Shown here: positions 1-64,000 of the stretch, piece by piece | Numbering within the stretch: position 1 is the stretch's first letter | How the letters are laid out: each line of letters starts with the position of its first letter | Origin: a virus | IMG/VR virus record: IMGVR_UViG_3300049215_000771 | Coordinates: 186,001-250,000 of that record | DNA length: 64,000 nt | Direction: 5' to 3' (one strand) | Position numbers and translations under genes: made by a program | Notes under the pieces: generated by a model | The model's input: only the letters and a program-made list of their open reading frames with translations | What the model was told of the DNA's origin: nothing | Databases searched by the model: none

Positions 1-2
1 AG

Positions 3-212
3 TTCACGGTTGTCCTGGAAGGCGTGCCTGACGCTACGAAGAAGCTGGGCGTGGTCAAGCTGTGGCGGGAAGTCACGTCCCAGGGCTTGAAGGAATCGAA
101 GGATTCGGTCGATCAAGCGCCCAAGGTGTTGAAGGAAAACATCCCGCTCGCCGAGGCCAATGCCTTGAAGGAAAAATTCGAGGCGGCTGGGGCGAAGATC
201 ACGATCAAGTGA
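3..212 (+). CDS. rplL: Ribosomal protein bL12 (L7/L12) C-terminal domain, 5' partial
   Basis: The frame is open to the left edge, so the start is outside the window. The 69 visible residues follow the C-terminal domain of bL12: VVL near the start, KLGVVKLWREVTSQGLKESK, then a DQAPKVLKE helix turn and EKFEAAGAKITIK at the end. In ribosomes this domain recruits translation factors. Stalk-protein genes are known in some huge phages. No other ribosomal genes lie nearby, which argues against a chromosomal rpl operon. A 585-base gene-free stretch follows. Confidence 0.85.
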   Translation, partial: FTVVLEGVPDATKKLGVVKLWREVTSQGLKESKDSVDQAPKVLKENIPLAEANALKEKFEAAGAKITIK

Positions 213-797
213 AGCCATTGATGGGGGCGGCGACTGCCTGTTGGCAACGAAAGTCGTTGGTTTGGTATGCACCACTTAGGAAGTTACACGGATAGCAACC
301 GAGTAACGACTGATAGACGCATAACCCGTTCTGACATGCAGGGCAAGTATGTCCGGGTAAGGCTGGCCCGTTAGACCCGCAAGGTCGGCCCGCACCAACA
401 GCGCAAAATGGCCCGTCCTTTGTAGGGAATACGAGGGCGACTAGCACAGGTCGAAAACGCCGTCCGTAGTTGACGCTAAACGACTCTTCTTGATACCGAA
501 GTAAAACCCTATCGGCCTGGATACCGGCCTTAAACCGTATCGGTCCTGGTTTGACCTTAAACTAACCCTGTTTTAACCAAGTTTGTCGGTACAAACTGTA
601 TCTTTCAGCAGGTTGAGGTTTCAACCGCCGTTTCTTGCCGAAGTCCCCGTGAAGGGAATCGGTCGTCTGGTAGAAGGCCGTGAAGCCGGGTTGCTAACCA
701 CTCGTCCTGCGTGTGGTTCGCCATTGCAGGGAGATGCAACCCCTTGATATTGATCGGTCCATATCAGTCGCAATCATTCGTGGAGGGGAGGATAGCT
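213..797. other. Gene-free region with imperfect direct repeats
   Basis: No convincing ORF on either strand. It contains two related segments around 510-565, each with TATCGG followed by CCTGG and CCTTAAAC, plus several short inverted repeats. There is a single GGTACAAAC near 589, reminiscent of the E1 box far downstream. It could be a structured RNA or a long leader; nothing recognised. Confidence 0.5.
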
Positions 798-1085
798 GTG
801 ACCGAGTTTCGCAAAGATGATGAAGGCTATCCTCCCCTTCCACGTTCCTGGATTCACCCTTTGGACGCCGCCCGCTATCACCGGGCCGCAAGAATGATCG
901 AGGATGATGCCGAGCAAGCCTACTTCACGGTTAGAAGGTTGTTCGGCCCCGACGTGGCTGGCGTATTGTTGGTTATGTACATGCGGCAAAAACTCAACAA
1001 GCATCCCGACCAGTGGCCCCCGCCCGAAGACTTGATTGAAGAAGTCAACAACTTCCTTCGAGAGAAAGGACTGATGGAATCATGA
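798..1085 (+). CDS. Hypothetical protein, 95 aa
   Basis: GTG start chosen because GAGGGGAGG lies 7 bases upstream; the upstream GTG at 711 has no such site. The N-terminus is proline- and charge-rich, followed by a helical part ending WPPPEDLIEEVNNFLREKG. Its last bases overlap the next ATG (ATGA). No family recognised. Confidence 0.65.
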   Translation: MTEFRKDDEGYPPLPRSWIHPLDAARYHRAARMIEDDAEQAYFTVRRLFGPDVAGVLLVMYMRQKLNKHPDQWPPPEDLIEEVNNFLREKGLMES

Positions 1086-1522
1086 TTAACCAAGCACCCG
1101 AAGTGACTTCTTTCGTAATTTGCGACAACGCCTTCCGTTGTTGCACGAGTGGTAAGTACATGCTCCAGGGCATCTACAACGGATTCATGCTCCCCTGCAT
1201 TCCGTTCACCATCCCCGTTCCCGTCGTCATGTACATCGCCGTGACCGATGGACGGGGACAGATGACCTTCACCGTCAAGATCGTCGATGATGATGAGGAA
1301 ACCACACTCGTCGAATCCAACTGCCCCGCCGAGTTCGATAACCCCATGAACGTCGGCGAAATGATTTGTGCCATCGGCCCTATTACTTTTCAGCACGAAG
1401 GCGTCTACCGCTTCGAGTTGTGGGCCGGCGACGAACTGCTGAAGGTGCGGCGCATCCAGGCCAGTTTCTACAAACAGCCCAAGAACATCAACGACGAAGG
1501 CGAGGAGTGGAAGAAGAAATGA
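1082..1522 (+). CDS. DUF6941-like protein, 146 aa
   Basis: The pattern FVICDNAF...GKYMLQGIYNGF, then a strand-rich region with AVTDGRGQMTFTVKIVD, and EGVYRFELWAGDELL near residues 115-130 matches my memory of the DUF6941 family, common in planctomycetes. It probably forms a beta sandwich; function unknown. Coupled to both neighbours by overlapping start and stop codons. Confidence 0.65.
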   Translation: MINQAPEVTSFVICDNAFRCCTSGKYMLQGIYNGFMLPCIPFTIPVPVVMYIAVTDGRGQMTFTVKIVDDDEETTLVESNCPAEFDNPMNVGEMICAIGPITFQHEGVYRFELWAGDELLKVRRIQASFYKQPKNINDEGEEWKKK

Positions 1523-1980
1523 GCATCTTCGGCGAACAACAACCTGAAAAAACCGACTTCGAGAAGCTGGGCGTGAACGTGGTCCGGCCCTACAAGAAGG
1601 ACGGCAAGTGGTTGTTCAACAAGAACGGTGCTGCCTGGCCGATGGCCCCGGCTGGCATCACCGATGTTGCCCTCTCGCCCGTTGTTGTTGGTGCTGACCG
1701 TGCTATCAACATCGCCTGCCAGATGAAAGGAATCAGCAACCCGGAAGATGGTTTTTGTTTGTTGTTTTCCGAAACCTACTTCCCGACCTGCGACGTGAAA
1801 TTCACCTACCGGGAAAACAAATTCGATGGTTGGGTGTACGACGTGCATGAGGAAAACCTCAAGGGTTTGATGACCGACCAGCAGGCGTGGGTTTGTCCTT
1901 ACTTGGGGTTTTATTTCGACAAGCCGCCTCAGACACTCTATCTAAAGGTGGAACCCCATGACGGAAGAAGTGATTCCTGA
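1519..1980 (+). CDS. DUF6717-like protein, 153 aa
   Basis: ATG overlaps the previous TGA. Shares the layout of the protein at 10639-11067: RPYKKDGKWLFN near the start, a middle LLFSETYFP, and WVCPYLGFYFDKPPQTLYLK near the end. Both fit what I recall of DUF6717, a planctomycete-enriched family of unknown function. It is the more diverged of the two copies. Confidence 0.6.
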   Translation: MSIFGEQQPEKTDFEKLGVNVVRPYKKDGKWLFNKNGAAWPMAPAGITDVALSPVVVGADRAINIACQMKGISNPEDGFCLLFSETYFPTCDVKFTYRENKFDGWVYDVHEENLKGLMTDQQAWVCPYLGFYFDKPPQTLYLKVEPHDGRSDS

Positions 1981-2260
1981 TGGACAAACCCGGCACGAGC
2001 CGGTCGTCAACGTGATGAACTGCTTCTTCTGCATGAAGGACAAGAAGAACTGCGGCGCTTACCTCGTCCAGTTCAGGGAGAATTGTGATCCGATCCTTCG
2101 ACCGTATCGAGGGCAACGATTCGCAATGTGCCCTGAATGCCAGGAGCGGGCCAGAAAAGAAGAACAATACCCCGCTCATTGTATCCTCAGTTGGATTCTT
2201 TCGGAGAAGAAACTGAAGGAGTTGGAGGGCCGCAAACGCAAACGCAAAGGAAAAAAATGA
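1958..2260 (+). CDS. Small zinc-ribbon-like protein, 100 aa
   Basis: Two cysteine pairs, CFFC at about residue 22 and CPEC at about 58, with an extra Cys between, suggest a zinc ribbon. The C-terminus is a very basic tail (RKRKRKGKK) that could contact nucleic acid. Start ATG sits after AAAGGTGG and overlaps the previous gene by 23 bases. Confidence 0.6.
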   Translation: MTEEVIPDGQTRHEPVVNVMNCFFCMKDKKNCGAYLVQFRENCDPILRPYRGQRFAMCPECQERARKEEQYPAHCILSWILSEKKLKELEGRKRKRKGKK

Positions 2261-2688
2261 AGGCTGTTTTACATCTCGACATGGAGTTGATGCCCAGGAC
2301 GTTCGATACGCCCGATGAGGCAATCACGTTCGTCGAGAGAAAGTTCCAAGACCCGGAACTGAAAATCAAATGGAGGCGAGACGACAACTACCCCAACAAC
2401 TACACAGACTACACCAGGCAACAGTTGTTGGAAGAATACAACAGAACCGGCGAAATCTGCCTGCAACTCGTCGGCGGCGAAGGTGAAGACATTATCATTG
2501 GCGAAATCGCCAACATCATCACCGAGGAGAAGGAAAACCAGGACGTTGCCGAAGCTGAGGCGGAACTGACCAAAGTTGGGCAAGAACTGGCCGACACCTA
2601 CCAGACCAAGATCAGTCTCGGCTGGCAAGGCTACAACCAGAAAACTTTCAAGCCCAAGAAAGCCAGGATCAAAAGAAAGAAGAAATGA
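2257..2688 (+). CDS. Hypothetical protein, 143 aa
   Basis: ATG chosen at the overlap with the previous stop. Mixed alpha/beta sequence with an acidic middle, a helical EEKENQDVAEAEAELTKV segment, and a basic tail (KKARIKRKKK). No family recognised. Confidence 0.6.
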   Translation: MKAVLHLDMELMPRTFDTPDEAITFVERKFQDPELKIKWRRDDNYPNNYTDYTRQQLLEEYNRTGEICLQLVGGEGEDIIIGEIANIITEEKENQDVAEAEAELTKVGQELADTYQTKISLGWQGYNQKTFKPKKARIKRKKK

Positions 2689-2948
2689 AACAACAACGAC
2701 CCAAGGGTGTTCCCGACACTGCCAGGTTGTCTATGTTGTACAACGCCCTGGACTTCATCAAGACCGCCAACGCCTTGCTCAAGCCCCACGGCCTTCGCCT
2801 CCGCACCAAAGCCTCCCAGCGGGGCGGCGGCGTGCCTTCCTGGGTGTGGATTGAAGAAACCGGCACACCACCCGTCGTGCCCATCAAACCAGTGGATTGG
2901 GAAGGATTGAACAAACACCTGGCAAGCATGGGCCTCCCTAGCAAGTAG
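2685..2948 (+). CDS. Hypothetical protein, 87 aa
   Basis: ATGA overlap with the previous gene. Starts with a basic stretch, then a helix (LYNALDFIKTANALLKPHG) and RLRTKASQRGG. Possibly a small nucleic-acid-binding protein; this is only inference from charge. Confidence 0.6.
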   Translation: MKQQRPKGVPDTARLSMLYNALDFIKTANALLKPHGLRLRTKASQRGGGVPSWVWIEETGTPPVVPIKPVDWEGLNKHLASMGLPSK

Positions 2949-2955
2949 GTTTGAC

Positions 2956-3282
2956 ATGGCCTGGTTCGGTGCCAAAATCCTGATGCGTAGCTTCATTCCC
3001 AAGACAGGTGAAGAACTGCTTGGCGAAGAAACCGTCCGTCTCGTGTCGGCTAAAAACCTGGAGGATGCTGAGAAGAAAGCCATCAAGCTGGGCAAGACCC
3101 TGCAACACAAGTACAAAAGCGCCGATGGAGCGATGATTCATGTCAGGTTCCAGGAAGTCCTCGATGTCTATGACATTCAAGAACGGATTCATGATGGTGT
3201 GGAAATTTACTCTTTACTCATCACGCCAAAAGAGGTAGCCTACTACATGAAGATGTATCGCCCCAAGGGTTTCAGGAAATGA
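2956..3282 (+). CDS. DUF4288-like protein, 108 aa
   Basis: Begins MAWFGAKILMRS, continues GEETVRLVSAKNLEDAEKKA and HVRFQEVLDVYDIQE, and ends with GVEIYSLLITPKE. This order of motifs fits DUF4288, a small alpha/beta family of unknown function. TTTGACATGG marks the start; no strong ribosome binding site. Confidence 0.7.
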   Translation: MAWFGAKILMRSFIPKTGEELLGEETVRLVSAKNLEDAEKKAIKLGKTLQHKYKSADGAMIHVRFQEVLDVYDIQERIHDGVEIYSLLITPKEVAYYMKMYRPKGFRK

Positions 3283-3370
3283 ACTTCCTCAAATGGCTGG
3301 TGCGTAGGGAACTTGACAGGATGATTGGCAACTTGCGAAAGGCTGGGATTCACTGTGAGTTCCAAGAAGA
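3279..3370 (+). other. Possible first part of the next gene, joined by a +1 frameshift
   Basis: An ATG overlapping the previous TGA opens a frame encoding MNFLKWLVRRELDRMIGNL. After about position 3355 its third-codon-position GC falls, while the +1 frame becomes strongly coding. The short overlapping frame running to 3596 is probably not fully translated. Either a +1 shift or an indel would join it to the CDS ending at 3759. Confidence 0.35.
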
Positions 3371-3759
3371 AGACGACCGAGAAGAAATTGAAGTCCTCGA
3401 AAGACTACCGGGCGGCATCCGAGGCATCCTTCGCCCAGGCGCAAACGCTCGCCGGCACGAAAATAATGAGCGACGAAGCCTTTATCGAAAGTATGTCAAG
3501 AAGCGACGACTTGGCAGACCACCCCGATGCGTGGACGGAAGCAGGAACGTGCGGACATTGCGGCATGATGATTTGCATGGCGCAAACTGCCCGTGACATG
3601 CTCGCCGCTGGTGACACTGGCCCCGGAGCTATTGGCCGCTGGAGCGATGAAAGCCACAAACGCTGGCAGGCTGGCAAATACTTTCAGTTTTACCAAAGCG
3701 AGAAAGCCGCTGGGCGTGATCCCAACAAATCCTTCGAGGAGCGGGGATGGGAAATGTGA
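3325..3759 (+). CDS. CxxC protein, 144 aa from a TTG start
   Basis: Frame is clearly coding from about 3350. Lys/Ala-rich N-terminal helix (KKKTTEKKLKSSKDY), then GTCGHCGMM at about residue 74 as a possible metal or redox site, and a helical C-terminus rich in W and K. The true start is uncertain: TTG at 3325, ATG at 3466, or the upstream ATG at 3279 via a frameshift. Confidence 0.55.
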   Translation: MATCERLGFTVSSKKKTTEKKLKSSKDYRAASEASFAQAQTLAGTKIMSDEAFIESMSRSDDLADHPDAWTEAGTCGHCGMMICMAQTARDMLAAGDTGPGAIGRWSDESHKRWQAGKYFQFYQSEKAAGRDPNKSFEERGWEM

Positions 3760-3959
3760 CGCCAGAACGTGAGTTCTCCAACTTCGTCCTCGAAGAAGCC
3801 AAACGCCGTGGCCTGGGCGTTTTCGTCTGCGTCGTCAATGAGCAAACCGAACAAATTGCCTACGACATGCGGATCGAAACTGGCAACAAAATGGCCGCTG
3901 CCTTCTTTCAATGGCTTCAGGACAACTTGTCGAAAGTTACAAGGAAACCCAATGGCTAA
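3747..3959 (+). CDS. Hypothetical protein, 70 aa
   Basis: Overlaps the previous gene by 13 bases and has GGAGCGGGG just upstream. Alpha/beta pattern: FVLEEAKRRG, then FVCVVNEQTEQIAYDM and FFQWLQDNLSK. No family recognised. Confidence 0.55.
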   Translation: MGNVTPEREFSNFVLEEAKRRGLGVFVCVVNEQTEQIAYDMRIETGNKMAAAFFQWLQDNLSKVTRKPNG

Positions 3960-4179
3960 AGTTACCATCACCCTCGTCGATGAAAACGACAAGGGAACAA
4001 TTACTGTCAAGATTGAGTCTGACCCTGGTTTCCCTGGACCTGCTGCCCCGCCCGAAGAACAAAGCGTGACCGTGGCCCAAAGCCTGGGTTTGCAACTCAT
4101 GGAACACCTGAACAATATCATCAAAGGTCAAGGTGACAACCATGACAACGAACCAGAACCCGCCATCGTCGAAAGATGA
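3952..4179 (+). CDS. Hypothetical protein, 75 aa
   Basis: ATG overlaps the previous gene end. Beta-rich N-terminus (MAKVTITLVDENDKGTITVK), then a Pro/Glu linker and a helix (QSLGLQLMEHLNNII). The C-terminal tail overlaps the next gene. Function unknown. Confidence 0.6.
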   Translation: MAKVTITLVDENDKGTITVKIESDPGFPGPAAPPEEQSVTVAQSLGLQLMEHLNNIIKGQGDNHDNEPEPAIVER

Positions 4180-4552
4180 TGACGACAGCATTTGGGACGT
4201 GTTCAAAGTCCTCAAGCACGAGCGCCAAGTGCAAGGCCGGAAGCGCCGCAGCCAAGCGTGGGAAGATTTCAAGCCCGCTGCTCAGGCTGCCTCGCAGTTT
4301 GGTATGGTGCTGATCCAACATACGGAGACGCATTACTCGCTCCGTCATCAGCGTGGATGGATTCTCAACATCTATCCAGGCAACCGCCGCCTGTATCGTG
4401 ACCCAAACACCAAGGTTCGCAGCCCCTACCTCCAACTGCCCGAAGAATGGAATCTGATCGACGTTGTTGAAGCGTGTGCCAGGCATGAAGAAAAAGAACA
4501 ACTCAAAGCATCTGAAGTTGTTCGAGGCGAATTGCAAGACGGAGACAAATGA
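4142..4552 (+). CDS. Hypothetical protein, 136 aa
   Basis: ATG at 4142 chosen because AAGGTCAAGGTG lies upstream; a GTG 9 bases earlier is possible. Disordered Asn/Asp-rich N-terminus, a basic stretch (QGRKRRSQAW), then a beta-rich part (HYSLRHQRGWILNIYPGNRRLYRD). Ends with helix and LQDGDK. Confidence 0.6.
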   Translation: MTTNQNPPSSKDDDDSIWDVFKVLKHERQVQGRKRRSQAWEDFKPAAQAASQFGMVLIQHTETHYSLRHQRGWILNIYPGNRRLYRDPNTKVRSPYLQLPEEWNLIDVVEACARHEEKEQLKASEVVRGELQDGDK

Positions 4553-5118
4553 TGGATGCTTTGTTCTGTTCGCTCACGCCTGATATGACCGATGATGAGT
4601 TGAAAGAGTGCATCCACAGAATGTACCCTAAAGCCGTGAACTCGGAACAGGGCTTCCTGCTCACCATCAGCGGTTACGACCAAGACCCTCGTGAACTTTG
4701 GGAAATTCCTGAAGTCATCACGTTTTTCAACAGGCTCATCGACATTGGCTTCCTGGGCCTGCTCGCCCTCAATGCCCAAACCGTCATGCCCGGCACGCCT
4801 GGGTTCGGCGCAGCAGAAGTCTGGATGGTCGCTACGGGCAAGATCACCCGTAGGGCCAAGTTCCCCATTCTCCCCGAATACCTCAAGGAAGTCATGAGGA
4901 TCGTACTGGAAAGCAATGAGAAGATCGCCCAAGTCCTCAAGGAGCCATGCCCCAACACCGGCATCAAGGAACATGAGGAACGCTTGGGTCGCAACAGCCT
5001 CCAGGAAATCGGCAAGCGACTCAGGACTGTTGAAACCCTCGACAAGTTGAAAGGCCAAGTGCCTGACGCCCCACAACGTCATGGCGACCGCTGGTGGAAT
5101 CATCGCAAGAAGAAATAA
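4549..5118 (+). CDS. Hypothetical protein, 189 aa
   Basis: Starts at ATGATGG overlapping the previous stop. A hydrophobic segment (LIDIGFLGLLALNA) lies near residue 65, followed by a long charged helical half and a basic end (HRKKK). No family recognised. Confidence 0.6.
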   Translation: MMDALFCSLTPDMTDDELKECIHRMYPKAVNSEQGFLLTISGYDQDPRELWEIPEVITFFNRLIDIGFLGLLALNAQTVMPGTPGFGAAEVWMVATGKITRRAKFPILPEYLKEVMRIVLESNEKIAQVLKEPCPNTGIKEHEERLGRNSLQEIGKRLRTVETLDKLKGQVPDAPQRHGDRWWNHRKKK

Positions 5119-5127
5119 GGAGACGCT

Positions 5128-5520
5128 ATGTTCTGGAAAGGCAAAGAACTCAAAACCATCGAAGACCTAATGCTTCGTGGTATTGACCAGTGCAACAACA
5201 AGGAAGAAGCACAACAGTTCATCCTCCAGTATGTCGAGGAAAATATCCATGCCAGGGAGAACATTGGCTATCTGGCTGGTTACTATGACCGAGATGACCA
5301 GGCTCGCATCTTCGACTGGTTTGATGTCTGTCACCCCATCTACGGCAGGAATCCACTCCCTACCAAAATCATGATGGAGATGGGGATGCGCATGGGCGAA
5401 CGGATGAGGAACCCCGAAAAGTTCAAAACCGATGATCTCAACGTCGCTGACTTCATCCGGGCCAACATCGACATCGCCGCCAAGGAGGGGAAACTTCCAA
5501 ACTTCCGATGGCATACATGA
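5128..5520 (+). CDS. Hypothetical protein, 130 aa
   Basis: Good ribosome binding site (AAGGAGA) 7 bases before ATG. Mostly helical and acidic, with methionine-rich MMEMGMRMGERM in the middle. Overlaps the following membrane protein gene by 13 bases. Confidence 0.65.
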   Translation: MFWKGKELKTIEDLMLRGIDQCNNKEEAQQFILQYVEENIHARENIGYLAGYYDRDDQARIFDWFDVCHPIYGRNPLPTKIMMEMGMRMGERMRNPEKFKTDDLNVADFIRANIDIAAKEGKLPNFRWHT

Positions 5521-5897
5521 AAATTACACCCTGGCTGTTCCTCAAATGCTGGCTTCAGGTCAGCTTTTGTAAGGATATGTGGGGCAGTTGGTACTTCCTT
5601 CTGCTTTACTTGGTGATTATCATCTCCAATGCCAGCGAACCATCTACGATCCATAAGTGGCCGGGCCAGATTGTTGTACTGGTCGTGATTGCCCTGTTTT
5701 TCGGCATGATGGGTACGGTCATGGGTTTGATGAAACATCGCCAGCAACAAAGGGTACAACGAGAAATAGAACAACGCATGGGCCGTGCCAAAGCAACATC
5801 GCAGTTTGACAACCTGGAGGTTGAGGCTGTTGGTAATGCCGACAATGCCGACATCAACCTGATAAAATCCTACTGGCTGAGAAAGAAAAATGGCTGA
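5508..5897 (+). CDS. Two-span membrane protein, 129 aa
   Basis: Two hydrophobic segments, YFLLLYLVIIISNA at about residues 29-42 and VVLVVIALFFGMMGTVMGLM at about 56-75, suggest two membrane spans. A charged, Gln-rich C-terminal tail follows, probably cytoplasmic. ATG at 5517 is an alternative start. Function unknown. Confidence 0.65.
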   Translation: MAYMKITPWLFLKCWLQVSFCKDMWGSWYFLLLYLVIIISNASEPSTIHKWPGQIVVLVVIALFFGMMGTVMGLMKHRQQQRVQREIEQRMGRAKATSQFDNLEVEAVGNADNADINLIKSYWLRKKNG

Positions 5898-6225
5898 CCC
5901 TATTCCTGGCACTGTTCGCCCTATCGACCTTACTGGTTGTTTCTTCCCTGCCCGGCCCAGCGGTCGCATCGGCATCCCCGATCAACCATGCTATTTTGAG
6001 ATGCCGGATACGCCCAACACATTGTTCTTGCCCGTTTTCTCGGACGTGGATGATCTGAAGAAGGCGATGGAGTTGGTCGGGATCGAAGAATACAAAATCA
6101 AACACATCGACGACGGAAAACAATTTACGGAGTCCGTGTTGGAAACCGGCATCTGTCGTGTGATGCTCAACCCCCGTCGTACTGAAAGAGGTACAACCCG
6201 ATGGACGGAAGTGATCTTGGACTGA
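5890..6225 (+). CDS. SseB-like protein, 111 aa
   Basis: The core TLFLPVFSDVDDLKKAMELV, followed by CRVMLNPRRTERGTTRW, resembles the N-terminal SseB-type domain (a value to clamp against a vNP motif). This is a weak match from memory. Overlaps both neighbours. Confidence 0.5.
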   Translation: MADPIPGTVRPIDLTGCFFPARPSGRIGIPDQPCYFEMPDTPNTLFLPVFSDVDDLKKAMELVGIEEYKIKHIDDGKQFTESVLETGICRVMLNPRRTERGTTRWTEVILD

Positions 6226-6614
6226 AAGGGAAACCCTTGTCCTTCCAGAAATGCTACCTGGGCGACGTTCAACCGCCTCCTGGTGGCATTACGCCCATTA
6301 CCGAGCCTATCCTGGCCGAGAATCCCAGCATCATCCTCGAAGCCCAGGACATTGAAGCTGCTATCCGTGAAGGCGCTGCTGCCAACCCTGCCAACATTCA
6401 CAGCCGAGAAGTGATGGCTACCTATGCCGCCAATCCCGAATATGGGAAGTTGCGGTACTACATGCACCCCAAAGATGCCCGCCAGCTTACTTGTGGCTTG
6501 ATCTACGCCCTCGCCGACATGGACGACAGGGTTGCCAAACGCCTCGCTGAAGTTCTGGATGAAATGTACGCACAAGGCCCAACGATGGGCTTCGAGGAGG
6601 AGGAAAATGGCTGA
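6201..6614 (+). CDS. Hypothetical protein, 137 aa
   Basis: ATG follows GAAAGAGG. N-terminal half is Pro/Gly-rich, C-terminal half helical (LIYALADMDDRVAKRLAEVLDE) with an acidic tail (FEEEENG) whose codons supply the binding site for the next gene. Confidence 0.6.
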   Translation: MDGSDLGLKGKPLSFQKCYLGDVQPPPGGITPITEPILAENPSIILEAQDIEAAIREGAAANPANIHSREVMATYAANPEYGKLRYYMHPKDARQLTCGLIYALADMDDRVAKRLAEVLDEMYAQGPTMGFEEEENG

Positions 6615-6867
6615 TGCTTTCACCTACGATGTCATCATAACTGGCATGGAAAACATTCCATTGCGCACTACCAAGGAAGGTGCTAAAGCCTTGATGACGG
6701 CTTTTGACAACGGCGACAAAGCCTGTGAGGTTCTTGTCAACGCAATGGCTGAAGGGATTGAATTCAACAACAATCTCGTCACCATCAGGAAAGGGGCAAC
6801 AAATGAGCCAGGAACCGGAGACAAGCCTGCTCGTGTGCAAAAATCTCGAACAACTAAGCGAAGCTGA
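6607..6867 (+). CDS. Hypothetical protein, 86 aa
   Basis: Strong GGAGGAGGAAAATGG start. Short beta start (TYDVIITGMENIPLRTT), helix with ALMTAFDNG, then VTIRKG and a disordered basic tail. Function unknown. Confidence 0.6.
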   Translation: MADAFTYDVIITGMENIPLRTTKEGAKALMTAFDNGDKACEVLVNAMAEGIEFNNNLVTIRKGATNEPGTGDKPARVQKSRTTKRS

Positions 6868-7099
6868 TGCCGCTAGAACAAACTCCATCAAGATAGCCTG
6901 CGAATACTGCGCCAGCGTCGTGTGGGTCGTACCTCGCAATCTCATCATCAAGGAAAAGAAAAATGCCAAGATTGCTTGTACGAAATGCGCCCGCAGGCTG
7001 GTGAAGGAAGAAATCGACAAGGGTGAGGAAGTGTTTGAAATTCCTGCCGCCCCTGTTGCCGAGAAACTGCTGAAGGAAGAAAAACTGTCGAATGGCTAA
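6803..7099 (+). CDS. Zinc-ribbon-like protein, 98 aa
   Basis: Two CxxC pairs, CEYC at about residue 33 and CTKC at about 59, fit a zinc ribbon. Lys/Glu-rich helical C-terminus. Start preceded by AGGAAAGGGG; overlaps the previous gene by 65 bases in another frame. Confidence 0.6.
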   Translation: MSQEPETSLLVCKNLEQLSEADAARTNSIKIACEYCASVVWVVPRNLIIKEKKNAKIACTKCARRLVKEEIDKGEEVFEIPAAPVAEKLLKEEKLSNG

Positions 7100-7107
7100 A
7101 TAATGCC

Positions 7108-7860
7108 ATGAGAACTTTCAGGCAGTATCATCAGTGGCGGGAAGCCTTCCTTGGCGCAGGTAATTCATACCATCCTGACGGAAACAGTGGTGGACAACCA
7201 CCACCAGACCGAACCTCCGAGTACATCCCGCCCCTGCCGCCTGGAGGCCCACCCCGCCCAGGACCGCATGGCACGATACAAGATGGCGATTTCCTCCGCA
7301 AGCTGTTGGCGATATTGACCAAAATAGATGCCTTCCGGGACGACAGAATTACTCCCAGCGGAGCCAGTGTGCGAGGCATGGCCGGCACACCTGATTATAT
7401 GTCCCCGGAGATGGGACAACGGACACAATCGCCCGGAGGTTTTGAAGAAGAAAACGAACACGATGACCTGGAATCTTTCCTGGTCAACGGGGCACGCATT
7501 TTCCCCGAAGTTGCAGCCGAGGCCCAGCAAGTCATGCGAGCCTGGTTGCAGTTTCGGAATTTGTTCCTTCCTGCCCTGCATAGTCGTTACACCCAACAGG
7601 AACAACAACAAAACTATCTCTACTACAAGGTCACACTCAGAAACTACAACAATGTGACCCCGTTATTGAAGGAATTGGATAAACTCATCATGGGCGAGAG
7701 CGGCCAGCACAACCCCGCTATCTCGACCAACTGGACCGCATTTATCCAGCAATGGCGGCGACTCGCCCCAAAACTGGCCGGGATGCTCAACCAGGCAATG
7801 GCAGAACACCCGAATCCATACCAGGCCGAGCCTATACAAATGACGCAAGACGTGGTATAA
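7108..7860 (+). CDS. Hypothetical protein with capsid-targeting-like N-terminus, 250 aa
   Basis: N-terminus MRTFRQYHQWREAFLGAG loosely fits the T4-type capsid-targeting pattern with a possible cleavage after a Glu. A Pro/Gly-rich disordered part follows (residues 20-60), then a helical C-terminal domain (100-250). It could be an internal head or scaffold protein; that is inference. The promoter for the next gene lies inside its 3' end. Confidence 0.6.
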   Translation: MRTFRQYHQWREAFLGAGNSYHPDGNSGGQPPPDRTSEYIPPLPPGGPPRPGPHGTIQDGDFLRKLLAILTKIDAFRDDRITPSGASVRGMAGTPDYMSPEMGQRTQSPGGFEEENEHDDLESFLVNGARIFPEVAAEAQQVMRAWLQFRNLFLPALHSRYTQQEQQQNYLYYKVTLRNYNNVTPLLKELDKLIMGESGQHNPAISTNWTAFIQQWRRLAPKLAGMLNQAMAEHPNPYQAEPIQMTQDVV

Positions 7861-7861
7861 T
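7833..7861 (+). promoter_or_regulatory. Sigma70-like promoter TATACA-17-TATAAT
   Basis: TATACA at 7833-7838 and TATAAT at 7856-7861 with exactly 17 bases between, and GTGG directly before the -10. It drives the gene at 7881 with a short leader containing GGAG. Confidence 0.75.
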
Positions 7862-7880
7862 CCCCATCATCGGAGTGATT

Positions 7881-8273
7881 ATGGAAACGGTCAGCGATTT
7901 TCTCAGTGCCCATCGGGATGAAGTCAGCACCGCTTTGAATGAAGTGGGCGGCTGGCGTGGCTTGTTTGACCCTTACTGTGCCGAATGGCAGGAGGCTGAC
8001 CTTCGCCAGAAAGCCGGCGTGCTGCGTTTGCTGATGCAGCATCGCACATTCCCTCAACTTGTTGCTATCTTTCTCAACTCCGAGAGAAGGGAATACATCC
8101 GACAAGATGTGCCATGCGCTATCTTCAAGTTGATGGATCACCTGCCCGAAGCCAAGGAATTTTTCCTCAACGACCCGATTTGCGTCAACAGTGTGTACCA
8201 CGAGTGCCTGACGAGAAAACTCGATGCTGAAAGATGGACAGCACCAGCACGGCCATCAGATAACCACACTTGA
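7881..8273 (+). CDS. Hypothetical protein, 130 aa
   Basis: Starts 20 bases after a clear promoter, with GGAG upstream of ATG. All-helical protein: FLSAHRDEVSTAL, then LRLLMQHRTFPQLVAIFL and FKLMDHLPEAKEFFL. No family recognised. Confidence 0.65.
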   Translation: METVSDFLSAHRDEVSTALNEVGGWRGLFDPYCAEWQEADLRQKAGVLRLLMQHRTFPQLVAIFLNSERREYIRQDVPCAIFKLMDHLPEAKEFFLNDPICVNSVYHECLTRKLDAERWTAPARPSDNHT

Positions 8274-8511
8274 AGTTGAGAATGATGGGCTGATTCTCGT
8301 AGCCCTCCACTTCAGAACTGGTTGTTCTGTCCTTGGCAAAATGCTTCGCCCTGAAGATTCCGTGCCCGTAGAATTAGTCTTGGAGGATGCAGACCCCAAT
8401 CTTGCAACCGTTGTTTGCGGCGCTTGCAAGCAGAAATTGGGAAAATGCAAAGTAAAACAACAAAATGTTCAAATCGGTAGGAAGACTTCGGTACAGCCCG
8501 AAGCTGAATAA
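8224..8511 (+). CDS. Small Cys-containing protein, 95 aa
   Basis: Overlaps the previous gene by 50 bases. Beta-rich sequence with CGACKQKLGKC at about residues 65-75, a likely metal-binding knuckle. Weak ribosome binding site; start uncertain. Confidence 0.5.
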   Translation: MLKDGQHQHGHQITTLEVENDGLILVALHFRTGCSVLGKMLRPEDSVPVELVLEDADPNLATVVCGACKQKLGKCKVKQQNVQIGRKTSVQPEAE

Positions 8512-8911
8512 GGGCACCACGGATCGCCGGGATGGAGGTTCTACGAAGTGGTGGCTTGTTATCGACGTTAGCCCCGGCATCGGTCGCTATTACCGTGACT
8601 TGTATGCCATGTCCCGCTGGAACGTCGATACCCTCCAGCGACCCCTGTGGGAAGCGCACATCTCGGTCATTCGAGATGAGAAGCCAAAACCTGGATTCGA
8701 GCCATTGTGGAACAAATACAACGGCAAGAAGATCGAATTCCTTTATGATGGCTACAACGCAACAGGTGACGGCGTTTACGTTTGGCTGCCCGTCGTCTGC
8801 GAGGAAGCATTGAGGATTCGGGAAGAACTCGGCCTGCCCAAGCATCCGTACTTCCCCTTGCACCTGACATTCGGCAATGCTAAAGGACAAACGCAATCGC
8901 TGCCTGAATGA
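8465..8911 (+). CDS. 2H phosphoesterase-superfamily protein, 148 aa
   Basis: Two H-x-S/T motifs are present: AHISVIRDE at about residue 65 and LHLTFGN at about 134, spaced as in 2H phosphodiesterases (RNA ligase T, CPDase). Between them lies EFLYDGYNATGDGVYVWLPVV. Such enzymes cleave 2',3'-cyclic or 2'-5' phosphodiesters. A related protein may be encoded at 57123-57488. Confidence 0.75.
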   Translation: MFKSVGRLRYSPKLNKGTTDRRDGGSTKWWLVIDVSPGIGRYYRDLYAMSRWNVDTLQRPLWEAHISVIRDEKPKPGFEPLWNKYNGKKIEFLYDGYNATGDGVYVWLPVVCEEALRIREELGLPKHPYFPLHLTFGNAKGQTQSLPE

Positions 8912-9302
8912 ACATTGCAACAAACAGCGCAGATCAAACCATATGGTTTGTGCTTTCTGTTGGAATTTGTTGCCAAGAAGCTGGAGGGTTGCAGTACCAA
9001 ACCAATGCACCAGTTTTACCAGAAAGGAATGGGAAGATCGTATCATCCGATTCTTCCGACTGACTAGCTTCCCAATGCCCAAGGTGAAATGTTGGCCGGA
9101 CGCCGATCTCGACAACTACGACCTGGTTAAGTTCGAGATTAAGCTGATGCAACATTTGTACCCCGAACTTGAAGATGACGGCCCACCGTGGGACGGCATC
9201 GAACGCTGCGAATGGTTGAAGCAGCAAATCACTGAAAGGTTTCAGGCCGAGGCCGCTGAAGTCGTGCGAGTGGAGTTAAAACGTGGAACCACCCCTCAGT
9301 AA
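8877..9302 (+). CDS. Zinc-binding hypothetical protein, 141 aa
   Basis: Begins with a cluster CLNEHC...HMVCAFCWNLLPRSW at residues 9-34, a likely zinc finger, then a helical region with EWLKQQITERFQAEAAEVV. Overlaps the 2H gene by 35 bases; a later ATG at 8943 would lose half of the zinc site. Confidence 0.55.
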   Translation: MLKDKRNRCLNEHCNKQRRSNHMVCAFCWNLLPRSWRVAVPNQCTSFTRKEWEDRIIRFFRLTSFPMPKVKCWPDADLDNYDLVKFEIKLMQHLYPELEDDGPPWDGIERCEWLKQQITERFQAEAAEVVRVELKRGTTPQ

Positions 9303-9478
9303 AGAAGAATTGTACCGTCAACACGCCGATGATCTGGAAAAGTTCAGGAAAATGACCGAGGCTGCTGTGAGGGGTTGGGTTCTACTTCGACGACGTTGGA
9401 CTTGAAGAAGGGAAGGAAATCCTTGAACATTATCGTTGGATAGACTCCGAGAGAGTCCGAGAGGAATTAACATCATGA
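9283..9478 (+). pseudogene. Short gene split by an apparent +1 frameshift
   Basis: GTG opens VEPPLSKEELYRQHADDLEK...TEAAVRG, which stops at about 9405. One base forward, the sequence continues GFYFDDVGLEEGKEILEHYR and ends at TGA 9476, overlapping the next ATG. The two pieces read as one small acidic protein of about 65 aa. Either a programmed +1 shift near AGGGGTTGGG or an indel. Confidence 0.5.
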
Positions 9479-9879
9479 GTAACACCGTGACGGTTGGGAA
9501 GATTAAACTACAAGATCATCCCACCAACCCTGACTTGCAAATCGGCACCATCAACGGACATCAAGTCGTTGTCGGTCGCCACTACGATCCAGACACCTTG
9601 GGATTTTTTATCCCCGAAGGTGCTATCGTGCCTGACAAACTGGCCGACGAGATGTGGGTCCGTGGACGACTCGCCGGCAAACAACGCAACCGTGTCAAAA
9701 CCAGGGAACTCCACGGCGTTCACTCGGAAGGACTGTTCTACGGCTCATGCTACTGGACCAAACAAGGCAACCAGTGGATCGAAGTCAGCAGCCCTTCTTG
9801 GAACAACAACTGGAAGGAAGGGGATGATGTCGCCAAAGAAGTCGGCATCACCTTCGCTGAAGAATTGGTCGAAGCATGA
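9475..9879 (+). CDS. Stand-alone OB-like domain of DraRnl-type RNA ligase, 134 aa
   Basis: VGKIKLQDHPTNPDLQIGTI, NGHQVVVGRHYDPDT, FFIPEGAIVPDKL and NRVKTRELHGVHSEGLFYG follow the N-terminal domain of DRB0094-family RNA ligases. The catalytic nucleotidyltransferase lysine motif is absent and the protein stops at 134 aa, so it would be an accessory or substrate-binding version. ATG overlaps the previous TGA. Confidence 0.6.
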   Translation: MSNTVTVGKIKLQDHPTNPDLQIGTINGHQVVVGRHYDPDTLGFFIPEGAIVPDKLADEMWVRGRLAGKQRNRVKTRELHGVHSEGLFYGSCYWTKQGNQWIEVSSPSWNNNWKEGDDVAKEVGITFAEELVEA

Positions 9880-10070
9880 TCCAAGAACCCCAACTTCATT
9901 GGTGGGAGAAATTGTTTTATTTTACGCTATGGTGTTTCATCATTGCCATGATTATCCCCATAGCTTCCCTGGTGTTCTTTCTCACCGGCACCTGGTACGG
10001 CAGCGGTGTTTATGGGGCACTATACCATCGCAGCGAACTTGGTAAATGGCCACCGAAGGAGAAGAAATGA
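9876..10070 (+). CDS. Single-span membrane protein, 64 aa
   Basis: One long hydrophobic segment, LFYFTLWCFIIAMIIPIASL, at residues 13-38, followed by a short polar end. Overlaps both neighbours by ATGA-type junctions. Confidence 0.6.
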   Translation: MIQEPQLHWWEKLFYFTLWCFIIAMIIPIASLVFFLTGTWYGSGVYGALYHRSELGKWPPKEKK

Positions 10071-10288
10071 ACTGTGCTTGCGGTCGCCCACTTCACTACA
10101 ACGATCCCAATGCCCAGGCTCAGGTCCAACGCCTCGTGGATCAACTTGGTGAATATACCACCATTACCGTCCCTGGCATCGGTAGCTACAAGGTCCAGCG
10201 CCACTATATCGGGCTGCATGGCGTTGTCGCTGCCGAACTCCCTAAACTCGCCCGCAAAGGTATTGTTGAGGAAATCCACAATGGATGA
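10067..10288 (+). CDS. Hypothetical protein, 73 aa
   Basis: ATG 10067 chosen because GAAGGAGAAGAA lies directly upstream; an earlier in-frame ATG at 10046 lacks this. CACGRPLHY near the N-terminus may bind metal; the rest is alpha/beta. Confidence 0.6.
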   Translation: MNCACGRPLHYNDPNAQAQVQRLVDQLGEYTTITVPGIGSYKVQRHYIGLHGVVAAELPKLARKGIVEEIHNG

Positions 10289-10649
10289 CCCGAAAGCGTT
10301 TGTTGAAGATTTCATCAAGGCCAACTTCGACCTGACACCTGGCATGATCCTCGAAGTCCATGACACTGAGGAAATCAACAGCCTCGCCGCCACGGTCAAG
10401 AACCTCGACTACGACTACCAGGCCGAACAGTGGGTCCAGGACATCATGACCGATGAAGTCAATGGTGGGCCACGCAAATTCGCCCTCGCCAAGTTCATCC
10501 TGAAAGACGACCAAGGCATCCGGGCCGTCTGGAAGGTTCTGCCCAACATGGATGTCGCAATTGTCGAAAAATCACCCCGCTTTACCGGCGAGTGGGTGTT
10601 GAATTTACCATTCACGCCGAGACGGAAGGAACAGTACGATGGCGAATAG
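10281..10649 (+). CDS. Hypothetical protein, 122 aa
   Basis: ATG overlaps the previous gene end. Helical acidic N-terminus, then ALAKFILKDDQGIRAVWKVLP and a basic end. No family recognised. Overlaps the DUF6717-like gene by 11 bases. Confidence 0.6.
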   Translation: MDDPKAFVEDFIKANFDLTPGMILEVHDTEEINSLAATVKNLDYDYQAEQWVQDIMTDEVNGGPRKFALAKFILKDDQGIRAVWKVLPNMDVAIVEKSPRFTGEWVLNLPFTPRRKEQYDGE

Positions 10650-11067
10650 CCTCATGGTCATCAAACCCTACCAGTGGGAAGGCATTTGGGTGTTTGATGA
10701 CGAAACCACCGGCCTCGTCAAAGAAGCCTTGGTCGCAGGGACCGACAAAATCCTTGAAGGACTTTGTAACTTCAACAACATCCCGATGGAGTCCGCCAAG
10801 AAGGGCTTCCGGCTCATCTTCTCCGAGACGCCGTTCCCCGGCTGGCAACTCCACGCCAAACACGACAAGTCCGACGTGGGCGATGGCGACCTGGGCAGCG
10901 ACCAGGTGTTTGGCAACTGGTACGAAGTCGTTGACATGCTCGACCACACCGGCAAGTCCCAGCAATACGTCAAGGGCATGAAGGGATGGCTGTGCCCCGC
11001 CCTGTTCAAATACTTCGACCACACGCCCAAAAACCTCTACGCCAAGGCCGAGGAAATCAAGGACTGA
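10639..11067 (+). CDS. DUF6717-like protein, 142 aa
   Basis: VIKPYQWEGIWVFDDETTGL, EALVAGTDKI, FRLIFSETPFPGWQL and WLCPALFKYFDHTPKNLYAK match DUF6717 as I remember it. Paralog of the protein at 1519-1980 but closer to the family pattern. Last gene before a terminator, so it ends this long overlapping operon. Confidence 0.7.
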   Translation: MANSLMVIKPYQWEGIWVFDDETTGLVKEALVAGTDKILEGLCNFNNIPMESAKKGFRLIFSETPFPGWQLHAKHDKSDVGDGDLGSDQVFGNWYEVVDMLDHTGKSQQYVKGMKGWLCPALFKYFDHTPKNLYAKAEEIKD

Positions 11068-11090
11068 TAACACCAACAAAACAACGCCTA

Positions 11091-11121
11091 CAGCCGGCAT
11101 TCCTGCCGGCTGTTGTCATTT
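11091..11121 (+). terminator. Rho-independent terminator
   Basis: CAGCCGGCA/TGCCGGCTG perfect stem with a 4-base loop, followed by TTGTCATTT. Confidence 0.8.
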
Positions 11122-11128
11122 ATACGGT

Positions 11129-11344
11129 ATGAACAACCTCAAATATCGTGAGTGGGAAAATAAGAGATTCCGTTTCAACGACGGCACGTTCTACCACGAC
11201 CGCTTCAAGGATAACACAGGCACTATCCTCAAGATCGGACCAATACTTGCGCATTACCAGATGGATGACGATAAAACTGTGTACACCATGCCGCTGCAAA
11301 ACCTCGACAAAAAAATGGATGTGGTCACTTTAGTTCAGGATTGA
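11129..11344 (+). CDS. Hypothetical protein, 71 aa, possibly leaderless
   Basis: ATG lies 8 bases after the start of TATACGG and directly after a terminator, with no ribosome binding site. A small beta-rich protein: NDGTFYHDRF, TGTILKIGPIL, TVYTMPLQNL, suggesting a small barrel. Confidence 0.6.
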   Translation: MNNLKYREWENKRFRFNDGTFYHDRFKDNTGTILKIGPILAHYQMDDDKTVYTMPLQNLDKKMDVVTLVQD

Positions 11345-11373
11345 TTTACAAGCTAATCGCTCCGTGGTATAAT
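11345..11373 (+). promoter_or_regulatory. Promoter TTTACA-17-TATAAT
   Basis: TTTACA at 11345-11350, TATAAT at 11368-11373, spacer 17, GTGG before the -10. The ATG of the next gene is only 5 bases after the -10, so the mRNA should be leaderless. Confidence 0.85.
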
Positions 11374-11378
11374 CCGGC

Positions 11379-11585
11379 ATGAAGTACATCATCACCGTGG
11401 AAATCACAAAGGACGACCGGCCTGTTAAACCCAAAGACCTGCGTGGGCAAATGGTCGCCAAGTTCCCCAGGGTCGCCCCAAAATTGTTCAAGAAAGCCAT
11501 TCGCCTTCTGTGCTGGCCGTTCGGAGCCAACATCAAAGTGGAATTCGTCGAAGAAGACGAAAAACCCAGGAAGAACAACAAGTGA
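11379..11585 (+). CDS. Hypothetical protein, 68 aa, leaderless
   Basis: Transcription from the promoter at 11345-11373 would begin at or next to this ATG. KYIITVEITKDDRPVKPKDL then a basic helix (KLFKKAIRLL) and a charged tail. Function unknown. Confidence 0.6.
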   Translation: MKYIITVEITKDDRPVKPKDLRGQMVAKFPRVAPKLFKKAIRLLCWPFGANIKVEFVEEDEKPRKNNK

Positions 11586-11959
11586 CCATCGACGTGGATG
11601 CTCCTGAATACCAACTCGACCCTCCTCCACCACGATATTCCAAGTGGAAGGTCGGCTTGTTCTGTTGGTTTACGTTCTTGCTGTTGATTTGTTTCTTCTA
11701 TCCCTACGAGGATGGACAAATCAACTGGCTCGGCGTGGGGATCAATTCGTTGTTCATGCTGGTGTACGGACTGGAAATCTACAGAAGGCGAAAACAGGTC
11801 ATGCTCCTGGAACGCCTCCATCGACACTTTGAGGCGCTGAAACGCATTGTCAAAACACCTACAATGCGTTATGATGAGGAAACCAAGACATACTTCCTGA
11901 CCTGGCTGTTCAGCCTCACGCCGGAAGATGTTGACAAAATGATGATGAGGAAACAATGA
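11582..11959 (+). CDS. Two-span membrane protein, 125 aa
   Basis: GTG start overlaps the previous TGA. Two hydrophobic segments, VGLFCWFTFLLLICFFYPY at about 24-42 and GVGINSLFMLVYGLEIY at about 52-68, followed by a charged helical tail. Confidence 0.6.
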   Translation: MTIDVDAPEYQLDPPPPRYSKWKVGLFCWFTFLLLICFFYPYEDGQINWLGVGINSLFMLVYGLEIYRRRKQVMLLERLHRHFEALKRIVKTPTMRYDEETKTYFLTWLFSLTPEDVDKMMMRKQ

Positions 11960-12381
11960 AAGAAACCATCGAACGCATTATGGATATTGTCTACCAGGAC
12001 AAGGCCCGCATTACTGGTCATATGGCCCAGGCACTTGCACTTACCATCAAGCCTATCCTGGAAGCACTCGGTAAACCCGAAGACGCCCCAGCAGTCTGCG
12101 AACAACTCGCCGAACAACTCACACCACTCGGCGAAGAAATCGGGCGGGAAGCATACGCCAAGTTCTACACGGATGAGCAACTGAATCGCCTTGCCGACTT
12201 CCACGAAGCAAACCCGTGGTATACCGGCACCCAAGGCGATGCCCAGGTGTGGATCACTGAACAGGTCGCTCAACGAAGCCGCCCGTTCGTCGAAGCGATC
12301 CTCAACAAATACATCGAGGACGACGATGAGCCTGCAACAGCAATCACCGACAACTCTCAAATTCCCGAAGCCCTTCAGTGA
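11956..12381 (+). CDS. DUF2059-like helical protein, 141 aa
   Basis: AYAKFYTDEQLNRLADFHEA followed by TGTQGDAQVWITEQVAQ resembles the DUF2059 core (tail-end YAKYFTDEELKALAAFYESP pattern). No signal peptide. ATGA coupling to both neighbours. Confidence 0.5.
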   Translation: MKETIERIMDIVYQDKARITGHMAQALALTIKPILEALGKPEDAPAVCEQLAEQLTPLGEEIGREAYAKFYTDEQLNRLADFHEANPWYTGTQGDAQVWITEQVAQRSRPFVEAILNKYIEDDDEPATAITDNSQIPEALQ

Positions 12382-12796
12382 TTACGCCGACGAAGTTCTC
12401 TACCTGCTTGTCAACCGTGGCCCACAAGCAGGTAGAGAACTTCGTGCTGCCCTCAATGAAGGCAAAACCTGGTTCTGGCAACGCTGGTCCACTGCCGGGT
12501 TCTACAAACTGATGTCCGACCTGGAAGATGCCGGCATCGTGCAGTTCACCGTCGATTGCCATATTGAAGGCTTCGATGACTACATGCTGCACCCACGCCA
12601 TCGCATCTATAACCCTGCCGAAATCGACAACGTGGCTGGGAAACAAGTCCTGTTCACCACGGCCTTCGGCAAGCCCCAAAAAGGAACTGTCAGCTATCAG
12701 GAAGGACACAAACTGTTCATCAACTGGTTGAATCCAAACCTCAACATCATGCAGGCTGTTCGTTTCGCCCACAAAGTTTTACTTACGGGGAAATGA
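12326..12796 (+). CDS. Winged-helix-like protein, 156 aa
   Basis: DYADEVLYLLVNRGPQAGRE followed by FYKLMSDLEDAGIVQFT looks like a PadR-type winged helix. A C-terminal half with beta strands (KQVLFTTAFG, KLFINWLNP) follows. Possibly a DNA-binding regulator; no family match certain. Overlaps the previous gene by 56 bases. Confidence 0.5.
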   Translation: MSLQQQSPTTLKFPKPFSDYADEVLYLLVNRGPQAGRELRAALNEGKTWFWQRWSTAGFYKLMSDLEDAGIVQFTVDCHIEGFDDYMLHPRHRIYNPAEIDNVAGKQVLFTTAFGKPQKGTVSYQEGHKLFINWLNPNLNIMQAVRFAHKVLLTGK

Positions 12797-13128
12797 TGCA
12801 CGATCCAACCCACGAATACTCGGATGATTGTGAGGGCTGCCGCCCCTGTATGCAAGACCGTAATACCGGCGAAGTCCTGCCGGATGACCACCCCGACGTG
12901 ATCGCCATGCGCAAGGTCTTCTATGAAGACTTCACCCTGGCCGAACGCCGGGCCTACCATCGTGCTATTTTCCAAAACAGCAAAAATGCCTTCGACCACG
13001 CCTGCGCCAACCGGATCATGGAGGCAATGGTGAAGGCAATCGGCGGCACAATCGAACGCTGGGCCAAACCCGGCGAGATCGAGGCGATGCAGGAAGAGTT
13101 TCAAAGGAGAAAGAACAATGCCGGATGA
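12793..13128 (+). CDS. Hypothetical protein, 111 aa
   Basis: N-terminal CEGCRPC cluster (residues 13-19) preceded by His/Asp, then helices (FTLAERRAYHRAIFQ, RIMEAMVKAIGG). Overlaps both neighbours. Confidence 0.6.
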   Translation: MMHDPTHEYSDDCEGCRPCMQDRNTGEVLPDDHPDVIAMRKVFYEDFTLAERRAYHRAIFQNSKNAFDHACANRIMEAMVKAIGGTIERWAKPGEIEAMQEEFQRRKNNAG

Positions 13129-13801
13129 TTTCCAATACTTCAAGGGTCTGAACCCCAAGAAGAAACAACCCGAAGGTTTCGCCGAGATTCCTCCTCAGCC
13201 GCCCGAAGTTCGACAACCTGCCAACCCGCAAGGTTATGTTGAATTCGCCCAGGCATGGAACCCCGCTGCCCAGGCAGAAATCGACGAGATGTTCCGGGCC
13301 TTCAACGAGTCCGGGCAAGACTCCCAGCGTGTTTTCTCCAGCGCCCTCGTCGGCAACATCAACGGCCCCCACGGAATGCACACCCTGCATATCCAACGTG
13401 GTAAACCAGAAGGTACAATCTGGCCCAACGGCAGCACGGCGGGTGATAGCCTCGAAGATGAATACAACAGCTTGCGACAGGTCATGCTCGAAGCCCAACC
13501 GCCAAACCCGCCTTACCACAACGGCATCCCGGCTGAAGACATCGGCCCCATCGACCAGGCATGGTTCGTGCTGTTTGATGACTGCACCAGGCTCGATCCG
13601 CCCCTCATGGATGAGTACAACAGGCCATTTCACGATGAGTGGAATGCCTTGATGAATTGCTGGCCCAACAACGCCCTCATCGCCGACATCTGGAATCGCC
13701 GCCGCATGACCTTCGCCCAACTCGTCGAGCGTGTGCGCAATATGGTTGTCGCCCCCGAAGACCCCAACCTCAAATATCACTGGTATGACAGGACGGAGTA
13801 A
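13118..13801 (+). CDS. Hypothetical protein, 227 aa
   Basis: GGAG lies upstream of ATG. Disordered Pro-rich first 45 residues, then an alpha/beta domain with GPHGMHTLHIQRG. Its C-terminus is helical and aromatic (KYHWYDRTE). No family recognised. Confidence 0.6.
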   Translation: MPDDFQYFKGLNPKKKQPEGFAEIPPQPPEVRQPANPQGYVEFAQAWNPAAQAEIDEMFRAFNESGQDSQRVFSSALVGNINGPHGMHTLHIQRGKPEGTIWPNGSTAGDSLEDEYNSLRQVMLEAQPPNPPYHNGIPAEDIGPIDQAWFVLFDDCTRLDPPLMDEYNRPFHDEWNALMNCWPNNALIADIWNRRRMTFAQLVERVRNMVVAPEDPNLKYHWYDRTE

Positions 13802-13804
13802 ACC

Positions 13805-14119
13805 ATGCGCAGACTCATCCAACGGATCAGAAACTTCATCAGCCCGCCCGAACCACCGAAACCGCATCTGCCTGTCCTCTACACCAAGGAGCAGGCGGAA
13901 CAAATCCTGCAACTTGTCATCGACGGATGCTGGCAACAACGAAACTTCTGCATCCGTGAAGGACATCAGGGCATGGCCGGATTGTTCGGCGAAGAAGCAC
14001 AACGAGTCCAACGTGCCAAAGATGAACTCCAGGATTTCAACGATTCGGATGTCATTCTCGCCAATACCCGCCCTTACTTCAGCCTGCTACAGACCAGGTA
14101 TCCAACAAGGGCCAACTAA
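13805..14119 (+). CDS. Hypothetical protein, 104 aa
   Basis: Basic N-terminal helix (MRRLIQRIRNFI), a Pro-rich turn, then an EQAEQILQLVIDG helix and a long charged helix. No family recognised. Confidence 0.6.
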   Translation: MRRLIQRIRNFISPPEPPKPHLPVLYTKEQAEQILQLVIDGCWQQRNFCIREGHQGMAGLFGEEAQRVQRAKDELQDFNDSDVILANTRPYFSLLQTRYPTRAN

Positions 14120-14293
14120 ATGTACGAAATAAGGAAAGAAAGCGCCGTCCTCTCCCAAGGACAAACTCCCGAAGAAGCCATCAGCAAACTCACTGGCCGG
14201 CACGAGAAAACTGAATTGTGGTTCCGGGGCCAATTCGTCGCTGAACTCGAACATACGGAAGAAAAAATCCACACGCATTGGGTGGGAGACTGA
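14120..14293 (+). CDS. Small protein, 57 aa
   Basis: ATG directly after the previous stop; TGA overlaps the next ATG. Sequence MYEIRKESAVLSQGQTPEEA...LWFRGQFVAELEH is a plausible small alpha/beta protein. Codon usage agrees with its neighbours. Confidence 0.6.
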   Translation: MYEIRKESAVLSQGQTPEEAISKLTGRHEKTELWFRGQFVAELEHTEEKIHTHWVGD

Positions 14294-14847
14294 TGGCAAT
14301 ACTCAAAGGCTTCCCTCCAAGCAGTAGCATCAGTCCTGGCCCACGCATCAGGACTGCTACCCGTTGGGAACAAACACAAGAAATCATCGACATGGCCGAA
14401 CCACTGACAATGCTCGACATGATGGGAAAAGTTCTCAACAATCCCACCATGTACCTCGCCGAAGCCAATATCTTCAAGTTTGAAGATTTCTGGCATGGGT
14501 GGACGCTGGGCAGGGTCCGGCCCGATGAGAATAAGTTCATGCTGGCGTTTTACGACTGGACAATAGAGAAAGTGAAAAGCAAATGCCCCCGTGAGAACGG
14601 CTGGGCCTTCATGTTTCACCAACTCGCCAAGGAGAAACAACGAGAAGAATCTGATTCCCTCAAAAACAAACCGCTCAGGAAGTCAGACGACATCTTGTTC
14701 TGCTCCAAGAGATCGGAAGAACTTGCCCTCGATTACCTTGCCACCTACTGGTTTCGCTTCATCCAAGAAACCCCAGCGGAGAATTTCCCCTATGACACCG
14801 AAAAAGCCAAACACGTCAAACCCTGGCGAACCATCGACGACCTATGA
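14293..14847 (+). CDS. Hypothetical protein with C-terminal RTIDD tag, 184 aa
   Basis: TGATG overlap gives the start. Helical protein with aromatic patches (FEDFWHGWTLGRV, FYDWTIEKVKSK). It ends VKPWRTIDDL, a variant of the R(S/T)IDD tag found at the ends of five other proteins in this window. Confidence 0.65.
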   Translation: MAILKGFPPSSSISPGPRIRTATRWEQTQEIIDMAEPLTMLDMMGKVLNNPTMYLAEANIFKFEDFWHGWTLGRVRPDENKFMLAFYDWTIEKVKSKCPRENGWAFMFHQLAKEKQREESDSLKNKPLRKSDDILFCSKRSEELALDYLATYWFRFIQETPAENFPYDTEKAKHVKPWRTIDDL

Positions 14848-15058
14848 AGTGACCTTGCAACATAGCGTCAACGGCAAGGTCAAAGCTACCAAAGCCTGTG
14901 ATGTCACAGCCGACAGCGAAGATGAAGCTATCCAGTGCGCCCTCGAAGTCGCTGGAAGCTGCCAGGGCGGAATGTTCAACACATTCCTGGAAGGCAAACA
15001 TGAACTCACCGTCGTCTCCTGTACCATTGTGCCCCAACCACAACGCCCCATTCCATGA
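14792..15058 (+). CDS. Hypothetical protein, 88 aa
   Basis: ATG inside the previous gene (56-base overlap). After a short linker, YEVTLQHSVNGKVKATKACD, DEAIQCALEVAG and HELTVVSCTIVPQ suggest a small alpha/beta fold. Start uncertain. Confidence 0.5.
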   Translation: MTPKKPNTSNPGEPSTTYEVTLQHSVNGKVKATKACDVTADSEDEAIQCALEVAGSCQGGMFNTFLEGKHELTVVSCTIVPQPQRPIP

Positions 15059-15458
15059 CTGGCTTACATGCTACGATTGCTACATACTCTACATGAAAGC
15101 TACAAGGAACAAACGCAAGCGAGACAAACGACGGAAGTATCGTAACATCCGTATCCAAAGCCCCGCTAACAAGTGGACCCAACTTGAAGCCATCTTGGAT
15201 CATTGCAAAGAAGCCCTCGCCTATGCCTCCAAGAACAACGACTGGAATAACCTCGACTGGCCCCCAGGTTGGTCCTACGAGAAGTGGCGCTTCCTCCGAG
15301 ACTACGCCAGGGAGAAACTGGAAAACCATCACCAAGGTCGCATGAACCGTATCATGGGCGGTCCAAAACAAACCGAAGCCTTCAATGAGTGGCTGTTCGA
15401 TATGTGCGACATACTCCACCATGCTCGCCAAGAAGGAATCTTGCCCGACGAAAGGTGA
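15000..15458 (+). CDS. Zinc-finger-like hypothetical protein, 152 aa
   Basis: ATG 15000 chosen because it includes CPNHNAPFHDWLTCYDC (residues 11-27), a likely zinc site; an ATG at 15093 would lose it. A very basic stretch (KATRNKRKRDKRRKYRNIR) and a helical, Trp-rich remainder follow. Confidence 0.5.
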   Translation: MNSPSSPVPLCPNHNAPFHDWLTCYDCYILYMKATRNKRKRDKRRKYRNIRIQSPANKWTQLEAILDHCKEALAYASKNNDWNNLDWPPGWSYEKWRFLRDYAREKLENHHQGRMNRIMGGPKQTEAFNEWLFDMCDILHHARQEGILPDER

Positions 15459-15460
15459 AT

Positions 15461-15766
15461 ATGCTGGCCGTTCAAACCCAAAGCAAAATAGACGGACTTT
15501 GGCAAAACGTGAAGCGATTCCGTAAAAAAACCACCAAAACCGAAGTTGATCGTCAGTTTTTGTGGTGGAAGTGGAAAGGCGTTATCACAACACCCGAAGA
15601 TACGACTGCGTTCAGAAAACGAGTGGCGGAATTTGCCTCGTCAATCAACAACACTGGCGAAAACATCAGAATTCAAGAATACCTTCCAGCCTATGACGAA
15701 TATGGAATGAAATGGTATCCGAGCGACTGGTCTGAAACTGTGTGGCTTAATGGCGAATGGCTATGA
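15461..15766 (+). CDS. Hypothetical protein, 101 aa
   Basis: Basic N-terminal half (WQNVKRFRKKTTK), aromatic C-terminal half (YPSDWSETVWLNGEWL). AAAGG lies upstream of ATG. Unknown. Confidence 0.55.
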   Translation: MLAVQTQSKIDGLWQNVKRFRKKTTKTEVDRQFLWWKWKGVITTPEDTTAFRKRVAEFASSINNTGENIRIQEYLPAYDEYGMKWYPSDWSETVWLNGEWL

Positions 15767-15954
15767 ACGATCTCGACAAAGATTGGTCGCCCAATGACGA
15801 TTACTTCTATGAGATTCAAGATGCCAAGTTATGGACAACACCCATCAATGAAGAAGGATACCAAAAAATAATCGACCTTATCTTGGAACTGCCCAACCTG
15901 AAACCCAAGAAGAAACGCTGGCGATCTATCGACGACCCCATCGAACCGAGCTAA
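15757..15954 (+). CDS. Small acidic protein with C-terminal RSIDD tag, 65 aa
   Basis: ATG at 15757 or 15763. Acidic aromatic N-terminus (DDYFYEIQDAKLW), helix, then KPKKKRWRSIDDPIEPS. The WRSIDDP end matches tags on other window proteins, here preceded by four basic residues. Confidence 0.65.
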   Translation: MAMNDLDKDWSPNDDYFYEIQDAKLWTTPINEEGYQKIIDLILELPNLKPKKKRWRSIDDPIEPS

Positions 15955-15956
15955 TC

Positions 15957-16310
15957 ATGGAAAAAGAACTCAGCTTCCAAGTCCTCGACCTGGAAGACAT
16001 CAACGTGTGCTACTCCGAAGGCGTCCTGAAGGTCATCACCCTTCTCGACAAGCCTACCCACACCCTCAATGGCTACATCGAACTCCTCGCTCGTAAAGCC
16101 ATGCGTGACTACCCGCTCAAATTCGATCCCTCCGAGAACCCCTTCATCAATGCCGTCGCCAACGATAATGTCTTCAAAGCCCAAGTTGGCTACGTCAGTT
16201 TTATCTTCACCGCAGCTAACTACAACGGCAAGAACACCATCTTCGTGTTCCTTTGGGAAGAACTGGAGGAACAAGAAATCCAAGATGGCCAAACAAGGAG
16301 GAAAACATGA
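15957..16310 (+). CDS. Hypothetical protein, 117 aa
   Basis: ATG 2 bases after the previous stop. Alpha/beta sequence: FQVLDLEDINVCYSEGVLKV, FKAQVGYVSFIFTAANY, NTIFVFLWEEL. Its last codons carry AAGGAGG for the next gene. Confidence 0.6.
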   Translation: MEKELSFQVLDLEDINVCYSEGVLKVITLLDKPTHTLNGYIELLARKAMRDYPLKFDPSENPFINAVANDNVFKAQVGYVSFIFTAANYNGKNTIFVFLWEELEEQEIQDGQTRRKT

Positions 16311-16807
16311 AGAAATGGATTATTTGCGTATTACTGCTACTGCCGGGTTGCCATCCCGATAAACCAGCCTACACCCCCGTCAATTGGGACGCTCCCACTA
16401 TCCCGCCTCAGTCCAAACCCTTCCCGCCAGCACCCCCGCCCGAACAACCCCAAACCGTCAATAGCCAACTCCTCGACCTGCATAATCACGAACGCACCAC
16501 CAAAGGTCGCCCAGCCCTGCAAATGGATGACCAACTCAACAAGTATGCCCAGGACCATGCCAACTGGATGGCCCAACATTCCAACTTGCAACACTCTAAT
16601 ATCTCCAATGTCCTCAAACTCGGCTACATGACCGCAGGGGAAAATATCGCCTGGAATCAGCAAACCCCACAAGAAGTCGTTAATGCCTGGATGCACAGTT
16701 CCGGCCACCGAGCTAATATCCTCAATAATCGCTTCACCAAAGTAGGTTTCGGTATGGCCTATAACCAACACGGAGAACCCTATTGGTGTACGGTTTTCGG
16801 TGGATGA
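16307..16807 (+). CDS. CAP (SCP-like) domain lipoprotein, 166 aa
   Basis: Lipoprotein signal peptide MKKWIICVLLLLPGC with Cys at 15. A Pro-rich linker leads to a CAP domain: LLDLHNHERTTKGRPALQMD, AQDHANWMAQH, GENIAWNQQTPQEVVNAWM and SSGHRANILN. The CAP histidine and glutamates are kept. Surface-anchored CAP proteins are typical of bacterial envelopes; here it may alter the host envelope. Strong AAGGAGG site. Confidence 0.85.
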   Translation: MKKWIICVLLLLPGCHPDKPAYTPVNWDAPTIPPQSKPFPPAPPPEQPQTVNSQLLDLHNHERTTKGRPALQMDDQLNKYAQDHANWMAQHSNLQHSNISNVLKLGYMTAGENIAWNQQTPQEVVNAWMHSSGHRANILNNRFTKVGFGMAYNQHGEPYWCTVFGG

Positions 16808-16823
16808 GAAGCTACATAAAGTC

Positions 16824-17555
16824 ATGAAGACTTTCTACGAATGGCTGCACGAAGCGAAATCAGCTAACATAGGACAAACTCCCGCCCAGCCTGCGCCCCA
16901 AGCAAAACCACCAGTAGCAAAACCATCAGTAGCAAAACCACAACCAATTAACCACGGTTATAACAAACCACAAGCCCCAGCCCCACAACCACAGCAACAA
17001 GCCCCAGCCCCAGCCCCAGCCCCACAAGCCCCAGCCCCAGCCCCAGCCCCACAACCACAGCAACAGCCCGCACAGCAGCCACAACAAGGGTCTGCGGGAA
17101 CCGCACCAGATGGCGAGCCGCTGGTGAAAACTCCCGATGGGAAAATCATCAGAAGTTCTGCTGTGTCCAATGCTATCTTCCAGCAATTTGATGAGTTGCT
17201 GAAAAAGAACGCTGATGGTTTCATCAAGAACAAAATAACCGATCCAATGCAACACCAGGGCTTCCAGAAACAAGTACAACAACTCATCAGCAAATGGAAC
17301 CTGCCGCCAGACCAGGCCAAACAAGTCCAAGATCAAATCTTCGGACCCCAAGGCTGGTACTACAAAGGACGTGGCGGACTCGGCGGAAATACCCTCGCCT
17401 TCATCCAACAATCCATCCAAGACCCTACAGCCTTCACAGGCGATAAAGGTGCAGCACAACGACAACAGCAGCAACAACAGCAAGTCCCCGTTGCCCAGGT
17501 AGCCCCACCCCAGCCTCAGAAAAAGTCCTGGATGAGTAGCTGGTTCGGCGGCTAA
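16824..17555 (+). CDS. Pro/Gln/Ala-repeat protein with capsid-targeting-like N-terminus, 243 aa
   Basis: ATG 16824 gives MKTFYEWLHEAKSANIG, very close to the T4 internal-protein targeting peptide (MKTYQEFIAEA) with WLHE-A as a predicted L-x-E cleavage site. Residues 20-90 are Pro/Ala/Gln repeats; 95-210 is a helical domain; a Gln run and the end SWMSSWFGG follow. Likely an internal head protein (inference). GTG at 16800 is an alternative start. Confidence 0.65.
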   Translation: MKTFYEWLHEAKSANIGQTPAQPAPQAKPPVAKPSVAKPQPINHGYNKPQAPAPQPQQQAPAPAPAPQAPAPAPAPQPQQQPAQQPQQGSAGTAPDGEPLVKTPDGKIIRSSAVSNAIFQQFDELLKKNADGFIKNKITDPMQHQGFQKQVQQLISKWNLPPDQAKQVQDQIFGPQGWYYKGRGGLGGNTLAFIQQSIQDPTAFTGDKGAAQRQQQQQQQVPVAQVAPPQPQKKSWMSSWFGG

Positions 17556-17561
17556 TCTGAC

Positions 17562-17590
17562 TTTACAATCCTCCAGAAACGGGGTAAAAT
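17562..17590 (+). promoter_or_regulatory. Promoter TTTACA-17-TAAAAT
   Basis: TTTACA 17562-17567, TAAAAT 17585-17590, spacer 17. Leads into AAGGAGG and the gene at 17612. Confidence 0.8.
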
Positions 17591-17611
17591 CCACCCCAAG
17601 GAGGATTGTTT

Positions 17612-18208
17612 ATGCTCCAGCAACTTCATGATGCGCTCGTCCGGCTTCCGGCCATGCTCGATGACCGTGCCCGCTGGGATAGCCTCATCATCAACCGCCG
17701 TAAGCCATTCACTTACCGGGTGTTCACCCAACTCGAAGAAGGCTTCCGGCTGTGCCTGCACAAATTCGACCCCTGCTTCACCCAGGAGGCGTTTTTCCAC
17801 CCCCACCCCTGGCCCGGTGCTTTCGTGCTGCTCCAGGGCGCTTACAAAATGAAAGTGGGATATTCCAAAGACGACACCGGCCAGCGACAGCATCGGCTCG
17901 CTAAACCCGATGAAGTCATGGAAATGGTCCTGAATCGCCACTCCATGTACGAGATCATCAACCCACTTACCTGGCATAGCGTCATTCCCCTGGAAACCAG
18001 CTACACAGTCATGCTCAACGGCTGGCCCTTCCCGCCCGAACACGCCCATGCCGAAGTCCGTACAACCAAAGGCAAAGACCTGGACAAAATGCCCGAAGAA
18101 GAACTCCTCGACCACCTGAGAACCTTCAAGAAACTCGTCCATGACTACATCACCACCTACGGCGCAACCCGCCAGTGGGCGCATCATGGGCATACCCTGG
18201 AGGAATAA
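17612..18208 (+). CDS. Cupin-like protein, 198 aa
   Basis: FHPHPWPGAFVLLQGAYKMK at about 65-84 and YEIINPLTWHSVIPLETSYT at about 120-140 look like the two cupin metal motifs (paired His in the first, His in the second). Cupins of this kind resemble small dioxygenase-like proteins; substrate unknown. Clear promoter and AAGGAGG site make the start secure. Confidence 0.65.
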   Translation: MLQQLHDALVRLPAMLDDRARWDSLIINRRKPFTYRVFTQLEEGFRLCLHKFDPCFTQEAFFHPHPWPGAFVLLQGAYKMKVGYSKDDTGQRQHRLAKPDEVMEMVLNRHSMYEIINPLTWHSVIPLETSYTVMLNGWPFPPEHAHAEVRTTKGKDLDKMPEEELLDHLRTFKKLVHDYITTYGATRQWAHHGHTLEE

Positions 18209-18209
18209 C

Positions 18210-18443
18210 TTGAAGGCTGATACTTTCTTCGACAAGCTGACGCCCCAAGAATGCCATAAACCCATCCAGGCCGACATCGCCTGGCTACGGATGGTCTACC
18301 GACACCTGACCGACGCTTCCACCAGCTTGCACGACAAAGAAAAACCCGACGCCGAGCGTATCGACAACACCTTCTGCCCACTCGATAACGCCATCGTGTT
18401 TGTTGAAGATATGCTGTACAAGTCCCTTGAGGACAAAACTTGA
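18210..18443 (+). CDS. Hypothetical protein, 77 aa, TTG start
   Basis: TGGAGGAATAAC directly precedes TTG 18210, better than the in-frame ATG at 18186. Helical: CHKPIQADIAWLRMVYRHL and NAIVFVEDMLYKSL. Unknown. Confidence 0.55.
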   Translation: MKADTFFDKLTPQECHKPIQADIAWLRMVYRHLTDASTSLHDKEKPDAERIDNTFCPLDNAIVFVEDMLYKSLEDKT

Positions 18444-18529
18444 CACGCAAAGAGAAAATCCTGTTCTGGACCGTGTTCACACTGCTTACAATTAAAGCAG
18501 CATTCTACATTTACTTCAGGATTCTCTAA
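18440..18529 (+). CDS. Single-span micropeptide, 29 aa
   Basis: TTG overlaps the previous TGA and the TAA overlaps the next ATG, an arrangement hard to explain by chance. Sequence TRKEKILFWTVFTLL...YIYFRIL is one membrane span with basic ends. Confidence 0.55.
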   Translation: MTRKEKILFWTVFTLLTIKAAFYIYFRIL

Positions 18530-19140
18530 TGGAAGTTTCAGTTGGCGATTACGGCAGAATGATGTTCGAGATGATGGTCGCAGAAAAATACTCCGATCTC
18601 CCCGAACACTGGCAATCTATCAAGAAAGAAGCCGAACCCCTCGTTCGTAAACTCCTCGCCCTCAACAACAAAATGTCCAACGGTGGCTACAAAATCCACG
18701 GCTACGTCGAGAAGAAAGGTAAGAAGAAAGTCAAAGTCCTCTCCGACCACGAGAAAATCAATATCGCCCAGGCCCAACTCGCTGTCGATGCCGGCACACT
18801 CCAGGAAGGTGATTACTTCTGGTTGTACAAACACTACGACCATGAAATGTATATCGGACAAGACGACCCACTGTCCGTCACGGAAGTCACCAAGAAAGCT
18901 GTTTACTTCGAGATGTCCCACTGCGGCGGACATCACACCGAATCCATCGCCCTTAACGACAAGGTGCTGAAAGCGCCAGATTTCTACAAGGAATACGACG
19001 AAACCTGCTCCAGACTACACAACGGGACCATCACCCACGAAGAGTTCAATAGGCTTCAGAAAGAACACTACGCCAAGGAAGATGAGTTCACGTCCGATGC
19101 CTACTGGCTCAAGAAGTACGAAGAACTGCACAAGGAGTAA
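18529..19140 (+). CDS. Hypothetical protein, 203 aa
   Basis: TAATGG overlap gives the start. Contains EKKGKKKVKVLSDHEKI, a beta-rich middle (YFWLYKHYDHEMYIG) with HCGGHH at about residue 135 as a possible metal site, and a long charged C-terminal helix. Confidence 0.6.
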   Translation: MEVSVGDYGRMMFEMMVAEKYSDLPEHWQSIKKEAEPLVRKLLALNNKMSNGGYKIHGYVEKKGKKKVKVLSDHEKINIAQAQLAVDAGTLQEGDYFWLYKHYDHEMYIGQDDPLSVTEVTKKAVYFEMSHCGGHHTESIALNDKVLKAPDFYKEYDETCSRLHNGTITHEEFNRLQKEHYAKEDEFTSDAYWLKKYEELHKE

Positions 19141-19143
19141 ACC

Positions 19144-19902
19144 ATGAAGCGCACTGGCTACAGGGATTCCAACCAGCCCAAGGTTGCCCCTAAGTTCACC
19201 GCCACTCGCAACGGTAAGCCCATCACGCCCACCGTCGCCAATGTTGACGCCGCTGACGTTCTCGCCCAGCCTGATACCGTCCCCGACTTCCTCAAGTGGC
19301 TCAACAACTGGCCCAAGGAACCGCCCAAGTGGTCCGAAGTCGGCCCCAACCACTACAAACTCACCCTCGATGGCGTGAGAATGGAAGTGTTCTCCCAACA
19401 ACGGGACCACTCCAATAAACCTATCTTCGGCTTCACCCTGTTCGGCGTGTGGGGAACCCTCCATACCGTCCCCGTCCTTTCCTTCAACCTCAAGGAAACC
19501 CAACAGGCAGCTATCAACTGCATCGACTGGATCAACAACGGCCAGAAAACCACGGCCCCCTATACCATCGACCCTAGCCTCGCTCCTCAAGATCAACCAC
19601 AGCCTCGCCCCCGCCCCGTTCGACCCGTTCGCCCCCTCCTGCCCCTGCCCCCTGCCGAAGTCGTCACCCTGCCCGCTATCCGTCCCGATGGCGAAGTCGT
19701 CCCCATGCGCCCCGATGGCGCTGGCACCGCACCACAACGCCAACACCCAATGCAGTGGTTCAACGAATTCTTCCAGACCGATGTGCTGAGGCCCGAAGAT
19801 GGCGAAGGAATCGACGAAGATGGGTTCATTGAAGAATTCGAGGACGACATCCCCGATGACCAAATCGACGATGACGAAATCGACGAGGAACCCGATGCCT
19901 GA
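19144..19902 (+). CDS. Hypothetical protein with Pro-rich linker and acidic tail, 252 aa
   Basis: Folded part at residues 40-140 (FLKWLNNWPKEPPKW, FTLFGVWGTLHTVPV), then Arg/Pro repeats (PRPRPVRPVRP) and a strongly acidic tail (DDIPDDQIDDDEIDEE). ATG 3 bases after the previous stop. Unknown. Confidence 0.6.
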   Translation: MKRTGYRDSNQPKVAPKFTATRNGKPITPTVANVDAADVLAQPDTVPDFLKWLNNWPKEPPKWSEVGPNHYKLTLDGVRMEVFSQQRDHSNKPIFGFTLFGVWGTLHTVPVLSFNLKETQQAAINCIDWINNGQKTTAPYTIDPSLAPQDQPQPRPRPVRPVRPLLPLPPAEVVTLPAIRPDGEVVPMRPDGAGTAPQRQHPMQWFNEFFQTDVLRPEDGEGIDEDGFIEEFEDDIPDDQIDDDEIDEEPDA

Positions 19903-20062
19903 CCAGGAAAATGAACTCGCCCAACTTAAAGAAGAAAATCAACGCCTCCGGGCCACTATCCGCCAACTCCGTAAACAACTTGAAGCCTATCAGCTTCAGG
20001 CCCGGAGGCGATCTGTCCATGACTACGACCATCTTGAATATGATGACGATGATAGAAGGTAA
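19895..20062 (+). CDS. Small coiled-coil protein, 55 aa
   Basis: Starts inside the previous gene's end. ENELAQLKEENQRLRATIRQ gives heptads for about 35 residues, then an acidic/basic tail. Probably a dimerising coiled coil. Confidence 0.6.
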   Translation: MPDQENELAQLKEENQRLRATIRQLRKQLEAYQLQARRRSVHDYDHLEYDDDDRR

Positions 20063-20068
20063 TTACCC

Positions 20069-20719
20069 ATGCTCCGATTCCTCCATAAAGGACCAAAAAA
20101 TCTGCCCATCACCATCGTTGAATGCGCCCCCACTAACCGTACACTCAACATTCTCGGCACTCACCACTTCCTCCCCTTCCCCTACCAGGTGTTCGCTGTC
20201 GCCTTCCACCCTGGCGAACGAACCGAACAACGGGGCGGCTCATTGTTCCATGCCTTCGGCTCCCTTAAACCCATAATCTCACCACACGACGAAGTTTTTA
20301 TCTTCCCCTTCCCGAATTCCTACAATAATGGCTCCGTGTGTATGGGTGAGAACTACATTCACTATAACGGCGACATTCGACAATACATTGACATTTATTT
20401 CAATTCGCCCTTCTCGTCGGCGGTAAGTGCAGCCTATTGGCATGGCGGCAATAACCCCAGCAAAGGAGCTAATTCCTACTGGCGCACAGGCACCGACCCC
20501 TTCAAACTGCCCTGGCATACCCCAAAACTCAAACTAATTAACGCCTTCCCAGGCCATAGCTTCCCCGACATCTTCGACCCGACCTTCACCGAACATACAA
20601 TCCGACAACTCGCTGAACAAATCCGATCCCACGCCAATGGCTACAGCGACGAACAAGTGTGGATCGCCGCCGAAAACCATCTGCTCAAACAATGCTACAA
20701 ACGTGGTACTTCCGGGTGA
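20069..20719 (+). CDS. PRTRC-B-like (E2-like) protein, 216 aa
   Basis: LPFPYQVFAVAFHPG, FIFPFPNSYNNGSVCMGEN and IDIYFNSPFSSAVS recall PRTRC system protein B, whose N/G-x-VC-x-G motif follows an F-x-N segment. The match is by eye; no other PRTRC genes are in view. Its end overlaps the convergent gene on the other strand. Confidence 0.4.
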   Translation: MLRFLHKGPKNLPITIVECAPTNRTLNILGTHHFLPFPYQVFAVAFHPGERTEQRGGSLFHAFGSLKPIISPHDEVFIFPFPNSYNNGSVCMGENYIHYNGDIRQYIDIYFNSPFSSAVSAAYWHGGNNPSKGANSYWRTGTDPFKLPWHTPKLKLINAFPGHSFPDIFDPTFTEHTIRQLAEQIRSHANGYSDEQVWIAAENHLLKQCYKRGTSG

Positions 20720-21327
20720 ACCTTCCCAGGCTGAATCAAATAGCGATGGTATTCGTGCAAAATGATCTTGTTCGCCGCCCGACCCCAGGCTGATCCCGTT
20801 CGCCTCTCCGAACCAACAACATGCAACACCGCATGAATGCAGTTGCACACGTCCGATGACCCCGACAACGCCTGATAATCTACACTTCCACTCTCCAAAC
20901 GTGCCTTCTCAGCTACAGCACGTTGCCATAACTCCTCCTGAACCTCATACGGCCCCAACTCCTCGATAATCCGACCATCAGCACGAGCCTTGTCCAACGT
21001 CGAAGCTAAATCCCAATTCTTCCCAGCCTGACGTTTCAACAAACCAAGATCAGTCCGAGCCGGATACCACGAAATCGTCACCCGCTGTATGTCCGCACCA
21101 GCCCAACGTACAAATGTCGCAAAATTGTGCGAGTTCGCCGCCCGGTTCGGCATAGACTCATAACAATACAACGATGCGTAAAACTTCGGAGGAGGCGGCG
21201 GTGGAGGAGGCGGTACTACGATTTCTTTCTTCTCAACCAACCTGCCCGACACTGGCCCCGAAATAGGTTCAGATTGACTACAACCTACTACCAATACCAA
21301 CAAAAACAACGAAAATGCCTTGAACAT
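20695..21327 (-). CDS. Lipoprotein with helical domain, 210 aa
   Basis: The only leftward gene in the first 47 kb. AAAGGAGTGGGT precedes ATG 21327. MFKAFSLFLLVLVVGC is a lipobox signal peptide; a nine-proline run follows, then a domain with WAGADIQRVTISWYPARTD and CNCIHAVLHVVGSERRTGSA, which recalls a TIGR-type 'periplasmic protein' but is not identified. Its 3' end overlaps the + strand gene by 25 bases. Confidence 0.6.
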   Translation of the reverse strand: MFKAFSLFLLVLVVGCSQSEPISGPVSGRLVEKKEIVVPPPPPPPPPKFYASLYCYESMPNRAANSHNFATFVRWAGADIQRVTISWYPARTDLGLLKRQAGKNWDLASTLDKARADGRIIEELGPYEVQEELWQRAVAEKARLESGSVDYQALSGSSDVCNCIHAVLHVVGSERRTGSAWGRAANKIILHEYHRYLIQPGKVHPEVPRL

Positions 21328-21336
21328 ACCCACTCC

Positions 21337-21365
21337 TTTACAATCAAACCATCTCGTGGTACTAT
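21337..21365 (+). promoter_or_regulatory. Promoter TTTACA-17-TACTAT
   Basis: TTTACA 21337-21342 and TACTAT 21360-21365 with spacer 17 and CGTGG before the -10. It lies between divergent genes and drives the + strand gene at 21382. Confidence 0.8.
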
Positions 21366-21381
21366 CCCACAAAGGAAAAAC

Positions 21382-21834
21382 ATGGGCCTCAAACAAAATA
21401 GATCGACAATGCCATCATCATCTAACCTGCCCCGACGTGCCTGGTATCCGTCCGGCCCCTGGATCAACGGTGTTCGCCCACCCGAAGTAGCTACGCCTGA
21501 ACCCAAAATTCCACCAGGCAACCCCGACCCCGATAACTACAAGATCGTTCAAGCCGAGGAAATCGGCCAATACCTCATCATCAAGCTGAACTACCCGAAT
21601 TGTACCAACTTCGAGGGTAACAAAATCCTCGTGTTCAAAGACATCACCCTCCTCAAACTCATCAACCAGAAGAAAATCGACCCCCACTTCTTCAAACACA
21701 AAAACTTCGCCTCCCCCATCGCACGCTTCACCCCTACCCCCGAAGGCTGGGAAATGGCCAAAACCTTCGTCCATGCCATGCTCAACCTCGCTCGCATCAA
21801 GTTCGAGCAGGCCGTCCAAGGCAAGAAATCTTGA
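21382..21834 (+). CDS. Hypothetical protein, 150 aa
   Basis: AAAGGAAAAAC then ATG, 16 bases after the promoter. Disordered Pro-rich N-terminus, then YLIIKLNYPNCTNFEGNKIL, a KKIDPHFF turn and ASPIARFTPTPEGWEMAKTF. The pattern looks like a conserved phage family but I cannot name it. Confidence 0.65.
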   Translation: MGLKQNRSTMPSSSNLPRRAWYPSGPWINGVRPPEVATPEPKIPPGNPDPDNYKIVQAEEIGQYLIIKLNYPNCTNFEGNKILVFKDITLLKLINQKKIDPHFFKHKNFASPIARFTPTPEGWEMAKTFVHAMLNLARIKFEQAVQGKKS

Positions 21835-21835
21835 A

Positions 21836-21885
21836 AACTTCCCGAACCTTGTAAGGATCACCCAGGTCTTCCCTTCGGAGACACG
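21836..21885 (+). repeat. E2 intercistronic element (variant)
   Basis: TTCCCGAACCTTG then AGGTCTTCCCTTCGGAG; the first of the E2 family. It lies between a stop codon and TAGGGACC before the next ATG. The stem is weaker than in later copies. Confidence 0.6.
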
Positions 21886-21906
21886 AAACCCGTAGGGACC
21901 AAGACC

Positions 21907-22926
21907 ATGCTGACCAATCTGACCGTCATCGAAACCGACCGCCGCCCCAACACCACCAGCGTCAAGCCCCTGGACTGGTACGACTACATTCTTGTATCTT
22001 TCAGCGGCGGCAAGGATTCCGTCGCCCTCGTCCTGAAACTTCTCAAAGATGGCGTCCCGACCAGCAAGATCGTCCTGATGCACCAGCACATCGACGGCGA
22101 GCCGGGCGTCGATGCCCCCTTCATGGACTGGCCTTGCACCCAGGGCTACTGCCGGGCCTTCGCCAAAGCCCTCAACCTCAAGCTGCTGTTCCAGTGGCGA
22201 CACGGCGGCTTCGAGAAGGAAATGACCAAGAACAACGCCCGTACCGCCCCCGTCAGCTTCGAGTACCTGAACGGCGGACGAGGCACCGCTGGCGGCGTCA
22301 AAGGCAAGATCAGCACCCGCCGCATGTTCCCCCAGGTCACGGCAGACCTCAGCAAGCGCTGGTGTTCCTCCACCCTGAAGATCGACGTTGCTGCCATCGC
22401 CATCAACAACGACCCGGCCTTCAAGGGCAAGAAAATCCTGTTCCTGACCGGCGAACGCCGCCAGGAATCCGCCGCTCGCTCCAAGTACGCCGAAATGGAA
22501 CAACACCGCACCCACTCCAACAAGCGCCACGTTGACCACTGGCGCATGGTCATCGACTGGACCGAGGAACAGGTCTGGAACATCATGCAGGAATTCAACG
22601 TCATCCCCCACCCCGCCTACCGCCTGGGCTGGGGCCGGGTGTCCTGCATGGCCTGCATCTTCGGCCTCGCCGATCAGTGGGCCTCCGTCCGCAAAATCGC
22701 CCCGGAACTGTTCGCCAAGATCGGCCACTACGAAGCCGACTTCGGCAAAACCATCCACCAGGGCAAAACCGTCACCCAACTGGCCGACAAAGGCACGCCG
22801 TTCGCCGAAACCAACAACCAGGCGCTCGTCGCTGAAGCCATGAGCGAAGATTACCCCTACGAAGTCATCACAACCAACTGGACCCTCCCCTCCGGTGCCT
22901 ACAAGCACGGCGGCGGGCCTTCCTAA
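21907..22926 (+). CDS. PAPS-reductase-family (adenine nucleotide alpha-hydrolase) protein, 339 aa
   Basis: PP-loop SFSGGKDSVALVLKL at about residues 35-49, QHIDGEPG after the second strand, WCSSTLKIDV, FLTGERRQESAARSKYAE and SCMACIFGLADQW. This fits phage PAPS-reductase/DndC-like enzymes that activate a substrate with ATP and act in sulfur transfer; here no partner genes identify the pathway. E2 element and TAGGGACC precede the start. Confidence 0.75.
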   Translation: MLTNLTVIETDRRPNTTSVKPLDWYDYILVSFSGGKDSVALVLKLLKDGVPTSKIVLMHQHIDGEPGVDAPFMDWPCTQGYCRAFAKALNLKLLFQWRHGGFEKEMTKNNARTAPVSFEYLNGGRGTAGGVKGKISTRRMFPQVTADLSKRWCSSTLKIDVAAIAINNDPAFKGKKILFLTGERRQESAARSKYAEMEQHRTHSNKRHVDHWRMVIDWTEEQVWNIMQEFNVIPHPAYRLGWGRVSCMACIFGLADQWASVRKIAPELFAKIGHYEADFGKTIHQGKTVTQLADKGTPFAETNNQALVAEAMSEDYPYEVITTNWTLPSGAYKHGGGPS

Positions 22927-22941
22927 CCCTGAAAGGAACCC

Positions 22942-23052
22942 ATGTTCCGCAAACTCGTTCTCGCCTTCGCCCAGGCCATCGCCAGCCTGTTCCCGCCCCT
23001 CGTCGGCCAACGGCCCTACACCGGCCCGGATACGACCTACCAGCGATTGTAA
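22942..23052 (+). CDS. Small hydrophobic protein, 36 aa
   Basis: GAAAGGAACCC precedes ATG and the stop is followed by a terminator. FRKLVLAFAQAIASLFPPLV is a possible membrane or amphipathic helix, then a polar tail. Confidence 0.5.
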   Translation: MFRKLVLAFAQAIASLFPPLVGQRPYTGPDTTYQRL

Positions 23053-23059
23053 CACCAAA

Positions 23060-23102
23060 ACGCACGGTAACACCAACCATGTTACCGTGCGTTGTTTGCT
23101 TT
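23060..23102 (+). terminator. Rho-independent terminator
   Basis: ACGCACGGTAAC/GTTACCGTGCGT perfect 12-bp stem, 9-base loop, then TGTTTGCTTT, whose end is the next promoter's -35. Confidence 0.85.
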
Positions 23103-23128
23103 ACAAACCCCCTTCTGCGTGGTATCAT
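23100..23128 (+). promoter_or_regulatory. Promoter TTTACA-17-TATCAT
   Basis: TTTACA 23100-23105, TATCAT 23123-23128, spacer 17, GTGG before the -10. ATG follows 7 bases after, giving a leaderless mRNA. Confidence 0.85.
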
Positions 23129-23135
23129 CCCAAAC

Positions 23136-23675
23136 ATGAAACCACTCCATGCCGATCACTGGTTGTACAAACGCACCATCCGACTGTTCGGACGTGAACG
23201 CCTCGAACAGTGGAAAGACCAAATCGCTAAGTATTGGGAAAAACAACTCGAAAAAATTGACGAGGATCAACTCCTCCGTGCCCTCACCCGCCTCTACGGT
23301 CGCCGGGAAGGAAAAAAGTTGCTCCGACTCTCACGCTCCGAACAAACCCGCCGCATCGTCGCCCAGGAAGAAGCCTACCTCATCGGTCGCTTCGCCCATA
23401 AACTCGCCTCCATCGCCCAGGACCAGTCCGATAGGTTCTCCACCAACGGCCTCACCCTGGAGGAACACGACTACTCCACCGCTACCGTCATCCACGAAGG
23501 CCAACGCTACACAGTGGACGTTGAAGGACTCATCGTCATCACCGGCACCGTCACAGCTTCCCATGCCGATGGTTCCGAATCCGTCGTCAATGTGTTCTCC
23601 CGCTGGATCACCCACCCCTTCTGGCAGTACGCCCATCTCACCGCCCACTGCCCACCACCCAAATCCAAAACCTAA
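23136..23675 (+). CDS. Hypothetical protein, 179 aa, leaderless
   Basis: No ribosome binding site; the promoter puts the transcript start at the ATG. Basic helical first half (YKRTIRLFGRERLEQWKDQI, LYGRREGKKLLRLSR), beta-rich second half (TVDVEGLIVITGTVTASH). Unknown. Confidence 0.6.
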   Translation: MKPLHADHWLYKRTIRLFGRERLEQWKDQIAKYWEKQLEKIDEDQLLRALTRLYGRREGKKLLRLSRSEQTRRIVAQEEAYLIGRFAHKLASIAQDQSDRFSTNGLTLEEHDYSTATVIHEGQRYTVDVEGLIVITGTVTASHADGSESVVNVFSRWITHPFWQYAHLTAHCPPPKSKT

Positions 23676-23725
23676 TCCCCCAAGGCCAGGCCCAAATCCT
23701 GGCCCACTCCTGCGTACATATCAAC

Positions 23726-24040
23726 ATGAGCAGCTACTACCCACTCGATTCACAGAAGAAAGCCTCCTACCTCACTCCACCCGTCCAGGTTATCTACAAA
23801 TCCCCTCAACCTACCAAAAACTCCCCCAACCTCGCCCCTACCTACTCCCAACAGCCTAACAGCCCTATGATCTTCTTCCAAGGCTGCGACCCCCAATCAC
23901 GCACCGGAGCCTGGCTGCCCTTCAATACCAGTAGGTTCTTCAACCCCACACTCCAAGGCAACTGTGACCCACTCCCACCAAAATTCACTCCCTACAACAC
24001 CGTCGCCCCTATCTCCCCGCCACGCATCAATAGCTTGTAG
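23726..24040 (+). CDS. Low-complexity Pro/Asn-rich protein, 104 aa
   Basis: Rich in Pro, Ser, Asn and Gln with no obvious fold except MIFFQGCDPQ. Strong third-position C bias like its neighbours supports coding, but no ribosome binding site is visible. Confidence 0.4.
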   Translation: MSSYYPLDSQKKASYLTPPVQVIYKSPQPTKNSPNLAPTYSQQPNSPMIFFQGCDPQSRTGAWLPFNTSRFFNPTLQGNCDPLPPKFTPYNTVAPISPPRINSL

Positions 24041-24055
24041 AAAATTAACTCGAAG

Positions 24056-24062
24056 TAAATAT
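24056..24062 (+). promoter_or_regulatory. TAAATAT late-promoter-like box
   Basis: TAAATAT lies 8 bases before the ATG at 24071. The same box precedes the starts at 51232 and 55938 on the other strand. Resembles the T4 late -10 (TATAAATA). Confidence 0.4.
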
Positions 24063-24070
24063 CTACCTGC

Positions 24071-24658
24071 ATGATCCAACTGCGGTTCAAATTGTGGCTC
24101 GAATTGTTCGATAGAAGCAGTGGCAAACCCCTCACCGGCACCTGGAAACCACCCCTCCAAAGCCCTCCTATCAACAGACAATACAAATATGTCTTCAACC
24201 TCGACTCCGATCCCACCAAAGACTGCCGGGGCCAACCTTGTTTTTGGGTCAACTTCTACGAAAATTACGACGGAGTATACACCGTCACCTTCGGTCATGC
24301 CGAAACCAAATTCCAGGACCGCTCCACAATCAATAAACAAATCCATCAACAAACAGGCACCGACCCAGGTATCGAAATGATGGGAACTGTCATGAGGGTC
24401 ATGGAGGAATTCGTCAACCAAAAACAACCTGTCGGCTTCTCCTGGACAGGCGTTAAGAAATCTACCCCAGGCGCTATCAACACCGACGCCAGAGCTAAAG
24501 TCTATGACCTGTGGGCCAGAAAAACCCTCGCAGGGAAATACACCAAATACCAAGGCATCTGGCTGCGCAATGATGTCTACGAGAAAGAAAGAACTAAACC
24601 CCCTACCCCACCCGACCACCTGACCCCTCTCGAATGGCCCGATGATGAAGAAATATAG
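24071..24658 (+). CDS. Hypothetical protein, 195 aa
   Basis: No Shine-Dalgarno; start inferred from the TAAATAT box. Beta-rich with KYVFNLDSDPTKDC, CFWVNFYENYDGVYTV, then helix (EMMGTVMRVMEEFVN) and ARAKVYDLWARKTLAGKY followed by GIWLRNDVY. Layout reminds me of conserved head-region phage proteins, but unidentified. Confidence 0.55.
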   Translation: MIQLRFKLWLELFDRSSGKPLTGTWKPPLQSPPINRQYKYVFNLDSDPTKDCRGQPCFWVNFYENYDGVYTVTFGHAETKFQDRSTINKQIHQQTGTDPGIEMMGTVMRVMEEFVNQKQPVGFSWTGVKKSTPGAINTDARAKVYDLWARKTLAGKYTKYQGIWLRNDVYEKERTKPPTPPDHLTPLEWPDDEEI

Positions 24659-24662
24659 CCCC

Positions 24663-24726
24663 AGGAGCTATATCTTCAAGGAGCTATATCTTCAAGGAGC
24701 TATATCTTCAAGGAGCTATATCTTCA
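24663..24726. repeat. Four exact tandem 16-bp repeats (E3 array)
   Basis: AGGAGCTATATCTTCA is repeated four times without change. The core GAGCTATATCTTCA appears singly at 34970, 38464 and 42206, and in part at 40217, upstream of genes. Could be a binding-site array near the origin. Confidence 0.85.
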
Positions 24727-24787
24727 ACCCCTCTAACACTACATTCACTCCCATATCGCTACAACCAAGGTAATAAACCAACCCCTT

Positions 24788-24845
24788 CTTGTGAAGCCCA
24801 CCCCAATCATCTTGTGAAGCCCCTCACTATCTCCTTGTGAAGCCC
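24788..24845. repeat. Three 12-bp iterons at exact 23-bp spacing
   Basis: CTTGTGAAGCCC at 24788, 24811 and 24834, each 23 bases apart, about two helical turns, so the sites would face the same side of the DNA. Such spacing is typical of initiator or partition protein sites. Confidence 0.8.
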
Positions 24846-24892
24846 GTCCCAAAAACCACACCATTCATAACTTCGCCTCCACCACTTTGTTG

Positions 24893-24921
24893 TTGTTTTT
24901 CCAACAAACTAGCGATATAGT
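24893..24921 (+). promoter_or_regulatory. Promoter TTGTTT-17-TATAGT
   Basis: TTGTTT 24893-24898 and TATAGT 24916-24921, spacer 17, downstream of the repeats and before the gene at 24964. Confidence 0.6.
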
Positions 24922-24963
24922 AAAACCATCAAGCAATCCACCATGCCCAAAGGAAACTCAACC

Positions 24964-25515
24964 ATGATCCCCTTCCTTGCTGAACGCTTTCGCATCTGGA
25001 AATGGGCCATCTTGCTCGCCAGCACCATCACCCTCCTGCCTGGCATCGTCGCCCCACTGTTCGCCCAAAATGGCCGAGGCAGCGAAGCCGCCCTTCGCAC
25101 CGGCTGCCCACTGCTTTGCTGCAATGACGTTCAAACACCCGACATCGGACCCGGCGGCGCTCTCACCCTCCTGGGCGTCATCGCCTTTGCCATCATTCTT
25201 CTGGCCACAGTCCAACACTTCGACGAGAAACGCATCAAGAAAGAACAACAACAAAGGGAACACGAAGAACAAGCAAAACAACAAGCCATCGCCAAGAAAC
25301 AGGCCGAAGATGCCCTCAAATACCCCCAACTCAAAGGCAAGAAAGTCCGCCTCCCTGACTTCAATAACCAACCCACCCAGGGCATCGTTGTTTCCCAATA
25401 CGAAGATCAACTCACCATCCACTTCCTGTCCGATGACGGCCAACTCGAAATGACCAAGAAGAAAATCGAAGAAGTCCAAGTCATTAACCCGGAGACAAAC
25501 ACCAATGAGAAATAA
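24964..25515 (+). CDS. Membrane protein with coiled-coil tail, 183 aa
   Basis: AAAGGA sits before ATG 24964; ATG 24943 is possible. Two hydrophobic segments (WAILLASTITLLPGIVAPL at 14-32 and LTLLGVIAFAIILLATV at 67-83) with CPLLCC between. A Lys/Glu/Gln coiled coil (KKEQQQREHEEQAKQQAIAK) and a C-terminal SH3-like strand region follow. Confidence 0.6.
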   Translation: MIPFLAERFRIWKWAILLASTITLLPGIVAPLFAQNGRGSEAALRTGCPLLCCNDVQTPDIGPGGALTLLGVIAFAIILLATVQHFDEKRIKKEQQQREHEEQAKQQAIAKKQAEDALKYPQLKGKKVRLPDFNNQPTQGIVVSQYEDQLTIHFLSDDGQLEMTKKKIEEVQVINPETNTNEK

Positions 25516-25864
25516 CAACCTGCCAGCATTGCAAGAACATATCAACAATCTGCTCAAACAATACCATCTCACCGCCCGCTGGGAGAAAAAACCCCGCCCA
25601 GGCCATTACTCCAACTTCGACTACAAAGCCCATACCCTCAAACGCCGTGCCTACCTGCCACGCATTACCAGCGAAATCGCCTACTGGACCAGCCTCCATG
25701 AAATCGGCCACCTGGTCGCTGATAACGAACCTACCAGGGAACTCGGCGAAATCTCAGCCTGGCTGTGGGCTACCCAAAATTCCATCATCCAAGTCAGCAA
25801 ACAAGCCCGTAACTACATCCGTGATTGCCTCAACTCCTATAACGTCCACGTCGATGGCCTCTAA
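25505..25864 (+). CDS. Zinc metallopeptidase-like protein (HEIGH), 119 aa
   Basis: TSLHEIGHLVADNEPTRELG contains HExxH at about residue 65 with a downstream Glu, as in ImmA/IrrE or minimal gluzincin proteases. No transmembrane part. Substrate unknown. Overlaps the membrane-protein gene by 11 bases. Confidence 0.7.
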   Translation: MRNNNLPALQEHINNLLKQYHLTARWEKKPRPGHYSNFDYKAHTLKRRAYLPRITSEIAYWTSLHEIGHLVADNEPTRELGEISAWLWATQNSIIQVSKQARNYIRDCLNSYNVHVDGL

Positions 25865-26279
25865 ATCACCACCAAAACACAATGCCAACATCCAACAACA
25901 AACAGAAACAAATTCACTACATAACCTCATGCCCCTGCAATCGTTCACCACCTGGCTCACTGAAAACCAAAAACAACGTATCCAGTTCGCCGGCTGGTTC
26001 AAAGATGGTACTGTTATCGTCTACCTCAATGGCATCCGTCATGTCTATATCACCGACGCCATCTACCACGAACGCTGGAAAGCACTCAGTAAGCGTAATC
26101 CCATGCTCGTAATGTCCCAAATCGCTCAACTCGTCCGTGCCGGCCACGCCCAACAAACTGAACCACCATCCGTGTCCAGAAAACCTATCCAACCCCCTAA
26201 CCCAAAACCTGTCATCAAACAGCCTAGCTTGTTCGATAACGAGGACGATCAGGAAAACGACCACCAACACACCTTGTAG
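25854..26279 (+). CDS. Hypothetical protein with F..WL.E motif, 141 aa
   Basis: Overlaps the peptidase gene. A second ATG at 25929 would give MPLQSFTTWLTENQKQ, matching the capsid-targeting-like pattern seen elsewhere, so the shorter 116-aa form may be the real one. Middle part KDGTVIVYLNGIRHVYITD is beta-rich; Pro-rich acidic end. Confidence 0.5.
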   Translation: MASKSPPKHNANIQQQTETNSLHNLMPLQSFTTWLTENQKQRIQFAGWFKDGTVIVYLNGIRHVYITDAIYHERWKALSKRNPMLVMSQIAQLVRAGHAQQTEPPSVSRKPIQPPNPKPVIKQPSLFDNEDDQENDHQHTL

Positions 26280-26403
26280 CTTCTGCGCTCGTCCTGCGCA
26301 ATCCTGGCATCATTACAAGGCCATCCCATCTGTCCCCCTTCCTTACACCCAACAGTAACCAGATGGGTATTAACACTCCAGCATCCATCATAGAAAGGAA
26401 TTT

Positions 26404-26721
26404 ATGCAACAACCTCCCATAGCCCTTTGGCAAGAATTCAATAACAACACCTTGCCGCCAACACTACGCTTCACACTCCCCATCGACTTCTGTGAAGCCT
26501 GCCATCGACCTACCTTCTTCGGCCACTGGCTCCCCCAACACTCCATCTCCCAGGAAATCCAACTCGCTCAACTCGATTGCCCCCTCGATGACCCTCCCCT
26601 CTCCCGTGTCCGCTGCAAATCATGCTTCCTCGACCTCGTGGAACCAAATCACCAACAAAGTCGTGCGCCTCGCAAGTCCAAACGGCGCAAACAGTTAAAC
26701 AAGCATTCCGAACCCAGGTAA
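26404..26721 (+). CDS. Zinc-finger-like protein, 105 aa
   Basis: GAAAGGAATTT precedes ATG. CEACHRPTFFGHWLPQH and later CKSC give two Cys pairs, then a strongly basic tail (RAPRKSKRRKQLNK). Possibly nucleic-acid binding. Last gene before the skew switch. Confidence 0.6.
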   Translation: MQQPPIALWQEFNNNTLPPTLRFTLPIDFCEACHRPTFFGHWLPQHSISQEIQLAQLDCPLDDPPLSRVRCKSCFLDLVEPNHQQSRAPRKSKRRKQLNKHSEPR

Positions 26722-26871
26722 AAATTGAATTGACGTAAGGGTGTAGCCAGCCTTCATTTACGTCGAGGCCACCCCAGGCTAGAAAATTCTGAAAGTATTT
26801 GGAGGAAATGGTGAAAAAATTGCGAGCCTGGGGCGTAGGGAGGGGCTTGTAGGAGGAGTTTGGAGAGATTT

Positions 26872-26939
26872 CCAGCCGCCCCCGCCCGCCTCAGCTAGTC
26901 GTGTGGTGGCTCAGTGCTGAGGCGGGCGGGGGCGGCTGG
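26872..26939. repeat. Perfect 24-bp GC-rich inverted repeat with 20-base loop
   Basis: Arms 26872-26895 and 26916-26939 are exact complements, starting CCAGCCGCCCCCGCCCG. No T tract follows, so it is not a classical terminator. It sits at the skew switch. Confidence 0.9.
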
Positions 26940-27012
26940 CGATATGGAGGAGTGGGTTGAGCGAATTGAACATAAGCGCCATTATCGGACGTTGAGAAAT
27001 GCGCAACAAAAA

Positions 27013-27071
27013 GCCGAGAGGCTGCCCCAACGGGTGTCGCCCAATCACCCGTTAGCTGCAAACCTCTCGGC
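27013..27071. repeat. Nested inverted repeats
   Basis: Outer GCCGAGAGG/CCTCTCGGC (27013-27021 with 27063-27071) encloses AACGGGTG/CACCCGTT (27029-27036 with 27046-27053). Confidence 0.75.
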
Positions 27072-27111
27072 GTGCTTGAATGATACTACGATTTACCGAG
27101 GTTGTAAAGCA

Positions 27112-27146
27112 CACGACCAGGAAATCTGAAAGAAATCCTGGTCGTG
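27112..27146. repeat. 11-bp inverted repeat
   Basis: CACGACCAGGA/TCCTGGTCGTG with a 13-base loop. Confidence 0.75.
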
Positions 27147-27272
27147 GCCGTGCGTCGAGAACCCATCCCGGTCCCCGATCCCTCCAGCCTATCCCACCAC
27201 CTGCCCCCTGTCCAGCAAAATCATCAACAATTTGACACTGTGCGTTTGTGCAGTATCAAAAATGAGGCGTCA

Positions 27273-27315
27273 GGTACAAAGGTTTGAAGTGGTGGTTTTA
27301 GAGATTTGTACCCTC
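27273..27315 (+). promoter_or_regulatory. E1 element
   Basis: GGTACAAA at 27273 and TTTTAGAGATTTGTACCCT ending at about 27315; full two-arm form. Confidence 0.65.
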
Positions 27316-27418
27316 CGGTCATTTTCTGCGCACGGATGTACACCAGGTTATTTGGGATAATGCCAGGGGGAGATTGAGGGGTGTTGCGCCGGGCTGGGGT
27401 TGGCTGGCAAAGGCTGTT

Positions 27419-27459
27419 TTTAGCATTTGTACAGTATTGTTTTAGGCATTTGTACCGTA
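27419..27459 (+). promoter_or_regulatory. Two E1 right halves
   Basis: TTTAGCATTTGTACAGTA followed by TTTTAGGCATTTGTACCGTA. Confidence 0.55.
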
Positions 27460-27516
27460 GGGGTTGGCTGCGCCGGGCGTGGCTGGGGTGGGGTTGCGCC
27501 GAATTGCGTTGGGAGA

Positions 27517-27553
27517 TTCCGAACCTTACGAGTTTGGGGCGGTCTTCCTGGCA
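27517..27553 (+). repeat. E2 element (degenerate)
   Basis: TTCCGAACCTTACG then GGTCTTCCTGGCAACC, leading into CATAGGGAGG before ATG 27574. Stem poorly conserved. Confidence 0.55.
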
Positions 27554-27573
27554 ACCCATAGGGAGGAATTTCG

Positions 27574-28665
27574 ATGTCGGTTCAACATTTCAAGGTGTTC
27601 TTCGGGCCGGACGATCCGTGGGGAGCGGTAGCGCCCACGGCGGACGAGCGCCGGGAGTTGGTGGAGAGTGGGTTTGCCGGTTTCATCGGCAACGAGCGGG
27701 CGATCAAGAAGCTGAAGGCGTCGGCGTTCGATGCCCTGGGCAAGCCCGACCATCTTTGCCGTGACCTGGCGTTCAGCATTTTCGGCCCGGCGTCGAGTGG
27801 CAAGACGACGCTGGCCCGGCTGTACGCCAAAACCGTCGATCTGCCCTTCGTGGAGGTTTCCCCGAAGGCGGTGAAGACGATGGACGACCTGTTCCGGGAG
27901 ATCGACCGGGTGTTGACGGTCGAGGGCGTGCCGGTGGTGGAAGTGGTCCGGCGCAACTACCATGTTCTGCCGCCCTGTGTGATCTTCATTGACGAGGTTC
28001 ACGCACTGGCGAAGGCAGTCGAGCAGGGCTTGCTGAAGGCGACGGAGTACAACGACGCCACGCTGGTCACGGAGTCCGGCAAAACGATCAACTGCCACAA
28101 TGTTTGCTGGATCATTGCCACGACGGACGAGGGGCGGCTGTTCGACGCATTCCGCACCCGGTTTTCGCCGGTCAACCTTCGCTATCTGAGCAAGGCGGAC
28201 ATTGCCAAGATCGTTCGCCTGGCTCACCCGGACTTCGACGAGGCGACGGCGGCGCTGGTTGCTCACTACAACAGCCGCATTCCCCGCAAGGCGTTGGAGT
28301 TCGCCCGTTACATGAAGTTGGTTCGGCAGATGGGCGCTGACCGCACCTGGGCGGACGTGGCGCAGGAAGTTGCCACGGATGAAGGGATCGACCAGTACGG
28401 CATGAGCGAGGTTCACCTTCGCATTCTGAAGGCGCTGGGCCAGGGTCCGGTGGCGGCAAACCGGATCGTGAATGTCGCAGGAGCGAAGAAGGAGGAAGTC
28501 GAGCGGTTCATCATGCCGTGGTTGCTGACGGTCACGGAAGACACGCCGGCGCTGGTCACGGTGACGAGCAGGGGATACACCATCACCGAGGCGGGCCTGG
28601 CCGAGTTGGACAAGCGAGGGATCGCCCATCGAGGGACGTTCGCCACGCCGAACTATCGCCCGTAG
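27574..28665 (+). CDS. RuvB-like AAA+ ATPase, 363 aa
   Basis: Walker A FGPASSGKTTLARLY at about 68-82, Walker B CVIFIDEVHAL at about 132, sensor region IIATTDEGRLFDAFRTRF with a RuvB-like arginine, and a C-terminal winged helix (GPVAANRIVNVAGAKKEEVE, then RGYTITEAG). The order matches RuvB, the Holliday junction branch-migration motor. No RuvA or RuvC is visible; it could serve phage recombination or replication. AGGGAGG site. Confidence 0.8.
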   Translation: MSVQHFKVFFGPDDPWGAVAPTADERRELVESGFAGFIGNERAIKKLKASAFDALGKPDHLCRDLAFSIFGPASSGKTTLARLYAKTVDLPFVEVSPKAVKTMDDLFREIDRVLTVEGVPVVEVVRRNYHVLPPCVIFIDEVHALAKAVEQGLLKATEYNDATLVTESGKTINCHNVCWIIATTDEGRLFDAFRTRFSPVNLRYLSKADIAKIVRLAHPDFDEATAALVAHYNSRIPRKALEFARYMKLVRQMGADRTWADVAQEVATDEGIDQYGMSEVHLRILKALGQGPVAANRIVNVAGAKKEEVERFIMPWLLTVTEDTPALVTVTSRGYTITEAGLAELDKRGIAHRGTFATPNYRP

Positions 28666-28718
28666 TTCGGCGGCTGGCCGGGGGCTGCCCACTCCTGGCC
28701 TGGGCGCAATAGCCTACT

Positions 28719-28760
28719 GGTACAAACCTTCAAGTTGATGTTTTAGAGATTTGTACCCTA
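28719..28760 (+). promoter_or_regulatory. E1 element
   Basis: GGTACAAACCTTCAAGTTGA, TTTTAGAG, ATTTGTACCCTA; full form, upstream of ATG 28777. Confidence 0.7.
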
Positions 28761-28776
28761 CGGGCTGGAGGGAAGC

Positions 28777-28932
28777 ATGAAATACATCGTGTGGGTACGG
28801 GAGAAGGGGCGTTGGGAGCCGAACGGCGACGGGCCTTTGACGCAGAAGCAGGCCGAGCGGATTGCCAAGGAAATCCGTCAGGAGTGCAACGTGCCGACGA
28901 AGGTGTTGCCGGTGGGACAAGAACCGAAATAG
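28777..28932 (+). CDS. Small protein, 51 aa
   Basis: GGAGGGAAGC precedes ATG right after an E1 box. KYIVWVREKGRWEPNGDGPL then QKQAERIAKEIRQE; beta then helix. Resembles small phage proteins starting 'YVVWTREKG'. Unknown. Confidence 0.65.
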   Translation: MKYIVWVREKGRWEPNGDGPLTQKQAERIAKEIRQECNVPTKVLPVGQEPK

Positions 28933-28940
28933 GAGGGGAT

Positions 28941-29141
28941 ATGGACCCTGTTGCTTGCATCGAGGAAGCCGAGGCGCAGATCGAATCCAACAACCCGGAC
29001 GATGCTGCCTGGGCGCTTCAGGACTATCGGGAGTGGCGGCGCAAGGGTGGATTCACCGACGCCGGCCTGGACGAGCGTGCCCGGATTGTCAACAAGGAAA
29101 TCAAGCAGACCGGGCATCCTGGGGTGAACCTGGGATTTTGA
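28941..29141 (+). CDS. Hypothetical protein, 66 aa
   Basis: AGGAGGGGAT before ATG. Helical: ACIEEAEAQIESNNPDDAAW, YREWRRKGGF, DERARIVNKEIKQ. Confidence 0.65.
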   Translation: MDPVACIEEAEAQIESNNPDDAAWALQDYREWRRKGGFTDAGLDERARIVNKEIKQTGHPGVNLGF

Positions 29142-29143
29142 TG

Positions 29144-29188
29144 AAAGTTTCCGAACCTTGCTGGCCCGGCAAGGTCTTCCATGCGGGA
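29144..29188 (+). repeat. E2 intercistronic element
   Basis: AAGTTTCCG, stem ACCTTGC/GCAAGGT (29155-29161 with 29169-29175), then CTTCCATGCGGG. Confidence 0.8.
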
Positions 29189-29197
29189 GGGGACGAC

Positions 29198-29332
29198 ATG
29201 AAGAAAACGAATCGTGTGCGTAAACATCGTAGGGACAAGAACAACGGCAAGAACGGTTGGGTGGGTGGAAATCCCCGCTACGACCGTCGCAAGGCGACCG
29301 AGGGAAAGAATCGGTCGATGGGCCGCAATTAG
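29198..29332 (+). CDS. Basic small protein, 44 aa
   Basis: GGGAGGGGACGAC before ATG. MKKTNRVRKHRRDKNNGKNG and a basic tail; likely RNA or DNA binding by charge. Confidence 0.6.
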   Translation: MKKTNRVRKHRRDKNNGKNGWVGGNPRYDRRKATEGKNRSMGRN

Positions 29333-29344
29333 GGAGGGGCTGCA

Positions 29345-29590
29345 ATGCCTGTTTCGTTGAATCGTGTTCTGACCGTGGCGAAGGGCAACGGGGGCTTCCT
29401 GGACCGCCTGGGCATTGAGACGATTGCCAGGGAGGACCGGCTTCGCCTGTTGCTGGTTCGGTGTGGCAATGGTCGTTTCCTGGCCCCGGCGCAGGACGTG
29501 AACCATTTCATCGCCATCATCGAGCGAGACAACCAGGACTACATTCGGGACGTGTCGCTGCCGACTTCCGACCCGATCTGGAAAACCTGA
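29345..29590 (+). CDS. Hypothetical protein, 81 aa
   Basis: AGGGAGGGGC before ATG. FLDRLGIETIAREDRLRLLL followed by GRFLAPAQDVNHFIAIIER. Alpha/beta; unknown. Confidence 0.65.
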   Translation: MPVSLNRVLTVAKGNGGFLDRLGIETIAREDRLRLLLVRCGNGRFLAPAQDVNHFIAIIERDNQDYIRDVSLPTSDPIWKT

Positions 29591-29634
29591 AAGTTTCCGA
29601 ACCTTGCTGGCCCGGCAAGGTCTTCCATGCGAGT
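29590..29634 (+). repeat. E2 intercistronic element
   Basis: Same stem ACCTTGC/GCAAGGT as the copy at 29144, then CTTCCATGCGAG. Confidence 0.8.
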
Positions 29635-29657
29635 CGAGACAACCTGGATAGGGAGAA

Positions 29658-30179
29658 ATGAACATGGTCACTTTCAGCAAGGGCGACAACATCATCGACA
29701 GCCGGGACGTGATTTCCCGCATCGAGGAGTTGGAGTCCGAGCGTGAAGCCTTGTCCGATGCCGTGGACAGCGCTCGTGAGGCGTTGGAGGAACACCAAAG
29801 CAACGAGCCGGACGAGGACGCCGACGAAGAAGTACACGAAGCGTACCAGGAGAAGCTGTCGGAGTTGAAGGAAGCGCTGGTCGAGGCGGCTTCCGACCTG
29901 GACGATTGGGACGAGGACGACGACCAGGGCGGCGAGTTGAAGGAGCTTCGGGCCTTCAGCGAGGAGGGCGAGAGCGCCACGTCGGACTGGCCGCACGGCG
30001 CAATGTGCATCCTGGAAAGCTACTTCGAGGACTACTGCCAGGAGTTGCTGGCCGACATCGGCGACTTGCCGAAGGACTTGCCGCATTACATCGTGATCGA
30101 CTGGACGGCCACGGCGAAGAACCTGGAGGCCGACTATTCGAGCATCACCTGGGGCGGCGAGACGTATCTGGTCCGCTGA
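29658..30179 (+). CDS. Acidic conserved phage/plasmid-type protein, 173 aa
   Basis: Coiled-coil N-terminal half rich in Glu/Asp (RIEELESEREALSDAVD), then a domain with SDWPHGAMCILESYFEDYCQ, ELLADIGDLP, IDWTATAKNLEADYSSI and GGETYLVR. I recall this DWP-G...YFE.Y..EL..DIG...IDW pattern in many phage and plasmid proteins, sometimes called antirestriction-like without proof. Confidence 0.6.
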   Translation: MNMVTFSKGDNIIDSRDVISRIEELESEREALSDAVDSAREALEEHQSNEPDEDADEEVHEAYQEKLSELKEALVEAASDLDDWDEDDDQGGELKELRAFSEEGESATSDWPHGAMCILESYFEDYCQELLADIGDLPKDLPHYIVIDWTATAKNLEADYSSITWGGETYLVR

Positions 30180-30180
30180 T

Positions 30181-30224
30181 CCCGAACCTTAGACCATTCG
30201 CCCCGGTCTAAGGTATGCGTCGAG
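30181..30224 (+). repeat. E2 element with longer stem
   Basis: CCCGAACC then ACCTTAGACC/GGTCTAAGGT perfect 10-bp stem around ATTCGCCCC, then ATGCGTCGAG. A different arm sequence but still paired: compensatory change. Confidence 0.75.
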
Positions 30225-30252
30225 TATCCATTACCCTGGTAGGGAGAGAGTC

Positions 30253-30429
30253 ATGCAAGCAACGGTCGAGGGCAACGAGTTGGTGGTTCGCATTCCGCTT
30301 CAGAAGCCGGCTCCGAGTTCGACGGGCCGCACCCTGATCGTGGCGAACAGTGGCGGGCCGAAGGCGACCGAGGCCGAGGTCAACGGCAAGAAGATCACGG
30401 TCAACCTGAGCGCCTGGATCAAGCCCTAA
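30253..30429 (+). CDS. Hypothetical protein, 58 aa
   Basis: TAGGGAGAGAG before ATG. QATVEGNELVVRIPLQKPAP, then TLIVANSGG and KITVNLSAWIKP: a small all-beta protein. Ends before a terminator. Confidence 0.65.
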   Translation: MQATVEGNELVVRIPLQKPAPSSTGRTLIVANSGGPKATEAEVNGKKITVNLSAWIKP

Positions 30430-30441
30430 CGTGTGGGCAAC

Positions 30442-30480
30442 CGGCCTGGGGGATGCAGCCGCCCCCAGGCCGTTTCTTTG
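30442..30480 (+). terminator. Rho-independent terminator
   Basis: CGGCCTGGGGG/CCCCCAGGCCG, then TTTCTTTGCGA. Confidence 0.85.
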
Positions 30481-30492
30481 CGATAGGGAGCA

Positions 30493-30534
30493 GGTACAAA
30501 CCTTCAAGTTGTAGCTTTATAGGTTTGTACCCTA
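30493..30534 (+). promoter_or_regulatory. E1 element
   Basis: GGTACAAACCTTCAAGTTGT ... AGGTTTGTACCCTA right after the terminator. Confidence 0.7.
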
Positions 30535-30555
30535 CCGGCCAGGAGGTAACGGACC

Positions 30556-30714
30556 ATGAAAACTGTCACGATGCCGAAGAAGCCGGACATGACGATTCGC
30601 CTGGAGCCGATCAAGATGCGGCTTCCCTTCGTGGGTCGGGGGCGCAAGACCCGGCACGAGCCTCGCAGGAGTCGGCGGGGCGACAAGCAACGGATGGCGA
30701 AGGAAAGTTTCTGA
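30556..30714 (+). CDS. Basic small protein, 52 aa
   Basis: GGAGGTAACGGACC before ATG. Ends in GRGRKTRHEPRRSRRGDKQR, strongly basic. Possibly nucleic-acid binding. Confidence 0.6.
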   Translation: MKTVTMPKKPDMTIRLEPIKMRLPFVGRGRKTRHEPRRSRRGDKQRMAKESF

Positions 30715-30757
30715 AAAGTTTCCGAACCTTGCTGGCCCGGCGAGGTCTTCCATGCGA
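30714..30757 (+). repeat. E2 intercistronic element
   Basis: ACCTTGC/GCGAGGT stem with one T-G pair, loop TGGCCCG, then CTTCCATGCGAG. Confidence 0.8.
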
Positions 30758-30789
30758 GAGACGAGACAACCCCCAACGGGAGATATGGA

Positions 30790-32400
30790 ATGGCTGCTTT
30801 CCTGAAGATTCAGAATCCTGGCGTTGCTGATCCCCTGGCCTTCACCCTCCTGGGTGCTTCCACGAGCCGGTCCAGCGACAACAGCGCCACCATCGGCAAG
30901 TTCGGGTCGGGCAACAAGCACGGTGTCGCCGTGTGTCTCCGTGAGGAGTTGCCGCCCGTTGTGTTCGCCGGCACGCTCCGCATGACGTTCGGCACGACCG
31001 ACGTGAAGATGGACGCCGGCACGCACAGCAAGACGTTCGCTCGTGTGCAGGTGAAGTACGGCGGCAAGGACAAGGCCGGCGTCAACCGTTCGTCCACGGA
31101 AGACCTGGGCTATGTCCTGGAGTACGGGGCTTCCGACTGGCTGGGCATCGACCTGGCGCTTCGGGAGTTCGTGTCCAACGCCATCGACCGGGCGATTGTG
31201 GAAGGCGAGATCGCTTTCATCGCCAAGTTCGCTTTCGAGTACAACGAGCGCAACCCCGGCTTCCACGCCCTCCTGGACCAGAAGGACGCCGAGGCGGTTT
31301 CCATCTGCCACAAGGCGCTGGAAACCTACCGGCTGACGGCGCAGGACTTCAAGAACGTCCGGGTCGAGGTCGTGGAGGAGAACCAGGTCCGGGCGAAGGA
31401 CGGCTACACCACGGTTTTCGTGCCGCTGAATGCCGACGTTCTGGCGTTCTACCAGTCGCTTGGCAAGTGGTTCCTGCACTTCTCGGAGCCGGAACTGCTG
31501 AACAAGACGATTCTGCCGAAGAAGAATCGCAACCTGGGCAACCGGGTCGCAGCGGTGATCTACCGTCGTGGTGTTCGTGTTCGGGAGTTCGAGAGCAGCG
31601 ACGTTCCTTCGCTGTTCGATTACAACCTGCCGAACATCGAACTGGATGAGGCACGCAAGGCCGACGACTGGCGGATTCGGACGGCGGCGGGCAAGGCCGT
31701 CCGTGATGCCGACCAGGACACGCTTCGGGTGCTGTTCCAGTCGTTCCGCAGCAGCCAGCGCTATTGGGAACACGACTTCGACACCTACGGCCTGGAAGTG
31801 TCGTCGTGGGAGACGGACAAGCCGGAAGCGGCTGCCGCCCGTCAGACCAACTGGCAGAAGGCGTTCGAGCAGGTTTTCGACGCCAACGCTGTGATCGCCA
31901 CGGCGACGGGCGGCGAGTTTGCCGAGCGGAAGGGTTACAACGTCATCACGGCCCCGGAGCCGTTCGTCAAGGCGGCTGGCAAGCATGGCGTTCGCACCCC
32001 GGAGAAGGTGTTGACGCAGGACGACCGGGAAGGGCGAGAGATCATCGACGCCACGCCGGACGCTCTTGCCGCCCTGGACTTCGTGTGGGACGTGGTTCAG
32101 CGCTCTGGCATGACCAACGGCAAGGAGCGCCCGGCCTGCAAGGTGTTCCGCAAGATCATGTCGGGAGGGTCGCAGACGTTGGGGTTCTACCGTGACGCCA
32201 CGGTGTACATCAACGAGGACATCGCCGGCTATGGTTCGCTGACGGGCGGCTGGCAGGTGTTGACGCAGCAGCTTCTCGTGACGGCGCTGGAGGAAGTGGC
32301 CCATCACGTTACGGGGGCGACCGACAACAGCCGGGACTTCCAGGACTACGTTCTGAACCTGGCGATCAAGCTGGCGAAGGTCCAGGCCGGCTTGATCTGA
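30790..32400 (+). CDS. GHKL-ATPase-like protein with C-terminal EEVAHH motif, 536 aa
   Basis: Near the N-terminus SDNSATIGKFGSGNKHGVAV looks like a glycine-rich ATP lid, and LALREFVSNAIDRA at about 122-135 is an N-box of GHKL ATPases (histidine kinase/HSP90/MutL fold). The C-terminus has LLVTALEEVAHHVTGATDN followed by SRDFQ, an HExxH-like (E/H swapped) helix typical of a phage/plasmid ATP-binding family. Largest gene in this region; function unknown. Confidence 0.6.
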   Translation: MAAFLKIQNPGVADPLAFTLLGASTSRSSDNSATIGKFGSGNKHGVAVCLREELPPVVFAGTLRMTFGTTDVKMDAGTHSKTFARVQVKYGGKDKAGVNRSSTEDLGYVLEYGASDWLGIDLALREFVSNAIDRAIVEGEIAFIAKFAFEYNERNPGFHALLDQKDAEAVSICHKALETYRLTAQDFKNVRVEVVEENQVRAKDGYTTVFVPLNADVLAFYQSLGKWFLHFSEPELLNKTILPKKNRNLGNRVAAVIYRRGVRVREFESSDVPSLFDYNLPNIELDEARKADDWRIRTAAGKAVRDADQDTLRVLFQSFRSSQRYWEHDFDTYGLEVSSWETDKPEAAAARQTNWQKAFEQVFDANAVIATATGGEFAERKGYNVITAPEPFVKAAGKHGVRTPEKVLTQDDREGREIIDATPDALAALDFVWDVVQRSGMTNGKERPACKVFRKIMSGGSQTLGFYRDATVYINEDIAGYGSLTGGWQVLTQQLLVTALEEVAHHVTGATDNSRDFQDYVLNLAIKLAKVQAGLI

Positions 32401-32417
32401 TCTTTCTCCCTGGGTTG

Positions 32418-32453
32418 GCCCGGTGGGGGAGCAATCCCCTGCCGGGCTTTTTT
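32418..32453 (+). terminator. Rho-independent terminator
   Basis: GCCCGGTGGGG/CCCCTGCCGGGC stem followed by six T. Confidence 0.9.
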
Positions 32454-32467
32454 GTCAGCACAGGCCA

Positions 32468-32509
32468 GGTACAATCCTACAAGTGGATGTTTTAGAGATT
32501 TGTACCCTA
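32468..32509 (+). promoter_or_regulatory. E1 element
   Basis: Left arm GGTACAAT is imperfect; right part TTTTAGAGATTTGTACCCTA is intact. Confidence 0.65.
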
Positions 32510-32529
32510 CCAGTCGGGAGGAAAAAACC

Positions 32530-32622
32530 ATGATTGCAGTCAAGTTGTTCATTGGGTTCTACGGCATGGCCATCGTGTCGGCCATCATCGCCTGGTTGAC
32601 CAATGGTGAACGAAAACAGTAA
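32530..32622 (+). CDS. Single-span micropeptide, 30 aa
   Basis: GGGAGGAAAAAACC before ATG, between E1 and E2. AVKLFIGFYGMAIVSAIIAW is one membrane span; short charged end. Confidence 0.6.
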   Translation: MIAVKLFIGFYGMAIVSAIIAWLTNGERKQ

Positions 32623-32666
32623 AAGTTTCCGAACCTTGCTGGCCCGGCGAGGTCTTCTATGCGAAG
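32622..32666 (+). repeat. E2 intercistronic element
   Basis: ACCTTGC/GCGAGGT stem, then CTTCTATGCGAAG. Confidence 0.8.
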
Positions 32667-32824
32667 GACACAACGCCGAACGAAAAGGGGGTTAGATGCA
32701 GCTTCTCACTTGTTTAGCTGAGGCTTGTAAGGAACCATGAGCCTCGAACAAGGTTCCCCCTACGCCGCCTGCGACGGCGTAGGATTGGCCTGCGATTTCA
32801 ACAACCCATACGGAGGAAAGTTTC
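32667..32824 (+). other. Structured leader
   Basis: Contains CCTACGCCG/CGGCGTAGG hairpin at about 32759-32783 and ends CTGCGATTTC...CATACGGAGG. A possible 14-codon reading frame (32696-32740, MQLLTCLAEACKEP) follows AAAAGGGGG. Confidence 0.45.
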
Positions 32825-33379
32825 ATGGTGATGCACGGTTCCGATCACGCCCTTCGCAGTCAGTTCAAGGTGGGCGACAAGGTTTATTTCGGTCGCAAAC
32901 GGGGCGAGAAAACGCTCGGCGAGATCGTCCGCTTCGGCCCGAAGAACGCCAAGGTCAAGCAGTTGGAGGATCGGGGTTCGATTCGGGATTATCCCATCGG
33001 CACGACCTGGACGGTCCCGCTCAAGCTGCTGACGCTGGCCACGGTGCAGTTTCCCGCCGACAAGCTGCCCAGCAGCGCTCCGCCCCCGCCCGTGAAGCGG
33101 GAGCCGTTGAAGTACAACCCGTTCGCCGGCATCGACAACCTGCTCCTGGAAGCCCTGGCGTCGGCCTACAGCGGCCTCAGCCCGGAGAACCTGACCTGTG
33201 ACGGCGAGGCCAGCGCCGCCCATGTCCAGGCCACCCGGACGCACCTGAATCGTGTCATTCGTGGCTGCAAGCTGGCCCTGAACCGTGATGATCTCGACGA
33301 AGGCGAGGTCTTCACCTGGCTGATGACCAAGCGGGACTATGAGCGCCAGCGGGCCGAGCGAAAATCGGCCACGGCCTAA
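32825..33379 (+). CDS. KOW/Tudor-like protein, 184 aa
   Basis: FKVGDKVYFGRKRGEKTLGE, then IVRFGPKNAKVKQLEDRG and GTTWTVPLKLLT form a small barrel at residues 14-75; a Pro linker and helical C-terminus follow. The barrel pattern is familiar from planctomycete proteins. CGG AGGAAAG precedes ATG. Confidence 0.55.
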   Translation: MVMHGSDHALRSQFKVGDKVYFGRKRGEKTLGEIVRFGPKNAKVKQLEDRGSIRDYPIGTTWTVPLKLLTLATVQFPADKLPSSAPPPPVKREPLKYNPFAGIDNLLLEALASAYSGLSPENLTCDGEASAAHVQATRTHLNRVIRGCKLALNRDDLDEGEVFTWLMTKRDYERQRAERKSATA

Positions 33380-33424
33380 GAAATTTCCGAACCTCCGCTC
33401 GCCCCGGAGGTCTTCCTTGCGGGC
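33379..33424 (+). repeat. E2 intercistronic element
   Basis: ACCTCCG/CGGAGGT stem with loop CTCGCCC, then CTTCCTTGCGGG. Confidence 0.8.
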
Positions 33425-33448
33425 AACGACAACCATAGGGAGAAGGAC

Positions 33449-33895
33449 ATGAAGCATATCGACGACCTGATGAAGTCGCAACAGGGCGAGCGCAACCCAG
33501 GGCAGCACATCGGCAAGTTCCTGTTGGAACATTCCAACTCGCCGGAATACCTGGTGAGCCAACTGTCGGCCTACCTGGAAGCGGCCCAGGCCGACCTGGA
33601 AGCCGAGCGAGCGATGTTTCGGCGTCTCACGAAGCGGCCCGACCCGCCGAAGCCCACCAAGTTCGCCGTCGTGCAGGTGAAGGGCGGGGCGTCCAACGCC
33701 CTGGGGACGAGCGGGCCGGTCCAGGTCTGCCAGTACAAGCAGGACGCACAAGACCTGGCGGTGAAGATCGCCCTTGAGGGGTTGACCGAGCCTGGTGATC
33801 CGGGCGAGGCCGAGGTTCGCAAGGAAATCTTGGAAACGGGAGGCTACATCGACAACAGCGGCGAGTGGGCCGTGTGCATCGAGAGCATCGAGTAA
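33449..33895 (+). CDS. Hypothetical protein, 148 aa
   Basis: TAGGGAGAAGG before ATG. Helical N-terminal half (LVSQLSAYLEAAQADLEAER), then KFAVVQVKGGASNALG and WAVCIESIE. Unknown. Confidence 0.65.
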   Translation: MKHIDDLMKSQQGERNPGQHIGKFLLEHSNSPEYLVSQLSAYLEAAQADLEAERAMFRRLTKRPDPPKPTKFAVVQVKGGASNALGTSGPVQVCQYKQDAQDLAVKIALEGLTEPGDPGEAEVRKEILETGGYIDNSGEWAVCIESIE

Positions 33896-33969
33896 CAACA
33901 ACGAAGGGAGAGGTACTGTGGGCATTCAGCAGTACAACTAACGAGGCGTTGAACCTACGCCTACAACCC

Positions 33970-34003
33970 AACCGGCCAGGCATCCCCTGGCCGGTTCTGC
34001 TTG
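33970..34003 (+). terminator. Rho-independent terminator
   Basis: AACCGGCCAGG/CCTGGCCGGTT perfect stem, then CTGCTTGCGA. Confidence 0.75.
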
Positions 34004-34015
34004 CGACACCATCTT

Positions 34016-34057
34016 GGTACAAACCTTCAAGTTGATGTTTTAGAGGTTTGTACCCTA
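34016..34057 (+). promoter_or_regulatory. E1 element
   Basis: GGTACAAACCTTCAAGTTGA, TTTTAGAGG, TTTGTACCCTA. Confidence 0.7.
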
Positions 34058-34094
34058 CGAGTCGGAAGGCAAGAAACCTCATAGGGAGAACGAC

Positions 34095-34379
34095 ATGGCT
34101 GCTGCACTGTCCACCGCCGAGAACCTGAACACCGTGGCCCGCTCCTGCCTGTTGGTGGCGGCTGCCCTGACCGACCCGAAGGACGAGACGCCGTACACCT
34201 TCAGGAAGGTCACGATCAAGGGCGAGGGCCACTTCCGCTTCACCCAGCGCATCCTGGTGAACGGCGAACTGGTCGAAGTGACCGTTCGCACCCTGAAGGA
34301 TGAGAGCCGGGGCGAGGGGCTGGCATCCCCGGAGAATGTCGAGCGCTTTCTCGACAACGTGATGCCGTCGATTTCCTGA
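34095..34379 (+). CDS. Hypothetical protein, 94 aa
   Basis: TAGGGAGAACGAC before ATG. Helix (ENLNTVARSCLLVAAALTD) then beta hairpin (YTFRKVTIKGEGHFRFTQ, VEVTVRTLKD). Unknown. Confidence 0.65.
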   Translation: MAAALSTAENLNTVARSCLLVAAALTDPKDETPYTFRKVTIKGEGHFRFTQRILVNGELVEVTVRTLKDESRGEGLASPENVERFLDNVMPSIS

Positions 34380-34421
34380 AAGTTTCCGAACCTCCGCTCG
34401 CCCCGGAGGTCTTCCTTGCGA
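34379..34421 (+). repeat. E2 intercistronic element
   Basis: ACCTCCG/CGGAGGT stem, loop CTCGCCC, then CTTCCTTGCGAG. Confidence 0.8.
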
Positions 34422-34444
34422 GACAACCATAGGGAGGGCGAAAG

Positions 34445-34645
34445 ATGGAAGTTGATTTCACGGTCGAGAACCACGGCTCGATCTGGATGTTCACGCCCCT
34501 GACCGAGCGGGCCAGGAACTTCACCGCCACGGACCTGAACGTGGAAGGTTGGCAGTGGATGGGCAATTCCTTCGGGGTCGATCACTCGGTCGCCCCGCAA
34601 CTGGTGTCGGCGCTGATCGACGAAGGCTTCGAGGTCCAGGAGTAA
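34445..34645 (+). CDS. Hypothetical protein, 66 aa
   Basis: TAGGGAGGGCGAAAG before ATG. DFTVENHGSIWMFTPLTERA then WMGNSFGVDHSVAPQLVSAL. The shape recalls a small phage protein family with 'EGWQWLG..L.VD..'. Unknown. Confidence 0.65.
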   Translation: MEVDFTVENHGSIWMFTPLTERARNFTATDLNVEGWQWMGNSFGVDHSVAPQLVSALIDEGFEVQE

Positions 34646-34647
34646 CC

Positions 34648-34794
34648 ATGCTATTCTTCCTGTTGGTGGGCCTGTTCACGGCCCGCCTACAGGAGCCGGT
34701 TCTGCTGAGAGCAACCGTTGTTCTGCCAGGGGCGAATCCCCAAGCAAACAACCCTCCAGCCGTAGCTCGCTGCTACACGAGCGGCTTCCTGTAG
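34648..34794 (+). CDS. Possible small secreted or membrane peptide, 48 aa
   Basis: ATG 2 bases after the previous stop. LFFLLVGLFTARL is hydrophobic, the rest low-complexity. The DNA contains GGGGCGAATCCCC and other hairpins, so it may instead be part of a structured RNA. Confidence 0.3.
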   Translation: MLFFLLVGLFTARLQEPVLLRATVVLPGANPQANNPPAVARCYTSGFL

Positions 34795-34969
34795 GTCGGG
34801 CGGCGTGAGGCCGCTAAGGTTATCGGGCCGGACCTGGCGAAGTCGGCCCTATGGCGAATGGCATTCAACCTGGGGTATCCCCCGCATGTGGACCAGCGGT
34901 TTTCTCTAGCAGTAGCCACACCTACTTACATTGAGGGGCGGGGAACGCCAACCCGTCCGCTGCGTTGCC
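34795..34969. other. Gene-free structured stretch
   Basis: Several short hairpins, for example around GGGGTATCCCCC; ends CTGCGTTGCC before the E3 box. No function recognised. Confidence 0.4.
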
Positions 34970-34983
34970 GAGCTATATCTTCA
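34970..34983 (+). promoter_or_regulatory. E3 box
   Basis: GAGCTATATCTTCA directly before TAGGGAG and the ATG at 34998. Confidence 0.6.
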
Positions 34984-34997
34984 TAGGGAGAATGACC

Positions 34998-35258
34998 ATG
35001 CCAAGCGTGAAGGGGACGGGCAAGCCGAACATTCGCCAGGCCATCGAGTTGACCCGCCAGGCCGACAACTTGCTGGAAGACATTCGCAACCACTTCGATA
35101 TGGAGTGGGGCGACGGCCAGAACACCGACCTGGACCTGGCCCTGTCGAGCGCTATCCGCAACCTGGCGGAAGCCCGCAGCGAACTCGACAAGGTTCTGGA
35201 CAAGTTCCAGGGCCGGGCGCTGAAGCCCAACTACCCCCGCAAGCGGCGGGCTTCCTGA
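34998..35258 (+). CDS. Hypothetical protein, 86 aa
   Basis: TAGGGAGAATGACC before ATG. Helical (IRQAIELTRQADNLLEDIRN, LSSAIRNLAEARSELDKVLD) with a basic tail. Unknown. Confidence 0.65.
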   Translation: MPSVKGTGKPNIRQAIELTRQADNLLEDIRNHFDMEWGDGQNTDLDLALSSAIRNLAEARSELDKVLDKFQGRALKPNYPRKRRAS

Positions 35259-35301
35259 AAGTTTCCGAACCTCGCTGGCCCGGCGAGGTCTTCCTTGCGA
35301 G
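35258..35301 (+). repeat. E2 intercistronic element
   Basis: ACCTCGC/GCGAGGT stem, loop TGGCCCG, then CTTCCTTGCGAG. Confidence 0.8.
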
Positions 35302-35328
35302 CAACGACAACCATAGGGAGGACTGAAC

Positions 35329-35583
35329 ATGGCCCAGGCCGATCTCGTGCCCGATCAGAACGTGAACTTTCCCGCCGACCGCAAGCTGGACCATCACGAC
35401 GGCAAGCGGTACAGCAAAGCCTGTGGGTTCAGTGCTAACCCGGCGACTTCCGAGCAGGACAACAAGCCCATCATCCAACTGTGGCAGATCAACAGCAAGG
35501 GCAACCTGTCCCGCTGCTACCTGTCCATTCCCATCGAGAGCGTGGACGACGTGATCGCCCTGCTGCAACGGACAAAATCTTGA
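35329..35583 (+). CDS. Hypothetical protein, 84 aa
   Basis: TAGGGAGGACTGAAC before ATG. PADRKLDHHDGKRYSKACGF, then PIIQLWQINSKGNLSRCYLS and SVDDVIALLQR. Small alpha/beta. Unknown. Confidence 0.65.
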   Translation: MAQADLVPDQNVNFPADRKLDHHDGKRYSKACGFSANPATSEQDNKPIIQLWQINSKGNLSRCYLSIPIESVDDVIALLQRTKS

Positions 35584-35625
35584 AAGTTTCCGAACCTCCG
35601 CTCGCCCCGGAGGTCTTCCTTGCGG
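35583..35625 (+). repeat. E2 intercistronic element
   Basis: ACCTCCG/CGGAGGT stem, CTTCCTTGCGGG. Confidence 0.8.
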
Positions 35626-35651
35626 GTAACGACAACCATAGGGAGAACGAG

Positions 35652-35870
35652 ATGAGCAAGTATCTGACGGTCGTTCCGGCCTACGGGCGTGACTACAAGA
35701 GCCAGAAGGAAGTCAAGGAGGCGTGGGCGGCGGGCCATGACTTTCTGATCGCCGACGCCTCCAGCCCCGACAACGGGCGTTACGTCAACAAGGACGACGC
35801 CGTGAAGGGCATCACCTTCAACATCCGGTACAAGGGCAACACTGAGGTCTGTGTCATCAAGGCCAAGTGA
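35652..35870 (+). CDS. Hypothetical protein, 72 aa
   Basis: TAGGGAGAACGAG before ATG. LTVVPAYGRDYKSQKEVKEA, WAAGHDFLIAD and GRYVNKDDAVKG; a small fold seen in several phage-like proteins ('Y.gkYi...D...'). Unknown. Confidence 0.65.
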   Translation: MSKYLTVVPAYGRDYKSQKEVKEAWAAGHDFLIADASSPDNGRYVNKDDAVKGITFNIRYKGNTEVCVIKAK

Positions 35871-35875
35871 GTGCT

Positions 35876-35942
35876 GGACTGCTAGTGGTGCTAGTCCCTA
35901 ACTCGCAAACCACCAAGGGGGTGCAAAGCCCCCGCTGCGAAA
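35876..35942 (+). ncRNA. Structured intercistronic cassette (E2 substitute)
   Basis: Hairpins GGACT...AGTCC and GGGGG/CCCCC, ending GCTGCGAAACCATC. Occupies the E2 position between two genes. Confidence 0.45.
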
Positions 35943-35970
35943 CCATCAACCCCATACGGAGAATCGACTC

Positions 35971-36363
35971 ATGGCGAAAACGATCAAGCGAAAGCCGGCC
36001 AAGAAGGTGAAGGGGCCGGATTGGGCGGCGCTCAAGGCGACGGTGCTGGCGACTCCCATCGACGTGCTGAAGAAGGCGATCCAGGTGGACGGCTGGACGA
36101 TCTACGAGCCGAGCAAGTTCACGGACGCCGGCCTGGATGCTTCGGTCGTGGCGGCGTTCTCCCGCAACATCAAAAGCGACACCCGTGACCCCAAGTCCAC
36201 GATCTTCGGGAGCCAGGGCCAGGTCATCAAGGAGTTGCAGGGCGTGTACGGCCTCGAACTGCTGGAGTTCATCGCCCGCTGCTTCGACGTGCATTCCGAC
36301 AAGTCCGGGCGTGGCTTCCGCCAGGGCCACTTGACCGAGCAGCTTTACGCCATCTGGAAGTAA
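35971..36363 (+). CDS. Hypothetical protein, 130 aa
   Basis: CGGAGAATCG before ATG. Basic start (KTIKRKPAKKVKG), then helical DVLKKAIQVDGW, ASVVAAFSRNIKSD and a C-terminal domain with GLELLEFIARCFD. Unknown. Confidence 0.65.
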   Translation: MAKTIKRKPAKKVKGPDWAALKATVLATPIDVLKKAIQVDGWTIYEPSKFTDAGLDASVVAAFSRNIKSDTRDPKSTIFGSQGQVIKELQGVYGLELLEFIARCFDVHSDKSGRGFRQGHLTEQLYAIWK

Positions 36364-36403
36364 TTTCCGAACCTCCGCTCGCCCCGGAGGTCTTCCTTGC
36401 GAG
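36363..36403 (+). repeat. E2 intercistronic element
   Basis: ACCTCCG/CGGAGGT stem directly after the TAA, CTTCCTTGCGAG. Confidence 0.8.
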
Positions 36404-36440
36404 TGACGAAACCATCAACTTGATAGGGAGGGATTGAACC

Positions 36441-36647
36441 ATGTGGAGTCCTGAATCGCTTTCCACGCTGAACGCCTTGGCCTCGAAGGTCGGCAGCCGT
36501 GAGGCACACCGGCTGTTTACCAGCCGCCTCCGGTCGGATACCGACAAGGCCAACGCCATCCTCGCCGGCCAGTCGAAGGTCTGTGACTCGTGTGGCGACG
36601 GCTGCCCGGTCGCCAGTCTCGCCGAGGCCGATTCCGAGGCAGCGTGA
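36441..36647 (+). CDS. Small Cys-containing protein, 68 aa
   Basis: TAGGGAGGGATTG before ATG. Helical part, then CDSCGDGCPVASL, a possible metal site. Confidence 0.6.
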   Translation: MWSPESLSTLNALASKVGSREAHRLFTSRLRSDTDKANAILAGQSKVCDSCGDGCPVASLAEADSEAA

Positions 36648-36648
36648 G

Positions 36649-36691
36649 AAATTTCCGAACCTCCGCTCGCCCCGGAGGTCTTCCTTGCGAG
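36649..36691 (+). repeat. E2 intercistronic element
   Basis: ACCTCCG/CGGAGGT stem, CTTCCTTGCGAG. Confidence 0.8.
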
Positions 36692-36720
36692 TGATGACAA
36701 CCATAGGGAGGATTGAAATC

Positions 36721-37068
36721 GTGACGAGCCAAACCTTCAAGCTGCCTTCGTTCCGTTCCTACGGCAACTACAGCAGCGAGAACTACGGGGCGCATTGCCT
36801 CGTGATCGACTTCGGGCCGGTGACGGTCTGGTTCAGCTACAAAACGCCCATCGCCTTTCACGTCGAGGGGCATAGCCGGGTCGTGCTGAAGAACTACTGG
36901 TCCACCACGACCGGCAAGCACCTGAACGCCATCGACGGCGGCAACAAGAAGGGCCGGGTCGATCAGGAGACGTTCGACCGGCTGTGGGCCGAGCAGGTGG
37001 AGGCAGTGTTCAACCCGCAGCCCAAGTCCGACCCGGACAGCCCCTTCAACGTGGGGGCGCTGAACTAA
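36721..37068 (+). CDS. Hypothetical protein, 115 aa
   Basis: TAGGGAGGATTGAAATC before GTG. YGAHCLVIDFGPVTVWFSYK and TPIAFHVEG, then HLNAIDGGNKKGRVDQETFD. This YG.HtL......g.~YSYqT.VAf pattern is familiar from phage proteins of unknown function. Confidence 0.65.
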   Translation: MTSQTFKLPSFRSYGNYSSENYGAHCLVIDFGPVTVWFSYKTPIAFHVEGHSRVVLKNYWSTTTGKHLNAIDGGNKKGRVDQETFDRLWAEQVEAVFNPQPKSDPDSPFNVGALN

Positions 37069-37081
37069 CGAGTACGGCATG

Positions 37082-37111
37082 GAGCCGGGCAACTTCGCCC
37101 GGCTCTTTTTT
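37082..37111 (+). terminator. Rho-independent terminator
   Basis: GAGCCGGGC/GCCCGGCTC perfect stem, loop AACTTC, six T. Confidence 0.9.
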
Positions 37112-37135
37112 GTGAAGCATCATAGGAGAGAAACC

Positions 37136-37453
37136 GTGTTCCCGACCCCGACCGACCGCCGAGGCGTGCATGGCGCTGCCCGGCCTGCCTTCACCGTCCA
37201 TCGCTTCAAGCGGACCATTTGCCTTCTGCTGAATGAGGAGATGGCCGAGGAGATCAACACCTTGCTGGTGGCGAACGAGCAACGGCTGGAGAACGCCCCC
37301 GGCCTGAAGCGTGTGCCTCCGTTCCTGTACGAGTTCACCACGCAGCTTCAGGAGGCGCTCGACCAGCCGCCCCCGGCCAAGGGTGAGAAGCCCGAAACGC
37401 TCGCTCCGGGCCGTCCCCGGCCTCGCCAAAACCCCGCTGTGAAGGCTGTCTGA
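37136..37453 (+). CDS. Hypothetical protein, 105 aa
   Basis: ATAGGAGAGAAACC before GTG; the upstream ATG at 37079 is inside the terminator. Helices (MAEEINTLLVANEQRLENA, YEFTTQLQEALDQ) then a Pro/Arg tail. No E1 box precedes it. Confidence 0.6.
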   Translation: MFPTPTDRRGVHGAARPAFTVHRFKRTICLLLNEEMAEEINTLLVANEQRLENAPGLKRVPPFLYEFTTQLQEALDQPPPAKGEKPETLAPGRPRPRQNPAVKAV

Positions 37454-37510
37454 AGTTCGGTGTGCCATGCCCAGGCACACCCTTGCGACATCCAACATAG
37501 GGGGCTTACC

Positions 37511-37705
37511 ATGACGATGAAGTACATACTCCTGAAGGTCGAGATCGAACACGAGCCGGACGCCGAACCTGATGACATTGCCGCCGAGGTCGAGGTTCAC
37601 TATGATGACACGGATGGAAGCATCACCAAGTCCGAGGTCGTTGCTGTGGGGAATTCCCCTGGCCTGCTTCGCTACATCAGCGACAAGCCGAAGCCGAAAA
37701 GTTAG
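37511..37705 (+). CDS. Hypothetical protein, 64 aa
   Basis: ATAGGGGGCTTACC before ATG. KYILLKVEIEHEPDAEPDDI with AEVEVHYDD: small alpha/beta, acidic. Unknown. Confidence 0.6.
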   Translation: MTMKYILLKVEIEHEPDAEPDDIAAEVEVHYDDTDGSITKSEVVAVGNSPGLLRYISDKPKPKS

Positions 37706-37725
37706 AGGATTGTACCTGCACTGTC
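37706..37725 (+). promoter_or_regulatory. E1 right half
   Basis: TTAGAGGATTGTACCTG directly after a stop codon; weaker version. Confidence 0.45.
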
Positions 37726-37740
37726 GGCTAAAGGTTGAGT

Positions 37741-37771
37741 GGCCCAGCCCGGCGCAAGCTGAAGCTGGGCC
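37741..37771 (+). terminator. Hairpin, possible terminator
   Basis: GGCCCAGC/GCTGGGCC stem; no T tract. Confidence 0.4.
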
Positions 37772-37785
37772 TCCCATATTCTCCC

Positions 37786-37818
37786 AAGCAGGCCAGGTCA
37801 GCCCTGGCCTGCTTCTCC
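37786..37818 (+). terminator. Hairpin, probable terminator
   Basis: AAGCAGGCCAGG/CCTGGCCTGCTT perfect 12-bp stem followed by CTCC. Confidence 0.6.
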
Positions 37819-37830
37819 CTGCGCCCAGCC

Positions 37831-37875
37831 TGTACAAATCTCAAAATATCACCATTAGACCATTGTACCCTAGCG
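37831..37875 (+). promoter_or_regulatory. E1 element (variant)
   Basis: TGTACAAATCTC ... TTAGACCATTGTACCCTAG. Confidence 0.55.
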
Positions 37876-38060
37876 GTTGCCTCCGCAACGCTCTAAGCCG
37901 AGAGGCGGGTAAACCTTGAAACCTGGATGCCAGTCCTGGCGGTAGGGGTGAGCGTGATTAGGCCAATTACACCCGACTGGCTTCAATGCCTGCATCGGTC
38001 CTGGCAGACTGGTGTGCCGTGGTGGTGTGGGTTCGAGTCCCACCGGAGGCTGCAATTTTC
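37876..38060 (+). ncRNA. Structured RNA with tRNA-like T arm
   Basis: GTGGGTTCGAGTCCCAC at about 38024-38042 is a perfect T arm, followed by CGGAGGC (38044-38050) and TGCA. GCCTCCG, its complement, is at 37879-37885, but 158 bases away, too far for a normal tRNA. GGCAGACTGGTGTGCC just upstream resembles a D arm. It may be a degenerate or interrupted tRNA, or another RNA that mimics one. Confidence 0.4.
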
Positions 38061-38068
38061 TTTGGGAT

Positions 38069-38107
38069 TTTGCGAACCTTGAAGACTTGCCAGCGTCTTC
38101 TATGCGT
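38069..38107 (+). repeat. E2 element (degenerate)
   Basis: GCGAACCTTGAAGAC ... GCGTCTTCTATGCG; stem now AAGAC/GTCTT. Confidence 0.55.
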
Positions 38108-38145
38108 AACGAGTCGAAACCATCAACCTGTAGGGAGAATCGAAC

Positions 38146-38403
38146 ATGGCGAAGTGTATCGTGACCGTGAACCCGAAGCGTGGTCGTCCGGCGATCTTCG
38201 TTGGCGTCCTGAAGACCAACATCGTCCGTCTGCTCCGGGCGCACGGCCTGGTGAAGACCCAGCGCATCCTGGCATCCGAGGGCGTCAGCGCCAAGGTCGG
38301 GGCGAAGAAGTCCCCGGTCAAGATCAGCCTGCCGACCCTGAGCAAGCTGGCGACCGAGGCCGGCATCGAGTTCAAGCGTGGTCGCCCGGCACTGGCGGCG
38401 TGA
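38146..38403 (+). CDS. Protein with two AT-hook-like motifs, 85 aa
   Basis: KRGRPAIF at residues 11-18 and KRGRPAL near the end both contain the AT-hook core RGRP with flanking bases, around a helical part (TQRILASEGVSAK, LPTLSKLATEAGI). Probably binds the minor groove of AT-rich DNA as a regulator or nucleoid-like protein. Confidence 0.55.
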   Translation: MAKCIVTVNPKRGRPAIFVGVLKTNIVRLLRAHGLVKTQRILASEGVSAKVGAKKSPVKISLPTLSKLATEAGIEFKRGRPALAA

Positions 38404-38411
38404 GCCACTAA

Positions 38412-38453
38412 GGGCGAGGGGTAGCGGTGTGGAACGCAATGACCCCCTCGCCC
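38412..38453 (+). terminator. Hairpin, possible terminator
   Basis: GGGCGAGGGG/CCCCTCGCCC; no T tract; followed by TTGCGAG and E3. Confidence 0.45.
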
Positions 38454-38463
38454 CCAAACTTGC

Positions 38464-38477
38464 GAGCTATATCTTCA
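38464..38477 (+). promoter_or_regulatory. E3 box
   Basis: GAGCTATATCTTCA before TAGGGAG and GTG 38491. Confidence 0.6.
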
Positions 38478-38490
38478 TAGGGAGAATGCC

Positions 38491-38796
38491 GTGGCTGCCG
38501 CTTTGGACAAAGAAATCAGCTTCCACCTTGACCGGGCCGCAACGCTGGCCCGTGCTGAGGTCGAGCGCCTGGCCCGCAAGCTGCTCCGGGAACACCCCAA
38601 CCTTGAAGCCTTCATCATGGCGATGGGGTTGGCGACGTTCAGCGTCAAAGGCCAGGCCGACAGCCTGGCCCTGTACGAACGGAAGTATTTCAAGCCCCTG
38701 GAAGACTTCATTGTGAAGTGGGACAGCGCCCTGGGGCTGACGGGTGATCCCATGTGGATTGAAGGGCCGGACGGCGAGATCAAAACGGAGTGGTAG
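38491..38796 (+). CDS. Hypothetical protein, 101 aa
   Basis: TAGGGAGAATGCC before GTG; the overlapping ATG frame at 38486 has poor codon usage. Helical (AEVERLARKLLREHPNLEAF) with a C-terminal WIEGPDGEIKTEW. Unknown. Confidence 0.6.
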   Translation: MAAALDKEISFHLDRAATLARAEVERLARKLLREHPNLEAFIMAMGLATFSVKGQADSLALYERKYFKPLEDFIVKWDSALGLTGDPMWIEGPDGEIKTEW

Positions 38797-38814
38797 TTAG
38801 AGGTTTGTACCCTA
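38797..38814 (+). promoter_or_regulatory. E1 right half
   Basis: TTAGAGGTTTGTACCCTA directly after a stop codon. Confidence 0.6.
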
Positions 38815-38848
38815 CAACCTGGGCAACGAACCATAGGGAGACAAGACC

Positions 38849-39091
38849 ATGAAGTTTCTGCCGACCATCACCCTGACCGATGCCGTGTATGCGGCTCTCC
38901 GCAACGGCCAGCTTCGCCTCCAGTGTGGGCAGTGGATTCGTATTCCTGGCGACCCGCCTGGCGTGACCAGCAAGCCCAGCCGCTTCGTCAAGGCGAGCCG
39001 GGTTCACCTGGACATCGTACACCCTGACGGGCCGTTCGCCACGGGCCGGGTGAGCAACGAGCGTTTCAAGACCAGGGCGAAAAATCGTTGA
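38849..39091 (+). CDS. Hypothetical protein, 80 aa
   Basis: TAGGGAGACAAGACC before ATG. LTDAVYAALRNGQLRLQCGQ, a WIRI strand and SRFVKASRVHLDIVHPDGPF. A small all-beta-like protein with a basic tail. Unknown. Confidence 0.65.
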   Translation: MKFLPTITLTDAVYAALRNGQLRLQCGQWIRIPGDPPGVTSKPSRFVKASRVHLDIVHPDGPFATGRVSNERFKTRAKNR

Positions 39092-39134
39092 AAGTTTCCG
39101 AACCTCCGCTCGCCCCGGAGGTCTTCCTTGCGAG
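39090..39134 (+). repeat. E2 intercistronic element
   Basis: ACCTCCG/CGGAGGT stem, CTTCCTTGCGAG. Confidence 0.8.
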
Positions 39135-39160
39135 CAACGACAACCATAGGGAGACAAGTC

Positions 39161-39640
39161 ATGCTGCATGATTGTTCGCACGATGGGTGCAAGGTCGGCG
39201 GCTGCATCAAGCTGGAAGTCCTGGTCGCCCCCGACTACGAGAAAGACCCGCAACGCTTCAAGTGGTTCTGTGAAGCCCACGCCGAGGCGTTCGAGGCCGA
39301 CCTGGAGAAGCGCCACGACTACGCCAAACGGGTCGAGGTCATCCCGGTCGTGGGCATGGGAGCGACGGCGGGCTATGGCAGCGACCGTTACCCGTACACG
39401 GTCATCAAGGTCAGCACCAACGGCAAGACCATCACCGTGCAGGCCGACGACTACAAGCCGGCCCCTGGCCATCACTACATCAACAACCAGGTGTATACCT
39501 ATACTCCGAACCCGCAGGGCGAGACGAAGGTTTTCACCCTCCGGGACAACGGGCGCTGGGTGTTGAGGGGCGAGAGCAAGCAGGGCGGGCTGTGCCTGGG
39601 CCTGGGCGTTCGCCGCCACTACCATGACCCGTCGTTCTGA
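39161..39640 (+). CDS. Conserved phage-type protein, 159 aa
   Basis: N-terminal Cys/His part (HDCSHDGCKVGGC, CEAHAEAFEADL) then MGATAGYGSDRYPYTVIKVS, GKTITVQADDY and a C-terminal VRRHYHDPSF. The middle-to-end motif (GDGAT...SDR.P.TVI...DPSF) is one I recall from many phage proteins of unknown function; the zinc-like N-terminus is extra. Confidence 0.65.
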   Translation: MLHDCSHDGCKVGGCIKLEVLVAPDYEKDPQRFKWFCEAHAEAFEADLEKRHDYAKRVEVIPVVGMGATAGYGSDRYPYTVIKVSTNGKTITVQADDYKPAPGHHYINNQVYTYTPNPQGETKVFTLRDNGRWVLRGESKQGGLCLGLGVRRHYHDPSF

Positions 39641-39654
39641 CGTACACTAAGACT

Positions 39655-39711
39655 TGGGGGTGGGTGGATAGTTTGCAAAAGCCCTGGGCGCAAGTCCAGG
39701 GCGAACCCCCA
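39655..39711 (+). ncRNA. Structured intergenic cassette
   Basis: TGGGGG/CCCCCA outer stem with GCCCTGG/CCAGGGC inside (39681-39687 with 39696-39702), then ACTGCG. Confidence 0.5.
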
Positions 39712-39715
39712 CTGC

Positions 39716-39736
39716 GTTAAGCCTTTGTACCCTCCA
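39716..39736 (+). promoter_or_regulatory. E1 right half
   Basis: TTAAGCCTTTGTACCCTC. Confidence 0.55.
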
Positions 39737-39774
39737 GGATGGGACGAAGGGCATCACAAAGGGAGGATGAGGAA

Positions 39775-40041
39775 ATGACGCTGAGACGGAAACTCTTCAA
39801 CGGCATTACGCTGTGGCTGGGGATGTACGCCATCACGGTGTTCATCTACTGGTTGAAGGTGGGCCACTTCTACGACGGCCTGCTGTTCGCCCTGATGACG
39901 GCGAGCGCCAAAACGGTCTGGAGCCTGGTCCACAAGGCCATCACCCACCGGGAGCCGAGCAAGGTCATCATCACCGAAGAAGCGCTGCCCACGTCGGCCC
40001 AGCTTGAGGCCGAGGTCTGTGATTGCAAAGAAGCTGCTTGA
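39775..40041 (+). CDS. DUF2061-like membrane protein, 88 aa
   Basis: MTLRRKLFNGITLWLGMYAI, TVFIYWLKVGHFYDGLLFAL, ASAKTVWSLVHKA match the short two-span DUF2061 layout as I recall it. Hydrophilic C-terminal tail with VCDC. GGGAGGATGAGGAA before ATG. Confidence 0.55.
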   Translation: MTLRRKLFNGITLWLGMYAITVFIYWLKVGHFYDGLLFALMTASAKTVWSLVHKAITHREPSKVIITEEALPTSAQLEAEVCDCKEAA

Positions 40042-40046
40042 ACGAC

Positions 40047-40130
40047 GGCACGGCCAGGCCAAGAGGTAGGCCATTCCGACAACTGGTTGCCTACGCTAGT
40101 TGTCGAAATGCTCTTGGCCCGGCACGGCCA
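40047..40130 (+). ncRNA. Structured RNA with predicted pseudoknot, flanked by direct repeats
   Basis: GGCACGGCCA occurs at 40047-40056 and 40121-40130. Between them GGCCAAGAG (40057-40065) pairs CTCTTGGCC (40111-40119), CGACAACT (40077-40084) pairs AGTTGTCG (40098-40105), and GTAGGC (40066-40071) pairs GCCTAC (40089-40094), which lies in the loop of the previous stem, making a crossing pair. Confidence 0.6.
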
Positions 40131-40131
40131 A

Positions 40132-40190
40132 AACTGGTCCTGCAAACAGGGTAAGTGGGGCGGCAGCGGGCCGTTCCCCACCAGTTTTTT
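40132..40190 (+). terminator. Rho-independent terminator
   Basis: ACTGG...GTGGGG pairs CCCCAC...CCAGT, followed by six T and GCGACTATAG. Confidence 0.75.
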
Positions 40191-40203
40191 GCGACTATAG
40201 CCC

Positions 40204-40245
40204 GGTACAAAGGTCAAGAGCTATATCTTTGACCTTTGTACCCTA
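40204..40245 (+). promoter_or_regulatory. E1 with perfect 14-bp arms around an E3 core
   Basis: GGTACAAAGGTCAA (40204-40217) and TTGACCTTTGTACC (40229-40242) are exact complements; the loop is GAGCTATATCT, the E3 core. The two element types are combined here. Confidence 0.7.
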
Positions 40246-40265
40246 TGGGGCAAAGGAGGGCTGCG

Positions 40266-40562
40266 ATGGAAACTTTCGATAAGGCCGAATGGCGGCGACA
40301 AGGGGGCATGACCCCGCACGGTCGCTACGTTCCGACAACCAGCACAGGGCGCAAGGTTGTGGCGAAAGCACACCGGCCACCCCTGAAGGGTGAGGTTTAC
40401 CTGAAGCCTTCGGGTCGGCGTGGCATCTACCTGGTGTTGACTGCTCAGAACGACTTCGCCCGGCGTTCGTACACCATCGTTCGTGTGGTCAAGGGCGAGA
40501 GCGAGGCAAGGGCGCATTGGGAACAGGCCCGGCGTGACTACCTCCGAATTACTGGAAGATAA
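40266..40562 (+). CDS. Hypothetical protein, 98 aa
   Basis: AAAGGAGGGCTGCG before ATG. RGIYLVLTAQNDFARRSYTI and VRVVKGESEARAHWEQARRD; basic. Unknown. Confidence 0.65.
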   Translation: METFDKAEWRRQGGMTPHGRYVPTTSTGRKVVAKAHRPPLKGEVYLKPSGRRGIYLVLTAQNDFARRSYTIVRVVKGESEARAHWEQARRDYLRITGR

Positions 40563-40602
40563 TTCCGAACCTTGCACGCCCAGCGAGGTCTTCCTTGCGA
40601 GG
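40561..40602 (+). repeat. E2 intercistronic element
   Basis: ACCTTGC/GCGAGGT stem with loop ACGCCCA, CTTCCTTGCGAGG. Confidence 0.75.
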
Positions 40603-40613
40603 AGGGCAGAACG

Positions 40614-40844
40614 ATGAAACAAATGGACCATGCGGCTTATCAACGCAAGTGCCGTGGTCTGCCAGAAGCGTCCCTTCGCTACATCTTGAAGGATGCGAAG
40701 GAAGCTATCGACGCCCAACCGTTCGGCGAGAACGCTGGTTACTACGCCGATGAAATCCACTACGCTGCAATGGAGTTGCGACGGCGAGGCCAGGAGGCCA
40801 GCGACCTTCCCCCACTTGTGAAGGACATAGGGATCAAATCATGA
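40614..40844 (+). CDS. Hypothetical protein, 76 aa
   Basis: GAGGAGGGCAGAACG before ATG. YQRKCRGLPEASLRYILKDA, KEAIDAQPFGENAGYYADEI, HYAAMELRRRG. The 'L.yii.Da.eA..anP....gyYaDE..YA..EL..R' pattern is common in phage and plasmid proteins of unknown function. Confidence 0.65.
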   Translation: MKQMDHAAYQRKCRGLPEASLRYILKDAKEAIDAQPFGENAGYYADEIHYAAMELRRRGQEASDLPPLVKDIGIKS

Positions 40845-41344
40845 ACGTGGAACTTGTGAAGCGTCTGTTCGCCCACTTCGCCCCCGCCCCCGAAGTCAAG
40901 ATCGACAAGTACAGCGAGGATGGCTGTTGCCCTGCCATCATCATCGGCCCCTTCACCATCAGTCAGTCGCTTACCGTCGTCAAGGGGCTGAAGGGCGACC
41001 ACGAGGTTCCCAACTACAGCCTGGACGTTCACGTTGGCGACGGCGACATTATCGACCTGGCGACTGCCACGAACTTCGCCGACGTGGTTGTGGCTGCCGT
41101 CGAGAACTACGCCGGCTGGCTGGCACGGGCTGAACTGGACCGCATCGCTGACGACGCCTATGCCGCTGACCTGGAGAGCGAGCGTCTGGCCTTGCAAGCC
41201 GCCTTCAACGAGGGGCTGGAATACTACAGGACGACTGCCCCCGGCGAGCGTAGCAAGGACGCCAACCCCTACCCCCACGGCATCGAGCATTACTACAAGT
41301 GGGCGTCCGGCTACAGCCAGGGCGAGGCGGAAGCGGTGTTTTGA
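40841..41344 (+). CDS. Hypothetical protein, 167 aa
   Basis: ATGA overlap. Alpha/beta: PAIIIGPFTISQSLTVVKGL, NYSLDVHVGDGDIIDLATAT, then helical ARAELDRIADDAYAADLESE. Unknown. Confidence 0.6.
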   Translation: MNVELVKRLFAHFAPAPEVKIDKYSEDGCCPAIIIGPFTISQSLTVVKGLKGDHEVPNYSLDVHVGDGDIIDLATATNFADVVVAAVENYAGWLARAELDRIADDAYAADLESERLALQAAFNEGLEYYRTTAPGERSKDANPYPHGIEHYYKWASGYSQGEAEAVF

Positions 41345-41358
41345 CCTTTGTACCCTGT
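41339..41358 (+). promoter_or_regulatory. E1 right half
   Basis: TTTTGACCTTTGTACCCTG overlapping the previous stop codon. Confidence 0.55.
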
Positions 41359-41370
41359 CGGTTGTCGAGG

Positions 41371-41430
41371 CCGGGCCGGACGAAAAAAGTTTCCGAACCT
41401 TCAACGTCCGGCCCGGTCTTCCTGGTGGGC
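41371..41430 (+). repeat. E2 element with relocated 12-bp stem
   Basis: TTCCGAACC is kept, but the stem is now CCGGGCCGGACG (41371-41382) with CGTCCGGCCCGG (41405-41416), so TTCCGAACC is in the loop. GGTCTTCCTGG follows. Confidence 0.65.
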
Positions 41431-41460
41431 AACGAACTCTTCAACGAAAGGCAGGTTGCG

Positions 41461-42117
41461 ATGAACACTTTCCGAGCCGGCAGCGACCAGTCCCAGCGTT
41501 TCATCAACGAGGGGCGGCGTCGTGAGAAGCAGATTGCGGACGCCTTGAAGAAACAGCACGGCCTGAACCTGGTCGAGCCGACTGACGCCGAAGACCGTTA
41601 CCAGAAGATCGACCGCTGGCTGGTCGAGGGCGACAAGCGGACGGCGGTTCAGATCAAGTACAGGGAGAGCGGCGACGACTTGCTGGTGGAAGTGTTCGAC
41701 CGTTGGCACGGTTGGGACCATCCCCGCAACAAAACGGGCCGGGACGTGGTTGGCGATAGCAAGCTGTACGCTGTGCTTCGCCTGGACCGGGAAACCGTCG
41801 TTCTCACCAGCGCCGCCATCCTCAAGGGGATTGTGCAGGAGATGGTGACGGCAGCGCAGGCGACGGGCTGGACCGTGGACCGTGGCACGCACAGCAAAGT
41901 CCTCCGCTACTTCAAGGCGGGTGGGTGCTGTGAGTTGAAGGTCCAGTCCGACCCCAACGACGGCAGGCCGAAGATGGTTGCATACATCCCGGCCAACGTC
42001 CTGATCTTCGAGCAGCAGGCCGAGGTCTACAAGGTCCGCCTGCCTGCCGACTGGTCAGGAGAGGGCAAGAAGAAGGAACGGCCACGCCGCACCGACCTTC
42101 GGGGCGGCACGAACTAG
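41461..42117 (+). CDS. PD-(D/E)XK nuclease-like protein, 218 aa
   Basis: Early Glu in RRREKQIADALKKQHGL, Asp in RYQKIDRWLVEGDKRT at about residue 50, and VQIKYRESGDD as the (E/Q)xK strand at about 63, as in PD-(D/E)XK nucleases. C-terminal half: GDSKLYAVLRLDRETVVLTS. Basic tail (KKKERPRRTDLR). Could be a phage recombination or restriction-type nuclease. Confidence 0.65.
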   Translation: MNTFRAGSDQSQRFINEGRRREKQIADALKKQHGLNLVEPTDAEDRYQKIDRWLVEGDKRTAVQIKYRESGDDLLVEVFDRWHGWDHPRNKTGRDVVGDSKLYAVLRLDRETVVLTSAAILKGIVQEMVTAAQATGWTVDRGTHSKVLRYFKAGGCCELKVQSDPNDGRPKMVAYIPANVLIFEQQAEVYKVRLPADWSGEGKKKERPRRTDLRGGTN

Positions 42118-42123
42118 GCTAGT

Positions 42124-42167
42124 AGCAGGGACAACCAGGAGCAGCGACGGCTGACTCCTGGCCCCTG
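42124..42167 (+). ncRNA. Structured intergenic cassette
   Basis: CAGGG...CCAGGAG pairs CTCCTGG...CCCTG, then CGAACGCTGCG. Confidence 0.5.
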
Positions 42168-42177
42168 CGAACGCTGC

Positions 42178-42196
42178 GTTAGACCATTGTACCCTA
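42178..42196 (+). promoter_or_regulatory. E1 right half
   Basis: GTTAGACCATTGTACCCTAG. Confidence 0.6.
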
Positions 42197-42205
42197 GTTC
42201 GATGT

Positions 42206-42219
42206 GAGCTATATCTTCA
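42206..42219 (+). promoter_or_regulatory. E3 box
   Basis: GAGCTATATCTTCA ten bases after E1, before GGAGAAAGTC and ATG 42240. Confidence 0.6.
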
Positions 42220-42239
42220 ACCTGGATATGGAGAAAGTC

Positions 42240-42887
42240 ATGGGTCGCAAACTGGTGGTGCGAATCGAACACGATTCCGACGTTGAAGTGCCGGACAGCG
42301 GGTATGACGGCTGGAAGCTGGTGTCCTTCGGACGCCGGCACAGCAACTACGAAGACCCCGACAACTACATCAAGGGCGTGAACGAGTTCCGGGAAATCAC
42401 CCCGGCCAACATCGGCCTTCGCCGCAAGCTGAACGTCGGCCTGGCCTTCTGGCTGTCCTACTACGAACACAGCCTTGGTTGCTGGTCCCTCAAGGGCGAA
42501 GGTCCGCAATGCCAGTGGGACACGGCGCAACTGGCCGGCATCCTGCTGTGGACCGGCAAGCCCGGCGACATTGGAGCGAAGACCCTGGAGGATCGGGCGA
42601 AAGATGCTCGCTGCTTCCTGGAGAGCTACAACGATTGGGCTAACGGCAACTGCTACTGGTACAGCGTCGAGAAAACGGACGGCACGGACGTTGAGAGCGT
42701 CGGCGGGTTCATCGGCGAAGAAGCTGTGAACGAGGCGCTGGCCGAAGTCCTTGAGGCCGGCGACGTTGTGACCGTCGAAGGTGACGCCGCCTGGACCTTC
42801 GACGCACCGGAAGGCGTCGAAGTGGTGGACGAACACGAGGAGGACGAGGAGGAGGAAGCGACGGTCAGCGACGGTGCAGGCATCTGA
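42240..42887 (+). CDS. Hypothetical protein, 215 aa
   Basis: GGAGAAAGTC directly before ATG 42240. KLVVRIEHDSDVEVP, YDGWKLVSFGRRHSNYEDPD, then a helical middle (LGCWSLKGEG, LLWTGKPGDIGAKTL) and a very acidic tail (DEHEEDEEEEATVSD). The 'H..H.rY.lGD' type pattern of a phage family is suggested but not certain. Confidence 0.6.
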   Translation: MGRKLVVRIEHDSDVEVPDSGYDGWKLVSFGRRHSNYEDPDNYIKGVNEFREITPANIGLRRKLNVGLAFWLSYYEHSLGCWSLKGEGPQCQWDTAQLAGILLWTGKPGDIGAKTLEDRAKDARCFLESYNDWANGNCYWYSVEKTDGTDVESVGGFIGEEAVNEALAEVLEAGDVVTVEGDAAWTFDAPEGVEVVDEHEEDEEEEATVSDGAGI

Positions 42888-42895
42888 CACGACAA

Positions 42896-42926
42896 GCCCC
42901 AGGCTGGCCCGGCCTGGGGCATTTTG
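42896..42926 (+). terminator. Rho-independent terminator
   Basis: GCCCCAGGC/GCCTGGGGC, then ATTTTGGG. Confidence 0.8.
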
Positions 42927-42940
42927 GGAAATCCCCATCA

Positions 42941-42982
42941 GGTACAAACTTTCAAGTTGATGTTTTAGGCCATTGTACCCTA
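42941..42982 (+). promoter_or_regulatory. E1 element
   Basis: GGTACAAACTTTCAAGTTGA, TTTTAGGCCATTGTACCCTA. Confidence 0.7.
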
Positions 42983-43138
42983 GCGGTTGGCCCGATGGCT
43001 GCCGGTGGCACGGTGGCATCGGACAACCTTCTGACGGCTCTAGGGGTAAGGGGCCGTATGGGGTTGCTGTGCTTGTGCGTTCGTCGCCACAACGACGCAT
43101 CGGCCTGCAATCTTTGCAACCATCCGTCAGAATTCTTG
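42983..43138. other. Gene-free leader, 156 bases
   Basis: An open frame from 42995 runs through the following E2 element, so it is probably not a gene. Short hairpins only. Confidence 0.4.
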
Positions 43139-43182
43139 AAAGTTTCCGAACCTTGTTGGTTCGGCGCAGTCTTCCTTGCGGG
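43139..43182 (+). repeat. E2 element (imperfect stem)
   Basis: TTTCCGAACCTTGTTGG ... GCGCAGTCTTCCTTGCGGG. Confidence 0.65.
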
Positions 43183-43209
43183 TAGGACAGTCATACGGAG
43201 AATCGAGTC

Positions 43210-43575
43210 ATGTTGAAGCATCGTGTTGCGGTTATCATCCCCTCCACCGTCAAGGGCAACGAGCCGGCTCCTGCCGACCTGGTTGCCAAGTGGGTCAAGG
43301 CGGCGAAGATCAAGCTGGGAACCCTGTTCGGTGGCTTCACTGCCACGAAGGGCGAAGGCGGCTGGGTTTCCCCCGTCCACGGCTTGATTGAAGAGCCGGT
43401 CACTGTTGTCGCCGCCCACTGTGACGAAGAGGCTTTCAACCGTCACGCCCAGGACGTTCGTGAATTCGCCTTGACCGTCGCCGTGGCGCTGGAGCAGGAA
43501 GCCGTTTCCGTCCAGTTCGACAACACGCTGGAATTCGTCAGCGTGCCGCCCGCCGTCGCCGTCAACGTGGTCTGA
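43210..43575 (+). CDS. Hypothetical protein, 121 aa
   Basis: ACGGAGAATCGAGTC before ATG. LKHRVAVIIPSTVKGNEPA, KIKLGTLFGGFTATKGEGGW, EEPVTVVAAHCDEEAFNRHA. The 'FGG.T...G.W......~~E~' pattern is one I recall from phage proteins. Unknown function. Confidence 0.65.
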   Translation: MLKHRVAVIIPSTVKGNEPAPADLVAKWVKAAKIKLGTLFGGFTATKGEGGWVSPVHGLIEEPVTVVAAHCDEEAFNRHAQDVREFALTVAVALEQEAVSVQFDNTLEFVSVPPAVAVNVV

Positions 43576-43579
43576 TCGG

Positions 43580-43610
43580 AAGGCCAGGGTCGCCCACCCT
43601 GGCCTTTGTT
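43580..43610 (+). terminator. Rho-independent terminator
   Basis: AAGGCCAGGGT/ACCCTGGCCTT perfect stem, then TGTTGG. Confidence 0.8.
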
Positions 43611-43624
43611 GGTAATACCCTACA

Positions 43625-43665
43625 GGTACAAAGGCTGAAGCGTTGCTTTAGAGGTTTGTACCCTA
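43625..43665 (+). promoter_or_regulatory. E1 element
   Basis: GGTACAAAGGCTGAAGCG, CTTTAGAGGTTTGTACCCTA. Confidence 0.7.
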
Positions 43666-43721
43666 GTGGTCGGGTGAAAACCCTCGCAACAACAATCCTG
43701 GGCGGCGAGCGCCGGCCCTTG

Positions 43722-43767
43722 TAAGTTTCCGAACCTTGTGGTCTTGTGAAGCGTCTTCCCTGCGAAG
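43722..43767 (+). repeat. E2 element (degenerate)
   Basis: AAGTTTCCGAACCTTGTGG ... GCGTCTTCCCTGCGAAG. Confidence 0.6.
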
Positions 43768-43788
43768 CATACGGAAAGGACAATAACC

Positions 43789-44532
43789 ATGCTGACCTAC
43801 ACGCAAGCCGTCGCCAAGCTGGGCAATCGGGAGCGTAAGAAGCTCGCCAGCAACACCTACCTGGAGCGCAACGGCGAGCATACCATCAACGTCGTGCTGC
43901 ACCGCACCGCCATCGTCCAGATTCACGACAACGGCACTTACACGCTCAACAGCGGGGGCTGGCGCACCGTCACGACGAAAGCCCGCATCAACGACTATAG
44001 CCCCGCCAGGCTACACCAGAGCAACAACATCTGGTATGTCGGCAATGCCATTTTCCATGATGGCATCGTCGTGGACGGCAACGGCACGCCGACTGTCGAA
44101 ACGGCCAACGTCGCCGAGACTGTGAAGGCCAAGCGAGCGCTGGATCGCAAGGTCAACGCCTACATCAAGGCTTTCGCTGCCGATGCCGTGGCGAATGGGG
44201 GCTTGACCGCTCCCAGCAATGGCGACTGCTGGGGCTGCCTGTTCAAGCGGGACAGCGCCAATGGCGAGCAGGGCCGGCTGTTCAGCAAGGGCGTGGACGT
44301 TCACGCCGACAACCCGATGGGATTCGACCATTTGCTACAGCACATGGAGGAGAATTACTTCGTGCCGTCCTTGCTCCACAAGGCGATTGTGGCGCACGGC
44401 TACGTCAACCCTGGCATCATCTGGGCGCATATCGACAGCGACATCAAGGCGGGTCGCACCGATAGCCTGATCCGAGAACTACGCTTCTACTTCACCCGCC
44501 TGAAGCCCGAACTGCTGAAGCTGGCTGCCTGA
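43789..44532 (+). CDS. Conserved phage-type protein, 247 aa
   Basis: ERNGEHTINVVLHRTAIVQI, GTYTLNSGGWRTVTTKARIN, NNIWYVGNAIFHDGIVVDG, then a region with DCWGCLFKRDS and DHLLQHMEENYFVPSLL. The H.T.Iv......~~L~sGGWrT.TT..Rin pattern is widespread in phage proteins of unknown function; the second half may bind metal through CWGC. Confidence 0.7.
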   Translation: MLTYTQAVAKLGNRERKKLASNTYLERNGEHTINVVLHRTAIVQIHDNGTYTLNSGGWRTVTTKARINDYSPARLHQSNNIWYVGNAIFHDGIVVDGNGTPTVETANVAETVKAKRALDRKVNAYIKAFAADAVANGGLTAPSNGDCWGCLFKRDSANGEQGRLFSKGVDVHADNPMGFDHLLQHMEENYFVPSLLHKAIVAHGYVNPGIIWAHIDSDIKAGRTDSLIRELRFYFTRLKPELLKLAA

Positions 44533-44549
44533 AATTTGTGAAGGGCGAT

Positions 44550-44573
44550 CTTTAGGGCTTTGTACCCTAGAGG
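44550..44573 (+). promoter_or_regulatory. E1 right half
   Basis: CTTTAGGGCTTTGTACCCTAG. Confidence 0.6.
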
Positions 44574-44601
44574 TCGCCCTACTTTCACCAACGAGGTCAA
44601 C

Positions 44602-44922
44602 ATGACGAATCAAGAAGTCCTGGAACTGGCAACCTTGCGTCAACGTGGTCAAGCCGACAGCGATGAAGTGGGCGTTGACATTCGCACGCATCATCCGACG
44701 CTAGGGCATCAGGGCGGGTATCTGACCGTCGATGAAGCCGGCGAGAGTGTCAGCTTCCACTATGACGATCTATGGTTCACTGGCACGGGTTGGGAGTCGG
44801 AAGATAATCTCGGCCTCTACAACGAAGACGGCGACCGCAATGAAGATGCCGAAGTGCCCGAAGTGAGCGCAGCCGAATTCTCCGCTTGGTTCACGGGCGC
44901 TGACTGGAAGCTGCTCAACTAG
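44602..44922 (+). CDS. Acidic hypothetical protein, 106 aa
   Basis: ACGAGGTCAAC before ATG. YLTVDEAGESVSFHYDDLWF then ESEDNLGLYNEDGDRNEDAE; ends FSAWFTGADWKLLN. Unknown. Confidence 0.6.
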   Translation: MTNQEVLELATLRQRGQADSDEVGVDIRTHHPTLGHQGGYLTVDEAGESVSFHYDDLWFTGTGWESEDNLGLYNEDGDRNEDAEVPEVSAAEFSAWFTGADWKLLN

Positions 44923-44929
44923 CTGGACA

Positions 44930-44958
44930 GGCCAGGGCTGACCCGCCCTGGCCCTTGT
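44930..44958 (+). terminator. Rho-independent terminator
   Basis: GGCCAGGGC/GCCCTGGCC, then CTTGTTGG. Confidence 0.75.
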
Positions 44959-44973
44959 TGGCGGACAGCACCA

Positions 44974-45015
44974 GGTACAAACTTTCAAGTTGTAGCTTTA
45001 GACCATTGTACCTTA
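44974..45015 (+). promoter_or_regulatory. E1 element
   Basis: GGTACAAACTTTCAAGTTGT, TTTAGACCATTGTACCTTAG. Confidence 0.7.
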
Positions 45016-45019
45016 GTGG

Positions 45020-45278
45020 TCGTCCGACAAACAACTCCCCCTGACGGGGGAAACGCCGAGAGTCAAGAGGGAGGGATCGAAAGTGCCCCCGCAAGGGGCC
45101 GACCCGGAATAAGCGTTGCGGAGTAACCGGATGCAGTCTGCCTGGTCCTAACGGATAATGAGTAGCTACCCCAGGCCAACGCAGTCTCGACGCAAGCGAC
45201 GAAGAAGGGCAATCCTGAAGCCTTGAACGGGCGACTAAGCCGAAAGGCAGTCAGTCACCGGCTTACAACACGGTGCGA
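45020..45278 (+). ncRNA. Structured noncoding RNA candidate, about 290 nt with its terminator
   Basis: Bounded by an E1 box and a strong terminator, with no ORF. Stems visible: CCCCCTGACGGGGG, GCCCCC/GGGGC, GCCTGG/CCAGGC enclosing TCC-TAAC-GGA and GTAGCTAC, and GCCGAAAGGC. This is a complete transcription unit for an RNA. I do not recognise RNase P, tmRNA, SRP or group I intron motifs. Confidence 0.6.
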
Positions 45279-45316
45279 CGAAGGGAGCAGGCAGGCCGCT
45301 GCTCCCTTCGTTCTTC
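45279..45316 (+). terminator. Rho-independent terminator
   Basis: CGAAGGGAGCAG/CTGCTCCCTTCG perfect 12-bp stem, then TTCTTC. Confidence 0.85.
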
Positions 45317-45328
45317 AACCCAAGGTCC

Positions 45329-45370
45329 GGTACAATCCTTCAAGTTGATGATTTAAGCCTTTGTACCCTA
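45329..45370 (+). promoter_or_regulatory. E1 element
   Basis: GGTACAATCCTTCAAGTTGA, TTTAAGCCTTTGTACCCTA. Confidence 0.7.
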
Positions 45371-45409
45371 ACGGCTGTCGCCCGACACCTTCACTCAGGA
45401 GCCTTGACC

Positions 45410-45736
45410 ATGCGTTGCGAAGACTTCCCCTGCTGCGGCCACGAACCCGGTTGCTGCCCGAACTTCGACGAGGCGGGCCGGCAGACCGACATGGTTTGCA
45501 CCTGTGGCGCTCGCCTCCCCATCACGTCTCGCTACTCCATCTGTGAGGCGTGCCTCCGGGCCGGCGACGAGGACTTCGACGAGCCGCCCTTCGACGACGA
45601 GGACTTCGACGACGAGCCGGACCCGTTCCACGGCGACGACGCCGCAGCGGACGCCGATGCCCTGGCCTCCGCTGGCTGGGGCACGGATGAGGACTACGGC
45701 GGATACGAGGACTTCGGCGACTATTGGGGCGATTGA
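45410..45736 (+). CDS. Zinc-finger-like protein with acidic tail, 108 aa
   Basis: CAGGAGCC precedes the start. Ten cysteines in the first 50 residues (CCGHEPGCCP, CTCG, CEAC) suggest a double zinc site; the rest is Asp/Glu/Gly-rich. Unknown. Confidence 0.6.
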   Translation: MRCEDFPCCGHEPGCCPNFDEAGRQTDMVCTCGARLPITSRYSICEACLRAGDEDFDEPPFDDEDFDDEPDPFHGDDAAADADALASAGWGTDEDYGGYEDFGDYWGD

Positions 45737-45742
45737 TCGCCT

Positions 45743-45772
45743 GGCCAGGGCAGCCCAGCCCTGGCCTTTTTT
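45743..45772 (+). terminator. Rho-independent terminator
   Basis: GGCCAGGGC/GCCCTGGCC followed by six T. Confidence 0.9.
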
Positions 45773-45787
45773 GTTCGGTATAGGCCA

Positions 45788-45829
45788 GGTACAAACCTTC
45801 AAGTTGATGATTTAAGCCTTTGTACCCTA
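45788..45829 (+). promoter_or_regulatory. E1 element
   Basis: GGTACAAACCTTCAAGTTGA, TTTAAGCCTTTGTACCCTA. Confidence 0.7.
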
Positions 45830-45871
45830 GTGGGCGGAAGGTCCGAATCTCTCAACCCTGCGAGGTGCGCT

Positions 45872-46660
45872 ATGCAGTTCACGAACTCCCGTACCGGCGA
45901 AGTCATCAACACCAACCTGGACCGTGCGGGCATCCTGGCCGCTTTCGGCGAAGTCGCTCAGGCCGATAGCTGGTTGTGGTATTGGCTGGTCAAGACCATC
46001 AACGATGCGGCCAGCGCCGCCGGCAACAAGGACATGATCGCTTTCCTGGCCGATTCCTTCGTGTTCGCCGTGGGCATGGGCTTGAAAGCCCCCATGATTC
46101 GCCTGGGCTTCCAGGAGCGCCGCTACAAGATTTACCTCTCCCGTCGTGGTACACTGTGCTTCAAGTCGGGCGCTGTCCGGCCTGGCACGTCCGATCCCAT
46201 CGGCGATGAGGAATACGTCGGCTGCCTGTATCAAGGGCGCTTCCTGCCCAACAAGGAGCGCCGCCCGCTGGCCGTGGAAAACGAATTCTTCGCTCGCCTG
46301 AGCGCCGACCCGGTTGGCTTCATGGCCGCTTGCTCGAAAGACATGAATCGCTGTTGCTACTGCAACCTCCCCCTGGAGGATGAGCGTAGCAAGGAAGTCG
46401 GCTACGGCAAGATTTGTGCAGAGCGCTGGGGCTTGCCCTGGGGCAAGGGCAGCGGCTCTCACGTCGTCAGCTTCGCCCAGCTTTGGGAACGGGCTGGCAC
46501 GACGGAAGCCCGCAACATCAGGGGCTTGTGCCAGGCCATTCGCCAGCAACCCCGCCAGGAAGAACTCTGGCTTATCCTGGGCGATGCCCTGGAGGAAGCG
46601 GGCTGGACCGGCAAGAAGCCGCAAGCCCCGCAGGGCAGCGTAGTCGTGCCCGCCCTGTAA
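45872..46660 (+). CDS. DUF6011-like zinc protein, 262 aa
   Basis: RCCYCNLPLEDERSKEVGYG followed by KICAERWGLPWG at about residues 165-195 is a DUF6011-type zinc ribbon. N-terminal 120 residues are helical with a strand region (RYKIYLSRRGTLCFKSG). The last 40 residues hold an RQQPRQEELWLILGDALEE repeat like those of 'TIGR02996' planctomycete proteins. GCGAGGTGCGCT before ATG. Confidence 0.65.
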   Translation: MQFTNSRTGEVINTNLDRAGILAAFGEVAQADSWLWYWLVKTINDAASAAGNKDMIAFLADSFVFAVGMGLKAPMIRLGFQERRYKIYLSRRGTLCFKSGAVRPGTSDPIGDEEYVGCLYQGRFLPNKERRPLAVENEFFARLSADPVGFMAACSKDMNRCCYCNLPLEDERSKEVGYGKICAERWGLPWGKGSGSHVVSFAQLWERAGTTEARNIRGLCQAIRQQPRQEELWLILGDALEEAGWTGKKPQAPQGSVVVPAL

Positions 46661-46665
46661 CGCTG

Positions 46666-46698
46666 AAGGGGGCTGACTTCATGTCAGCCCCCTTTTCT
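46666..46698 (+). terminator. Rho-independent terminator
   Basis: AAGGGGGCTGAC/GTCAGCCCCCTT perfect 12-bp stem, loop TTCAT, then TTCTTC. Confidence 0.85.
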
Positions 46699-46706
46699 TC
46701 AACCTG

Positions 46707-46732
46707 TTGCTTTAGGCATTTGTACCTTAGTG
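46707..46732 (+). promoter_or_regulatory. E1 right half
   Basis: CTTTAGGCATTTGTACCTTAG. Confidence 0.6.
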
Positions 46733-46771
46733 GTTGTCGCCCGACACACTCAACACTGCGAGGTCAGAATC

Positions 46772-47164
46772 ATGGGCATCCGTCTCTACCCGAACACGAA
46801 GAACGTCGCCTCCCTGGAAACCATCTGCGGCGTGCCCGCTGGCACGGCTGCCCGCCTGGAGGCCGTGGAAGCCCGCCACGCCGAAGAGTTGAAGCCGCTG
46901 GCCGGCAAAGCCCCCTGGGAGCGCCAGGACGTTGAATATCGCCAGTGGTGCGAAATCAACGATGATGCGGCGCTGGGCGATTACCACGCCTTCCTGTTGT
47001 ACGGTTGGGGCAAATTCAACGACCCGCACGGCGTTACGGTGCGGGACGGCGAGCGCACCTGTTCGGGAAGCGTCAGCGATCCCGTCAAGGTCGTGCTGCT
47101 GTTGCGACCGAACGGGCTGGACGAAACGCACCTGGCCCTGATGGAAGGGGTTCACTGGTGCTGA
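46772..47164 (+). CDS. Hypothetical protein, 130 aa
   Basis: GCGAGGTCAGAATC before ATG. IRLYPNTKNVASLETICGVP, AFLLYGWGKFNDPHGVTVRD and VKVVLLLRPNGLDETHLALM. Unknown; single-gene unit between E1 and a terminator. Confidence 0.65.
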   Translation: MGIRLYPNTKNVASLETICGVPAGTAARLEAVEARHAEELKPLAGKAPWERQDVEYRQWCEINDDAALGDYHAFLLYGWGKFNDPHGVTVRDGERTCSGSVSDPVKVVLLLRPNGLDETHLALMEGVHWC

Positions 47165-47172
47165 GTCACCAG

Positions 47173-47206
47173 GCCGCAGGGGGCTTCAACCCCCTGCGGC
47201 TTTTTT
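47173..47206 (+). terminator. Rho-independent terminator
   Basis: GCCGCAGGGGG/CCCCCTGCGGC perfect stem, six T. Confidence 0.9.
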
Positions 47207-47215
47207 AGTCCGACT

Positions 47216-47241
47216 TCTTTAGACCATTGTACCCTAGTGGT
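47216..47241 (+). promoter_or_regulatory. E1 right half
   Basis: CTTTAGACCATTGTACCCTAG, the last E1 copy in the window. Confidence 0.6.
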
Positions 47242-47273
47242 TGTCGCCCGACACCTTCAACCCGGAGAGTTCG

Positions 47274-47618
47274 ATGAAGCGTTTCACCCTGTCCGCCCTC
47301 GCCCTGCTCGCCATCGCCATCGCCGCCGTCCTGTTCTTCGTCAAGCCGCTCGGCAACAACAGCGCCAGCGCTCAGTCGCCCGTCGTGGCGCAGCCGCTCG
47401 TTGCCAACACCAGCGCCACCACGAGCGCCACGCCGATCACGCCGGCGCAGTATCATGCCCAGCGGATCGCCCAGCAGCAAGCCGCCGCAGCGCAACAGCG
47501 TATCATCGGCCTGCAACGGGCGCAGATTCGCAACGCCCAGCAGCAAGAGGCGCAACAGCGCTTCTTGAACTATCGCTGGGCATTGCAACAGCAGCGCTTG
47601 CAACGTGGTCAACCATGA
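47274..47618 (+). CDS. Exported or anchored Gln-rich protein, 114 aa
   Basis: CCCGGAGAGTTCG before ATG 47274. Signal or anchor segment FTLSALALLAIAIAAVLFFV, then a Ser/Thr/Ala stretch and a Gln-rich helix (AQQQAAAAQQRIIGLQRAQI). Unknown. Confidence 0.65.
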   Translation: MKRFTLSALALLAIAIAAVLFFVKPLGNNSASAQSPVVAQPLVANTSATTSATPITPAQYHAQRIAQQQAAAAQQRIIGLQRAQIRNAQQQEAQQRFLNYRWALQQQRLQRGQP

Positions 47619-47627
47619 TGCAATGAT

Positions 47628-47662
47628 AAGCGCTCAGCGCCATGCAAAGGCGCTGAGCGCTT
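47628..47662. terminator. Strong hairpin, probable terminator
   Basis: AAGCGCTCAGCGCC/GGCGCTGAGCGCTT perfect 14-bp stem with a 7-base loop, then TAGACTTT. Ends the rightward block. Confidence 0.8.
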
Positions 47663-47875
47663 TAGACTTTGGCTGTTGCAAAACTAACAATCAAACAATT
47701 CCGATGCAAAAAGTTTAGACCTTAGTATCATCCCCGGCCCCCGTATACGCAATGACGGCCCATCTTCTTATTTGTTGCAAAGATTTTCCGGCCCGCCAGG
47801 GAAAATGATTGCCAAGGGGCCAAAATTCTCGATTTTGCGGCTTTGCAAAAATACAGCCGGCGATATTTTTCTGGC
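47663..47875. other. Gene-free region between convergent genes
   Basis: AT-richer than its surroundings, no ORF; contains TTTAGACC like an E1 fragment and a GCCGGC palindrome. Nothing else recognised. Confidence 0.4.
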
Positions 47876-48637
47876 CTACAGGGATTCGAGGTAGTCGGCG
47901 AAGGTCCGCAATCGAGGCCACAAGAAAGGATTGAACAACATGCTCCCCACCGCCACATGATCGGCCCCGGCCCGAACATAATCCTTCACGTCCTGCAAAC
48001 ACGTCACCCCGCCACCCCCGATCAACGTCACTCGCCTGCCAAACTTGGCCCGGAAATTCTCGACAGCTACCAACGAAATTTTCTTCAGGGGCTTGCCGGA
48101 CTTCCCGCCCGCCTCACAAGGGATCGTGTTGCACAGATGGAAATAGCGAATGCCCTGGTCGAATAATGCCACCCCATCTTCCACAGGGCTGACCGGCGAC
48201 AACTTGGCAATGATCGTCTGCTTGAATCCATTGATGGTTCGGATGGGTAGATGATGAACTTTCTCGACAGCAGTGATGTTGGGACAAGAAAGATTCAACT
48301 CCACAGGCACATCCAACAACTTCGCCGTTTCCAACAAGTGAACCCACTCGTTGATGTTGAACCCGTGAATGCTCAAAATGCAGTCTTCAGGAACTCGATG
48401 CGTCCACAGGCCATAGTACCAGTGCTTCTTCCACAGGGAATGGATGCCGGGATTGGGCAGGCCCAGCTTGTTGACCCAGGACTGTTCCTGGAAGTTATAA
48501 CGAACGGTCGTGAGAATTTTCCAGACCCGCCACCAGAACCCACCACGATTCTGAACGGTATAAGTTCCCAGCGTTGGCGTGGCGTGACGGAAATGCAAGT
48601 AGTTGCCGAAGGGCGCAGACACGATCAGTTTCTTCAT
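47876..48637 (-). CDS. Dihydroorotate dehydrogenase-like flavoprotein, 253 aa
   Basis: TAAGGAGGATGCC before ATG 48637. TIM-barrel features of class 1/2 DHODH: VELNLSCPNI at about 124, AKLSPV, HLCNTIPCEAGGKSGKPLKK, TLIGGGGVTCLQDVKDYVRA and GADHVAVGSMLF near the end (FMN phosphate sites). The N-terminus is short, and the usual activity loop is only partly visible. Possibly pyrimidine synthesis in the infected cell; the substrate is not proven. Confidence 0.8.
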   Translation of the reverse strand: MKKLIVSAPFGNYLHFRHATPTLGTYTVQNRGGFWWRVWKILTTVRYNFQEQSWVNKLGLPNPGIHSLWKKHWYYGLWTHRVPEDCILSIHGFNINEWVHLLETAKLLDVPVELNLSCPNITAVEKVHHLPIRTINGFKQTIIAKLSPVSPVEDGVALFDQGIRYFHLCNTIPCEAGGKSGKPLKKISLVAVENFRAKFGRRVTLIGGGGVTCLQDVKDYVRAGADHVAVGSMLFNPFLWPRLRTFADYLESL

Positions 48638-48721
48638 GGCATCCTCCTTACCCAAGGATACCAAAACCAAGACTAAATACAAGCAGTTCTAACACTGCTT
48701 TCAGCAGAAAGGAGTCTGCGC

Positions 48722-49129
48722 ATGAGATGTTTTGCGTTTGCCCTTGCGCTTCTCGTGGCTTTATGTCATGGATGCGCCAACGAAACCCCAACGCCCGTCA
48801 TGGCTCCAGAAGCCGTTGAATCTTTGGATGAGGTTAATGCGGTGCGTGCCAAGCGAGGGCTTCCTCCCTTCATCAAAGATGAAGGTTTGACGGAAGGCGC
48901 TTTGAAAATTGCTCCCTACCGAGCCGAGCGTTTGATCGCCGGCCACACCAGCAATGACTTCGCTTTCTTGCCCAAGGGCGTTGAAGCGTCAGCAGCAGGG
49001 TGTGCCGCCTGGACACCGGATTGGGGTTGGGGTGCTTGTTGTACCTATGATCGCTACAAGTACGCTGGTGCGGCCTGGGCGATGGGCCGGGATGGAAGGC
49101 GCTACATGCACCTATTTGTCAGGCGTTGA
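48722..49129 (+). CDS. CAP-like lipoprotein, 135 aa
   Basis: AAAGGAGTCTGCGC before ATG. MRCFAFALALLVALCHGC is a lipobox signal peptide. LDEVNAVRAKRGLPPFIKDE, GHTSNDFAFLPKG and AGAAWAMGRDGRRYMHLFVR recall a reduced CAP domain. Cys-rich middle. Related in kind to the CAP protein at 16307. Confidence 0.6.
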   Translation: MRCFAFALALLVALCHGCANETPTPVMAPEAVESLDEVNAVRAKRGLPPFIKDEGLTEGALKIAPYRAERLIAGHTSNDFAFLPKGVEASAAGCAAWTPDWGWGACCTYDRYKYAGAAWAMGRDGRRYMHLFVRR

Positions 49130-49648
49130 TTCGTTGAGATAATGGTCAACCCTTGTCTCGGCGATGGGAAGATACTCGATGTCTTCCCTCCAGTCGTAAT
49201 CGCAGCCCTCGTATTTGAGGGGAATCTCCTCCGAGGGCTGCCCTTCCATATACACTGCCTCGTGCATGAAAGCCATCTCCCGGTCAATCCCCACGGTTTG
49301 CCAATTGTACAAATCCAATGCCGACACCTGGTCCCCCGGCTTGTATCTCACTCCCCTTGTCGCCCGGAGGAAGTCGTGCATTCCAGCTTTTTCTTCTGCT
49401 TCATTCATCCACATGGCACCATGCTCCGTGTCCGGCCAGCCCGTGTCCGATGAGTCATCTCGACGTTCGTACTCCTCATACAACTCACGGTAGTAAATTG
49501 TGCTGTAGGGGCGTCCGGCACTATCACGAAAATTGGTTTTGTTCGGCCCACAATAGTTGTAGGCGTTACGCTTGTCCTTGTCCCGTAGCTTCCACAACGC
49601 AGCTTGTTCCGGCTGCTGGAGCCATTCCTGGTAATCGTTCCAATTCAT
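49112..49648 (-). CDS. Paralog-family member (FMHEA family), 178 aa
   Basis: N-terminus MNWNDYQEWLQQPEQAALWK; the shared motif REMAFMHEAVYMEGQPSEE at about 128-146 and the shared end TRVDHYLNEST. Related to proteins at 49566, 51241 and 52631. The N-terminal F/W..WL pattern also fits the capsid-targeting-like group. Function unknown. Its stop overlaps the convergent CAP gene. Confidence 0.65.
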   Translation of the reverse strand: MNWNDYQEWLQQPEQAALWKLRDKDKRNAYNYCGPNKTNFRDSAGRPYSTIYYRELYEEYERRDDSSDTGWPDTEHGAMWMNEAEEKAGMHDFLRATRGVRYKPGDQVSALDLYNWQTVGIDREMAFMHEAVYMEGQPSEEIPLKYEGCDYDWREDIEYLPIAETRVDHYLNESTPDK

Positions 49649-49976
49649 CTTGCTTTGCCTCCAAAGTTTTAACTCTGGCTTGCAGGTCTTTCACAATCTC
49701 CCATACCCTTTCAAGTTCGGGCACCACTTCCTTCTTCATCTGATCCCAAACATCCACATTCTCGATCTTCTCATTATCCGAGTAGATAACATCGTGCATG
49801 AACATCATCTCAGGCGGCAGTTCGCACACTTCTGAGTTGTAGGGAAATGGCTGCCCGACAATCGGAATGCGTTCGATGAAACGCCTGACCCGTTCTTCCG
49901 GCGAAACTTCATAGAAGAATTCCTCGCCAACGTCCTCATCTTCGCTCTCAACCCTTAGTTTTTCTGTTGTGTCCAT
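49566..49976 (-). CDS. Paralog-family member with coiled coil, 136 aa
   Basis: ATG 49976 preferred to an upstream TTG. Acidic N-terminus, EERVRRFIERIP, then CELPPEMMFMHDVIYSDNEK (family motif), then a coiled coil (ELERVWEIVKDLQARVKTLE). Overlaps the next gene downstream by 83 bases. Confidence 0.6.
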   Translation of the reverse strand: MDTTEKLRVESEDEDVGEEFFYEVSPEERVRRFIERIPIVGQPFPYNSEVCELPPEMMFMHDVIYSDNEKIENVDVWDQMKKEVVPELERVWEIVKDLQARVKTLEAKQDELERLPGMAPAAGTSCVVEATGQGQA

Positions 49977-49981
49977 GAAAA

Positions 49982-51232
49982 TCACCAACCCCGCCCGCCT
50001 CTCGATACTAAGTTAGAAACGTAGACCGAAACTTTCGATAGGTCAACACTAGGCTCGAACTTGATCGACGTACCGTAATGATTGCCCCCAGGAACCATGT
50101 AAGTAAGCGATACATAAGTTTTTGTTTTCTTCACGTCAATCTTCGCCCCACTTTGCGCCGCCAACTTGCCCACCCCAGGTGCCTCCGATGTACCAAAATC
50201 TTTCCCAATGGCACCACTCCAGCCGGGTTCCCCAATGTTCCTAACTAACATCCGATAGGCTGGCAAAGTTTCAGCCCCACCCGTAACCAACAATTCCAAC
50301 AATTTTGCGAAACGACGTGGGCCGGCATTTCTACGGGCAGCTTTCTCGAACATAGAGAGGACGAGTTCAGGTCTTTCCGAATCTTCGTAGAGAGGGTTAG
50401 TGAGAATGTCCTTGAGTGCCTTGATGTTTTTACCTCCCAACAGGGCGTAGGATTTGCCGAGGCCGAAGCTGCGCACTTCGATCTGTGTCTCGGTGACGGC
50501 CTTGAGAGAGAAGCCCAGGGAGGAGCGGTCGGCCCCTGCTGCGGAGGAGCAAATGAGGCGCAGGTCGGCGGTGTCGGATTTGAGTTTACCGGCTCCAGCG
50601 CCCCAGCCTGCCCCACCCAGGAACTCGATGGAGTCGATGATGCAGGCCCGAATCAAGGCCGAAGATTTCTGGAAGATCAACTCGCCCATACCTCCACTGC
50701 CACCGCCCGCATGAATCCTGATGAATTCACAAACCAACTTGCCGAGATTGGGGTCTTTCAACTTGGTGGCAATCTCCCCTTCCAGGCGAGTTTTTTCCGC
50801 CGTGGCCGAGGCCAGATTCATGGTGCCGACAGGACTCAATTTGTGGGTGTTCAGAAGATACAAAAACACTTCAATCTCGAACAGGAGGCCCATCTCCTTG
50901 CCCACGACGGAAGGCAGAGATTTCTTGCCTGCATCCATCGCCTTCTCAAACGACGCCTTCTCCGCAGGCTTCCAGTGTCCGATCTGGCCAGCAATGGCTC
51001 CCGTCGCTGCCGGTCCCTTCCAACCCTTCTGTGTGATTTCTACCAAATCTCCGGGATGGACGACGCTGGCCGCAAGACGCATGGGAGTAGGCGCTGCCAT
51101 CTCGTCGGCGATCTTGGGGAAGGTAATACTCACATACCCCTCTCCTGTCGAGAAACGTACCCCTTGTTTGAGCCGGGTCACAAATGGCATTAGCTCCGCA
51201 TCAACACCAACAAATTCTTTGAATTGAAACAT
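49982..51232 (-). CDS. PD-(D/E)XK nuclease-like protein, 416 aa
   Basis: GKEMGLLFEIEVFLYLLNTH at about 117-136 (possible first Glu), KSDTADLRLICSSA at about 220 (Asp) and LGFSLKAVTETQIEV at about 240 (xxK) give the order of a PD-(D/E)XK core. GGAGWGAGAGK lies in between. The C-terminal 120 residues are beta-rich (KTYVSLTYMVPGGNHYGTSI). Virion or DNA-processing role unknown. TAAATAT precedes the ATG instead of a Shine-Dalgarno. Confidence 0.55.
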   Translation of the reverse strand: MFQFKEFVGVDAELMPFVTRLKQGVRFSTGEGYVSITFPKIADEMAAPTPMRLAASVVHPGDLVEITQKGWKGPAATGAIAGQIGHWKPAEKASFEKAMDAGKKSLPSVVGKEMGLLFEIEVFLYLLNTHKLSPVGTMNLASATAEKTRLEGEIATKLKDPNLGKLVCEFIRIHAGGGSGGMGELIFQKSSALIRACIIDSIEFLGGAGWGAGAGKLKSDTADLRLICSSAAGADRSSLGFSLKAVTETQIEVRSFGLGKSYALLGGKNIKALKDILTNPLYEDSERPELVLSMFEKAARRNAGPRRFAKLLELLVTGGAETLPAYRMLVRNIGEPGWSGAIGKDFGTSEAPGVGKLAAQSGAKIDVKKTKTYVSLTYMVPGGNHYGTSIKFEPSVDLSKVSVYVSNLVSRGGRGW

Positions 51233-51236
51233 GCAG

Positions 51237-51243
51237 ATATTTA
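51237..51243 (-). promoter_or_regulatory. TAAATAT late-promoter-like box
   Basis: On the minus strand GCTAAATATCTGCATG; the ATG at 51232 begins 4 bases after the box, so the mRNA would be leaderless. Confidence 0.45.
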
Positions 51244-51690
51244 GCACAAGCACGAAATCTTCTTGGAGTTCTTCAGGTAATCATCCACCCGGTTATCCAT
51301 GTTGCCACGGGCCACAATGTTCCGGTCGGCCTCAACCTCGTCCCACCAGTTCTCCCGATACTCCGGGAACGATAAATCAACATCTTCTACGGGTTCATCC
51401 TCCGGGAAGATCGCCTCGTGCGCAAACATCAAGTCGGGAGGCAACTCGCAATACTTTGGATCGTATGCCAACGACTTGCGGATCGGTTCTTCATTTTTTA
51501 CGTCCGGCCCCACAATCCCAAAGTAAGAAGGACAATCTTTCCATAACTTCTTCTGCTCAGGTTCGTTCAACCAGCGAGCAAACTCCTCGTCACTCATTAC
51601 TTCAAGCCAGTGACGAAACTCCGCTATGTTCTCAGGATTCAATGACTGCGTGACACACATATTGAACATGCCAGGAACACAAAATGCCAT
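51241..51690 (-). CDS. Paralog-family member, 149 aa
   Basis: TAGGAGGTAGTT before ATG. EFRHWLEVMSDEEFARWLNE (a possible duplicated WL.E motif), then CELPPDLMFAHEAIFPEDEP and the end NRVDDYLKNSKK. Same family as 49112, 49566 and 52631. Confidence 0.65.
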   Translation of the reverse strand: MAFCVPGMFNMCVTQSLNPENIAEFRHWLEVMSDEEFARWLNEPEQKKLWKDCPSYFGIVGPDVKNEEPIRKSLAYDPKYCELPPDLMFAHEAIFPEDEPVEDVDLSFPEYRENWWDEVEADRNIVARGNMDNRVDDYLKNSKKISCLC

Positions 51691-51711
51691 AACTACCTCC
51701 TACATAATCAC

Positions 51712-52167
51712 ATGAACTTCAAACATTGGCTACACACCGAAGAAGCCCAACCTATCCAGCCCGCACAAGTTCAACAAATTCTTTCTGCGCATCGTGGACC
51801 CCTCAATACAGGGAATATCAGAACCGACCTCCTGGTAAGTGCCGCCAACCGAGGCGAACACATTATGTTCGATCAAGACTTCCCAATCACAAACATCGGA
51901 CGGCGCATCCAAGGGTATGATATGAATCATGTCATGACAATGATAAACACCATCTTCAAAACCATCGGCCTGCCCGCCATCCAAGATCGTACCCAAATCC
52001 AACCCCAAACAATCCAACCTCATATCGAACAAATCAAAGAAGCCCTGCCGCCCCTCATCGTGTCCCTCATGCCCGATGAATCGTACCACCTGGATGATGG
52101 CAACCATCGCCTGGGTGTCGCTAGAACTCTTGGCCTCCAAACCGTCAAAGCCTTCATCATTCAATAA
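51712..52167 (+). CDS. ParB/Srx-like domain protein with capsid-targeting-like N-terminus, 151 aa
   Basis: MNFKHWLHTEEAQPIQPAQV starts with the F..WL..E motif. The second half has LPPLIVSLMPDESYHLDDGN followed by HRLGVARTLGLQTVKAFII, the ParB/sulfiredoxin-like DGNHR motif. Possibly a packaged enzyme (inference). TACATAATCAC lies directly before ATG, so it may be leaderless. Confidence 0.65.
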   Translation: MNFKHWLHTEEAQPIQPAQVQQILSAHRGPLNTGNIRTDLLVSAANRGEHIMFDQDFPITNIGRRIQGYDMNHVMTMINTIFKTIGLPAIQDRTQIQPQTIQPHIEQIKEALPPLIVSLMPDESYHLDDGNHRLGVARTLGLQTVKAFIIQ

Positions 52168-52621
52168 GATCAATCAACCACGGATCGTCAATACTACGGT
52201 ATTTATGCTGTTTGGAAAGATTTTTACCAGGTTCCAGTACAGCTTCGATTTGAACGAGTTTGTAGGAGGAGCCGACCTGGAGGATGCCCTGGTCGTCCAC
52301 TCGTCCGTTGCCGACGCCGACCATTTTGAAGCCAACGCCGTTGGGGTTATAGTTGAGGACGGACTGAAGGGTTTGGCCTGCGGGGGTGGAGAGGATTTTA
52401 ACTTCGGCCATGAGTTTATCGTCATCCATCCACAATTTTTCGATGGAGTGGGAGACATTGGTGAAGTGGATGATGGAATCCGTAACGGGGCCGAGTTCGC
52501 ACAACATGCCCCGGCCATCAATGATAGGTTTGAGCCGATCCACCTGTGCCTGGAGAAGTTCCTTGCTATAAACACGATTGGTCGGCGTTACCTTATCAGC
52601 GACACAAACAGTAACGATCAT
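52157..52621 (-). CDS. Prohead protease-like (gp21/S80-type) protein with RSIDD tag, 154 aa
   Basis: AAGGAGTGCGT before ATG 52621. TNRVYSKELLQAQVDRLKPI (residues 14-33), then MLCELGPVTDSI where the T4 protease has ELNHP, SHSIEKLWMDDDKLMAEVKI and STPAGQTLQSVL with GVGFKMVGVGNG. This follows the fold order of T4 gp21. The usual catalytic His is not obvious in CELGPVTD, so activity is uncertain. It ends HKYRSIDDPWLIDLIE, carrying the shared tag. Confidence 0.65.
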   Translation of the reverse strand: MIVTVCVADKVTPTNRVYSKELLQAQVDRLKPIIDGRGMLCELGPVTDSIIHFTNVSHSIEKLWMDDDKLMAEVKILSTPAGQTLQSVLNYNPNGVGFKMVGVGNGRVDDQGILQVGSSYKLVQIEAVLEPGKNLSKQHKYRSIDDPWLIDLIE

Positions 52622-52630
52622 ACGCACTCC

Positions 52631-53038
52631 TTATGTACTGTCACGCAGATAGCGTTTTACTTTCTCCGTGGCGGGCAATCTATCATCGTACTGGCGAAGG
52701 TAATCGTTGTCATCCAGGACCGGGATGTAATACTCATCATTTTTGCCCCAACGTGCCCCTTCTTCCTTGGCAGAAAATGTCGTGTCCCACGAGGAATTGT
52801 CCCCGGAATCGAACACGGCATTGTGCATGAACAAGGTTTCGGCGGCGAAGGGCAACTCACCTGTTTGCAGGGACTTCAGCAGCGCCTCCTTCACTTCCAG
52901 ACAGTACGCATCCGTGTCGAACATCCGTTGGTCCTCCCGAATCCAGGTTTTGGGTCGGCCCGGCTTGTTGTCCATCTGGTATGGAGGTTTGCTGTAGTCC
53001 GACTCCTTCACTTCCTGGATGTATTTCTCTTCCGCCAT
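52631..53038 (-). CDS. Paralog-family member, 135 aa
   Basis: GGAGGGGAAG before ATG. TGELPFAAETLFMHNAVFDS is the family motif and EKVKRYLRDST the shared end. Divergent middle with KNDEYYIPVLDDND. Same operon as the prohead protease candidate. Confidence 0.65.
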   Translation of the reverse strand: MAEEKYIQEVKESDYSKPPYQMDNKPGRPKTWIREDQRMFDTDAYCLEVKEALLKSLQTGELPFAAETLFMHNAVFDSGDNSSWDTTFSAKEEGARWGKNDEYYIPVLDDNDYLRQYDDRLPATEKVKRYLRDST

Positions 53039-53669
53039 CTTCCCCTCCTAACATCACCCCAATTTCTTCTGGCGGCAACATGGTAACAATGGTAGCAATC
53101 TGGCCCAAGTCCAATGGCTCGCCCGGCTCTTCTTCCGTCCCCAAACTGTCGTAGTAGGCACGAGCCGCCGCACACGAAGCATACAACTCCGGTTCGTTCA
53201 AACCTACACAAGCACAAGCCGCATGACCCGGCCCGACATAATCCAAAAACATCTGCTCCAACAACTCCTCCGCTAACTGCTGCGCCCGCTCCTGACTCCG
53301 ATCCCGGCCCCGCAACCACCCCAATCCCCACTCGGAGAACATCTGGTTGGTCACAGTGTTCAAGGCGCAAACAATTCCAAAGGCTTGTCGCTGTGCCAAG
53401 GTCGGAACAACAACTTCTACCTCCTGAAGCAACTTCATCTCCTTGGAAACAAACCGATAATCGTATTTCAACTTGTCGGCCCCAAGTTCGGCCAGCCAAA
53501 CACGGGGATTCTTGTACTGGTCCGTGCCCGGATTCATCAGCAGGGCAACCAAAGGGTGGTCATAACAAAGAAACCAGTAGTTTGGATTCTCCTCCGTGAA
53601 AGAAGTCCCCACCGCCCACTGGCGACCGAGCCAGTCCTTGCCGTCGCTATTCGTTGTGAAGTAGTACAT
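52857..53669 (-). CDS. Hypothetical protein, up to 270 aa, 3' end uncertain
   Basis: TSFTEENPNYWFLCYDHPLV, ALLMNPGTDQYKNPRVWLAE, EVVVPTLAQRQAFGIVCALN and WGLGWLRGRDRSQERAQQLA match a pattern I recall in phage and actinobacterial proteins of unknown function. The last 60 codons run through the next gene in another frame and look non-coding; the true end is probably near 53040, perhaps after a frameshift. TATAAT lies 5 bases before ATG. Confidence 0.6.
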   Translation of the reverse strand: MYYFTTNSDGKDWLGRQWAVGTSFTEENPNYWFLCYDHPLVALLMNPGTDQYKNPRVWLAELGADKLKYDYRFVSKEMKLLQEVEVVVPTLAQRQAFGIVCALNTVTNQMFSEWGLGWLRGRDRSQERAQQLAEELLEQMFLDYVGPGHAACACVGLNEPELYASCAAARAYYDSLGTEEEPGEPLDLGQIATIVTMLPPEEIGVMLGGEDGGREIHPGSEGVGLQQTSIPDGQQAGPTQNLDSGGPTDVRHGCVLSGSEGGAAEVPANR

Positions 53670-53682
53670 ATCGCATTATACA
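53654..53682. promoter_or_regulatory. Divergent overlapping promoters
   Basis: On +, TTGTGA (53654-53659), spacer 17, TATACA (53677-53682), then ATG 53690. On -, TATAAT at 53680-53675, then ATG 53669. Both genes would be nearly leaderless. Confidence 0.65.
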
Positions 53683-53689
53683 TACCTGC

Positions 53690-54337
53690 ATGAAAAAATA
53701 TCTTGCCTCCATCTTGTTTGTCGCCGCTCTCCTGGCCCTTATCATCGGTCGTGCCTTCATCGACACCACCCACCCCGACGCCTACGAAAATCAAGGCTTT
53801 GAATTCATCGCCCAACCCGACAACATCACCTGCGGCCCCACCAGCACCACCATGCTGCTCAAATACTACGGCAAAGATGTTACCATCGCCCAGGTCGAGA
53901 AAGAAACCCGCACCAAATGGTTTCACTGGAAAGGAGAAGACATCGGTATGACCGCCCCGGAATATGTAGAAATCGCCCTCCGTCGCTTTGGCGTCCCCGC
54001 CAAAATGCAACGAGGTAGTTTCAACAACCTCAAACATTATGTTTCCCAGGGCCGTCCCGTCATCGTCAACGTCCGCTCCGGGCAAACTACCTGGCATTAC
54101 GTCGTTGTCATCGGCTACACTAACGATCAAGTTATCTTGGCTGATCCCGGCGATGGCGCTCGGATCACCATCTCCGCTGAGAATTTCCTTGGTTGTTGGT
54201 CGTTCCAGACAGATATGGATGGAACTGTTTGCGGGCATTCTGATCCGCTGTGGGGGCGAGTCGATCCACTCAAAGATTTGCTGTGGGCTGGTGAAGTGTA
54301 CCCCTACACCATGATCGTACCGGAAAGGAAGAAATGA
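53690..54337 (+). CDS. C39-like papain-fold peptidase, 215 aa
   Basis: N-terminal anchor YLASILFVAALLALIIG. Catalytic Cys in NITCGPTSTTMLLKYYG (C48), His in TTWHYVVVIGYTND at about 140 and Asp in ILADPGDG at about 153, as in Peptidase_C39_2. Such domains cleave double-glycine leaders or act on cell wall peptides; here membrane-anchored. Function in the phage unknown. Confidence 0.75.
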   Translation: MKKYLASILFVAALLALIIGRAFIDTTHPDAYENQGFEFIAQPDNITCGPTSTTMLLKYYGKDVTIAQVEKETRTKWFHWKGEDIGMTAPEYVEIALRRFGVPAKMQRGSFNNLKHYVSQGRPVIVNVRSGQTTWHYVVVIGYTNDQVILADPGDGARITISAENFLGCWSFQTDMDGTVCGHSDPLWGRVDPLKDLLWAGEVYPYTMIVPERKK

Positions 54338-54352
54338 CCACTATATACCAGC

Positions 54353-55228
54353 ATGAGGAAAGAATGGATTCTTATCCTGGTTCTGGTTCTCGGTATTGGA
54401 TTCGCCTACCAGCACAAGATGAAGCAAAGGCAAACCCAAGTACCGCCCGCCCAGGTTCCGCCTGTACCGACACTGCCAGTCCAGCCCCCAACAAACCCTA
54501 CACCCCCACAACCACCCAGCCGCCCGCCTGTCGTTGTAGACATCATCAACTGGCCCGCCGTGCGCCAGGTCAGTCCTGATGGTATTGGCAGCGTCCTGGC
54601 CGATATAGACAGCCATATGCCTGCGGGCCATCAATATCGGGCTGCCAACAAGATTACCTGGGCACACGAAACCACGCACGGTATCAACGCCAATATCCGA
54701 AACAAACACTTCCAAAGTGGCCGGAAAGTCAACGCTTTCTACGTCCTCCAGAACCGAGCCATCGTGGTGGAGGAACCCAAAACCACCATCGCTGCCGTTG
54801 CCAACAATGTGCCGCAGTCCTGGAAGGGAACTTGCTACCAACTCTACTTGGTTCAGCAAAGGAGTGGCTGGAACAATGAACCTCTCTACCTGTGTGATGA
54901 ATGGGTTGCGTACACAAATGGGGCCGCTTGTAGGAAAGATTTGAACATGGAGGACGGGGCCAGTGAGATGGAATTTACTTGCGAGTTCACGGGCTATGTG
55001 CTGTCCCTGACTTATACCATCAAGCAAAATTGTCCGAATTACGACGACAAGCAGTTCAAGGCGTTCGTGATGTGGAGTGTAGAAAGGACAATGCAGATAT
55101 ACAACAACGAAAGTGGGGCTAATACCCGCCTGACAGCTATCCGTACAGCCCCGGATGGCGAGACTATTAGACAATTCGCCCGTTCCTATTTCGGTACGGA
55201 TTGGTGTAAGGAAGTATTGGGATTCTAG
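54353..55228 (+). CDS. Membrane-anchored zinc metallopeptidase-like protein (HETTH), 291 aa
   Basis: Signal anchor WILILVLVLGIGFAY, Pro-rich linker (25-62), then ITWAHETTHGINANIRNK with HExxH at about 103-107 and CDEWVAYTNG at about 183, whose Glu could be the third ligand. Cys pairs may form disulfides. Paired with the C39 peptidase gene upstream. Confidence 0.7.
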   Translation: MRKEWILILVLVLGIGFAYQHKMKQRQTQVPPAQVPPVPTLPVQPPTNPTPPQPPSRPPVVVDIINWPAVRQVSPDGIGSVLADIDSHMPAGHQYRAANKITWAHETTHGINANIRNKHFQSGRKVNAFYVLQNRAIVVEEPKTTIAAVANNVPQSWKGTCYQLYLVQQRSGWNNEPLYLCDEWVAYTNGAACRKDLNMEDGASEMEFTCEFTGYVLSLTYTIKQNCPNYDDKQFKAFVMWSVERTMQIYNNESGANTRLTAIRTAPDGETIRQFARSYFGTDWCKEVLGF

Positions 55229-55938
55229 GCAGTACGGCGTAGAAGTCGATTGGCGTAACTGTCCATATCTTCCGAGCTACGCTGGCGTGGTGTGGAAGCG
55301 TAGTTGAACACATCATCAGCGTCGTTCCAGCGGCTTAACTGATCTTGCCGGTCCTTGGTGACGCTGGCCCGCTTGTTGTTCATAGCTCGTTGATGATCGT
55401 CTACTTGTCCCCGCATCATATTGGCGTGGCTTTGTCCGAAGCGTTGAACGTCTTTACGGAACGAATCTTTACGGACCAGCTTGCTACCCATTTGGGCGTA
55501 GGGTTGTTTCGATTGGCGGTTGACTACGGATACGACAAGTCGCATTAGCGAGTCTGAGGTAAGCTGACCCCTGCTGGCGGTATTGCCTTGCATAATCACT
55601 GCGAATTCATCCCAAACCTGAAAGAGTCTTTGGCAATCCAGGTGTCCGGGGTTGCGTTCGAGGATGAATTTACCGATGGCCCCGGCAACCAGTTTCATAA
55701 GTTGGGGGATGTTGTCCTTGATTTGGCTCCAGAACTCGTTGTCTCCACGGTTGCTGATGAAGGATCGGTCGCCGGGGAGGGATACGGATGCGCCGTCGCC
55801 TTCAGGATGGAAGACGAGGAAGTAGCCGAATTTGGTTTTGAATTGGGGGCTGTGGGCTGTGATAGCTCCACCCTGATCTTGGAGGGTGATGGAGTTGTCA
55901 GTCATTCTCTCAGCGATTTCGAGCCATAAACTAAACAT
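55225..55938 (-). CDS. Hypothetical protein with F..WLEIAE N-terminus, 237 aa
   Basis: MFSLWLEIAERMTDN fits the capsid-targeting-like pattern with L-x-E (IAE) cleavage. HSPQFKTKFGYFLVFHPEGD, then helical IPQLMKLVAGAIGKFILERN and a basic, Arg/Gln-rich tail. Possibly an internal virion protein (inference). AGGGAGGG and TAAATAT both precede ATG. Confidence 0.55.
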   Translation of the reverse strand: MFSLWLEIAERMTDNSITLQDQGGAITAHSPQFKTKFGYFLVFHPEGDGASVSLPGDRSFISNRGDNEFWSQIKDNIPQLMKLVAGAIGKFILERNPGHLDCQRLFQVWDEFAVIMQGNTASRGQLTSDSLMRLVVSVVNRQSKQPYAQMGSKLVRKDSFRKDVQRFGQSHANMMRGQVDDHQRAMNNKRASVTKDRQDQLSRWNDADDVFNYASTPRQRSSEDMDSYANRLLRRTA

Positions 55939-55941
55939 GCC

Positions 55942-55948
55942 ATATTTA
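55942..55948 (-). promoter_or_regulatory. TAAATAT late-promoter-like box
   Basis: Minus-strand GCTAAATATGGCATG just before the start at 55938. Confidence 0.4.
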
Positions 55949-56009
55949 GCCCTCCCTGGAAGATTTTCTGACCAGGGTGAATTTAATACCGTGGGGCATG
56001 TAGGAACAA

Positions 56010-56270
56010 CTAAGACAATGGCTCGAACTCGACTGCCACAACCTTTCCCTTGTTATGGGAGATGTTGAAGCGGTAGTCGAGCGAGCCATGTTCTACAAAC
56101 AGCTTCAGATCGTCTGAATGCGCTTTGAAGTAGCGTAAAACTTCCTTTCTCATTTCCGCTACAAGTTGTTCCATCGGGTCGATAGAATAACCAACAAATC
56201 GTTTCAGACAACGATTGAGTTCATCAACAACCCGTCTGCGTCCACGTCGTTTGAGCCATACGTTCTTCAT
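56010..56270 (-). CDS. Hypothetical protein, 86 aa
   Basis: Basic start (NVWLKRRGRRRVVDELNRCL), helix MEQLVAEMRKEVLRYFKAHS, then LFVEHGSLDYRFNISHNKGK. Weak ribosome binding site. Unknown. Confidence 0.55.
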   Translation of the reverse strand: MKNVWLKRRGRRRVVDELNRCLKRFVGYSIDPMEQLVAEMRKEVLRYFKAHSDDLKLFVEHGSLDYRFNISHNKGKVVAVEFEPLS

Positions 56271-56278
56271 GAACGTAT

Positions 56279-56704
56279 CTAGTCATCTTCTTCTGCGCTT
56301 TTTCCAGGCATGGTTTTGCGCTGTTGGGCAATCAATTCGTCAAGCCGCCGTTCTTCTTCCTCGTCGGCGGACTTGTCACGCTTGGGAAGTTTCGGGGGCG
56401 GGGGTTCGACGACTTTGACGGCAGGTGGAGGCGGCGGGGCGGGAGGGTCGAACTTGCGGTCTGCGTAGTGTTGGGCCTTCTCGAAGTTGTGATGGTCCAG
56501 GGCTTTCCGCATCTTCTTCTTGTCGAGAATATGGGCGACGGCTTGTAGCTCGTCAAAGGTGATGGCTCGTGGGAACCACACCTGATCGTGTTCTCCGATG
56601 ATGCAAACTGTTGAGCCATAGGCATTGGAAAGTCTCACCACGTTCTTTCCGAAGCCAGCGTAAGTGTTGTCATGCGACTCCGTTAGATGGGCCAGTTCCC
56701 CCAT
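56279..56704 (-). CDS. Hypothetical protein with Pro-rich linker, 141 aa
   Basis: GAAAGGAAACGACC before ATG. A short fold (VVRLSNAYGSTVCIIGEHDQ, VWFPRAITFDELQAVAHILD), then a Pro-rich linker (PPAPPPPPAV) and a charged acidic C-terminus. Unknown. Confidence 0.6.
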   Translation of the reverse strand: MGELAHLTESHDNTYAGFGKNVVRLSNAYGSTVCIIGEHDQVWFPRAITFDELQAVAHILDKKKMRKALDHHNFEKAQHYADRKFDPPAPPPPPAVKVVEPPPPKLPKRDKSADEEEERRLDELIAQQRKTMPGKSAEEDD

Positions 56705-56882
56705 TGTGGTCGTTTCCTTTCAGGATGATGAATGCACGAATATCCTTCTTCATGACCCGGCCTGTGTCGAGTTCAACCCAGCGACTCGTCCGGTCCATGA
56801 ACTTCCCCTCCAGCTTCGTCCCGTTCCGAAGGATGATACGGACCTTCTTCCCCCGGTTCGTCCCCGTGTGCGGCACCCTCAT
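56670..56882 (-). CDS. Small Sm-like beta-barrel protein, 70 aa
   Basis: RGKKVRIILRNGTKLEGKFM then RWVELDTGRVMKKDIRAFII reads as an LSm-like or small OB barrel. Overlaps genes on both sides; start uncertain. Confidence 0.4.
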   Translation of the reverse strand: MRVPHTGTNRGKKVRIILRNGTKLEGKFMDRTSRWVELDTGRVMKKDIRAFIILKGNDHNGGTGPSNGVA

Positions 56883-57090
56883 TGTGGCCCCGCTTCCGGC
56901 GCTTCCGGTTCTTGCCATCCCGCCCATTGAGGGCAGATGACTGATCGTGTCCGTAGTCGTACTCGTCCCATTGTGCTTCTTCCGGGTGGTCGTCAAGTGC
57001 TTTTTTGAAGAACAGGCGGGCTTTCTTGTTACCCGTCTTCTTGACGTGACGCTTCAACTCCCTGTAAAATCGTTTGTCGTCGTTACTCAT
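56773..57090 (-). CDS. Basic/acidic hypothetical protein, 105 aa
   Basis: ACAGGAACATTACC before ATG. DKRFYRELKRHVKKTGNKKA, then QWDEYDYGHDQSS and a basic run (RDGKNRKRRKRGHNE). C-terminal 35 residues overlap the Sm-like frame and may not be the true end. Confidence 0.5.
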   Translation of the reverse strand: MSNDDKRFYRELKRHVKKTGNKKARLFFKKALDDHPEEAQWDEYDYGHDQSSALNGRDGKNRKRRKRGHNEGAAHGDEPGEEGPYHPSERDEAGGEVHGPDESLG

Positions 57091-57122
57091 GGTAATGTTC
57101 CTGTCGGTATGTACCCTCCTGA

Positions 57123-57488
57123 CTAAGAAACCTCCATCACTTCGCCCTGGAGAACCAGTTCCTCCACCGGAACCCATTCCTCCAAGTTGTTACTCATGAC
57201 CGGCTTGCCACCCTTCATCCGATTCACGGCCAGCGTGACATGCTTGCGAGCGTTGGTTGAAGGAACTACACATTCGACTCCCGCCGCCAGCACTAAAGGA
57301 TTGATGGCCAAGGACTTAACGATCACGTCCACGGTCTGGCCGAGGAACGGCTGAACAGTTTCGGGGGCCGAACCCATGTTGCAAGTCATGTGGTGGGCGA
57401 TAACTTCCCAGCCTTCCGGCAAGTCCTTCTTGAAGGCGACGAGCAGTTTGGCCTGGGATTCCAGCGTCAAAACAACAGCGGTGTACAT
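57123..57488 (-). CDS. 2H phosphoesterase-like RNA-repair-type protein, 121 aa
   Basis: AAGGAGGATCGTAGAA before ATG. YTAVVLTLESQAKLL, WEVIAHHMTCNMG at about 28-40 (H-x-T), then KHVTLAVNRMKGGKP at about 82 (H-x-T) and SNNLEEWVPVEELVLQG. This resembles the 2H fold seen in tRNA-ligase and 'Swiss Army Knife' RNA-repair proteins. A second RNA-end enzyme next to the one at 8465. Confidence 0.6.
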   Translation of the reverse strand: MYTAVVLTLESQAKLLVAFKKDLPEGWEVIAHHMTCNMGSAPETVQPFLGQTVDVIVKSLAINPLVLAAGVECVVPSTNARKHVTLAVNRMKGGKPVMSNNLEEWVPVEELVLQGEVMEVS

Positions 57489-57490
57489 TT

Positions 57491-57715
57491 CTACGATCCT
57501 CCTTGGTAGTATAGACCGCAGATGTCCATCTTAGGTTCGGAAAGTTCTTCTCGAACGCTTTCTTCAGCTTCCAGGGCGTTGAACAAGGCATCGAGTTGGG
57601 AAGCCTCACGAGCAAACTTGGGTTGATTGCTCAACGCTTCAATCGCCAGCTTCCAGACACGAAGGGTTTCCAGCCCTTTGGGTTCGGCGTCAGCGAGTTC
57701 CATCAGGTCGAACAT
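57491..57715 (-). CDS. Hypothetical protein, 74 aa
   Basis: ATG 57715 after GGATCGAAAAG. Helical, acidic: FDLMELADAEPKGLETLRVW, LDALFNALEAEESVREELSE. Unknown. Confidence 0.55.
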   Translation of the reverse strand: MFDLMELADAEPKGLETLRVWKLAIEALSNQPKFAREASQLDALFNALEAEESVREELSEPKMDICGLYYQGGS

Positions 57716-58094
57716 CTTTTCGATCCTTGACGGTTTGCGGCCTTGAGTCGAACGGGCTGCCGGCGAACTTCTTGATGTCGCCGCTTTCGTAGCCCGGCCT
57801 GAGAATGCCTTCGATTTCATCGAAGTAGGCGATGAAGTTTCGCCTGATCCCTTCCATGTCCTCGATGAAAACAACAGAAATCTTGCGGTCGGAGGGCGGA
57901 TACATCAACCGGATCATGTACATTTTTTCAACAGAAATGTCCACGCCCCGGTTGATGCGGGCTTGCTCCGCTGTCGCAACCATGCCGTCAAGAACGTCTC
58001 GTGGGATGGCATCCATGATGGAACCAGTCACCCTGTACTCCAGGATACCAATTACCAGTGTCGGACCCATGCTGTCCCAATTGAACCCGTTCAT
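57690..58094 (-). CDS. Hypothetical protein, 134 aa
   Basis: Alpha/beta: PTLVIGILEYRVTGSIMDAI, VEKMYMIRLMYPPSDRKISV, VFIEDMEGIRRNFIAYFDEI. Overlaps both neighbours. Unknown. Confidence 0.6.
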   Translation of the reverse strand: MNGFNWDSMGPTLVIGILEYRVTGSIMDAIPRDVLDGMVATAEQARINRGVDISVEKMYMIRLMYPPSDRKISVVFIEDMEGIRRNFIAYFDEIEGILRPGYESGDIKKFAGSPFDSRPQTVKDRKDVRPDGTR

Positions 58095-58852
58095 TGCTCG
58101 TCATCCCCCACTTCCTCATTTTCCCATTTCTCGATTTCTTCCTCCTCCTTGGGACGAGCCGCCGCCATTTCTTCCTTCGTGGACAGGTGATAGATGCGCC
58201 GGTAGAGTTCGGACTGGACGAAATCGAGGGCGTTCAACTCCTGAAGGTCCAGCTTCCTCTCCCGACTGAGTTTGCAGAACTGTGCCTGGGCAGCTTGCAA
58301 ATCTTCATCCGTGAGTTCGGGCTGGCGTTTGTCCATCGCCGGGCTGCGGCTTTCCAGGGTGGTCGGTTCACAGCGGCCTCGCTTGATGATCGGTTTCGCC
58401 TTGCCCGACTTGTTACCGATCATGACGGTTTCGCCGTTCTCGTCCTCATCCATCGTGTAGTAGGAATCACCATCTTCCCCGAACGGGCAGTAGTCGGAAA
58501 GCAAGATGATTTGTTCCGGGTGGTGTTGGAAATCGAGCGCCGAGTGAGTGGACTGGACATTCTCGCCCTTGTCGTCGCTACACATCTCCTGCACGGAGCC
58601 AATGGCGAAGGCAGGTTCCAGCATGATAGAATCGCTGATGCTGCCGCCTGGACTCAGGATTTGAACCTGTTGGGCCAGTTGTTCGGGCGTCATTTTGTCC
58701 AGGTATGCCTTCAGATCGGCGTAGGTGAAGTCAGGCTTGCGCTCGTATTTCAGGTTGTCCTTATTGCACCGTTTTTGCAGCATCAGGCGTTCCTTCTTCT
58801 GCTTGTGGTGCCGGTCGAACGCTTTGTTGGTTTGTTCCTTGCGTGTTGCCAT
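58091..58852 (-). CDS. Hypothetical protein, 253 aa
   Basis: GAAAGGGATCGACAT before ATG. Very basic N-terminus (AFDRHHKQKKERLMLQKRCN), KAYLDKMTPEQLAQQVQILS, an acidic middle (YYTMDEDENGETVMIGNKSG) and a Glu-rich end. LSPGGSISDSIML recalls a phage family. Unknown. Confidence 0.6.
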   Translation of the reverse strand: MATRKEQTNKAFDRHHKQKKERLMLQKRCNKDNLKYERKPDFTYADLKAYLDKMTPEQLAQQVQILSPGGSISDSIMLEPAFAIGSVQEMCSDDKGENVQSTHSALDFQHHPEQIILLSDYCPFGEDGDSYYTMDEDENGETVMIGNKSGKAKPIIKRGRCEPTTLESRSPAMDKRQPELTDEDLQAAQAQFCKLSRERKLDLQELNALDFVQSELYRRIYHLSTKEEMAAARPKEEEEIEKWENEEVGDDEQ

Positions 58853-58911
58853 ATGTCGATCCCTTTCTCGAACGGGTCCGGGGGCGATTCTTACGCCTAC
58901 GATGGCCTCGT

Positions 58912-59268
58912 TTACCCCTGCTCACCGTAGTCTCCTTCATCGTCAATGGATCGGTATTGGGTTTTGTTTTTTCCTTTCTTCTTGGCGGCTTCAGCCTTCT
59001 TCTTGCGGATTGTCTCCCAGGCTTTCTTGGCAGCAGCAGATCGCTTGGCGTGCAAAGCAGCTTTTTTGGCCTGTTCCTCCAGGGCTTTCTTATCCTGGGC
59101 AGTACCGTTGACCACGGTGGTCGGGATGTAGACAGGCTGTGCGGCCTGGTGCCCTCCGCTGCGTGGCTTGCGAAAGTGCCCTGCCCTAACGTGTTTCGTC
59201 TTCGTGTTGAACAGTTTGTTGTTCATTGCCGCCAATCGCTCAATAAAAAAATCTGCTACCGTAGGCAT
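58912..59268 (-). CDS. Basic Lys/Ala-rich protein with RSIDD tag, 118 aa, leaderless
   Basis: Driven by the promoter at 59275-59303; ATG is 6 bases after the -10. KKAALHAKRSAAAKKAWETI and further Lys/Ala repeats look histone-H1-like, possibly DNA binding. Ends TQYRSIDDEGDYGEQG, sharing the tag. Confidence 0.6.
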   Translation of the reverse strand: MPTVADFFIERLAAMNNKLFNTKTKHVRAGHFRKPRSGGHQAAQPVYIPTTVVNGTAQDKKALEEQAKKAALHAKRSAAAKKAWETIRKKKAEAAKKKGKNKTQYRSIDDEGDYGEQG

Positions 59269-59274
59269 TCAGGG

Positions 59275-59303
59275 ATGATACCACGAAAAAAGCCGAGTGT
59301 AAA
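59275..59303 (-). promoter_or_regulatory. Promoter TTTACA-17-TATCAT inside a terminator
   Basis: On the minus strand TTTACA (59303-59298) and TATCAT (59280-59275), spacer 17, GTGG before the -10. The -35 lies in the loop and arm of the upstream gene's terminator. Confidence 0.8.
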
Positions 59304-59314
59304 CCACTCGGCTT
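59285..59314 (-). terminator. Terminator of the TyrRS unit
   Basis: AAGCCGAGTG/CACTCGGCTT with loop GTTTA, then TTTTTTCG on the minus strand. Confidence 0.8.
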
Positions 59315-59363
59315 CTTCCGGCCCAAGGCCAGCCCCCTTATGGCCCTGGGACTTCTCTCTGGA

Positions 59364-60536
59364 TCAAAGTATATCGGACACTGGCGGGGTCCGCAAGATC
59401 ACCCTGCCAAAATTCCGGGGACCAACTTTGACCACTTGGCCCGGACATACAGAACCATCTTGGTCTACTTTCTGTCCATCAACACTCACGCCGCCCTGCG
59501 CCAGCAAACGCTTGGCTTCTGTTTTACTGCATTTGCGAATGGCGATAATCGCCTGCATAAGTGTATCCACTTGCACAAAGGGAATATCTTTCGGGACTTC
59601 CTTCTGCACAATGGTCTTGGTGAAATGCTCCCAGGCGGCATTGGCTTCTGCTTGGCCGTATAGCTGCTTTGTAATATCCCAGGCCAGTTGCATTTTTTCT
59701 TCCATCGGACCAAGCACAGCGGCCTCGTTCGGCTCCGAGGACAACAAGGGAATCCACTCCCTCATTACGTCGTCGGAAATACTCATCACCTTGCCGAAAA
59801 CATCCACCGGATCGTCGTCCAGCCAGATGCAGTTGTTGTAAGATTTACTCATCTTCCTGCCATCCGTGCCGTTGATGATCGGCGTCAGCACGGACAACTG
59901 CGGCTTCTGGCCCCATTGTTCCTGAAGGAACCGGGCGATCTGGAAGTTGAAGAGTTGATCTTGACCGCCGATCTCAATTTCTGTTTTCAGGGCGACTGAA
60001 TCCCAGCCCTGGAGAATGGGCACCAGAAGTTCGTGGAGGCCGAGCGGGTTGTTGTTTTGCATCCTGGTCTGGAAAGAAGCACGAGCCAGCATTTGCTGGA
60101 CGGTGAACTTGCTCGCCAGAAGCATCATATCCGGCACTTTCATTTGATTGAAAGATGCCTCCCCGTTGTTGAAGATCGGGATGTCATGTCCCAAAATACG
60201 CCGGACCATGACCGTGATATGGCTGGCGTTATTCAGGACTTCTTCTTCGGTAAGAATAGGCCGTGTGGTATCCCGGCCAGAAGGGTCGCCCATTTGCGCC
60301 GTGAAGGTGCCGATGACAATGGTGACATCGTGGCCATTGTCCTGAAATTTCTTGACGACTCGGAGCGGTACAAGATGTCCCAGGTGCAAGCGGGGGAAGG
60401 TCGGATCAATACCGAACTTGACCCTGGCTTTTGTGGGAATGGTGTTGTGTGTTGGGCAGCCGTAGGGGGCAAACGAAGCATCAATGGGGAACTTCGTACA
60501 ATTGAGCGTCAGTCCGTGTTCTGTCCATTTCTTCAT
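59364..60536 (-). CDS. tyrS: Tyrosyl-tRNA synthetase, 390 aa
   Basis: Class I motif HIGH as FGIDPTFPRLHLGHLVPL at about 42-59, QGWDSVALKTEIEIGGQDQL, KMSKS as DGRKMSKSYNN at about 233, and a C-terminal S4 domain (GGVSVDGQKVDQDGSV, VCPGQVVKVGPRNFG). Length is near normal. Charges tRNA-Tyr; phage copies may keep translation running or resist host defence. Ends a four-gene overlap chain. Confidence 0.9.
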   Translation of the reverse strand: MKKWTEHGLTLNCTKFPIDASFAPYGCPTHNTIPTKARVKFGIDPTFPRLHLGHLVPLRVVKKFQDNGHDVTIVIGTFTAQMGDPSGRDTTRPILTEEEVLNNASHITVMVRRILGHDIPIFNNGEASFNQMKVPDMMLLASKFTVQQMLARASFQTRMQNNNPLGLHELLVPILQGWDSVALKTEIEIGGQDQLFNFQIARFLQEQWGQKPQLSVLTPIINGTDGRKMSKSYNNCIWLDDDPVDVFGKVMSISDDVMREWIPLLSSEPNEAAVLGPMEEKMQLAWDITKQLYGQAEANAAWEHFTKTIVQKEVPKDIPFVQVDTLMQAIIAIRKCSKTEAKRLLAQGGVSVDGQKVDQDGSVCPGQVVKVGPRNFGRVILRTPPVSDIL

Positions 60537-60694
60537 CAGTCACCGACCTTTGCGAGAAAATAGCCAATGGCGACCCCGATCAGCAGCACAACGACCGTGC
60601 GAGACAAATGAATGAGGCTCCAGTAGGTGTACGGGTTCAGGGTACTGACCAGAAAAAGCACCACCAGAATGATGAGTATCCATTTGCCTTTCAT
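60536..60694 (-). CDS. Small two-span membrane protein, 52 aa
   Basis: ATG overlaps the previous TGA (61074 gene end) and its TGA overlaps the TyrRS ATG. ILIILVVLFLVSTLNP and VVVLLIGVAIGYFLAKVGD are two hydrophobic segments. Confidence 0.65.
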   Translation of the reverse strand: MKGKWILIILVVLFLVSTLNPYTYWSLIHLSRTVVVLLIGVAIGYFLAKVGD

Positions 60695-61074
60695 TTTGGC
60701 TCCCAGGGATCGTCAATGGAACGATGATGCTTCAGGCCCATAGCAACCAGATAATCATCAAGGTTCATCTTCATGTGTTTCAAAATAGCGTCCCGTATTT
60801 GGGGGTGGCTATCCCAGCGGGCGGTCCCACGTCCGTACCCCACACCTGTTTGCCTTTCAACCTCGAAGTAGAACTCAGCAAGTTTCTTCCTGAAGTTGTC
60901 GATTTGGATAGGGTTAGCCCCTACCAGTTCATCAATCATACATTCCACCTGGAACATTATGATGGAGTCCCCGGTGGAATACTGTGTGCCCTGATGGTAG
61001 GCTAGGATGGCCTCCAGGAACAAGGCGAACACTTTGTTCGCTTCCTCATCCAGTTTCTTCTGCTTGCCAGTCAT
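60691..61074 (-). CDS. RSIDD-tagged protein, 127 aa
   Basis: Helical (LDEEANKVFALFLEAILAYH, QIDNFRKKLAEFYFEVERQT) then RWDSHPQIRDAILKHMKMNL and end KHHRSIDDPWEPK. Paralog of the 61046 protein by shared WD.(H/N)P...AI..K and the tag. Confidence 0.65.
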   Translation of the reverse strand: MTGKQKKLDEEANKVFALFLEAILAYHQGTQYSTGDSIIMFQVECMIDELVGANPIQIDNFRKKLAEFYFEVERQTGVGYGRGTARWDSHPQIRDAILKHMKMNLDDYLVAMGLKHHRSIDDPWEPK

Positions 61075-61429
61075 CGTCGATGCTTCTGTATTTGCCTGTG
61101 ATTCCCTCCCATTTCGGGATAGGCTGGCCCTGTTTCAAATATAACTGAATAGCATGAGCCAGCGTGGGATTGCAATCCCAGGTTATCTTCTTCCCATTGT
61201 AGTTGAGATGGCCGAAGAAAGCGAAAACCATCCGGCGAAAGTCATCAGCCCCTTGTTCCGGGATGTCGGCACACTCCTCAACGGCTCGCATGAATTGATG
61301 TTCTTCATCCGAGAGTCTGCGAGTTTTCTCGTACAACGGATAGCCTTGACGGTCGCTCATGCCAACAGTGAGGTAGTGATCTACACACGAGGCATAATAC
61401 CCGAATAGCCTCTCCCGGTCATCCATCAT
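61046..61429 (-). CDS. RSIDD-tagged protein, 127 aa
   Basis: EEHQFMRAVEECADIPEQGA, DDFRRMVFAFFGHLNYNGK, TWDCNPTLAHAIQLYLKQG and end GKYRSIDDDWQAEETG. Overlaps its paralog by 29 bases. Unknown function. Confidence 0.65.
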   Translation of the reverse strand: MMDDRERLFGYYASCVDHYLTVGMSDRQGYPLYEKTRRLSDEEHQFMRAVEECADIPEQGADDFRRMVFAFFGHLNYNGKKITWDCNPTLAHAIQLYLKQGQPIPKWEGITGKYRSIDDDWQAEETG

Positions 61430-61713
61430 TTACCCTCGAAAATTTCTCGAATGGATTTTGGCTCACTGACACCTTCATCGGTAAGGTGGTGCATCTTCAT
61501 GTTGTCGAGAGTTTCCTTGTCGGAAAGTATGATGATACACTTCATGCAAGCGACCCCAGCTTCTTGCAACTTGATTTTCTCAAGTTGTTTCGGGCCGAGC
61601 CACATGCTGTTTTTGCAGACTGGACAGTGGACGAGTTTGAACCCATCTTGGGTTGTCCAGTTGGGTGCCCCGAAAGGCATCCCGGCGATGATGGGAATGA
61701 TTTCGTCGCTCAT
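61426..61713 (-). CDS. Zinc-ribbon-like protein, 95 aa
   Basis: CPVC at about residue 30 and CMKC at about 56 suggest a zinc ribbon; GMPFGAPNWTTQDGFKLVHC precedes it. Coupled by overlap to both neighbours. Confidence 0.6.
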   Translation of the reverse strand: MSDEIIPIIAGMPFGAPNWTTQDGFKLVHCPVCKNSMWLGPKQLEKIKLQEAGVACMKCIIILSDKETLDNMKMHHLTDEGVSEPKSIREIFEGK

Positions 61714-62123
61714 TGTGGGTCCACCTTCTCCATCAGCGTTTCCTGCGATGAGTTGTTGCGATCAGCCCATAGCATCTGAACAGGATCGGCTGTAGTGACG
61801 GTAATGATAACCTCACCTGCCAATTTTTCATTAGCATCGGTTTTGGTGTACAGTTTGACTGCCGATTTGTCGGCATTGAACTCCAGGCGAAGCTGTTGTG
61901 TTTGGCCCTGCTGATCCTTGCCGGCCACGAACTGAGTGGCAACACCATCTTTGATGTCGATATAGACATCGTTGCACTCGTAACCCTTGCCATCAGGCCC
62001 GACGATCTGAAGGATATACCACCGACCCTCGATTTCCTTCAGGTCAGTGATACCCTTCGTCACGGGCTTGTTGCTGGAGCAGCCAACCAGGGCGAACAAG
62101 ATGATGGGAAGTAACTTTCTCAC
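61710..62123 (-). CDS. Lipoprotein, 137 aa
   Basis: GTG overlaps the LysRS stop. MRKLLPIILFALVGCSSN is a lipobox signal peptide (Cys 15). GRWYILQIVGPDGKGYECND, VATQFVAGKDQQGQTQQLRL and EVIITVTTADPVQ suggest a lipocalin-like beta barrel. Unknown. Confidence 0.65.
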   Translation of the reverse strand: MRKLLPIILFALVGCSSNKPVTKGITDLKEIEGRWYILQIVGPDGKGYECNDVYIDIKDGVATQFVAGKDQQGQTQQLRLEFNADKSAVKLYTKTDANEKLAGEVIITVTTADPVQMLWADRNNSSQETLMEKVDPQ

Positions 62124-63673
62124 TTTGGCCTCTGATGAGGGAAGGTGATGACATCCCTGATGGCGTCCGTCTCGGCGTAGAGCATGGCGAGGCGGTCGAT
62201 GCCAATGCCCAACCCTCCTGCGGGCGGCATCCCGACAATCAAGGCGTCAAGGAAGTCGTAGTCGATCCTTGGATCGTGTTGTCCCGGCTGGAGGCCCAAC
62301 TGCTTCTCGAAGTTGGCCTGTTGCACGTCGGGGTTGTTGAGTTCAGTGTAAGCGTTGGCGATCTCCATACCGTTGACGAACAACTCCCAGCGGTCACAAA
62401 TCCAGCCCTGCCACTGTTCGTCGTCACGAGGCTTCGCCAGTGGACAAAGGACGGATGGGTAGCCGAACACGAAGGTTGGCTCGGTCAACTGCGGCTGGAT
62501 GATCTTGTCGAACACAGCCTCCAGACGATCAACCAGCGGCGTCAACAGGGGCAGACCGGACTTGTGCGCCAGTTCTGCGTCCAGGTCGTGGTGCCACTGA
62601 ATGACGTACCTTGGGTCGCCCTGCATCAAACTAGGGCTGTTTGGATCGTACTGCCATTCCGGGGCAAGGACGTGTTCCAACAAGGTGATGTTGCAATACT
62701 CCTGAAAAAGATCGCCGTAGGTCGTCGTCCTGGCATTGGCGATGTTGTTTAGGCCGAGAGCGCCGGCGATCTGGCGAGTGATGTAGGCCATCGACTCGAC
62801 ATCACCGTAGGCTTCGTACAATTCGAGCATCGTAAACTCAGGATTGTGGGTCCGATCCACGCCCTCGTTCCTGAAGTTCTTGCCGATCTCGTAAATCTTC
62901 TCCATACCGCCAACGAGCAACTTCTTCAGGTACAACTCCGGGGCAATGCGAAGGTACAAGTTGGCGTTGTAGGCGTTGTGATGGGTTTGGAACGGACGAG
63001 CAGCGGCCCCACCTGCAATGGGTTGTAGGATTGGGGTTTCTACTTCCGTGAAGCCGTGCTTGTTGAGACACTGCCTGATCTTCCAGACCATCTCGCTCCG
63101 CTTCTGGAGAGTTTTCACCGCCCCTTCCCGGTAGATCAGTTCCAGGTGTCGGTTGCGGGAAAAGACTTCAGGATCGGTAATTCCGTGGAACTTGTCGGGA
63201 GGCGTAGCCAGGCTTTTGCAAAGCATGGTGATCTCGTTAATGCGAAGGCTGATCTCGCCGGTCCTGGTGGCCGTGAGGTAGCCTTGAACGCCAACGATGT
63301 CGCCCGGCAAGAGATTCTGGACGATGTACCAGGGCATCGGGTAATCGGTGCCATTGATGCTGCAAGAACTTACGCCGTCCCACAGGTCGCCCTTGGAAGC
63401 CCAAATCTGAATGGTTTCCGTGGAGTCCCGGAGATGGAAAAATACCAGCTTGCCGAAGTCATTCTTGGACATGACCCGGCCAGCAGCCTTGAATGTGACT
63501 TCCTTGTTGTCCTTGTGCGTCTCGAATTGCCGGCGAATGGTGTCGATGGGCGTGATGCCCTCGAACTTCTGGCCGTAGGGGTCCAGATCGCCGTGCATGA
63601 TGCCGGTCGAGAGTTGTGACAGGATTTCCCGCCTGCGGAGGCGGTCTTGGTAGAGTTGATCTGCGGTGTGCAT
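62120..63673 (-). CDS. lysS: Lysyl-tRNA synthetase (class II), 517 aa
   Basis: OB-fold anticodon domain in the first 170 residues (FKAAGRVMSKNDFGKLVFFH). Class II motif 2 YEIGKNFRNEGVDRTHNPEF at about 264-283 and motif 3 GLGIGIDRLAMLY near the end, plus ARPFQTHHNAYNANLYLRIA before motif 2. Full length. Charges tRNA-Lys. AAAGGATCAATC before ATG lies in an 18-bp inverted repeat. Confidence 0.92.
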   Translation of the reverse strand: MHTADQLYQDRLRRREILSQLSTGIMHGDLDPYGQKFEGITPIDTIRRQFETHKDNKEVTFKAAGRVMSKNDFGKLVFFHLRDSTETIQIWASKGDLWDGVSSCSINGTDYPMPWYIVQNLLPGDIVGVQGYLTATRTGEISLRINEITMLCKSLATPPDKFHGITDPEVFSRNRHLELIYREGAVKTLQKRSEMVWKIRQCLNKHGFTEVETPILQPIAGGAAARPFQTHHNAYNANLYLRIAPELYLKKLLVGGMEKIYEIGKNFRNEGVDRTHNPEFTMLELYEAYGDVESMAYITRQIAGALGLNNIANARTTTYGDLFQEYCNITLLEHVLAPEWQYDPNSPSLMQGDPRYVIQWHHDLDAELAHKSGLPLLTPLVDRLEAVFDKIIQPQLTEPTFVFGYPSVLCPLAKPRDDEQWQGWICDRWELFVNGMEIANAYTELNNPDVQQANFEKQLGLQPGQHDPRIDYDFLDALIVGMPPAGGLGIGIDRLAMLYAETDAIRDVITFPHQRPK

Positions 63674-63678
63674 TGATT

Positions 63679-63736
63679 GATCCTTTACAAACAGCCTTGG
63701 AGATGATACCCCGTTTCCGGCTGTTTGTAAAGGATC
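63679..63736 (-). promoter_or_regulatory. LysRS promoter flanked by an 18-bp perfect inverted repeat
   Basis: GATCCTTTACAAACAGCC (63679-63696) and its complement (63719-63736). On the minus strand TTTACA (63731-63726), spacer 17, TATCAT (63708-63703). The repeat covers both the -35 and the ribosome binding site, so it may be an operator, or a hairpin in read-through mRNA. Confidence 0.7.
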
Positions 63737-63744
63737 AACGGGGA

Positions 63745-64000
63745 TTACTCGAACGTGTATGTCACGCCAACGTCGTACTTGAGTTCAGGGATGCCGATGT
63801 GGGTGCAAAGGTTATGTTTTTTCGCCTCCTTCGCCGTCAGATACCACTCGGCGTGGCCCTTGTCATGGATGATCTCGGTGAAATAGTTGTCGGGTTTGCC
63901 AACATTCTTCGAGATGATGGAGAAGATCAATTTATGCAATCTTTCCGTCTCCTTGGTGTCGGCTTTAACTTCTTCGACCTTTCCCCAGGAGGCGCTGGAA
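63745..64000 (-). CDS. ClpP-like protease, C-terminal part (5' end outside the window)
   Basis: Frame is open to the right edge. SSASWGKVEEVKADTKETER, HKLIFSIISKNVGKPDNYFT and GHAEWYLTAKEAKKHNLC followed by THIGIPEL match the C-terminal third of phage ClpP-type proteases; the (H)AEWYLTA part corresponds to the DRDFFMSA region with the catalytic Asp replaced in position by E/W context. The active-site Ser and His are off the window. Confidence 0.75.
   Translation of the reverse strand, partial: SSASWGKVEEVKADTKETERLHKLIFSIISKNVGKPDNYFTEIIHDKGHAEWYLTAKEAKKHNLCTHIGIPELKYDVGVTYTFE

Follow-up and report, generated by a model that had tools for sequence, protein, structure and literature searches.

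Several described systems resemble the element that we analyse here. Promoters of the σE/AlgU type carry the consensus GAACTT-N16/17-TCtgA (PMC10651043). Phage-encoded sigma factors govern regulons of their own, as do gp28 and gp34 of SPO1 (PMC4496689) and the sigma factors of group 2 jumbo phages (PMC7824862). Inverted repeats also occur near phage genes and promoters: in the ESAS elements of cluster K mycobacteriophages, 17-bp inverted repeats adjoin the 13-bp GGGATAGGAGCCC (PMC3203893), the promoters of the phage N4 virion RNA polymerase require a defined short stem and a 3-base loop, and an Escherichia coli promoter with a hairpin between its −35 and −10 elements is supercoil-dependent (both PMC4496689). 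For uncultivated huge phages, next to nothing is known about gene regulation.

The repeated element, E2, partly resembles each of these systems. Like σE/AlgU promoters, it has GAAC in the putative −35 block and TCT in the putative −10 block, with a spacing of 16–17 counted to TCT; its GAACCT has one mismatch to GAACTT, and GAAC is invariant. Unlike them, its −35 block ends in CCT, not CTT, and carries a TTCC extension, its −10 block ends in TC where the AlgU consensus has GA, and it is phage-borne and spread genome-wide in a phage with no recognised ECF sigma. Similar to the phage sigma regulons, E2 would be a promoter class to which the sigma factor of a lytic phage redirects the host polymerase; its candidate sigma is, however, of another, very divergent lineage with a σE-like motif, and that motif precedes the candidate's own gene in at least two phages. 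E2 recalls SAS/ESAS in lying before a subset of non-structural genes, in having inverted repeats in about half of the copies, and in its variable spacers and putative function, but it is an asymmetric two-block motif and GGGATAGGAGCCC is absent from its consensus. With N4 promoters it has in common a promoter-associated inverted repeat with stem bases free to vary; unlike in N4, no stem, loop or register is fixed, and many copies are stemless.

Within the window, the 64,000-nucleotide stretch of the virus record analysed here, a pattern scan for AGGTCTTCCTTGCGAG with up to three mismatches returned 15 matches against 0.67 expected, and one for AAGTTTCCGAACCT returned 30 against 6.1. GAACCT-N14-17-GTCTTC matched 18 times, always on the plus strand, where 0.07 matches were expected. 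Together with a GTCTAA variant at 30180, these make 19 plus-strand copies in 21836–43758, bearing out an earlier note that had described a family of about 19 intercistronic copies, most of them, as it had said, with a stop codon on one side and a Shine-Dalgarno-like site on the other. A twentieth copy lies beyond the range of that note, on the minus strand (57511–57542), with GTCTAT as its second block; it sits within the upstream reading frame, before the minus-strand gene 57123–57488.

Two spacer alleles, in near-duplicate form, account for 11 of the 19 plus-strand copies, and independent arm changes are therefore few. Allele A occurs at 29145–29179 and 29591–29625, as a GCGAG variant at 30716–30750 (5′ of a 536-aa gene, 30790–32400) and 32623–32657, and with a CGC/GCG arm at 35259–35293. 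Allele B occurs at 33381–33415, 34380–34414, 35584–35618, 36361–36395, 36649–36683 and 39092–39126. A stem of 7–10 bp lies between the conserved blocks in 13 of the 19. The copy at 30180–30211, with the GTCTAA block, has a 10-bp stem, ACCTTAGACC/GGTCTAAGGT (30186–30195/30205–30214), and that at 40559–40593 has its own spacer and a 7-bp stem with one G-U pair. The arms of the 10-bp stem, the arms ACCTTGC/GCAAGGT, ACCTCGC/GCGAGGT and ACCTCCG/CGGAGGT, and a single relocated 12-bp stem are as the earlier note reported them; the relocated stem, CCGGGCCGGACG/CGTCCGGCCCGG (41371–41382/41405–41416), encloses the first block, which starts at 41387 in the copy at 41371–41421. Pairing is shifted and only 6–7 bp long in two copies: at 38066–38100 the spacer GAAGAC can pair with the second block GTCTTC, and at 43140–43174 the spacer GGTTCGG pairs with CCGAACC of the first. 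Core pairing is weak at most in three more, namely 21836–21871 (N16 spacer, 5′ of a PAPS-reductase-like gene, 21907–22926), 27513–27547 (N15, without the canonical stem, 5′ of a RuvB-like AAA gene, 27574–28665) and 43723–43758 (N16).

The invariant part of E2 is bipartite, TTCCGAACCT-N15/16-GTCTTC; information content is concentrated in the two blocks, and the 15–16 spacer positions are nearly information-free. Across the 532,729-bp virus record (G000), for which our statements rest on pattern search and examined stretches, the exact two-hexamer core occurs 32 times (28 plus, 4 minus; reversed control, 0), and many of these copies have unrelated spacers and lack the canonical stem. De novo dyad counting in 160 kb outside the window ranks the E2 block pair top, beside a σ70-like pair, TTTACA-N13-GTGGTA. 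Copies lie 18–61 nt (median 34) 5′ of the start codons of same-strand genes, and many begin 0–7 nt past a stop codon. Four stand behind TTTACA-type sites, as expected of tandem promoters, and the copy at 150018 of the record, 73 nt after a divergent gene, heads a divergent unit with no other recognised promoter motif. Many copies fall within co-directional gene runs, where an RNA element would fit too.

We consider it likely that E2 is a bacterial-type two-part promoter class of some 35–40 copies, probably activated by a divergent, phage-encoded sigma factor. The −35 element would be the first block, (TTC)CGAACCT, and the −10 element would be GTCTTC (variants GTCTAA and GTCTAT), 15–16 bp away, with transcription starting about 7 nt past GTCTTC to give a short leader bearing the Shine-Dalgarno site. 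Host RNA polymerase with the phage sigma (G000:145441–146442) would read these promoters, and the sigma would therefore drive its own gene and some 35–40 others. In the window, the class appears to have been amplified through cassette duplication over the small-gene cluster. The variable hairpins would be an optional overlay that, we would guess, tunes promoter opening or punctuates read-through messages. A plain promoter does not account for self-complementarity above chance. If the reading holds, a promoter class, with a candidate for its cognate sigma, has been obtained purely from sequence, the 35–40 genes form one regulon, and the same gene sets should be predictable in related genomes.

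The candidate is a divergent sigma-factor-like gene for a 333-aa protein, with an E2 copy upstream at 145348 of the record. The motif likewise stands just upstream of its orthologue in G002, a similar single site precedes that in LR756511, and a search for further orthologues found none beyond these three. These upstream sites suggest that the phage sigma regulon is autoregulated. Perfect stems of 14 bp likewise stand before the gene in G000 and G002, two in number and unrelated in their arms. The three orthologues all match Sigma70_r2 near or below the cut-off (best Pfam value 4e-5, the G000 member 0.041), and against the PHROG sigma factor families the best value is 3.8e-8. Comparison with other phage sigmas by hhalign aligned region 2 with a probability of 46. 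For the region 4 helix-turn-helix, a single orthologue has a match, weak and of the Fis-type HTH, and the structure model, by AlphaFold2, is poor and of low confidence (pLDDT 50). Three other proteins were considered as the cognate factor and set aside: a 322-aa RpoD/RpoS-like phage sigma, which is present in phages without the motif, and the motif is unenriched in the examined part of G005; a gp55-like protein with region 2 only and no connection found to the motif; and the sigma-like protein L189 of G002, for which a search run without a positive control found no G000 homologue.

Relatives carry an equivalent motif, GAACC[AT]-N13-CTCTCTAGG, 15 times in G002 and 4 times in G006, always on the plus strand, with none in controls. 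The offset from GAACC to TCT is 17 in its common form, in line with the AlgU consensus, and 16–17 in E2. The equivalent motif stands before several orthologous genes and is common to reciprocal best hits more often than expected (P=0.0016); in addition to that set, the G002 orthologue of the RuvB-like AAA gene has it, and the 536-aa gene has orthologues with it in both G002 and G006. These relatives retain both blocks and the distance between them, but no particular stem. In the small-gene cluster of the window, they mostly have another element, TGTACCCTA. No wider motif set appeared in the 200 kb of LR756511 inspected, megablast against known phages gave no match, and exact-pattern searches of other viral contigs found no contig with more than a single match; in one such search, no match had true E2 spacing.

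The earlier note had taken the compensatory arm changes as strong evidence for a functional RNA. E2 could accordingly be read as an intercistronic mRNA stem-loop acting in processing, stability or translation control, its blocks serving as flanking single strands for protein binding. The usual position of copies directly 3′ of a stop codon and the unrelated 14-bp stems before the sigma gene fit such an element, as does an excess of stems over spacer shuffles (Stouffer −5.1), recombined half-spacers (z −4.4; −2.85 without A/B-type spacers) and other gene-upstream regions (P=0.002). Self-complementarity is modestly above chance, in variable registers, and the hairpins, though genuine, are optional. 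Covariation counts are also strong in the full window set, but they are driven mainly by the two duplicated spacer alleles. Among 13 diverse copies, pair 14–28 fails in 9, both-side changes number 5 against 3.6 in shuffles (122 of 500 shuffles as high), and the covariation score is weakly positive (13/500); about half of these copies have no core stem, and the register varies. The blocks and spacing, not the stem, are kept in relatives, copy 150018 heads a divergent unit, and a search of the window against Rfam 15 at the gathering threshold matched no family. On these grounds we rejected structured RNA as the chief explanation and regard the stem-loop reading as distinctly improbable: E2 looks regulatory, as had been claimed, but an RNA hairpin as its conserved unit is not supported. 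Nor is the proposed pseudoknot or switch, as the loop CTCGC belongs to one spacer allele only, and of its 6 copies two have GCGGG in place of GCGAG downstream. Intergenic repeat hairpins with apparent compensatory changes may largely reflect the duplication of a few promoter-spacer alleles.

E2 promoters might instead be read by a host extracytoplasmic sigma of the σE/AlgU type, the phage exploiting the envelope-stress factor of its host. The blocks and spacing do resemble the AlgU consensus, and a search for an ECF sigma in G000 gave nothing above the cut-off; the resemblance to σE promoters would fit a host factor equally well. However, two phages have the motif before their own divergent sigma gene, which is easier to reconcile with a reader encoded by the phage, and the second block differs among related phages (GTCTTC against CTCTCTAGG), a difference suggestive of a phage factor that co-evolves with it; we hold the host reading to be unlikely. 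A joint reading that adds the hairpins to the phage-sigma promoter class is possible, if doubtful: in this huge-phage lineage, an unrecognised, highly divergent sigma would control its own gene and σE-like promoters across the genome, with spacers and edges selected for variable-register hairpins, and the hairpins would form a position-free, fast-evolving second regulatory layer. Extrusion of the spacer palindromes as DNA hairpins, which would make the promoters supercoil-sensitive or be recognised directly as in N4 early promoters, is very unlikely; many copies do have palindromes between the −35/−10 blocks or around them, and the E. coli promoter is a precedent, but stem, loop and register are not fixed and many copies have no stem. 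Least probable is a role for the hairpins as intrinsic terminators or as 3′ stabilisers of the gene upstream, for which the many copies just past a stop codon and a pyrimidine-rich stretch after the stem could speak. A terminator would leave the first block without a role, no plus-strand E2 copy was called terminator-like in 27000–45000, and structure shows no association with the adjacent upstream gene (P=0.53), so that hairpins as the 3′ ends of such genes were rejected. True T-tailed terminators do occur near E2 copies, for example at 32417–32448.

The repeated intergenic element E2 is defined by its two blocks, GAACCT and GTCTTC. Exact matches to GAACCT-N14-17-GTCTTC occur 18 times on the plus strand of the window, against 0.07 expected, and the copy at 30180, whose second block is a GTCTAA variant, brings the plus-strand total to 19. 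The hairpin-like repeat family proposed in an earlier note is real, and the arm sequences quoted there, as well as the relocated stem at 41371, were found as described. Eleven of the 19 copies have either spacer allele A (TGCTGGCCCGGCRAG, plus a CGC variant) or spacer allele B (CCGCTCGCCCCGGAG), often within a longer duplicated cassette extending to GACAACCATAGGGAG.

Across the whole record (G000, 532,729 bp, of which the window is 186001-250000), the exact motif occurs 28 times on the plus strand and 4 times on the minus strand, with none for the reversed control. A longer pattern allowing ≤3 mismatches gave 40 matches with N15 (control, 10) and 23 with N16 (control, 7). By de novo dyad counting in 160 kb outside the window, the E2 block pair ranked top, beside a pair of sigma70 type, TTTACA-N13-GTGGTA, which is common in one relative as well. 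Alignment of E2 copies showed almost no variation in the blocks and roughly 0 bits of information in the spacer; as these copies had been gathered via their blocks, the independent evidence is the motif count against controls. A sigma70-like promoter class with an extended -10, TTTACA-N12-CGTGGTAxxAT, is the top dyad in the 340-kb related contig G002 and among the top outside the window in G000.

A promoter is the best-supported reading of E2, and we consider it probable. Many copies start 0–7 nt past a stop codon, and the distance from E2 to a same-strand start codon is 18–61 nt (median 34), with individual boundaries approximate as genes were called by a simple codon-usage script. Some copies overlap the upstream ORF (G000:128193; window 57511-57542). 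Copies 150018, 73 nt past a divergent gene, and 99296, preceded by a terminator-like hairpin, resemble unit heads and have no other recognised promoter motif. Copies 144104, 255745, 261884 and 389791 closely follow TTTACA-type sites, as expected of tandem promoters.

Nine related contigs (G001-G009) were reached via G000 proteins. In G002 and the 46-kb G006, the orthologue of the 536-aa gene at window 30790-32400, which follows E2 copy 30716, is preceded by GAACCA-N13-CTCTCTCGG or GAACCA-N13-CTCTCTAGG. A pattern search found this form 15 times in G002 and 4 times in G006, all on the plus strand (controls, 0); G000 itself and the remaining seven relatives had no match. The motif precedes both members of three reciprocal-best-hit pairs, above expectation (P=0.0016), and likewise both RuvB-like genes (window 27574-28665 in G000). 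In G006 (L161:3340-3690) the leader of the 536-aa gene, comprising tRNA-like sequence, TGTACCCTA and an E2-type motif, occurs twice at a distance of 273 bp, hinting at the way these cassettes spread. In contigs L153-L156, a conserved stretch upstream of the 536-aa homologue appears to resemble a group I intron's 3′ portion.

The inferred reader of these probable promoters is a candidate phage sigma factor, a 333-aa protein encoded at G000:145441-146442 downstream of E2 copy 145348. The orthologous gene in G002 (40% protein identity) likewise follows a copy of the motif immediately. Both the G000 and the G002 gene are preceded by one that we read from its sequence as ParB-like, for which Pfam gave no match. 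A third orthologue (31% identity), in the 595-kb phage record LR756511.1, follows TTCGAACC-N15-GTCTCT, the sole match in the record to the pattern used to check this site; that pattern was set after the site had been seen, so the site is suggestive only. All three orthologues gave weak but consistent matches to Sigma70_r2 and PHROG sigma families. The main alternative reader would be a host sigmaE-type factor. The GAACC-to-TCT offset is 17 in both the N15 form of E2 and the G002/G006 motif, in agreement with the AlgU promoter consensus, GAACTT-N16/17-TCtgA (PMC10651043). Phage-encoded sigma factors with their own promoter class are already known from SPO1 and group 2 jumbo phages (PMC4496689, PMC7824862); the novelty here would lie in the lineage of the phage sigma, in a motif resembling sigmaE promoters and in the overlaid hairpins. 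G000 encodes two further sigma-like proteins, one similar to the T4 late sigma gp55 and the other a 322-aa protein of RpoD/RpoS type, listed with L049 (G000:413540-413710, minus strand) and L050 (G000:90692-90868, plus strand). G002 encodes four or more sigma-like proteins, one of which resembles FliA/WhiG.

Hairpins are an optional feature of E2. Of the earlier proposal of hairpins with compensatory changes, the pairing itself stands: self-complementarity exceeds that of spacer shuffles (Stouffer -5.1) and of 5′ and 3′ half-spacers recombined between copies (z=-4.4; -2.85 without A/B-type spacers; -1.9 for the relatives' copies), with a modest excess over other gene-upstream regions (mean z -1.21 vs -0.58, P=0.002). 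Compensation is not supported by a named-stem count over 13 diverse copies, in which both-side changes were at about the level of shuffles. About half of the diverse copies have no core stem. Stem register differs among copies: some stems lie within the spacer, a block serves as an arm in copies 38066, 43140 and 93222, the stem encloses the first block in 41371 and 145348, and it lies downstream in 61575. The strongest individual argument for selection on a hairpin comes from the candidate sigma gene, where the G000 copy has perfect 14-bp repeats (CGCCAACCACAGCG/CGCTGTGGTTGGCG) around a 17-nt loop and the G002 copy has perfect 14-bp repeats of unrelated sequence (AACCAAGAGAGCGC/GCGCTCTCTTGGTT), also around a 17-nt loop.

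Upstream of E2 copy 38066, window 38025-38060 holds a tRNA T-arm-like stretch, GGGTTCGAGTCCCACC; ARAGORN found no tRNA in the window. A second repeat, GGTACAAA...TTTGTACCCTA, spans window 27274-46000 (e.g. 28720, 30494, 32469 and 34017), several copies lying immediately 3′ of terminators that are T-tailed or rich in G+C. Copies of its core, TGTACCCTA, number 56 in G002 (mostly at 265-293 kb), 56 in G006 (1-27 kb) and 27 in G005. Nearly all are on one strand and upstream of small genes, making this a promoter-like element of a single block that these relatives share with G000.

Follow-up and report, generated by a model that had tools for sequence, protein, structure and literature searches.

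GOLLD, ROOL and OLE are large noncoding RNAs of unknown function, the first two of which are associated with phages. They are strongly structured and reach about twice or more the length of the RNA considered in this work. GOLLD, ROOL and OLE are reported to form homo-oligomers (PMC12286853), and in huge phages tmRNA and SmpB have been reported (Al-Shayeb et al. 2020, PMC7162821).

The window analysed here, a stretch of 64,000 nucleotides, corresponds to bases 186001-250000 of a virus contig of 532,729 bp (IMGVR_UViG_3300049215_000771), and positions refer to the window unless another source is named. For positions 45020-45316, a sequence-only reading had proposed a stand-alone noncoding RNA gene. 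That this unit, called the 45020 unit below, is a noncoding gene is well supported by the present analysis.

The phage and its E1/E2 island

The contig is that of a huge phage belonging to a large clade. It encodes a T4-like major capsid protein with 81.5% identity to its counterpart in LR756511.1, an uncultured phage of 595 kb, and the same capsid protein is encoded by 226 IMG/VR stretches. At E <= 1e-6, 234 of the contig's ORFs have a match in LR756511.1, among them some spurious reverse-frame ones; gene calls on the contig are mechanical. For the remaining pieces of the contig ARAGORN lists 56 tRNA-type genes, several of them with odd anticodons (Pyl, SeC and four-base calls). The 45020 unit is a plus-strand unit located behind an E1 element, inside the following island:

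27200-47620, plus strand: island of about 20 kb, composed of cassettes with E1 or E2 leaders, about 60% GC

The island stands apart from its surroundings in GC content (about 60% in 27.2-47.6 kb against about 52%) and in third-position GC, which is about 0.8 in its genes and about 0.6-0.75 in the ORFs outside. Its convincing genes are all on the plus strand, and the first annotated one encodes a RuvB-like AAA ATPase. Because proteins in common with LR756511.1 are encoded both inside and outside the island, a mis-assembly of it is not obvious; assembly errors within it could be present. A long GC-rich inverted repeat was observed at 26868-26946, immediately before the left end.

The E1 element has the form GTACAAACCTTCAAGTTGATGNTTTAGNNNWTTGTACCCTAG, of which many copies retain the right part only, and it is often a dyad with the inverted core upstream. 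Allowing up to one mismatch, its core TTTAGNNNWTTGTACC occurs 20 times on the plus strand and never on the minus strand of the 532,729-bp contig, and all but one of these matches (19/20) are inside the island, at 27.3-47.2 kb; the reversed control pattern gave 1 and 1 match in the contig. The full E1 pattern had no match in the viral contigs and genome contigs scanned, and a scan of the viral contigs with the core returned just 16 single chance matches. From its position and repetition we infer that E1 is presumably a phage-specific promoter. The E2 leader has the form GTTTCCGAACCT-hairpin-AGGTCTTCCNTGCG, in which the hairpin arms vary among copies yet remain complementary (CCTTGC..GCAAGG, CCTCCG..CGGAGG), and the full E2 pattern matched in the island only.

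Homologous islands in related huge phages

Judging from sequence comparison, homologous islands with the same or a related E1 core are present in LR756511.1, in G006 (IMGVR_UViG_3300034101_005859), in G029 (IMGVR_UViG_3300032334_002567) and in G028. The same RuvB-like gene (62%) opens the island of G029, in which 66 copies of [AT]TTGTACC[CT]TA, with the same core TTGTACCCTA, are spread over 272-322.6 kb. Homologs of the genes adjacent to the RNA (78% over 58 aa for the 45410 gene, 52% for the 43789 gene) are found towards the right end of that island, which matches their place in the window. The island of G006 also has a RuvB-like gene, together with a homolog of the window's 41.3-kb gene and about a dozen copies of TTTACRCACTTGTACTCT, frequently with an inverted copy upstream; its reverse strand (L271/L270) holds an E2-like hairpin leader 26 times (CCAAACTGCTTCGGAAAGG..GAGAAGCAAAGCCGATATATGG). 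In this leader an upstream CCCCTTTCC can pair with the loop GGAAAGGGG, and the arrangement may be an H-type pseudoknot. Similar arrays were found in LR756511.1 at about 3.6-18.7 kb, with TTTATAAAGCTGTACTWA, and in G028, with TTGTACCTACAG. Tandem GGGGAAGCTCCTGAAGCAAT units were seen in G028 immediately after the island, at about 75.5-76 kb (L297). On piece L274 (11065-11576), tandem units of about 44 nt (GAGTGAACCA-N-GATTTTACA, with variable spacers) lie between the RuvB-like gene and the next E1. The variant cores across these relatives indicate that the clade has an E1-type element in common, with TGTAC at its heart.

The islands of the relatives also contain RNA genes. One tRNA-Lys is present in that of G006, and a tRNA in that of LR756511.1. 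In the latter, the whole-locus scan also gave a tmRNA match of 137 nt (L158 2250-2386) with 50.4 bits, the gathering score being 47; a rescan of 350 nt produced a truncated and much weaker alignment of 15.4 bits, so that the size and completeness of this match should be treated with care. The island of G029 has several tRNAs and an E1-driven RNA:

320035-320164 of G029 (L295 17035-17164): E1-driven RNA of 130 nt, with a long closing stem, several inner hairpins and a folding z of -6.2

A search of this RNA against Rfam gave no credible match. Among the relatives, its covariance model matches only a near-identical twin in G027 with an identical score, and in the window it found chance-level hairpins only, the terminator region 45271-45315 scoring 9.5 bits. 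A group I intron match was observed in the same island of G029 (L294 10662-10849), inside an apparent interrupted tRNA gene.

Architecture of the 45020 unit

The unit and its immediate surroundings comprise the following features:

44974-45016, plus strand: E1 element, presumed promoter of the RNA unit (GGTACAAACTTTCAAGTTGTAGCTTTAGACCATTGTACCTTAG), assigned from the repeat family, the copy listing and the contig count
45019-45028, plus strand: short leader hairpin GTCG-TC-CGAC, from direct leader comparison
45029-45277, plus strand: noncoding RNA body of about 250-260 nt, with no coding signal and no credible Rfam match
45278-45311, plus strand: presumed terminator hairpin with a perfect 13-bp stem and a loop of 8 (ACGAAGGGAGCAG / CTGCTCCCTTCGT)
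45329-45371, plus strand: next E1 element, for the downstream gene, assigned from the repeat family and the copy listing
45410-45736, plus strand: downstream protein gene, sharing 78% identity across 58 aa with a gene that G029 carries in its homologous island

The unit had been described as led by E1, and an E1 with the core of the island set is indeed located at 44974-45016, where it carries the dyad GGTACAAA ... WTTGTACC. The leader hairpin that follows is related to TGTCGCCCGACA, found after the E1 of neighbouring protein-coding units (45360, 46719 and 47226). At the other end, the terminator hairpin of the sequence-only reading is present, with a perfect stem of 13 bp (45278-45290 paired with 45299-45311) in place of the 12 bp first given. 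The consensus terminator scanner made no call at this hairpin because its tail (TCTTC) is T-poor. A separate E1 precedes the next gene, so that the RNA unit has a boundary on either side. The promoter-like E1 and the terminator hairpin thus appear, from their sequence, to form a real transcription cassette, and the length of about 290 nt originally proposed is about right, the product being about 295 nt if transcription begins directly behind the E1 core.

The window contains a further unit of this kind:

37872-38060, plus strand: second E1-driven noncoding unit with a tRNA-like frame (7-bp acceptor GCCTCCG ... CGGAGGC, T-arm GTGGGTTCGAGTCCCAC)

It has a long insert between its tRNA-like ends, and neither ARAGORN nor Rfam accepted it as a tRNA or tmRNA. 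A perfect 12-nt complementarity (AGCGTTGCGGAG / CTCCGCAACGCT) was noted between about 45112-45123 of the 45020 RNA and 37881-37892, in the 5' part of this tRNA-like unit, which may be due to chance.

Coding potential, folding and known RNA families

The 45020 unit had been reported to contain no ORF, and our data agree, with no credible reading frame found in it. The longest plus-strand frame has 36 codons, starting from a GTG inside the leader without a ribosome-binding site. With a codon model trained on 30 island ORFs, the log-odds are negative in all six frames (-0.56, -0.57 and -0.66 on the plus strand; -0.63, -0.44 and -0.48 on the minus strand), whereas island genes reach about +0.1 to +0.67 in their own frame; two ORFs whose start had been placed out of frame scored best in a shifted one. 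The translated frames had no match among the proteins of the contig and of the relatives, apart from one at E 0.87 that is attributable to chance.

The sequence-only reading described many stems, and here it was not borne out. The whole transcript has a folding z of -1.57, with 7 of 100 shuffles folding equally well, and the two halves of the body reach +0.21 and +1.06; only 45215-45320, terminator included, stands out (z -4.5), all these z-scores ignoring pseudoknots. Since the body folds like shuffled sequence, the many stems are what any GC-rich sequence gives.

That the unit resembles no recognised RNA class does hold. The Rfam 15 covariance models, whose families include GOLLD, ROOL, OLE, RNase P, 6S and the group I and II introns, gave no match at the gathering threshold in the whole window. 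Relaxing E to 10 brought up just STnc290 (14.8 bits, on the terminator hairpin) and Rothia-sucC (13.3 bits), both far below threshold. ARAGORN found no tRNA or tmRNA in the unit at normal settings and, with the threshold halved, only mutually overlapping chance models; a search for the T-arm motif found none.

Homologs and complementarity

A blastn search of the 45020 RNA against 50,697 phage and 72,556 plasmid records gave nothing at 1e-5, with short chance pieces at E 10, and an exact 15-mer scan of viral contigs gave about 100 single chance matches. Scans with the flanking proteins detected no close relatives in viral contigs and genome contigs. No homolog of the RNA was found in the related contigs. 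Many of these are fragments, and some collections may lack records of the window's own or very close genomes, so that these negatives are not proof of absence. The model of the RNA (R1) was built from its single sequence, because there was no second sequence and the fold is unreliable, and has weak power for remote homologs. With no homolog there is no alignment or covariation, and hence nothing that points to selection acting on it. Candidate RNAs in G006 (17655-17935 of the reverse complement) and LR756511.1 (6736-6965) were considered as homologs and rejected: a GCGANNAAACGGCA-like motif is common to them and the 45020 RNA by eye, and blastn, nhmmer and the models do not support it. The 45020 RNA thus appears to be a lineage-specific orphan, and the E1 islands of the relatives seem to hold different noncoding RNAs.

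Antisense matches of the RNA to the phage genome are not clearly above those of shuffled sequences in number or length, and the duplex energies are not special. With no excess of complementarity no target suggests itself, and antisense action inside the phage was set aside.

Alternative explanations

The main rivals of a stand-alone RNA gene are a leader of the downstream gene and a decayed protein gene. Lying directly upstream of the 45410-45736 gene and closed by a strong hairpin, the unit could be a long leader or attenuator of that gene, the 45278 hairpin being a conditional terminator. However, this gene is preceded by a full E1 of its own (45329-45371), its homolog in G029 (316414) has a short E1 leader only, with no such stretch, and a non-systematic look noticed no competing antiterminator pairing; we regard this explanation as unlikely. 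It is similarly improbable that the unit is a decayed protein gene that kept its promoter and terminator and lost its reading frame. In its favour, the island cassettes are protein-coding except for one other, and cassettes turn over rapidly among relatives, but the codon signal is absent from all frames, even piecewise, and the translated frames are unlike the proteins of the island or of the relatives.

The unit might instead be the messenger of a single tiny peptide, encoded for example by a 22-codon ATG frame at 45158 (MSSYPRPTQSRRKRRRRAILKP) or by a 9-codon GTG frame at 45083, the latter preceded by the purine-rich GAGGGAGGGA. This is very unlikely, given that chance alone predicts short frames in 300 nt, that a good ribosome-binding site is lacking for the 22-codon frame and that every frame of the region has negative codon log-odds. 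Derivation from a translation RNA (tRNA or tmRNA) or from a group I intron would have parallels in the islands of the relatives, with their tRNAs, tmRNA match and tRNA interrupted by a group I intron, and GGGCAATCCTGAAGCC at 45208 resembles a group I Q element by eye. Nevertheless, the two matches of Rfam up to E = 10 are at chance level, ARAGORN is negative at normal settings and the T-arm motif is missing, results that already largely refute such an origin and leave it scarcely credible. An identification as a group I intron from the Q-like string was rejected, as it had no Rfam support.

Proposed role of the 45020 RNA

We give a probability of about 0.6 to the reading that a stand-alone gene of this huge phage at 45020 yields a noncoding RNA, which would act in trans and be co-expressed with the island of about 20 kb through E1. 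For what appears to be an orphan RNA, this claim rests on the absent coding signal and on the cassette architecture. From the initial proposal of a stand-alone noncoding RNA gene we retain the noncoding character, the unit's own E1 and hairpin and the unrecognised class, whereas a strong structure is not supported.

In the proposed scheme, E1 would switch on the island cassettes together, the 45020 RNA among them. Transcription would start near 45017-45020 and end near 45311-45316, and the resulting RNA of about 295 nt would act in trans within the programme of the island genes, either through base-pairing or as the ligand of a protein from the host or the phage. These two modes of action are default guesses, each of them tentative at best. 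A further, rather unlikely idea is that the islands of the clade keep at least one "RNA slot" among their jointly regulated cassettes. The noncoding RNA in it would evolve fast and change from phage to phage, measuring about 295 nt in the window, 130 nt in G029, about 280 nt in G006 and about 235 nt in LR756511.1. Such RNAs might serve host takeover, for instance as ligands of ribosomes, of a defence protein or of the host RNA polymerase, and would be replaced as quickly as takeover proteins are.

If it is transcribed, the 45020 RNA would join a small number of candidate regulatory RNAs that stand alone in a huge phage genome and belong to a defined expression programme. The E1 island, with a promoter-like core common to several related huge phages, offers a handle on gene timing and on RNA partners.

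Comparison with known systems

The 45020 RNA differs from GOLLD, ROOL and OLE in that it has no Rfam match and its body is not strongly structured. With the tmRNA and tRNA genes of huge phages, the 45020 unit, as a candidate, has in common that it is a phage-encoded noncoding RNA gene; unlike them, it offers the programs no acceptable acceptor stem, T-arm or tag frame. The 130-nt RNA of G029 (z -6.2) is shorter than the 45020 RNA (about 295 nt, z -1.57) and has no hairpin terminator of the 45020 type, and the two show no similarity in sequence or by covariance model. They are nevertheless alike in arrangement: each is apparently a noncoding cassette of its own that follows the E1 core TTGTACCCTA and sits close to the right end of its island, and the two islands are homologous and open with the same RuvB-like gene.
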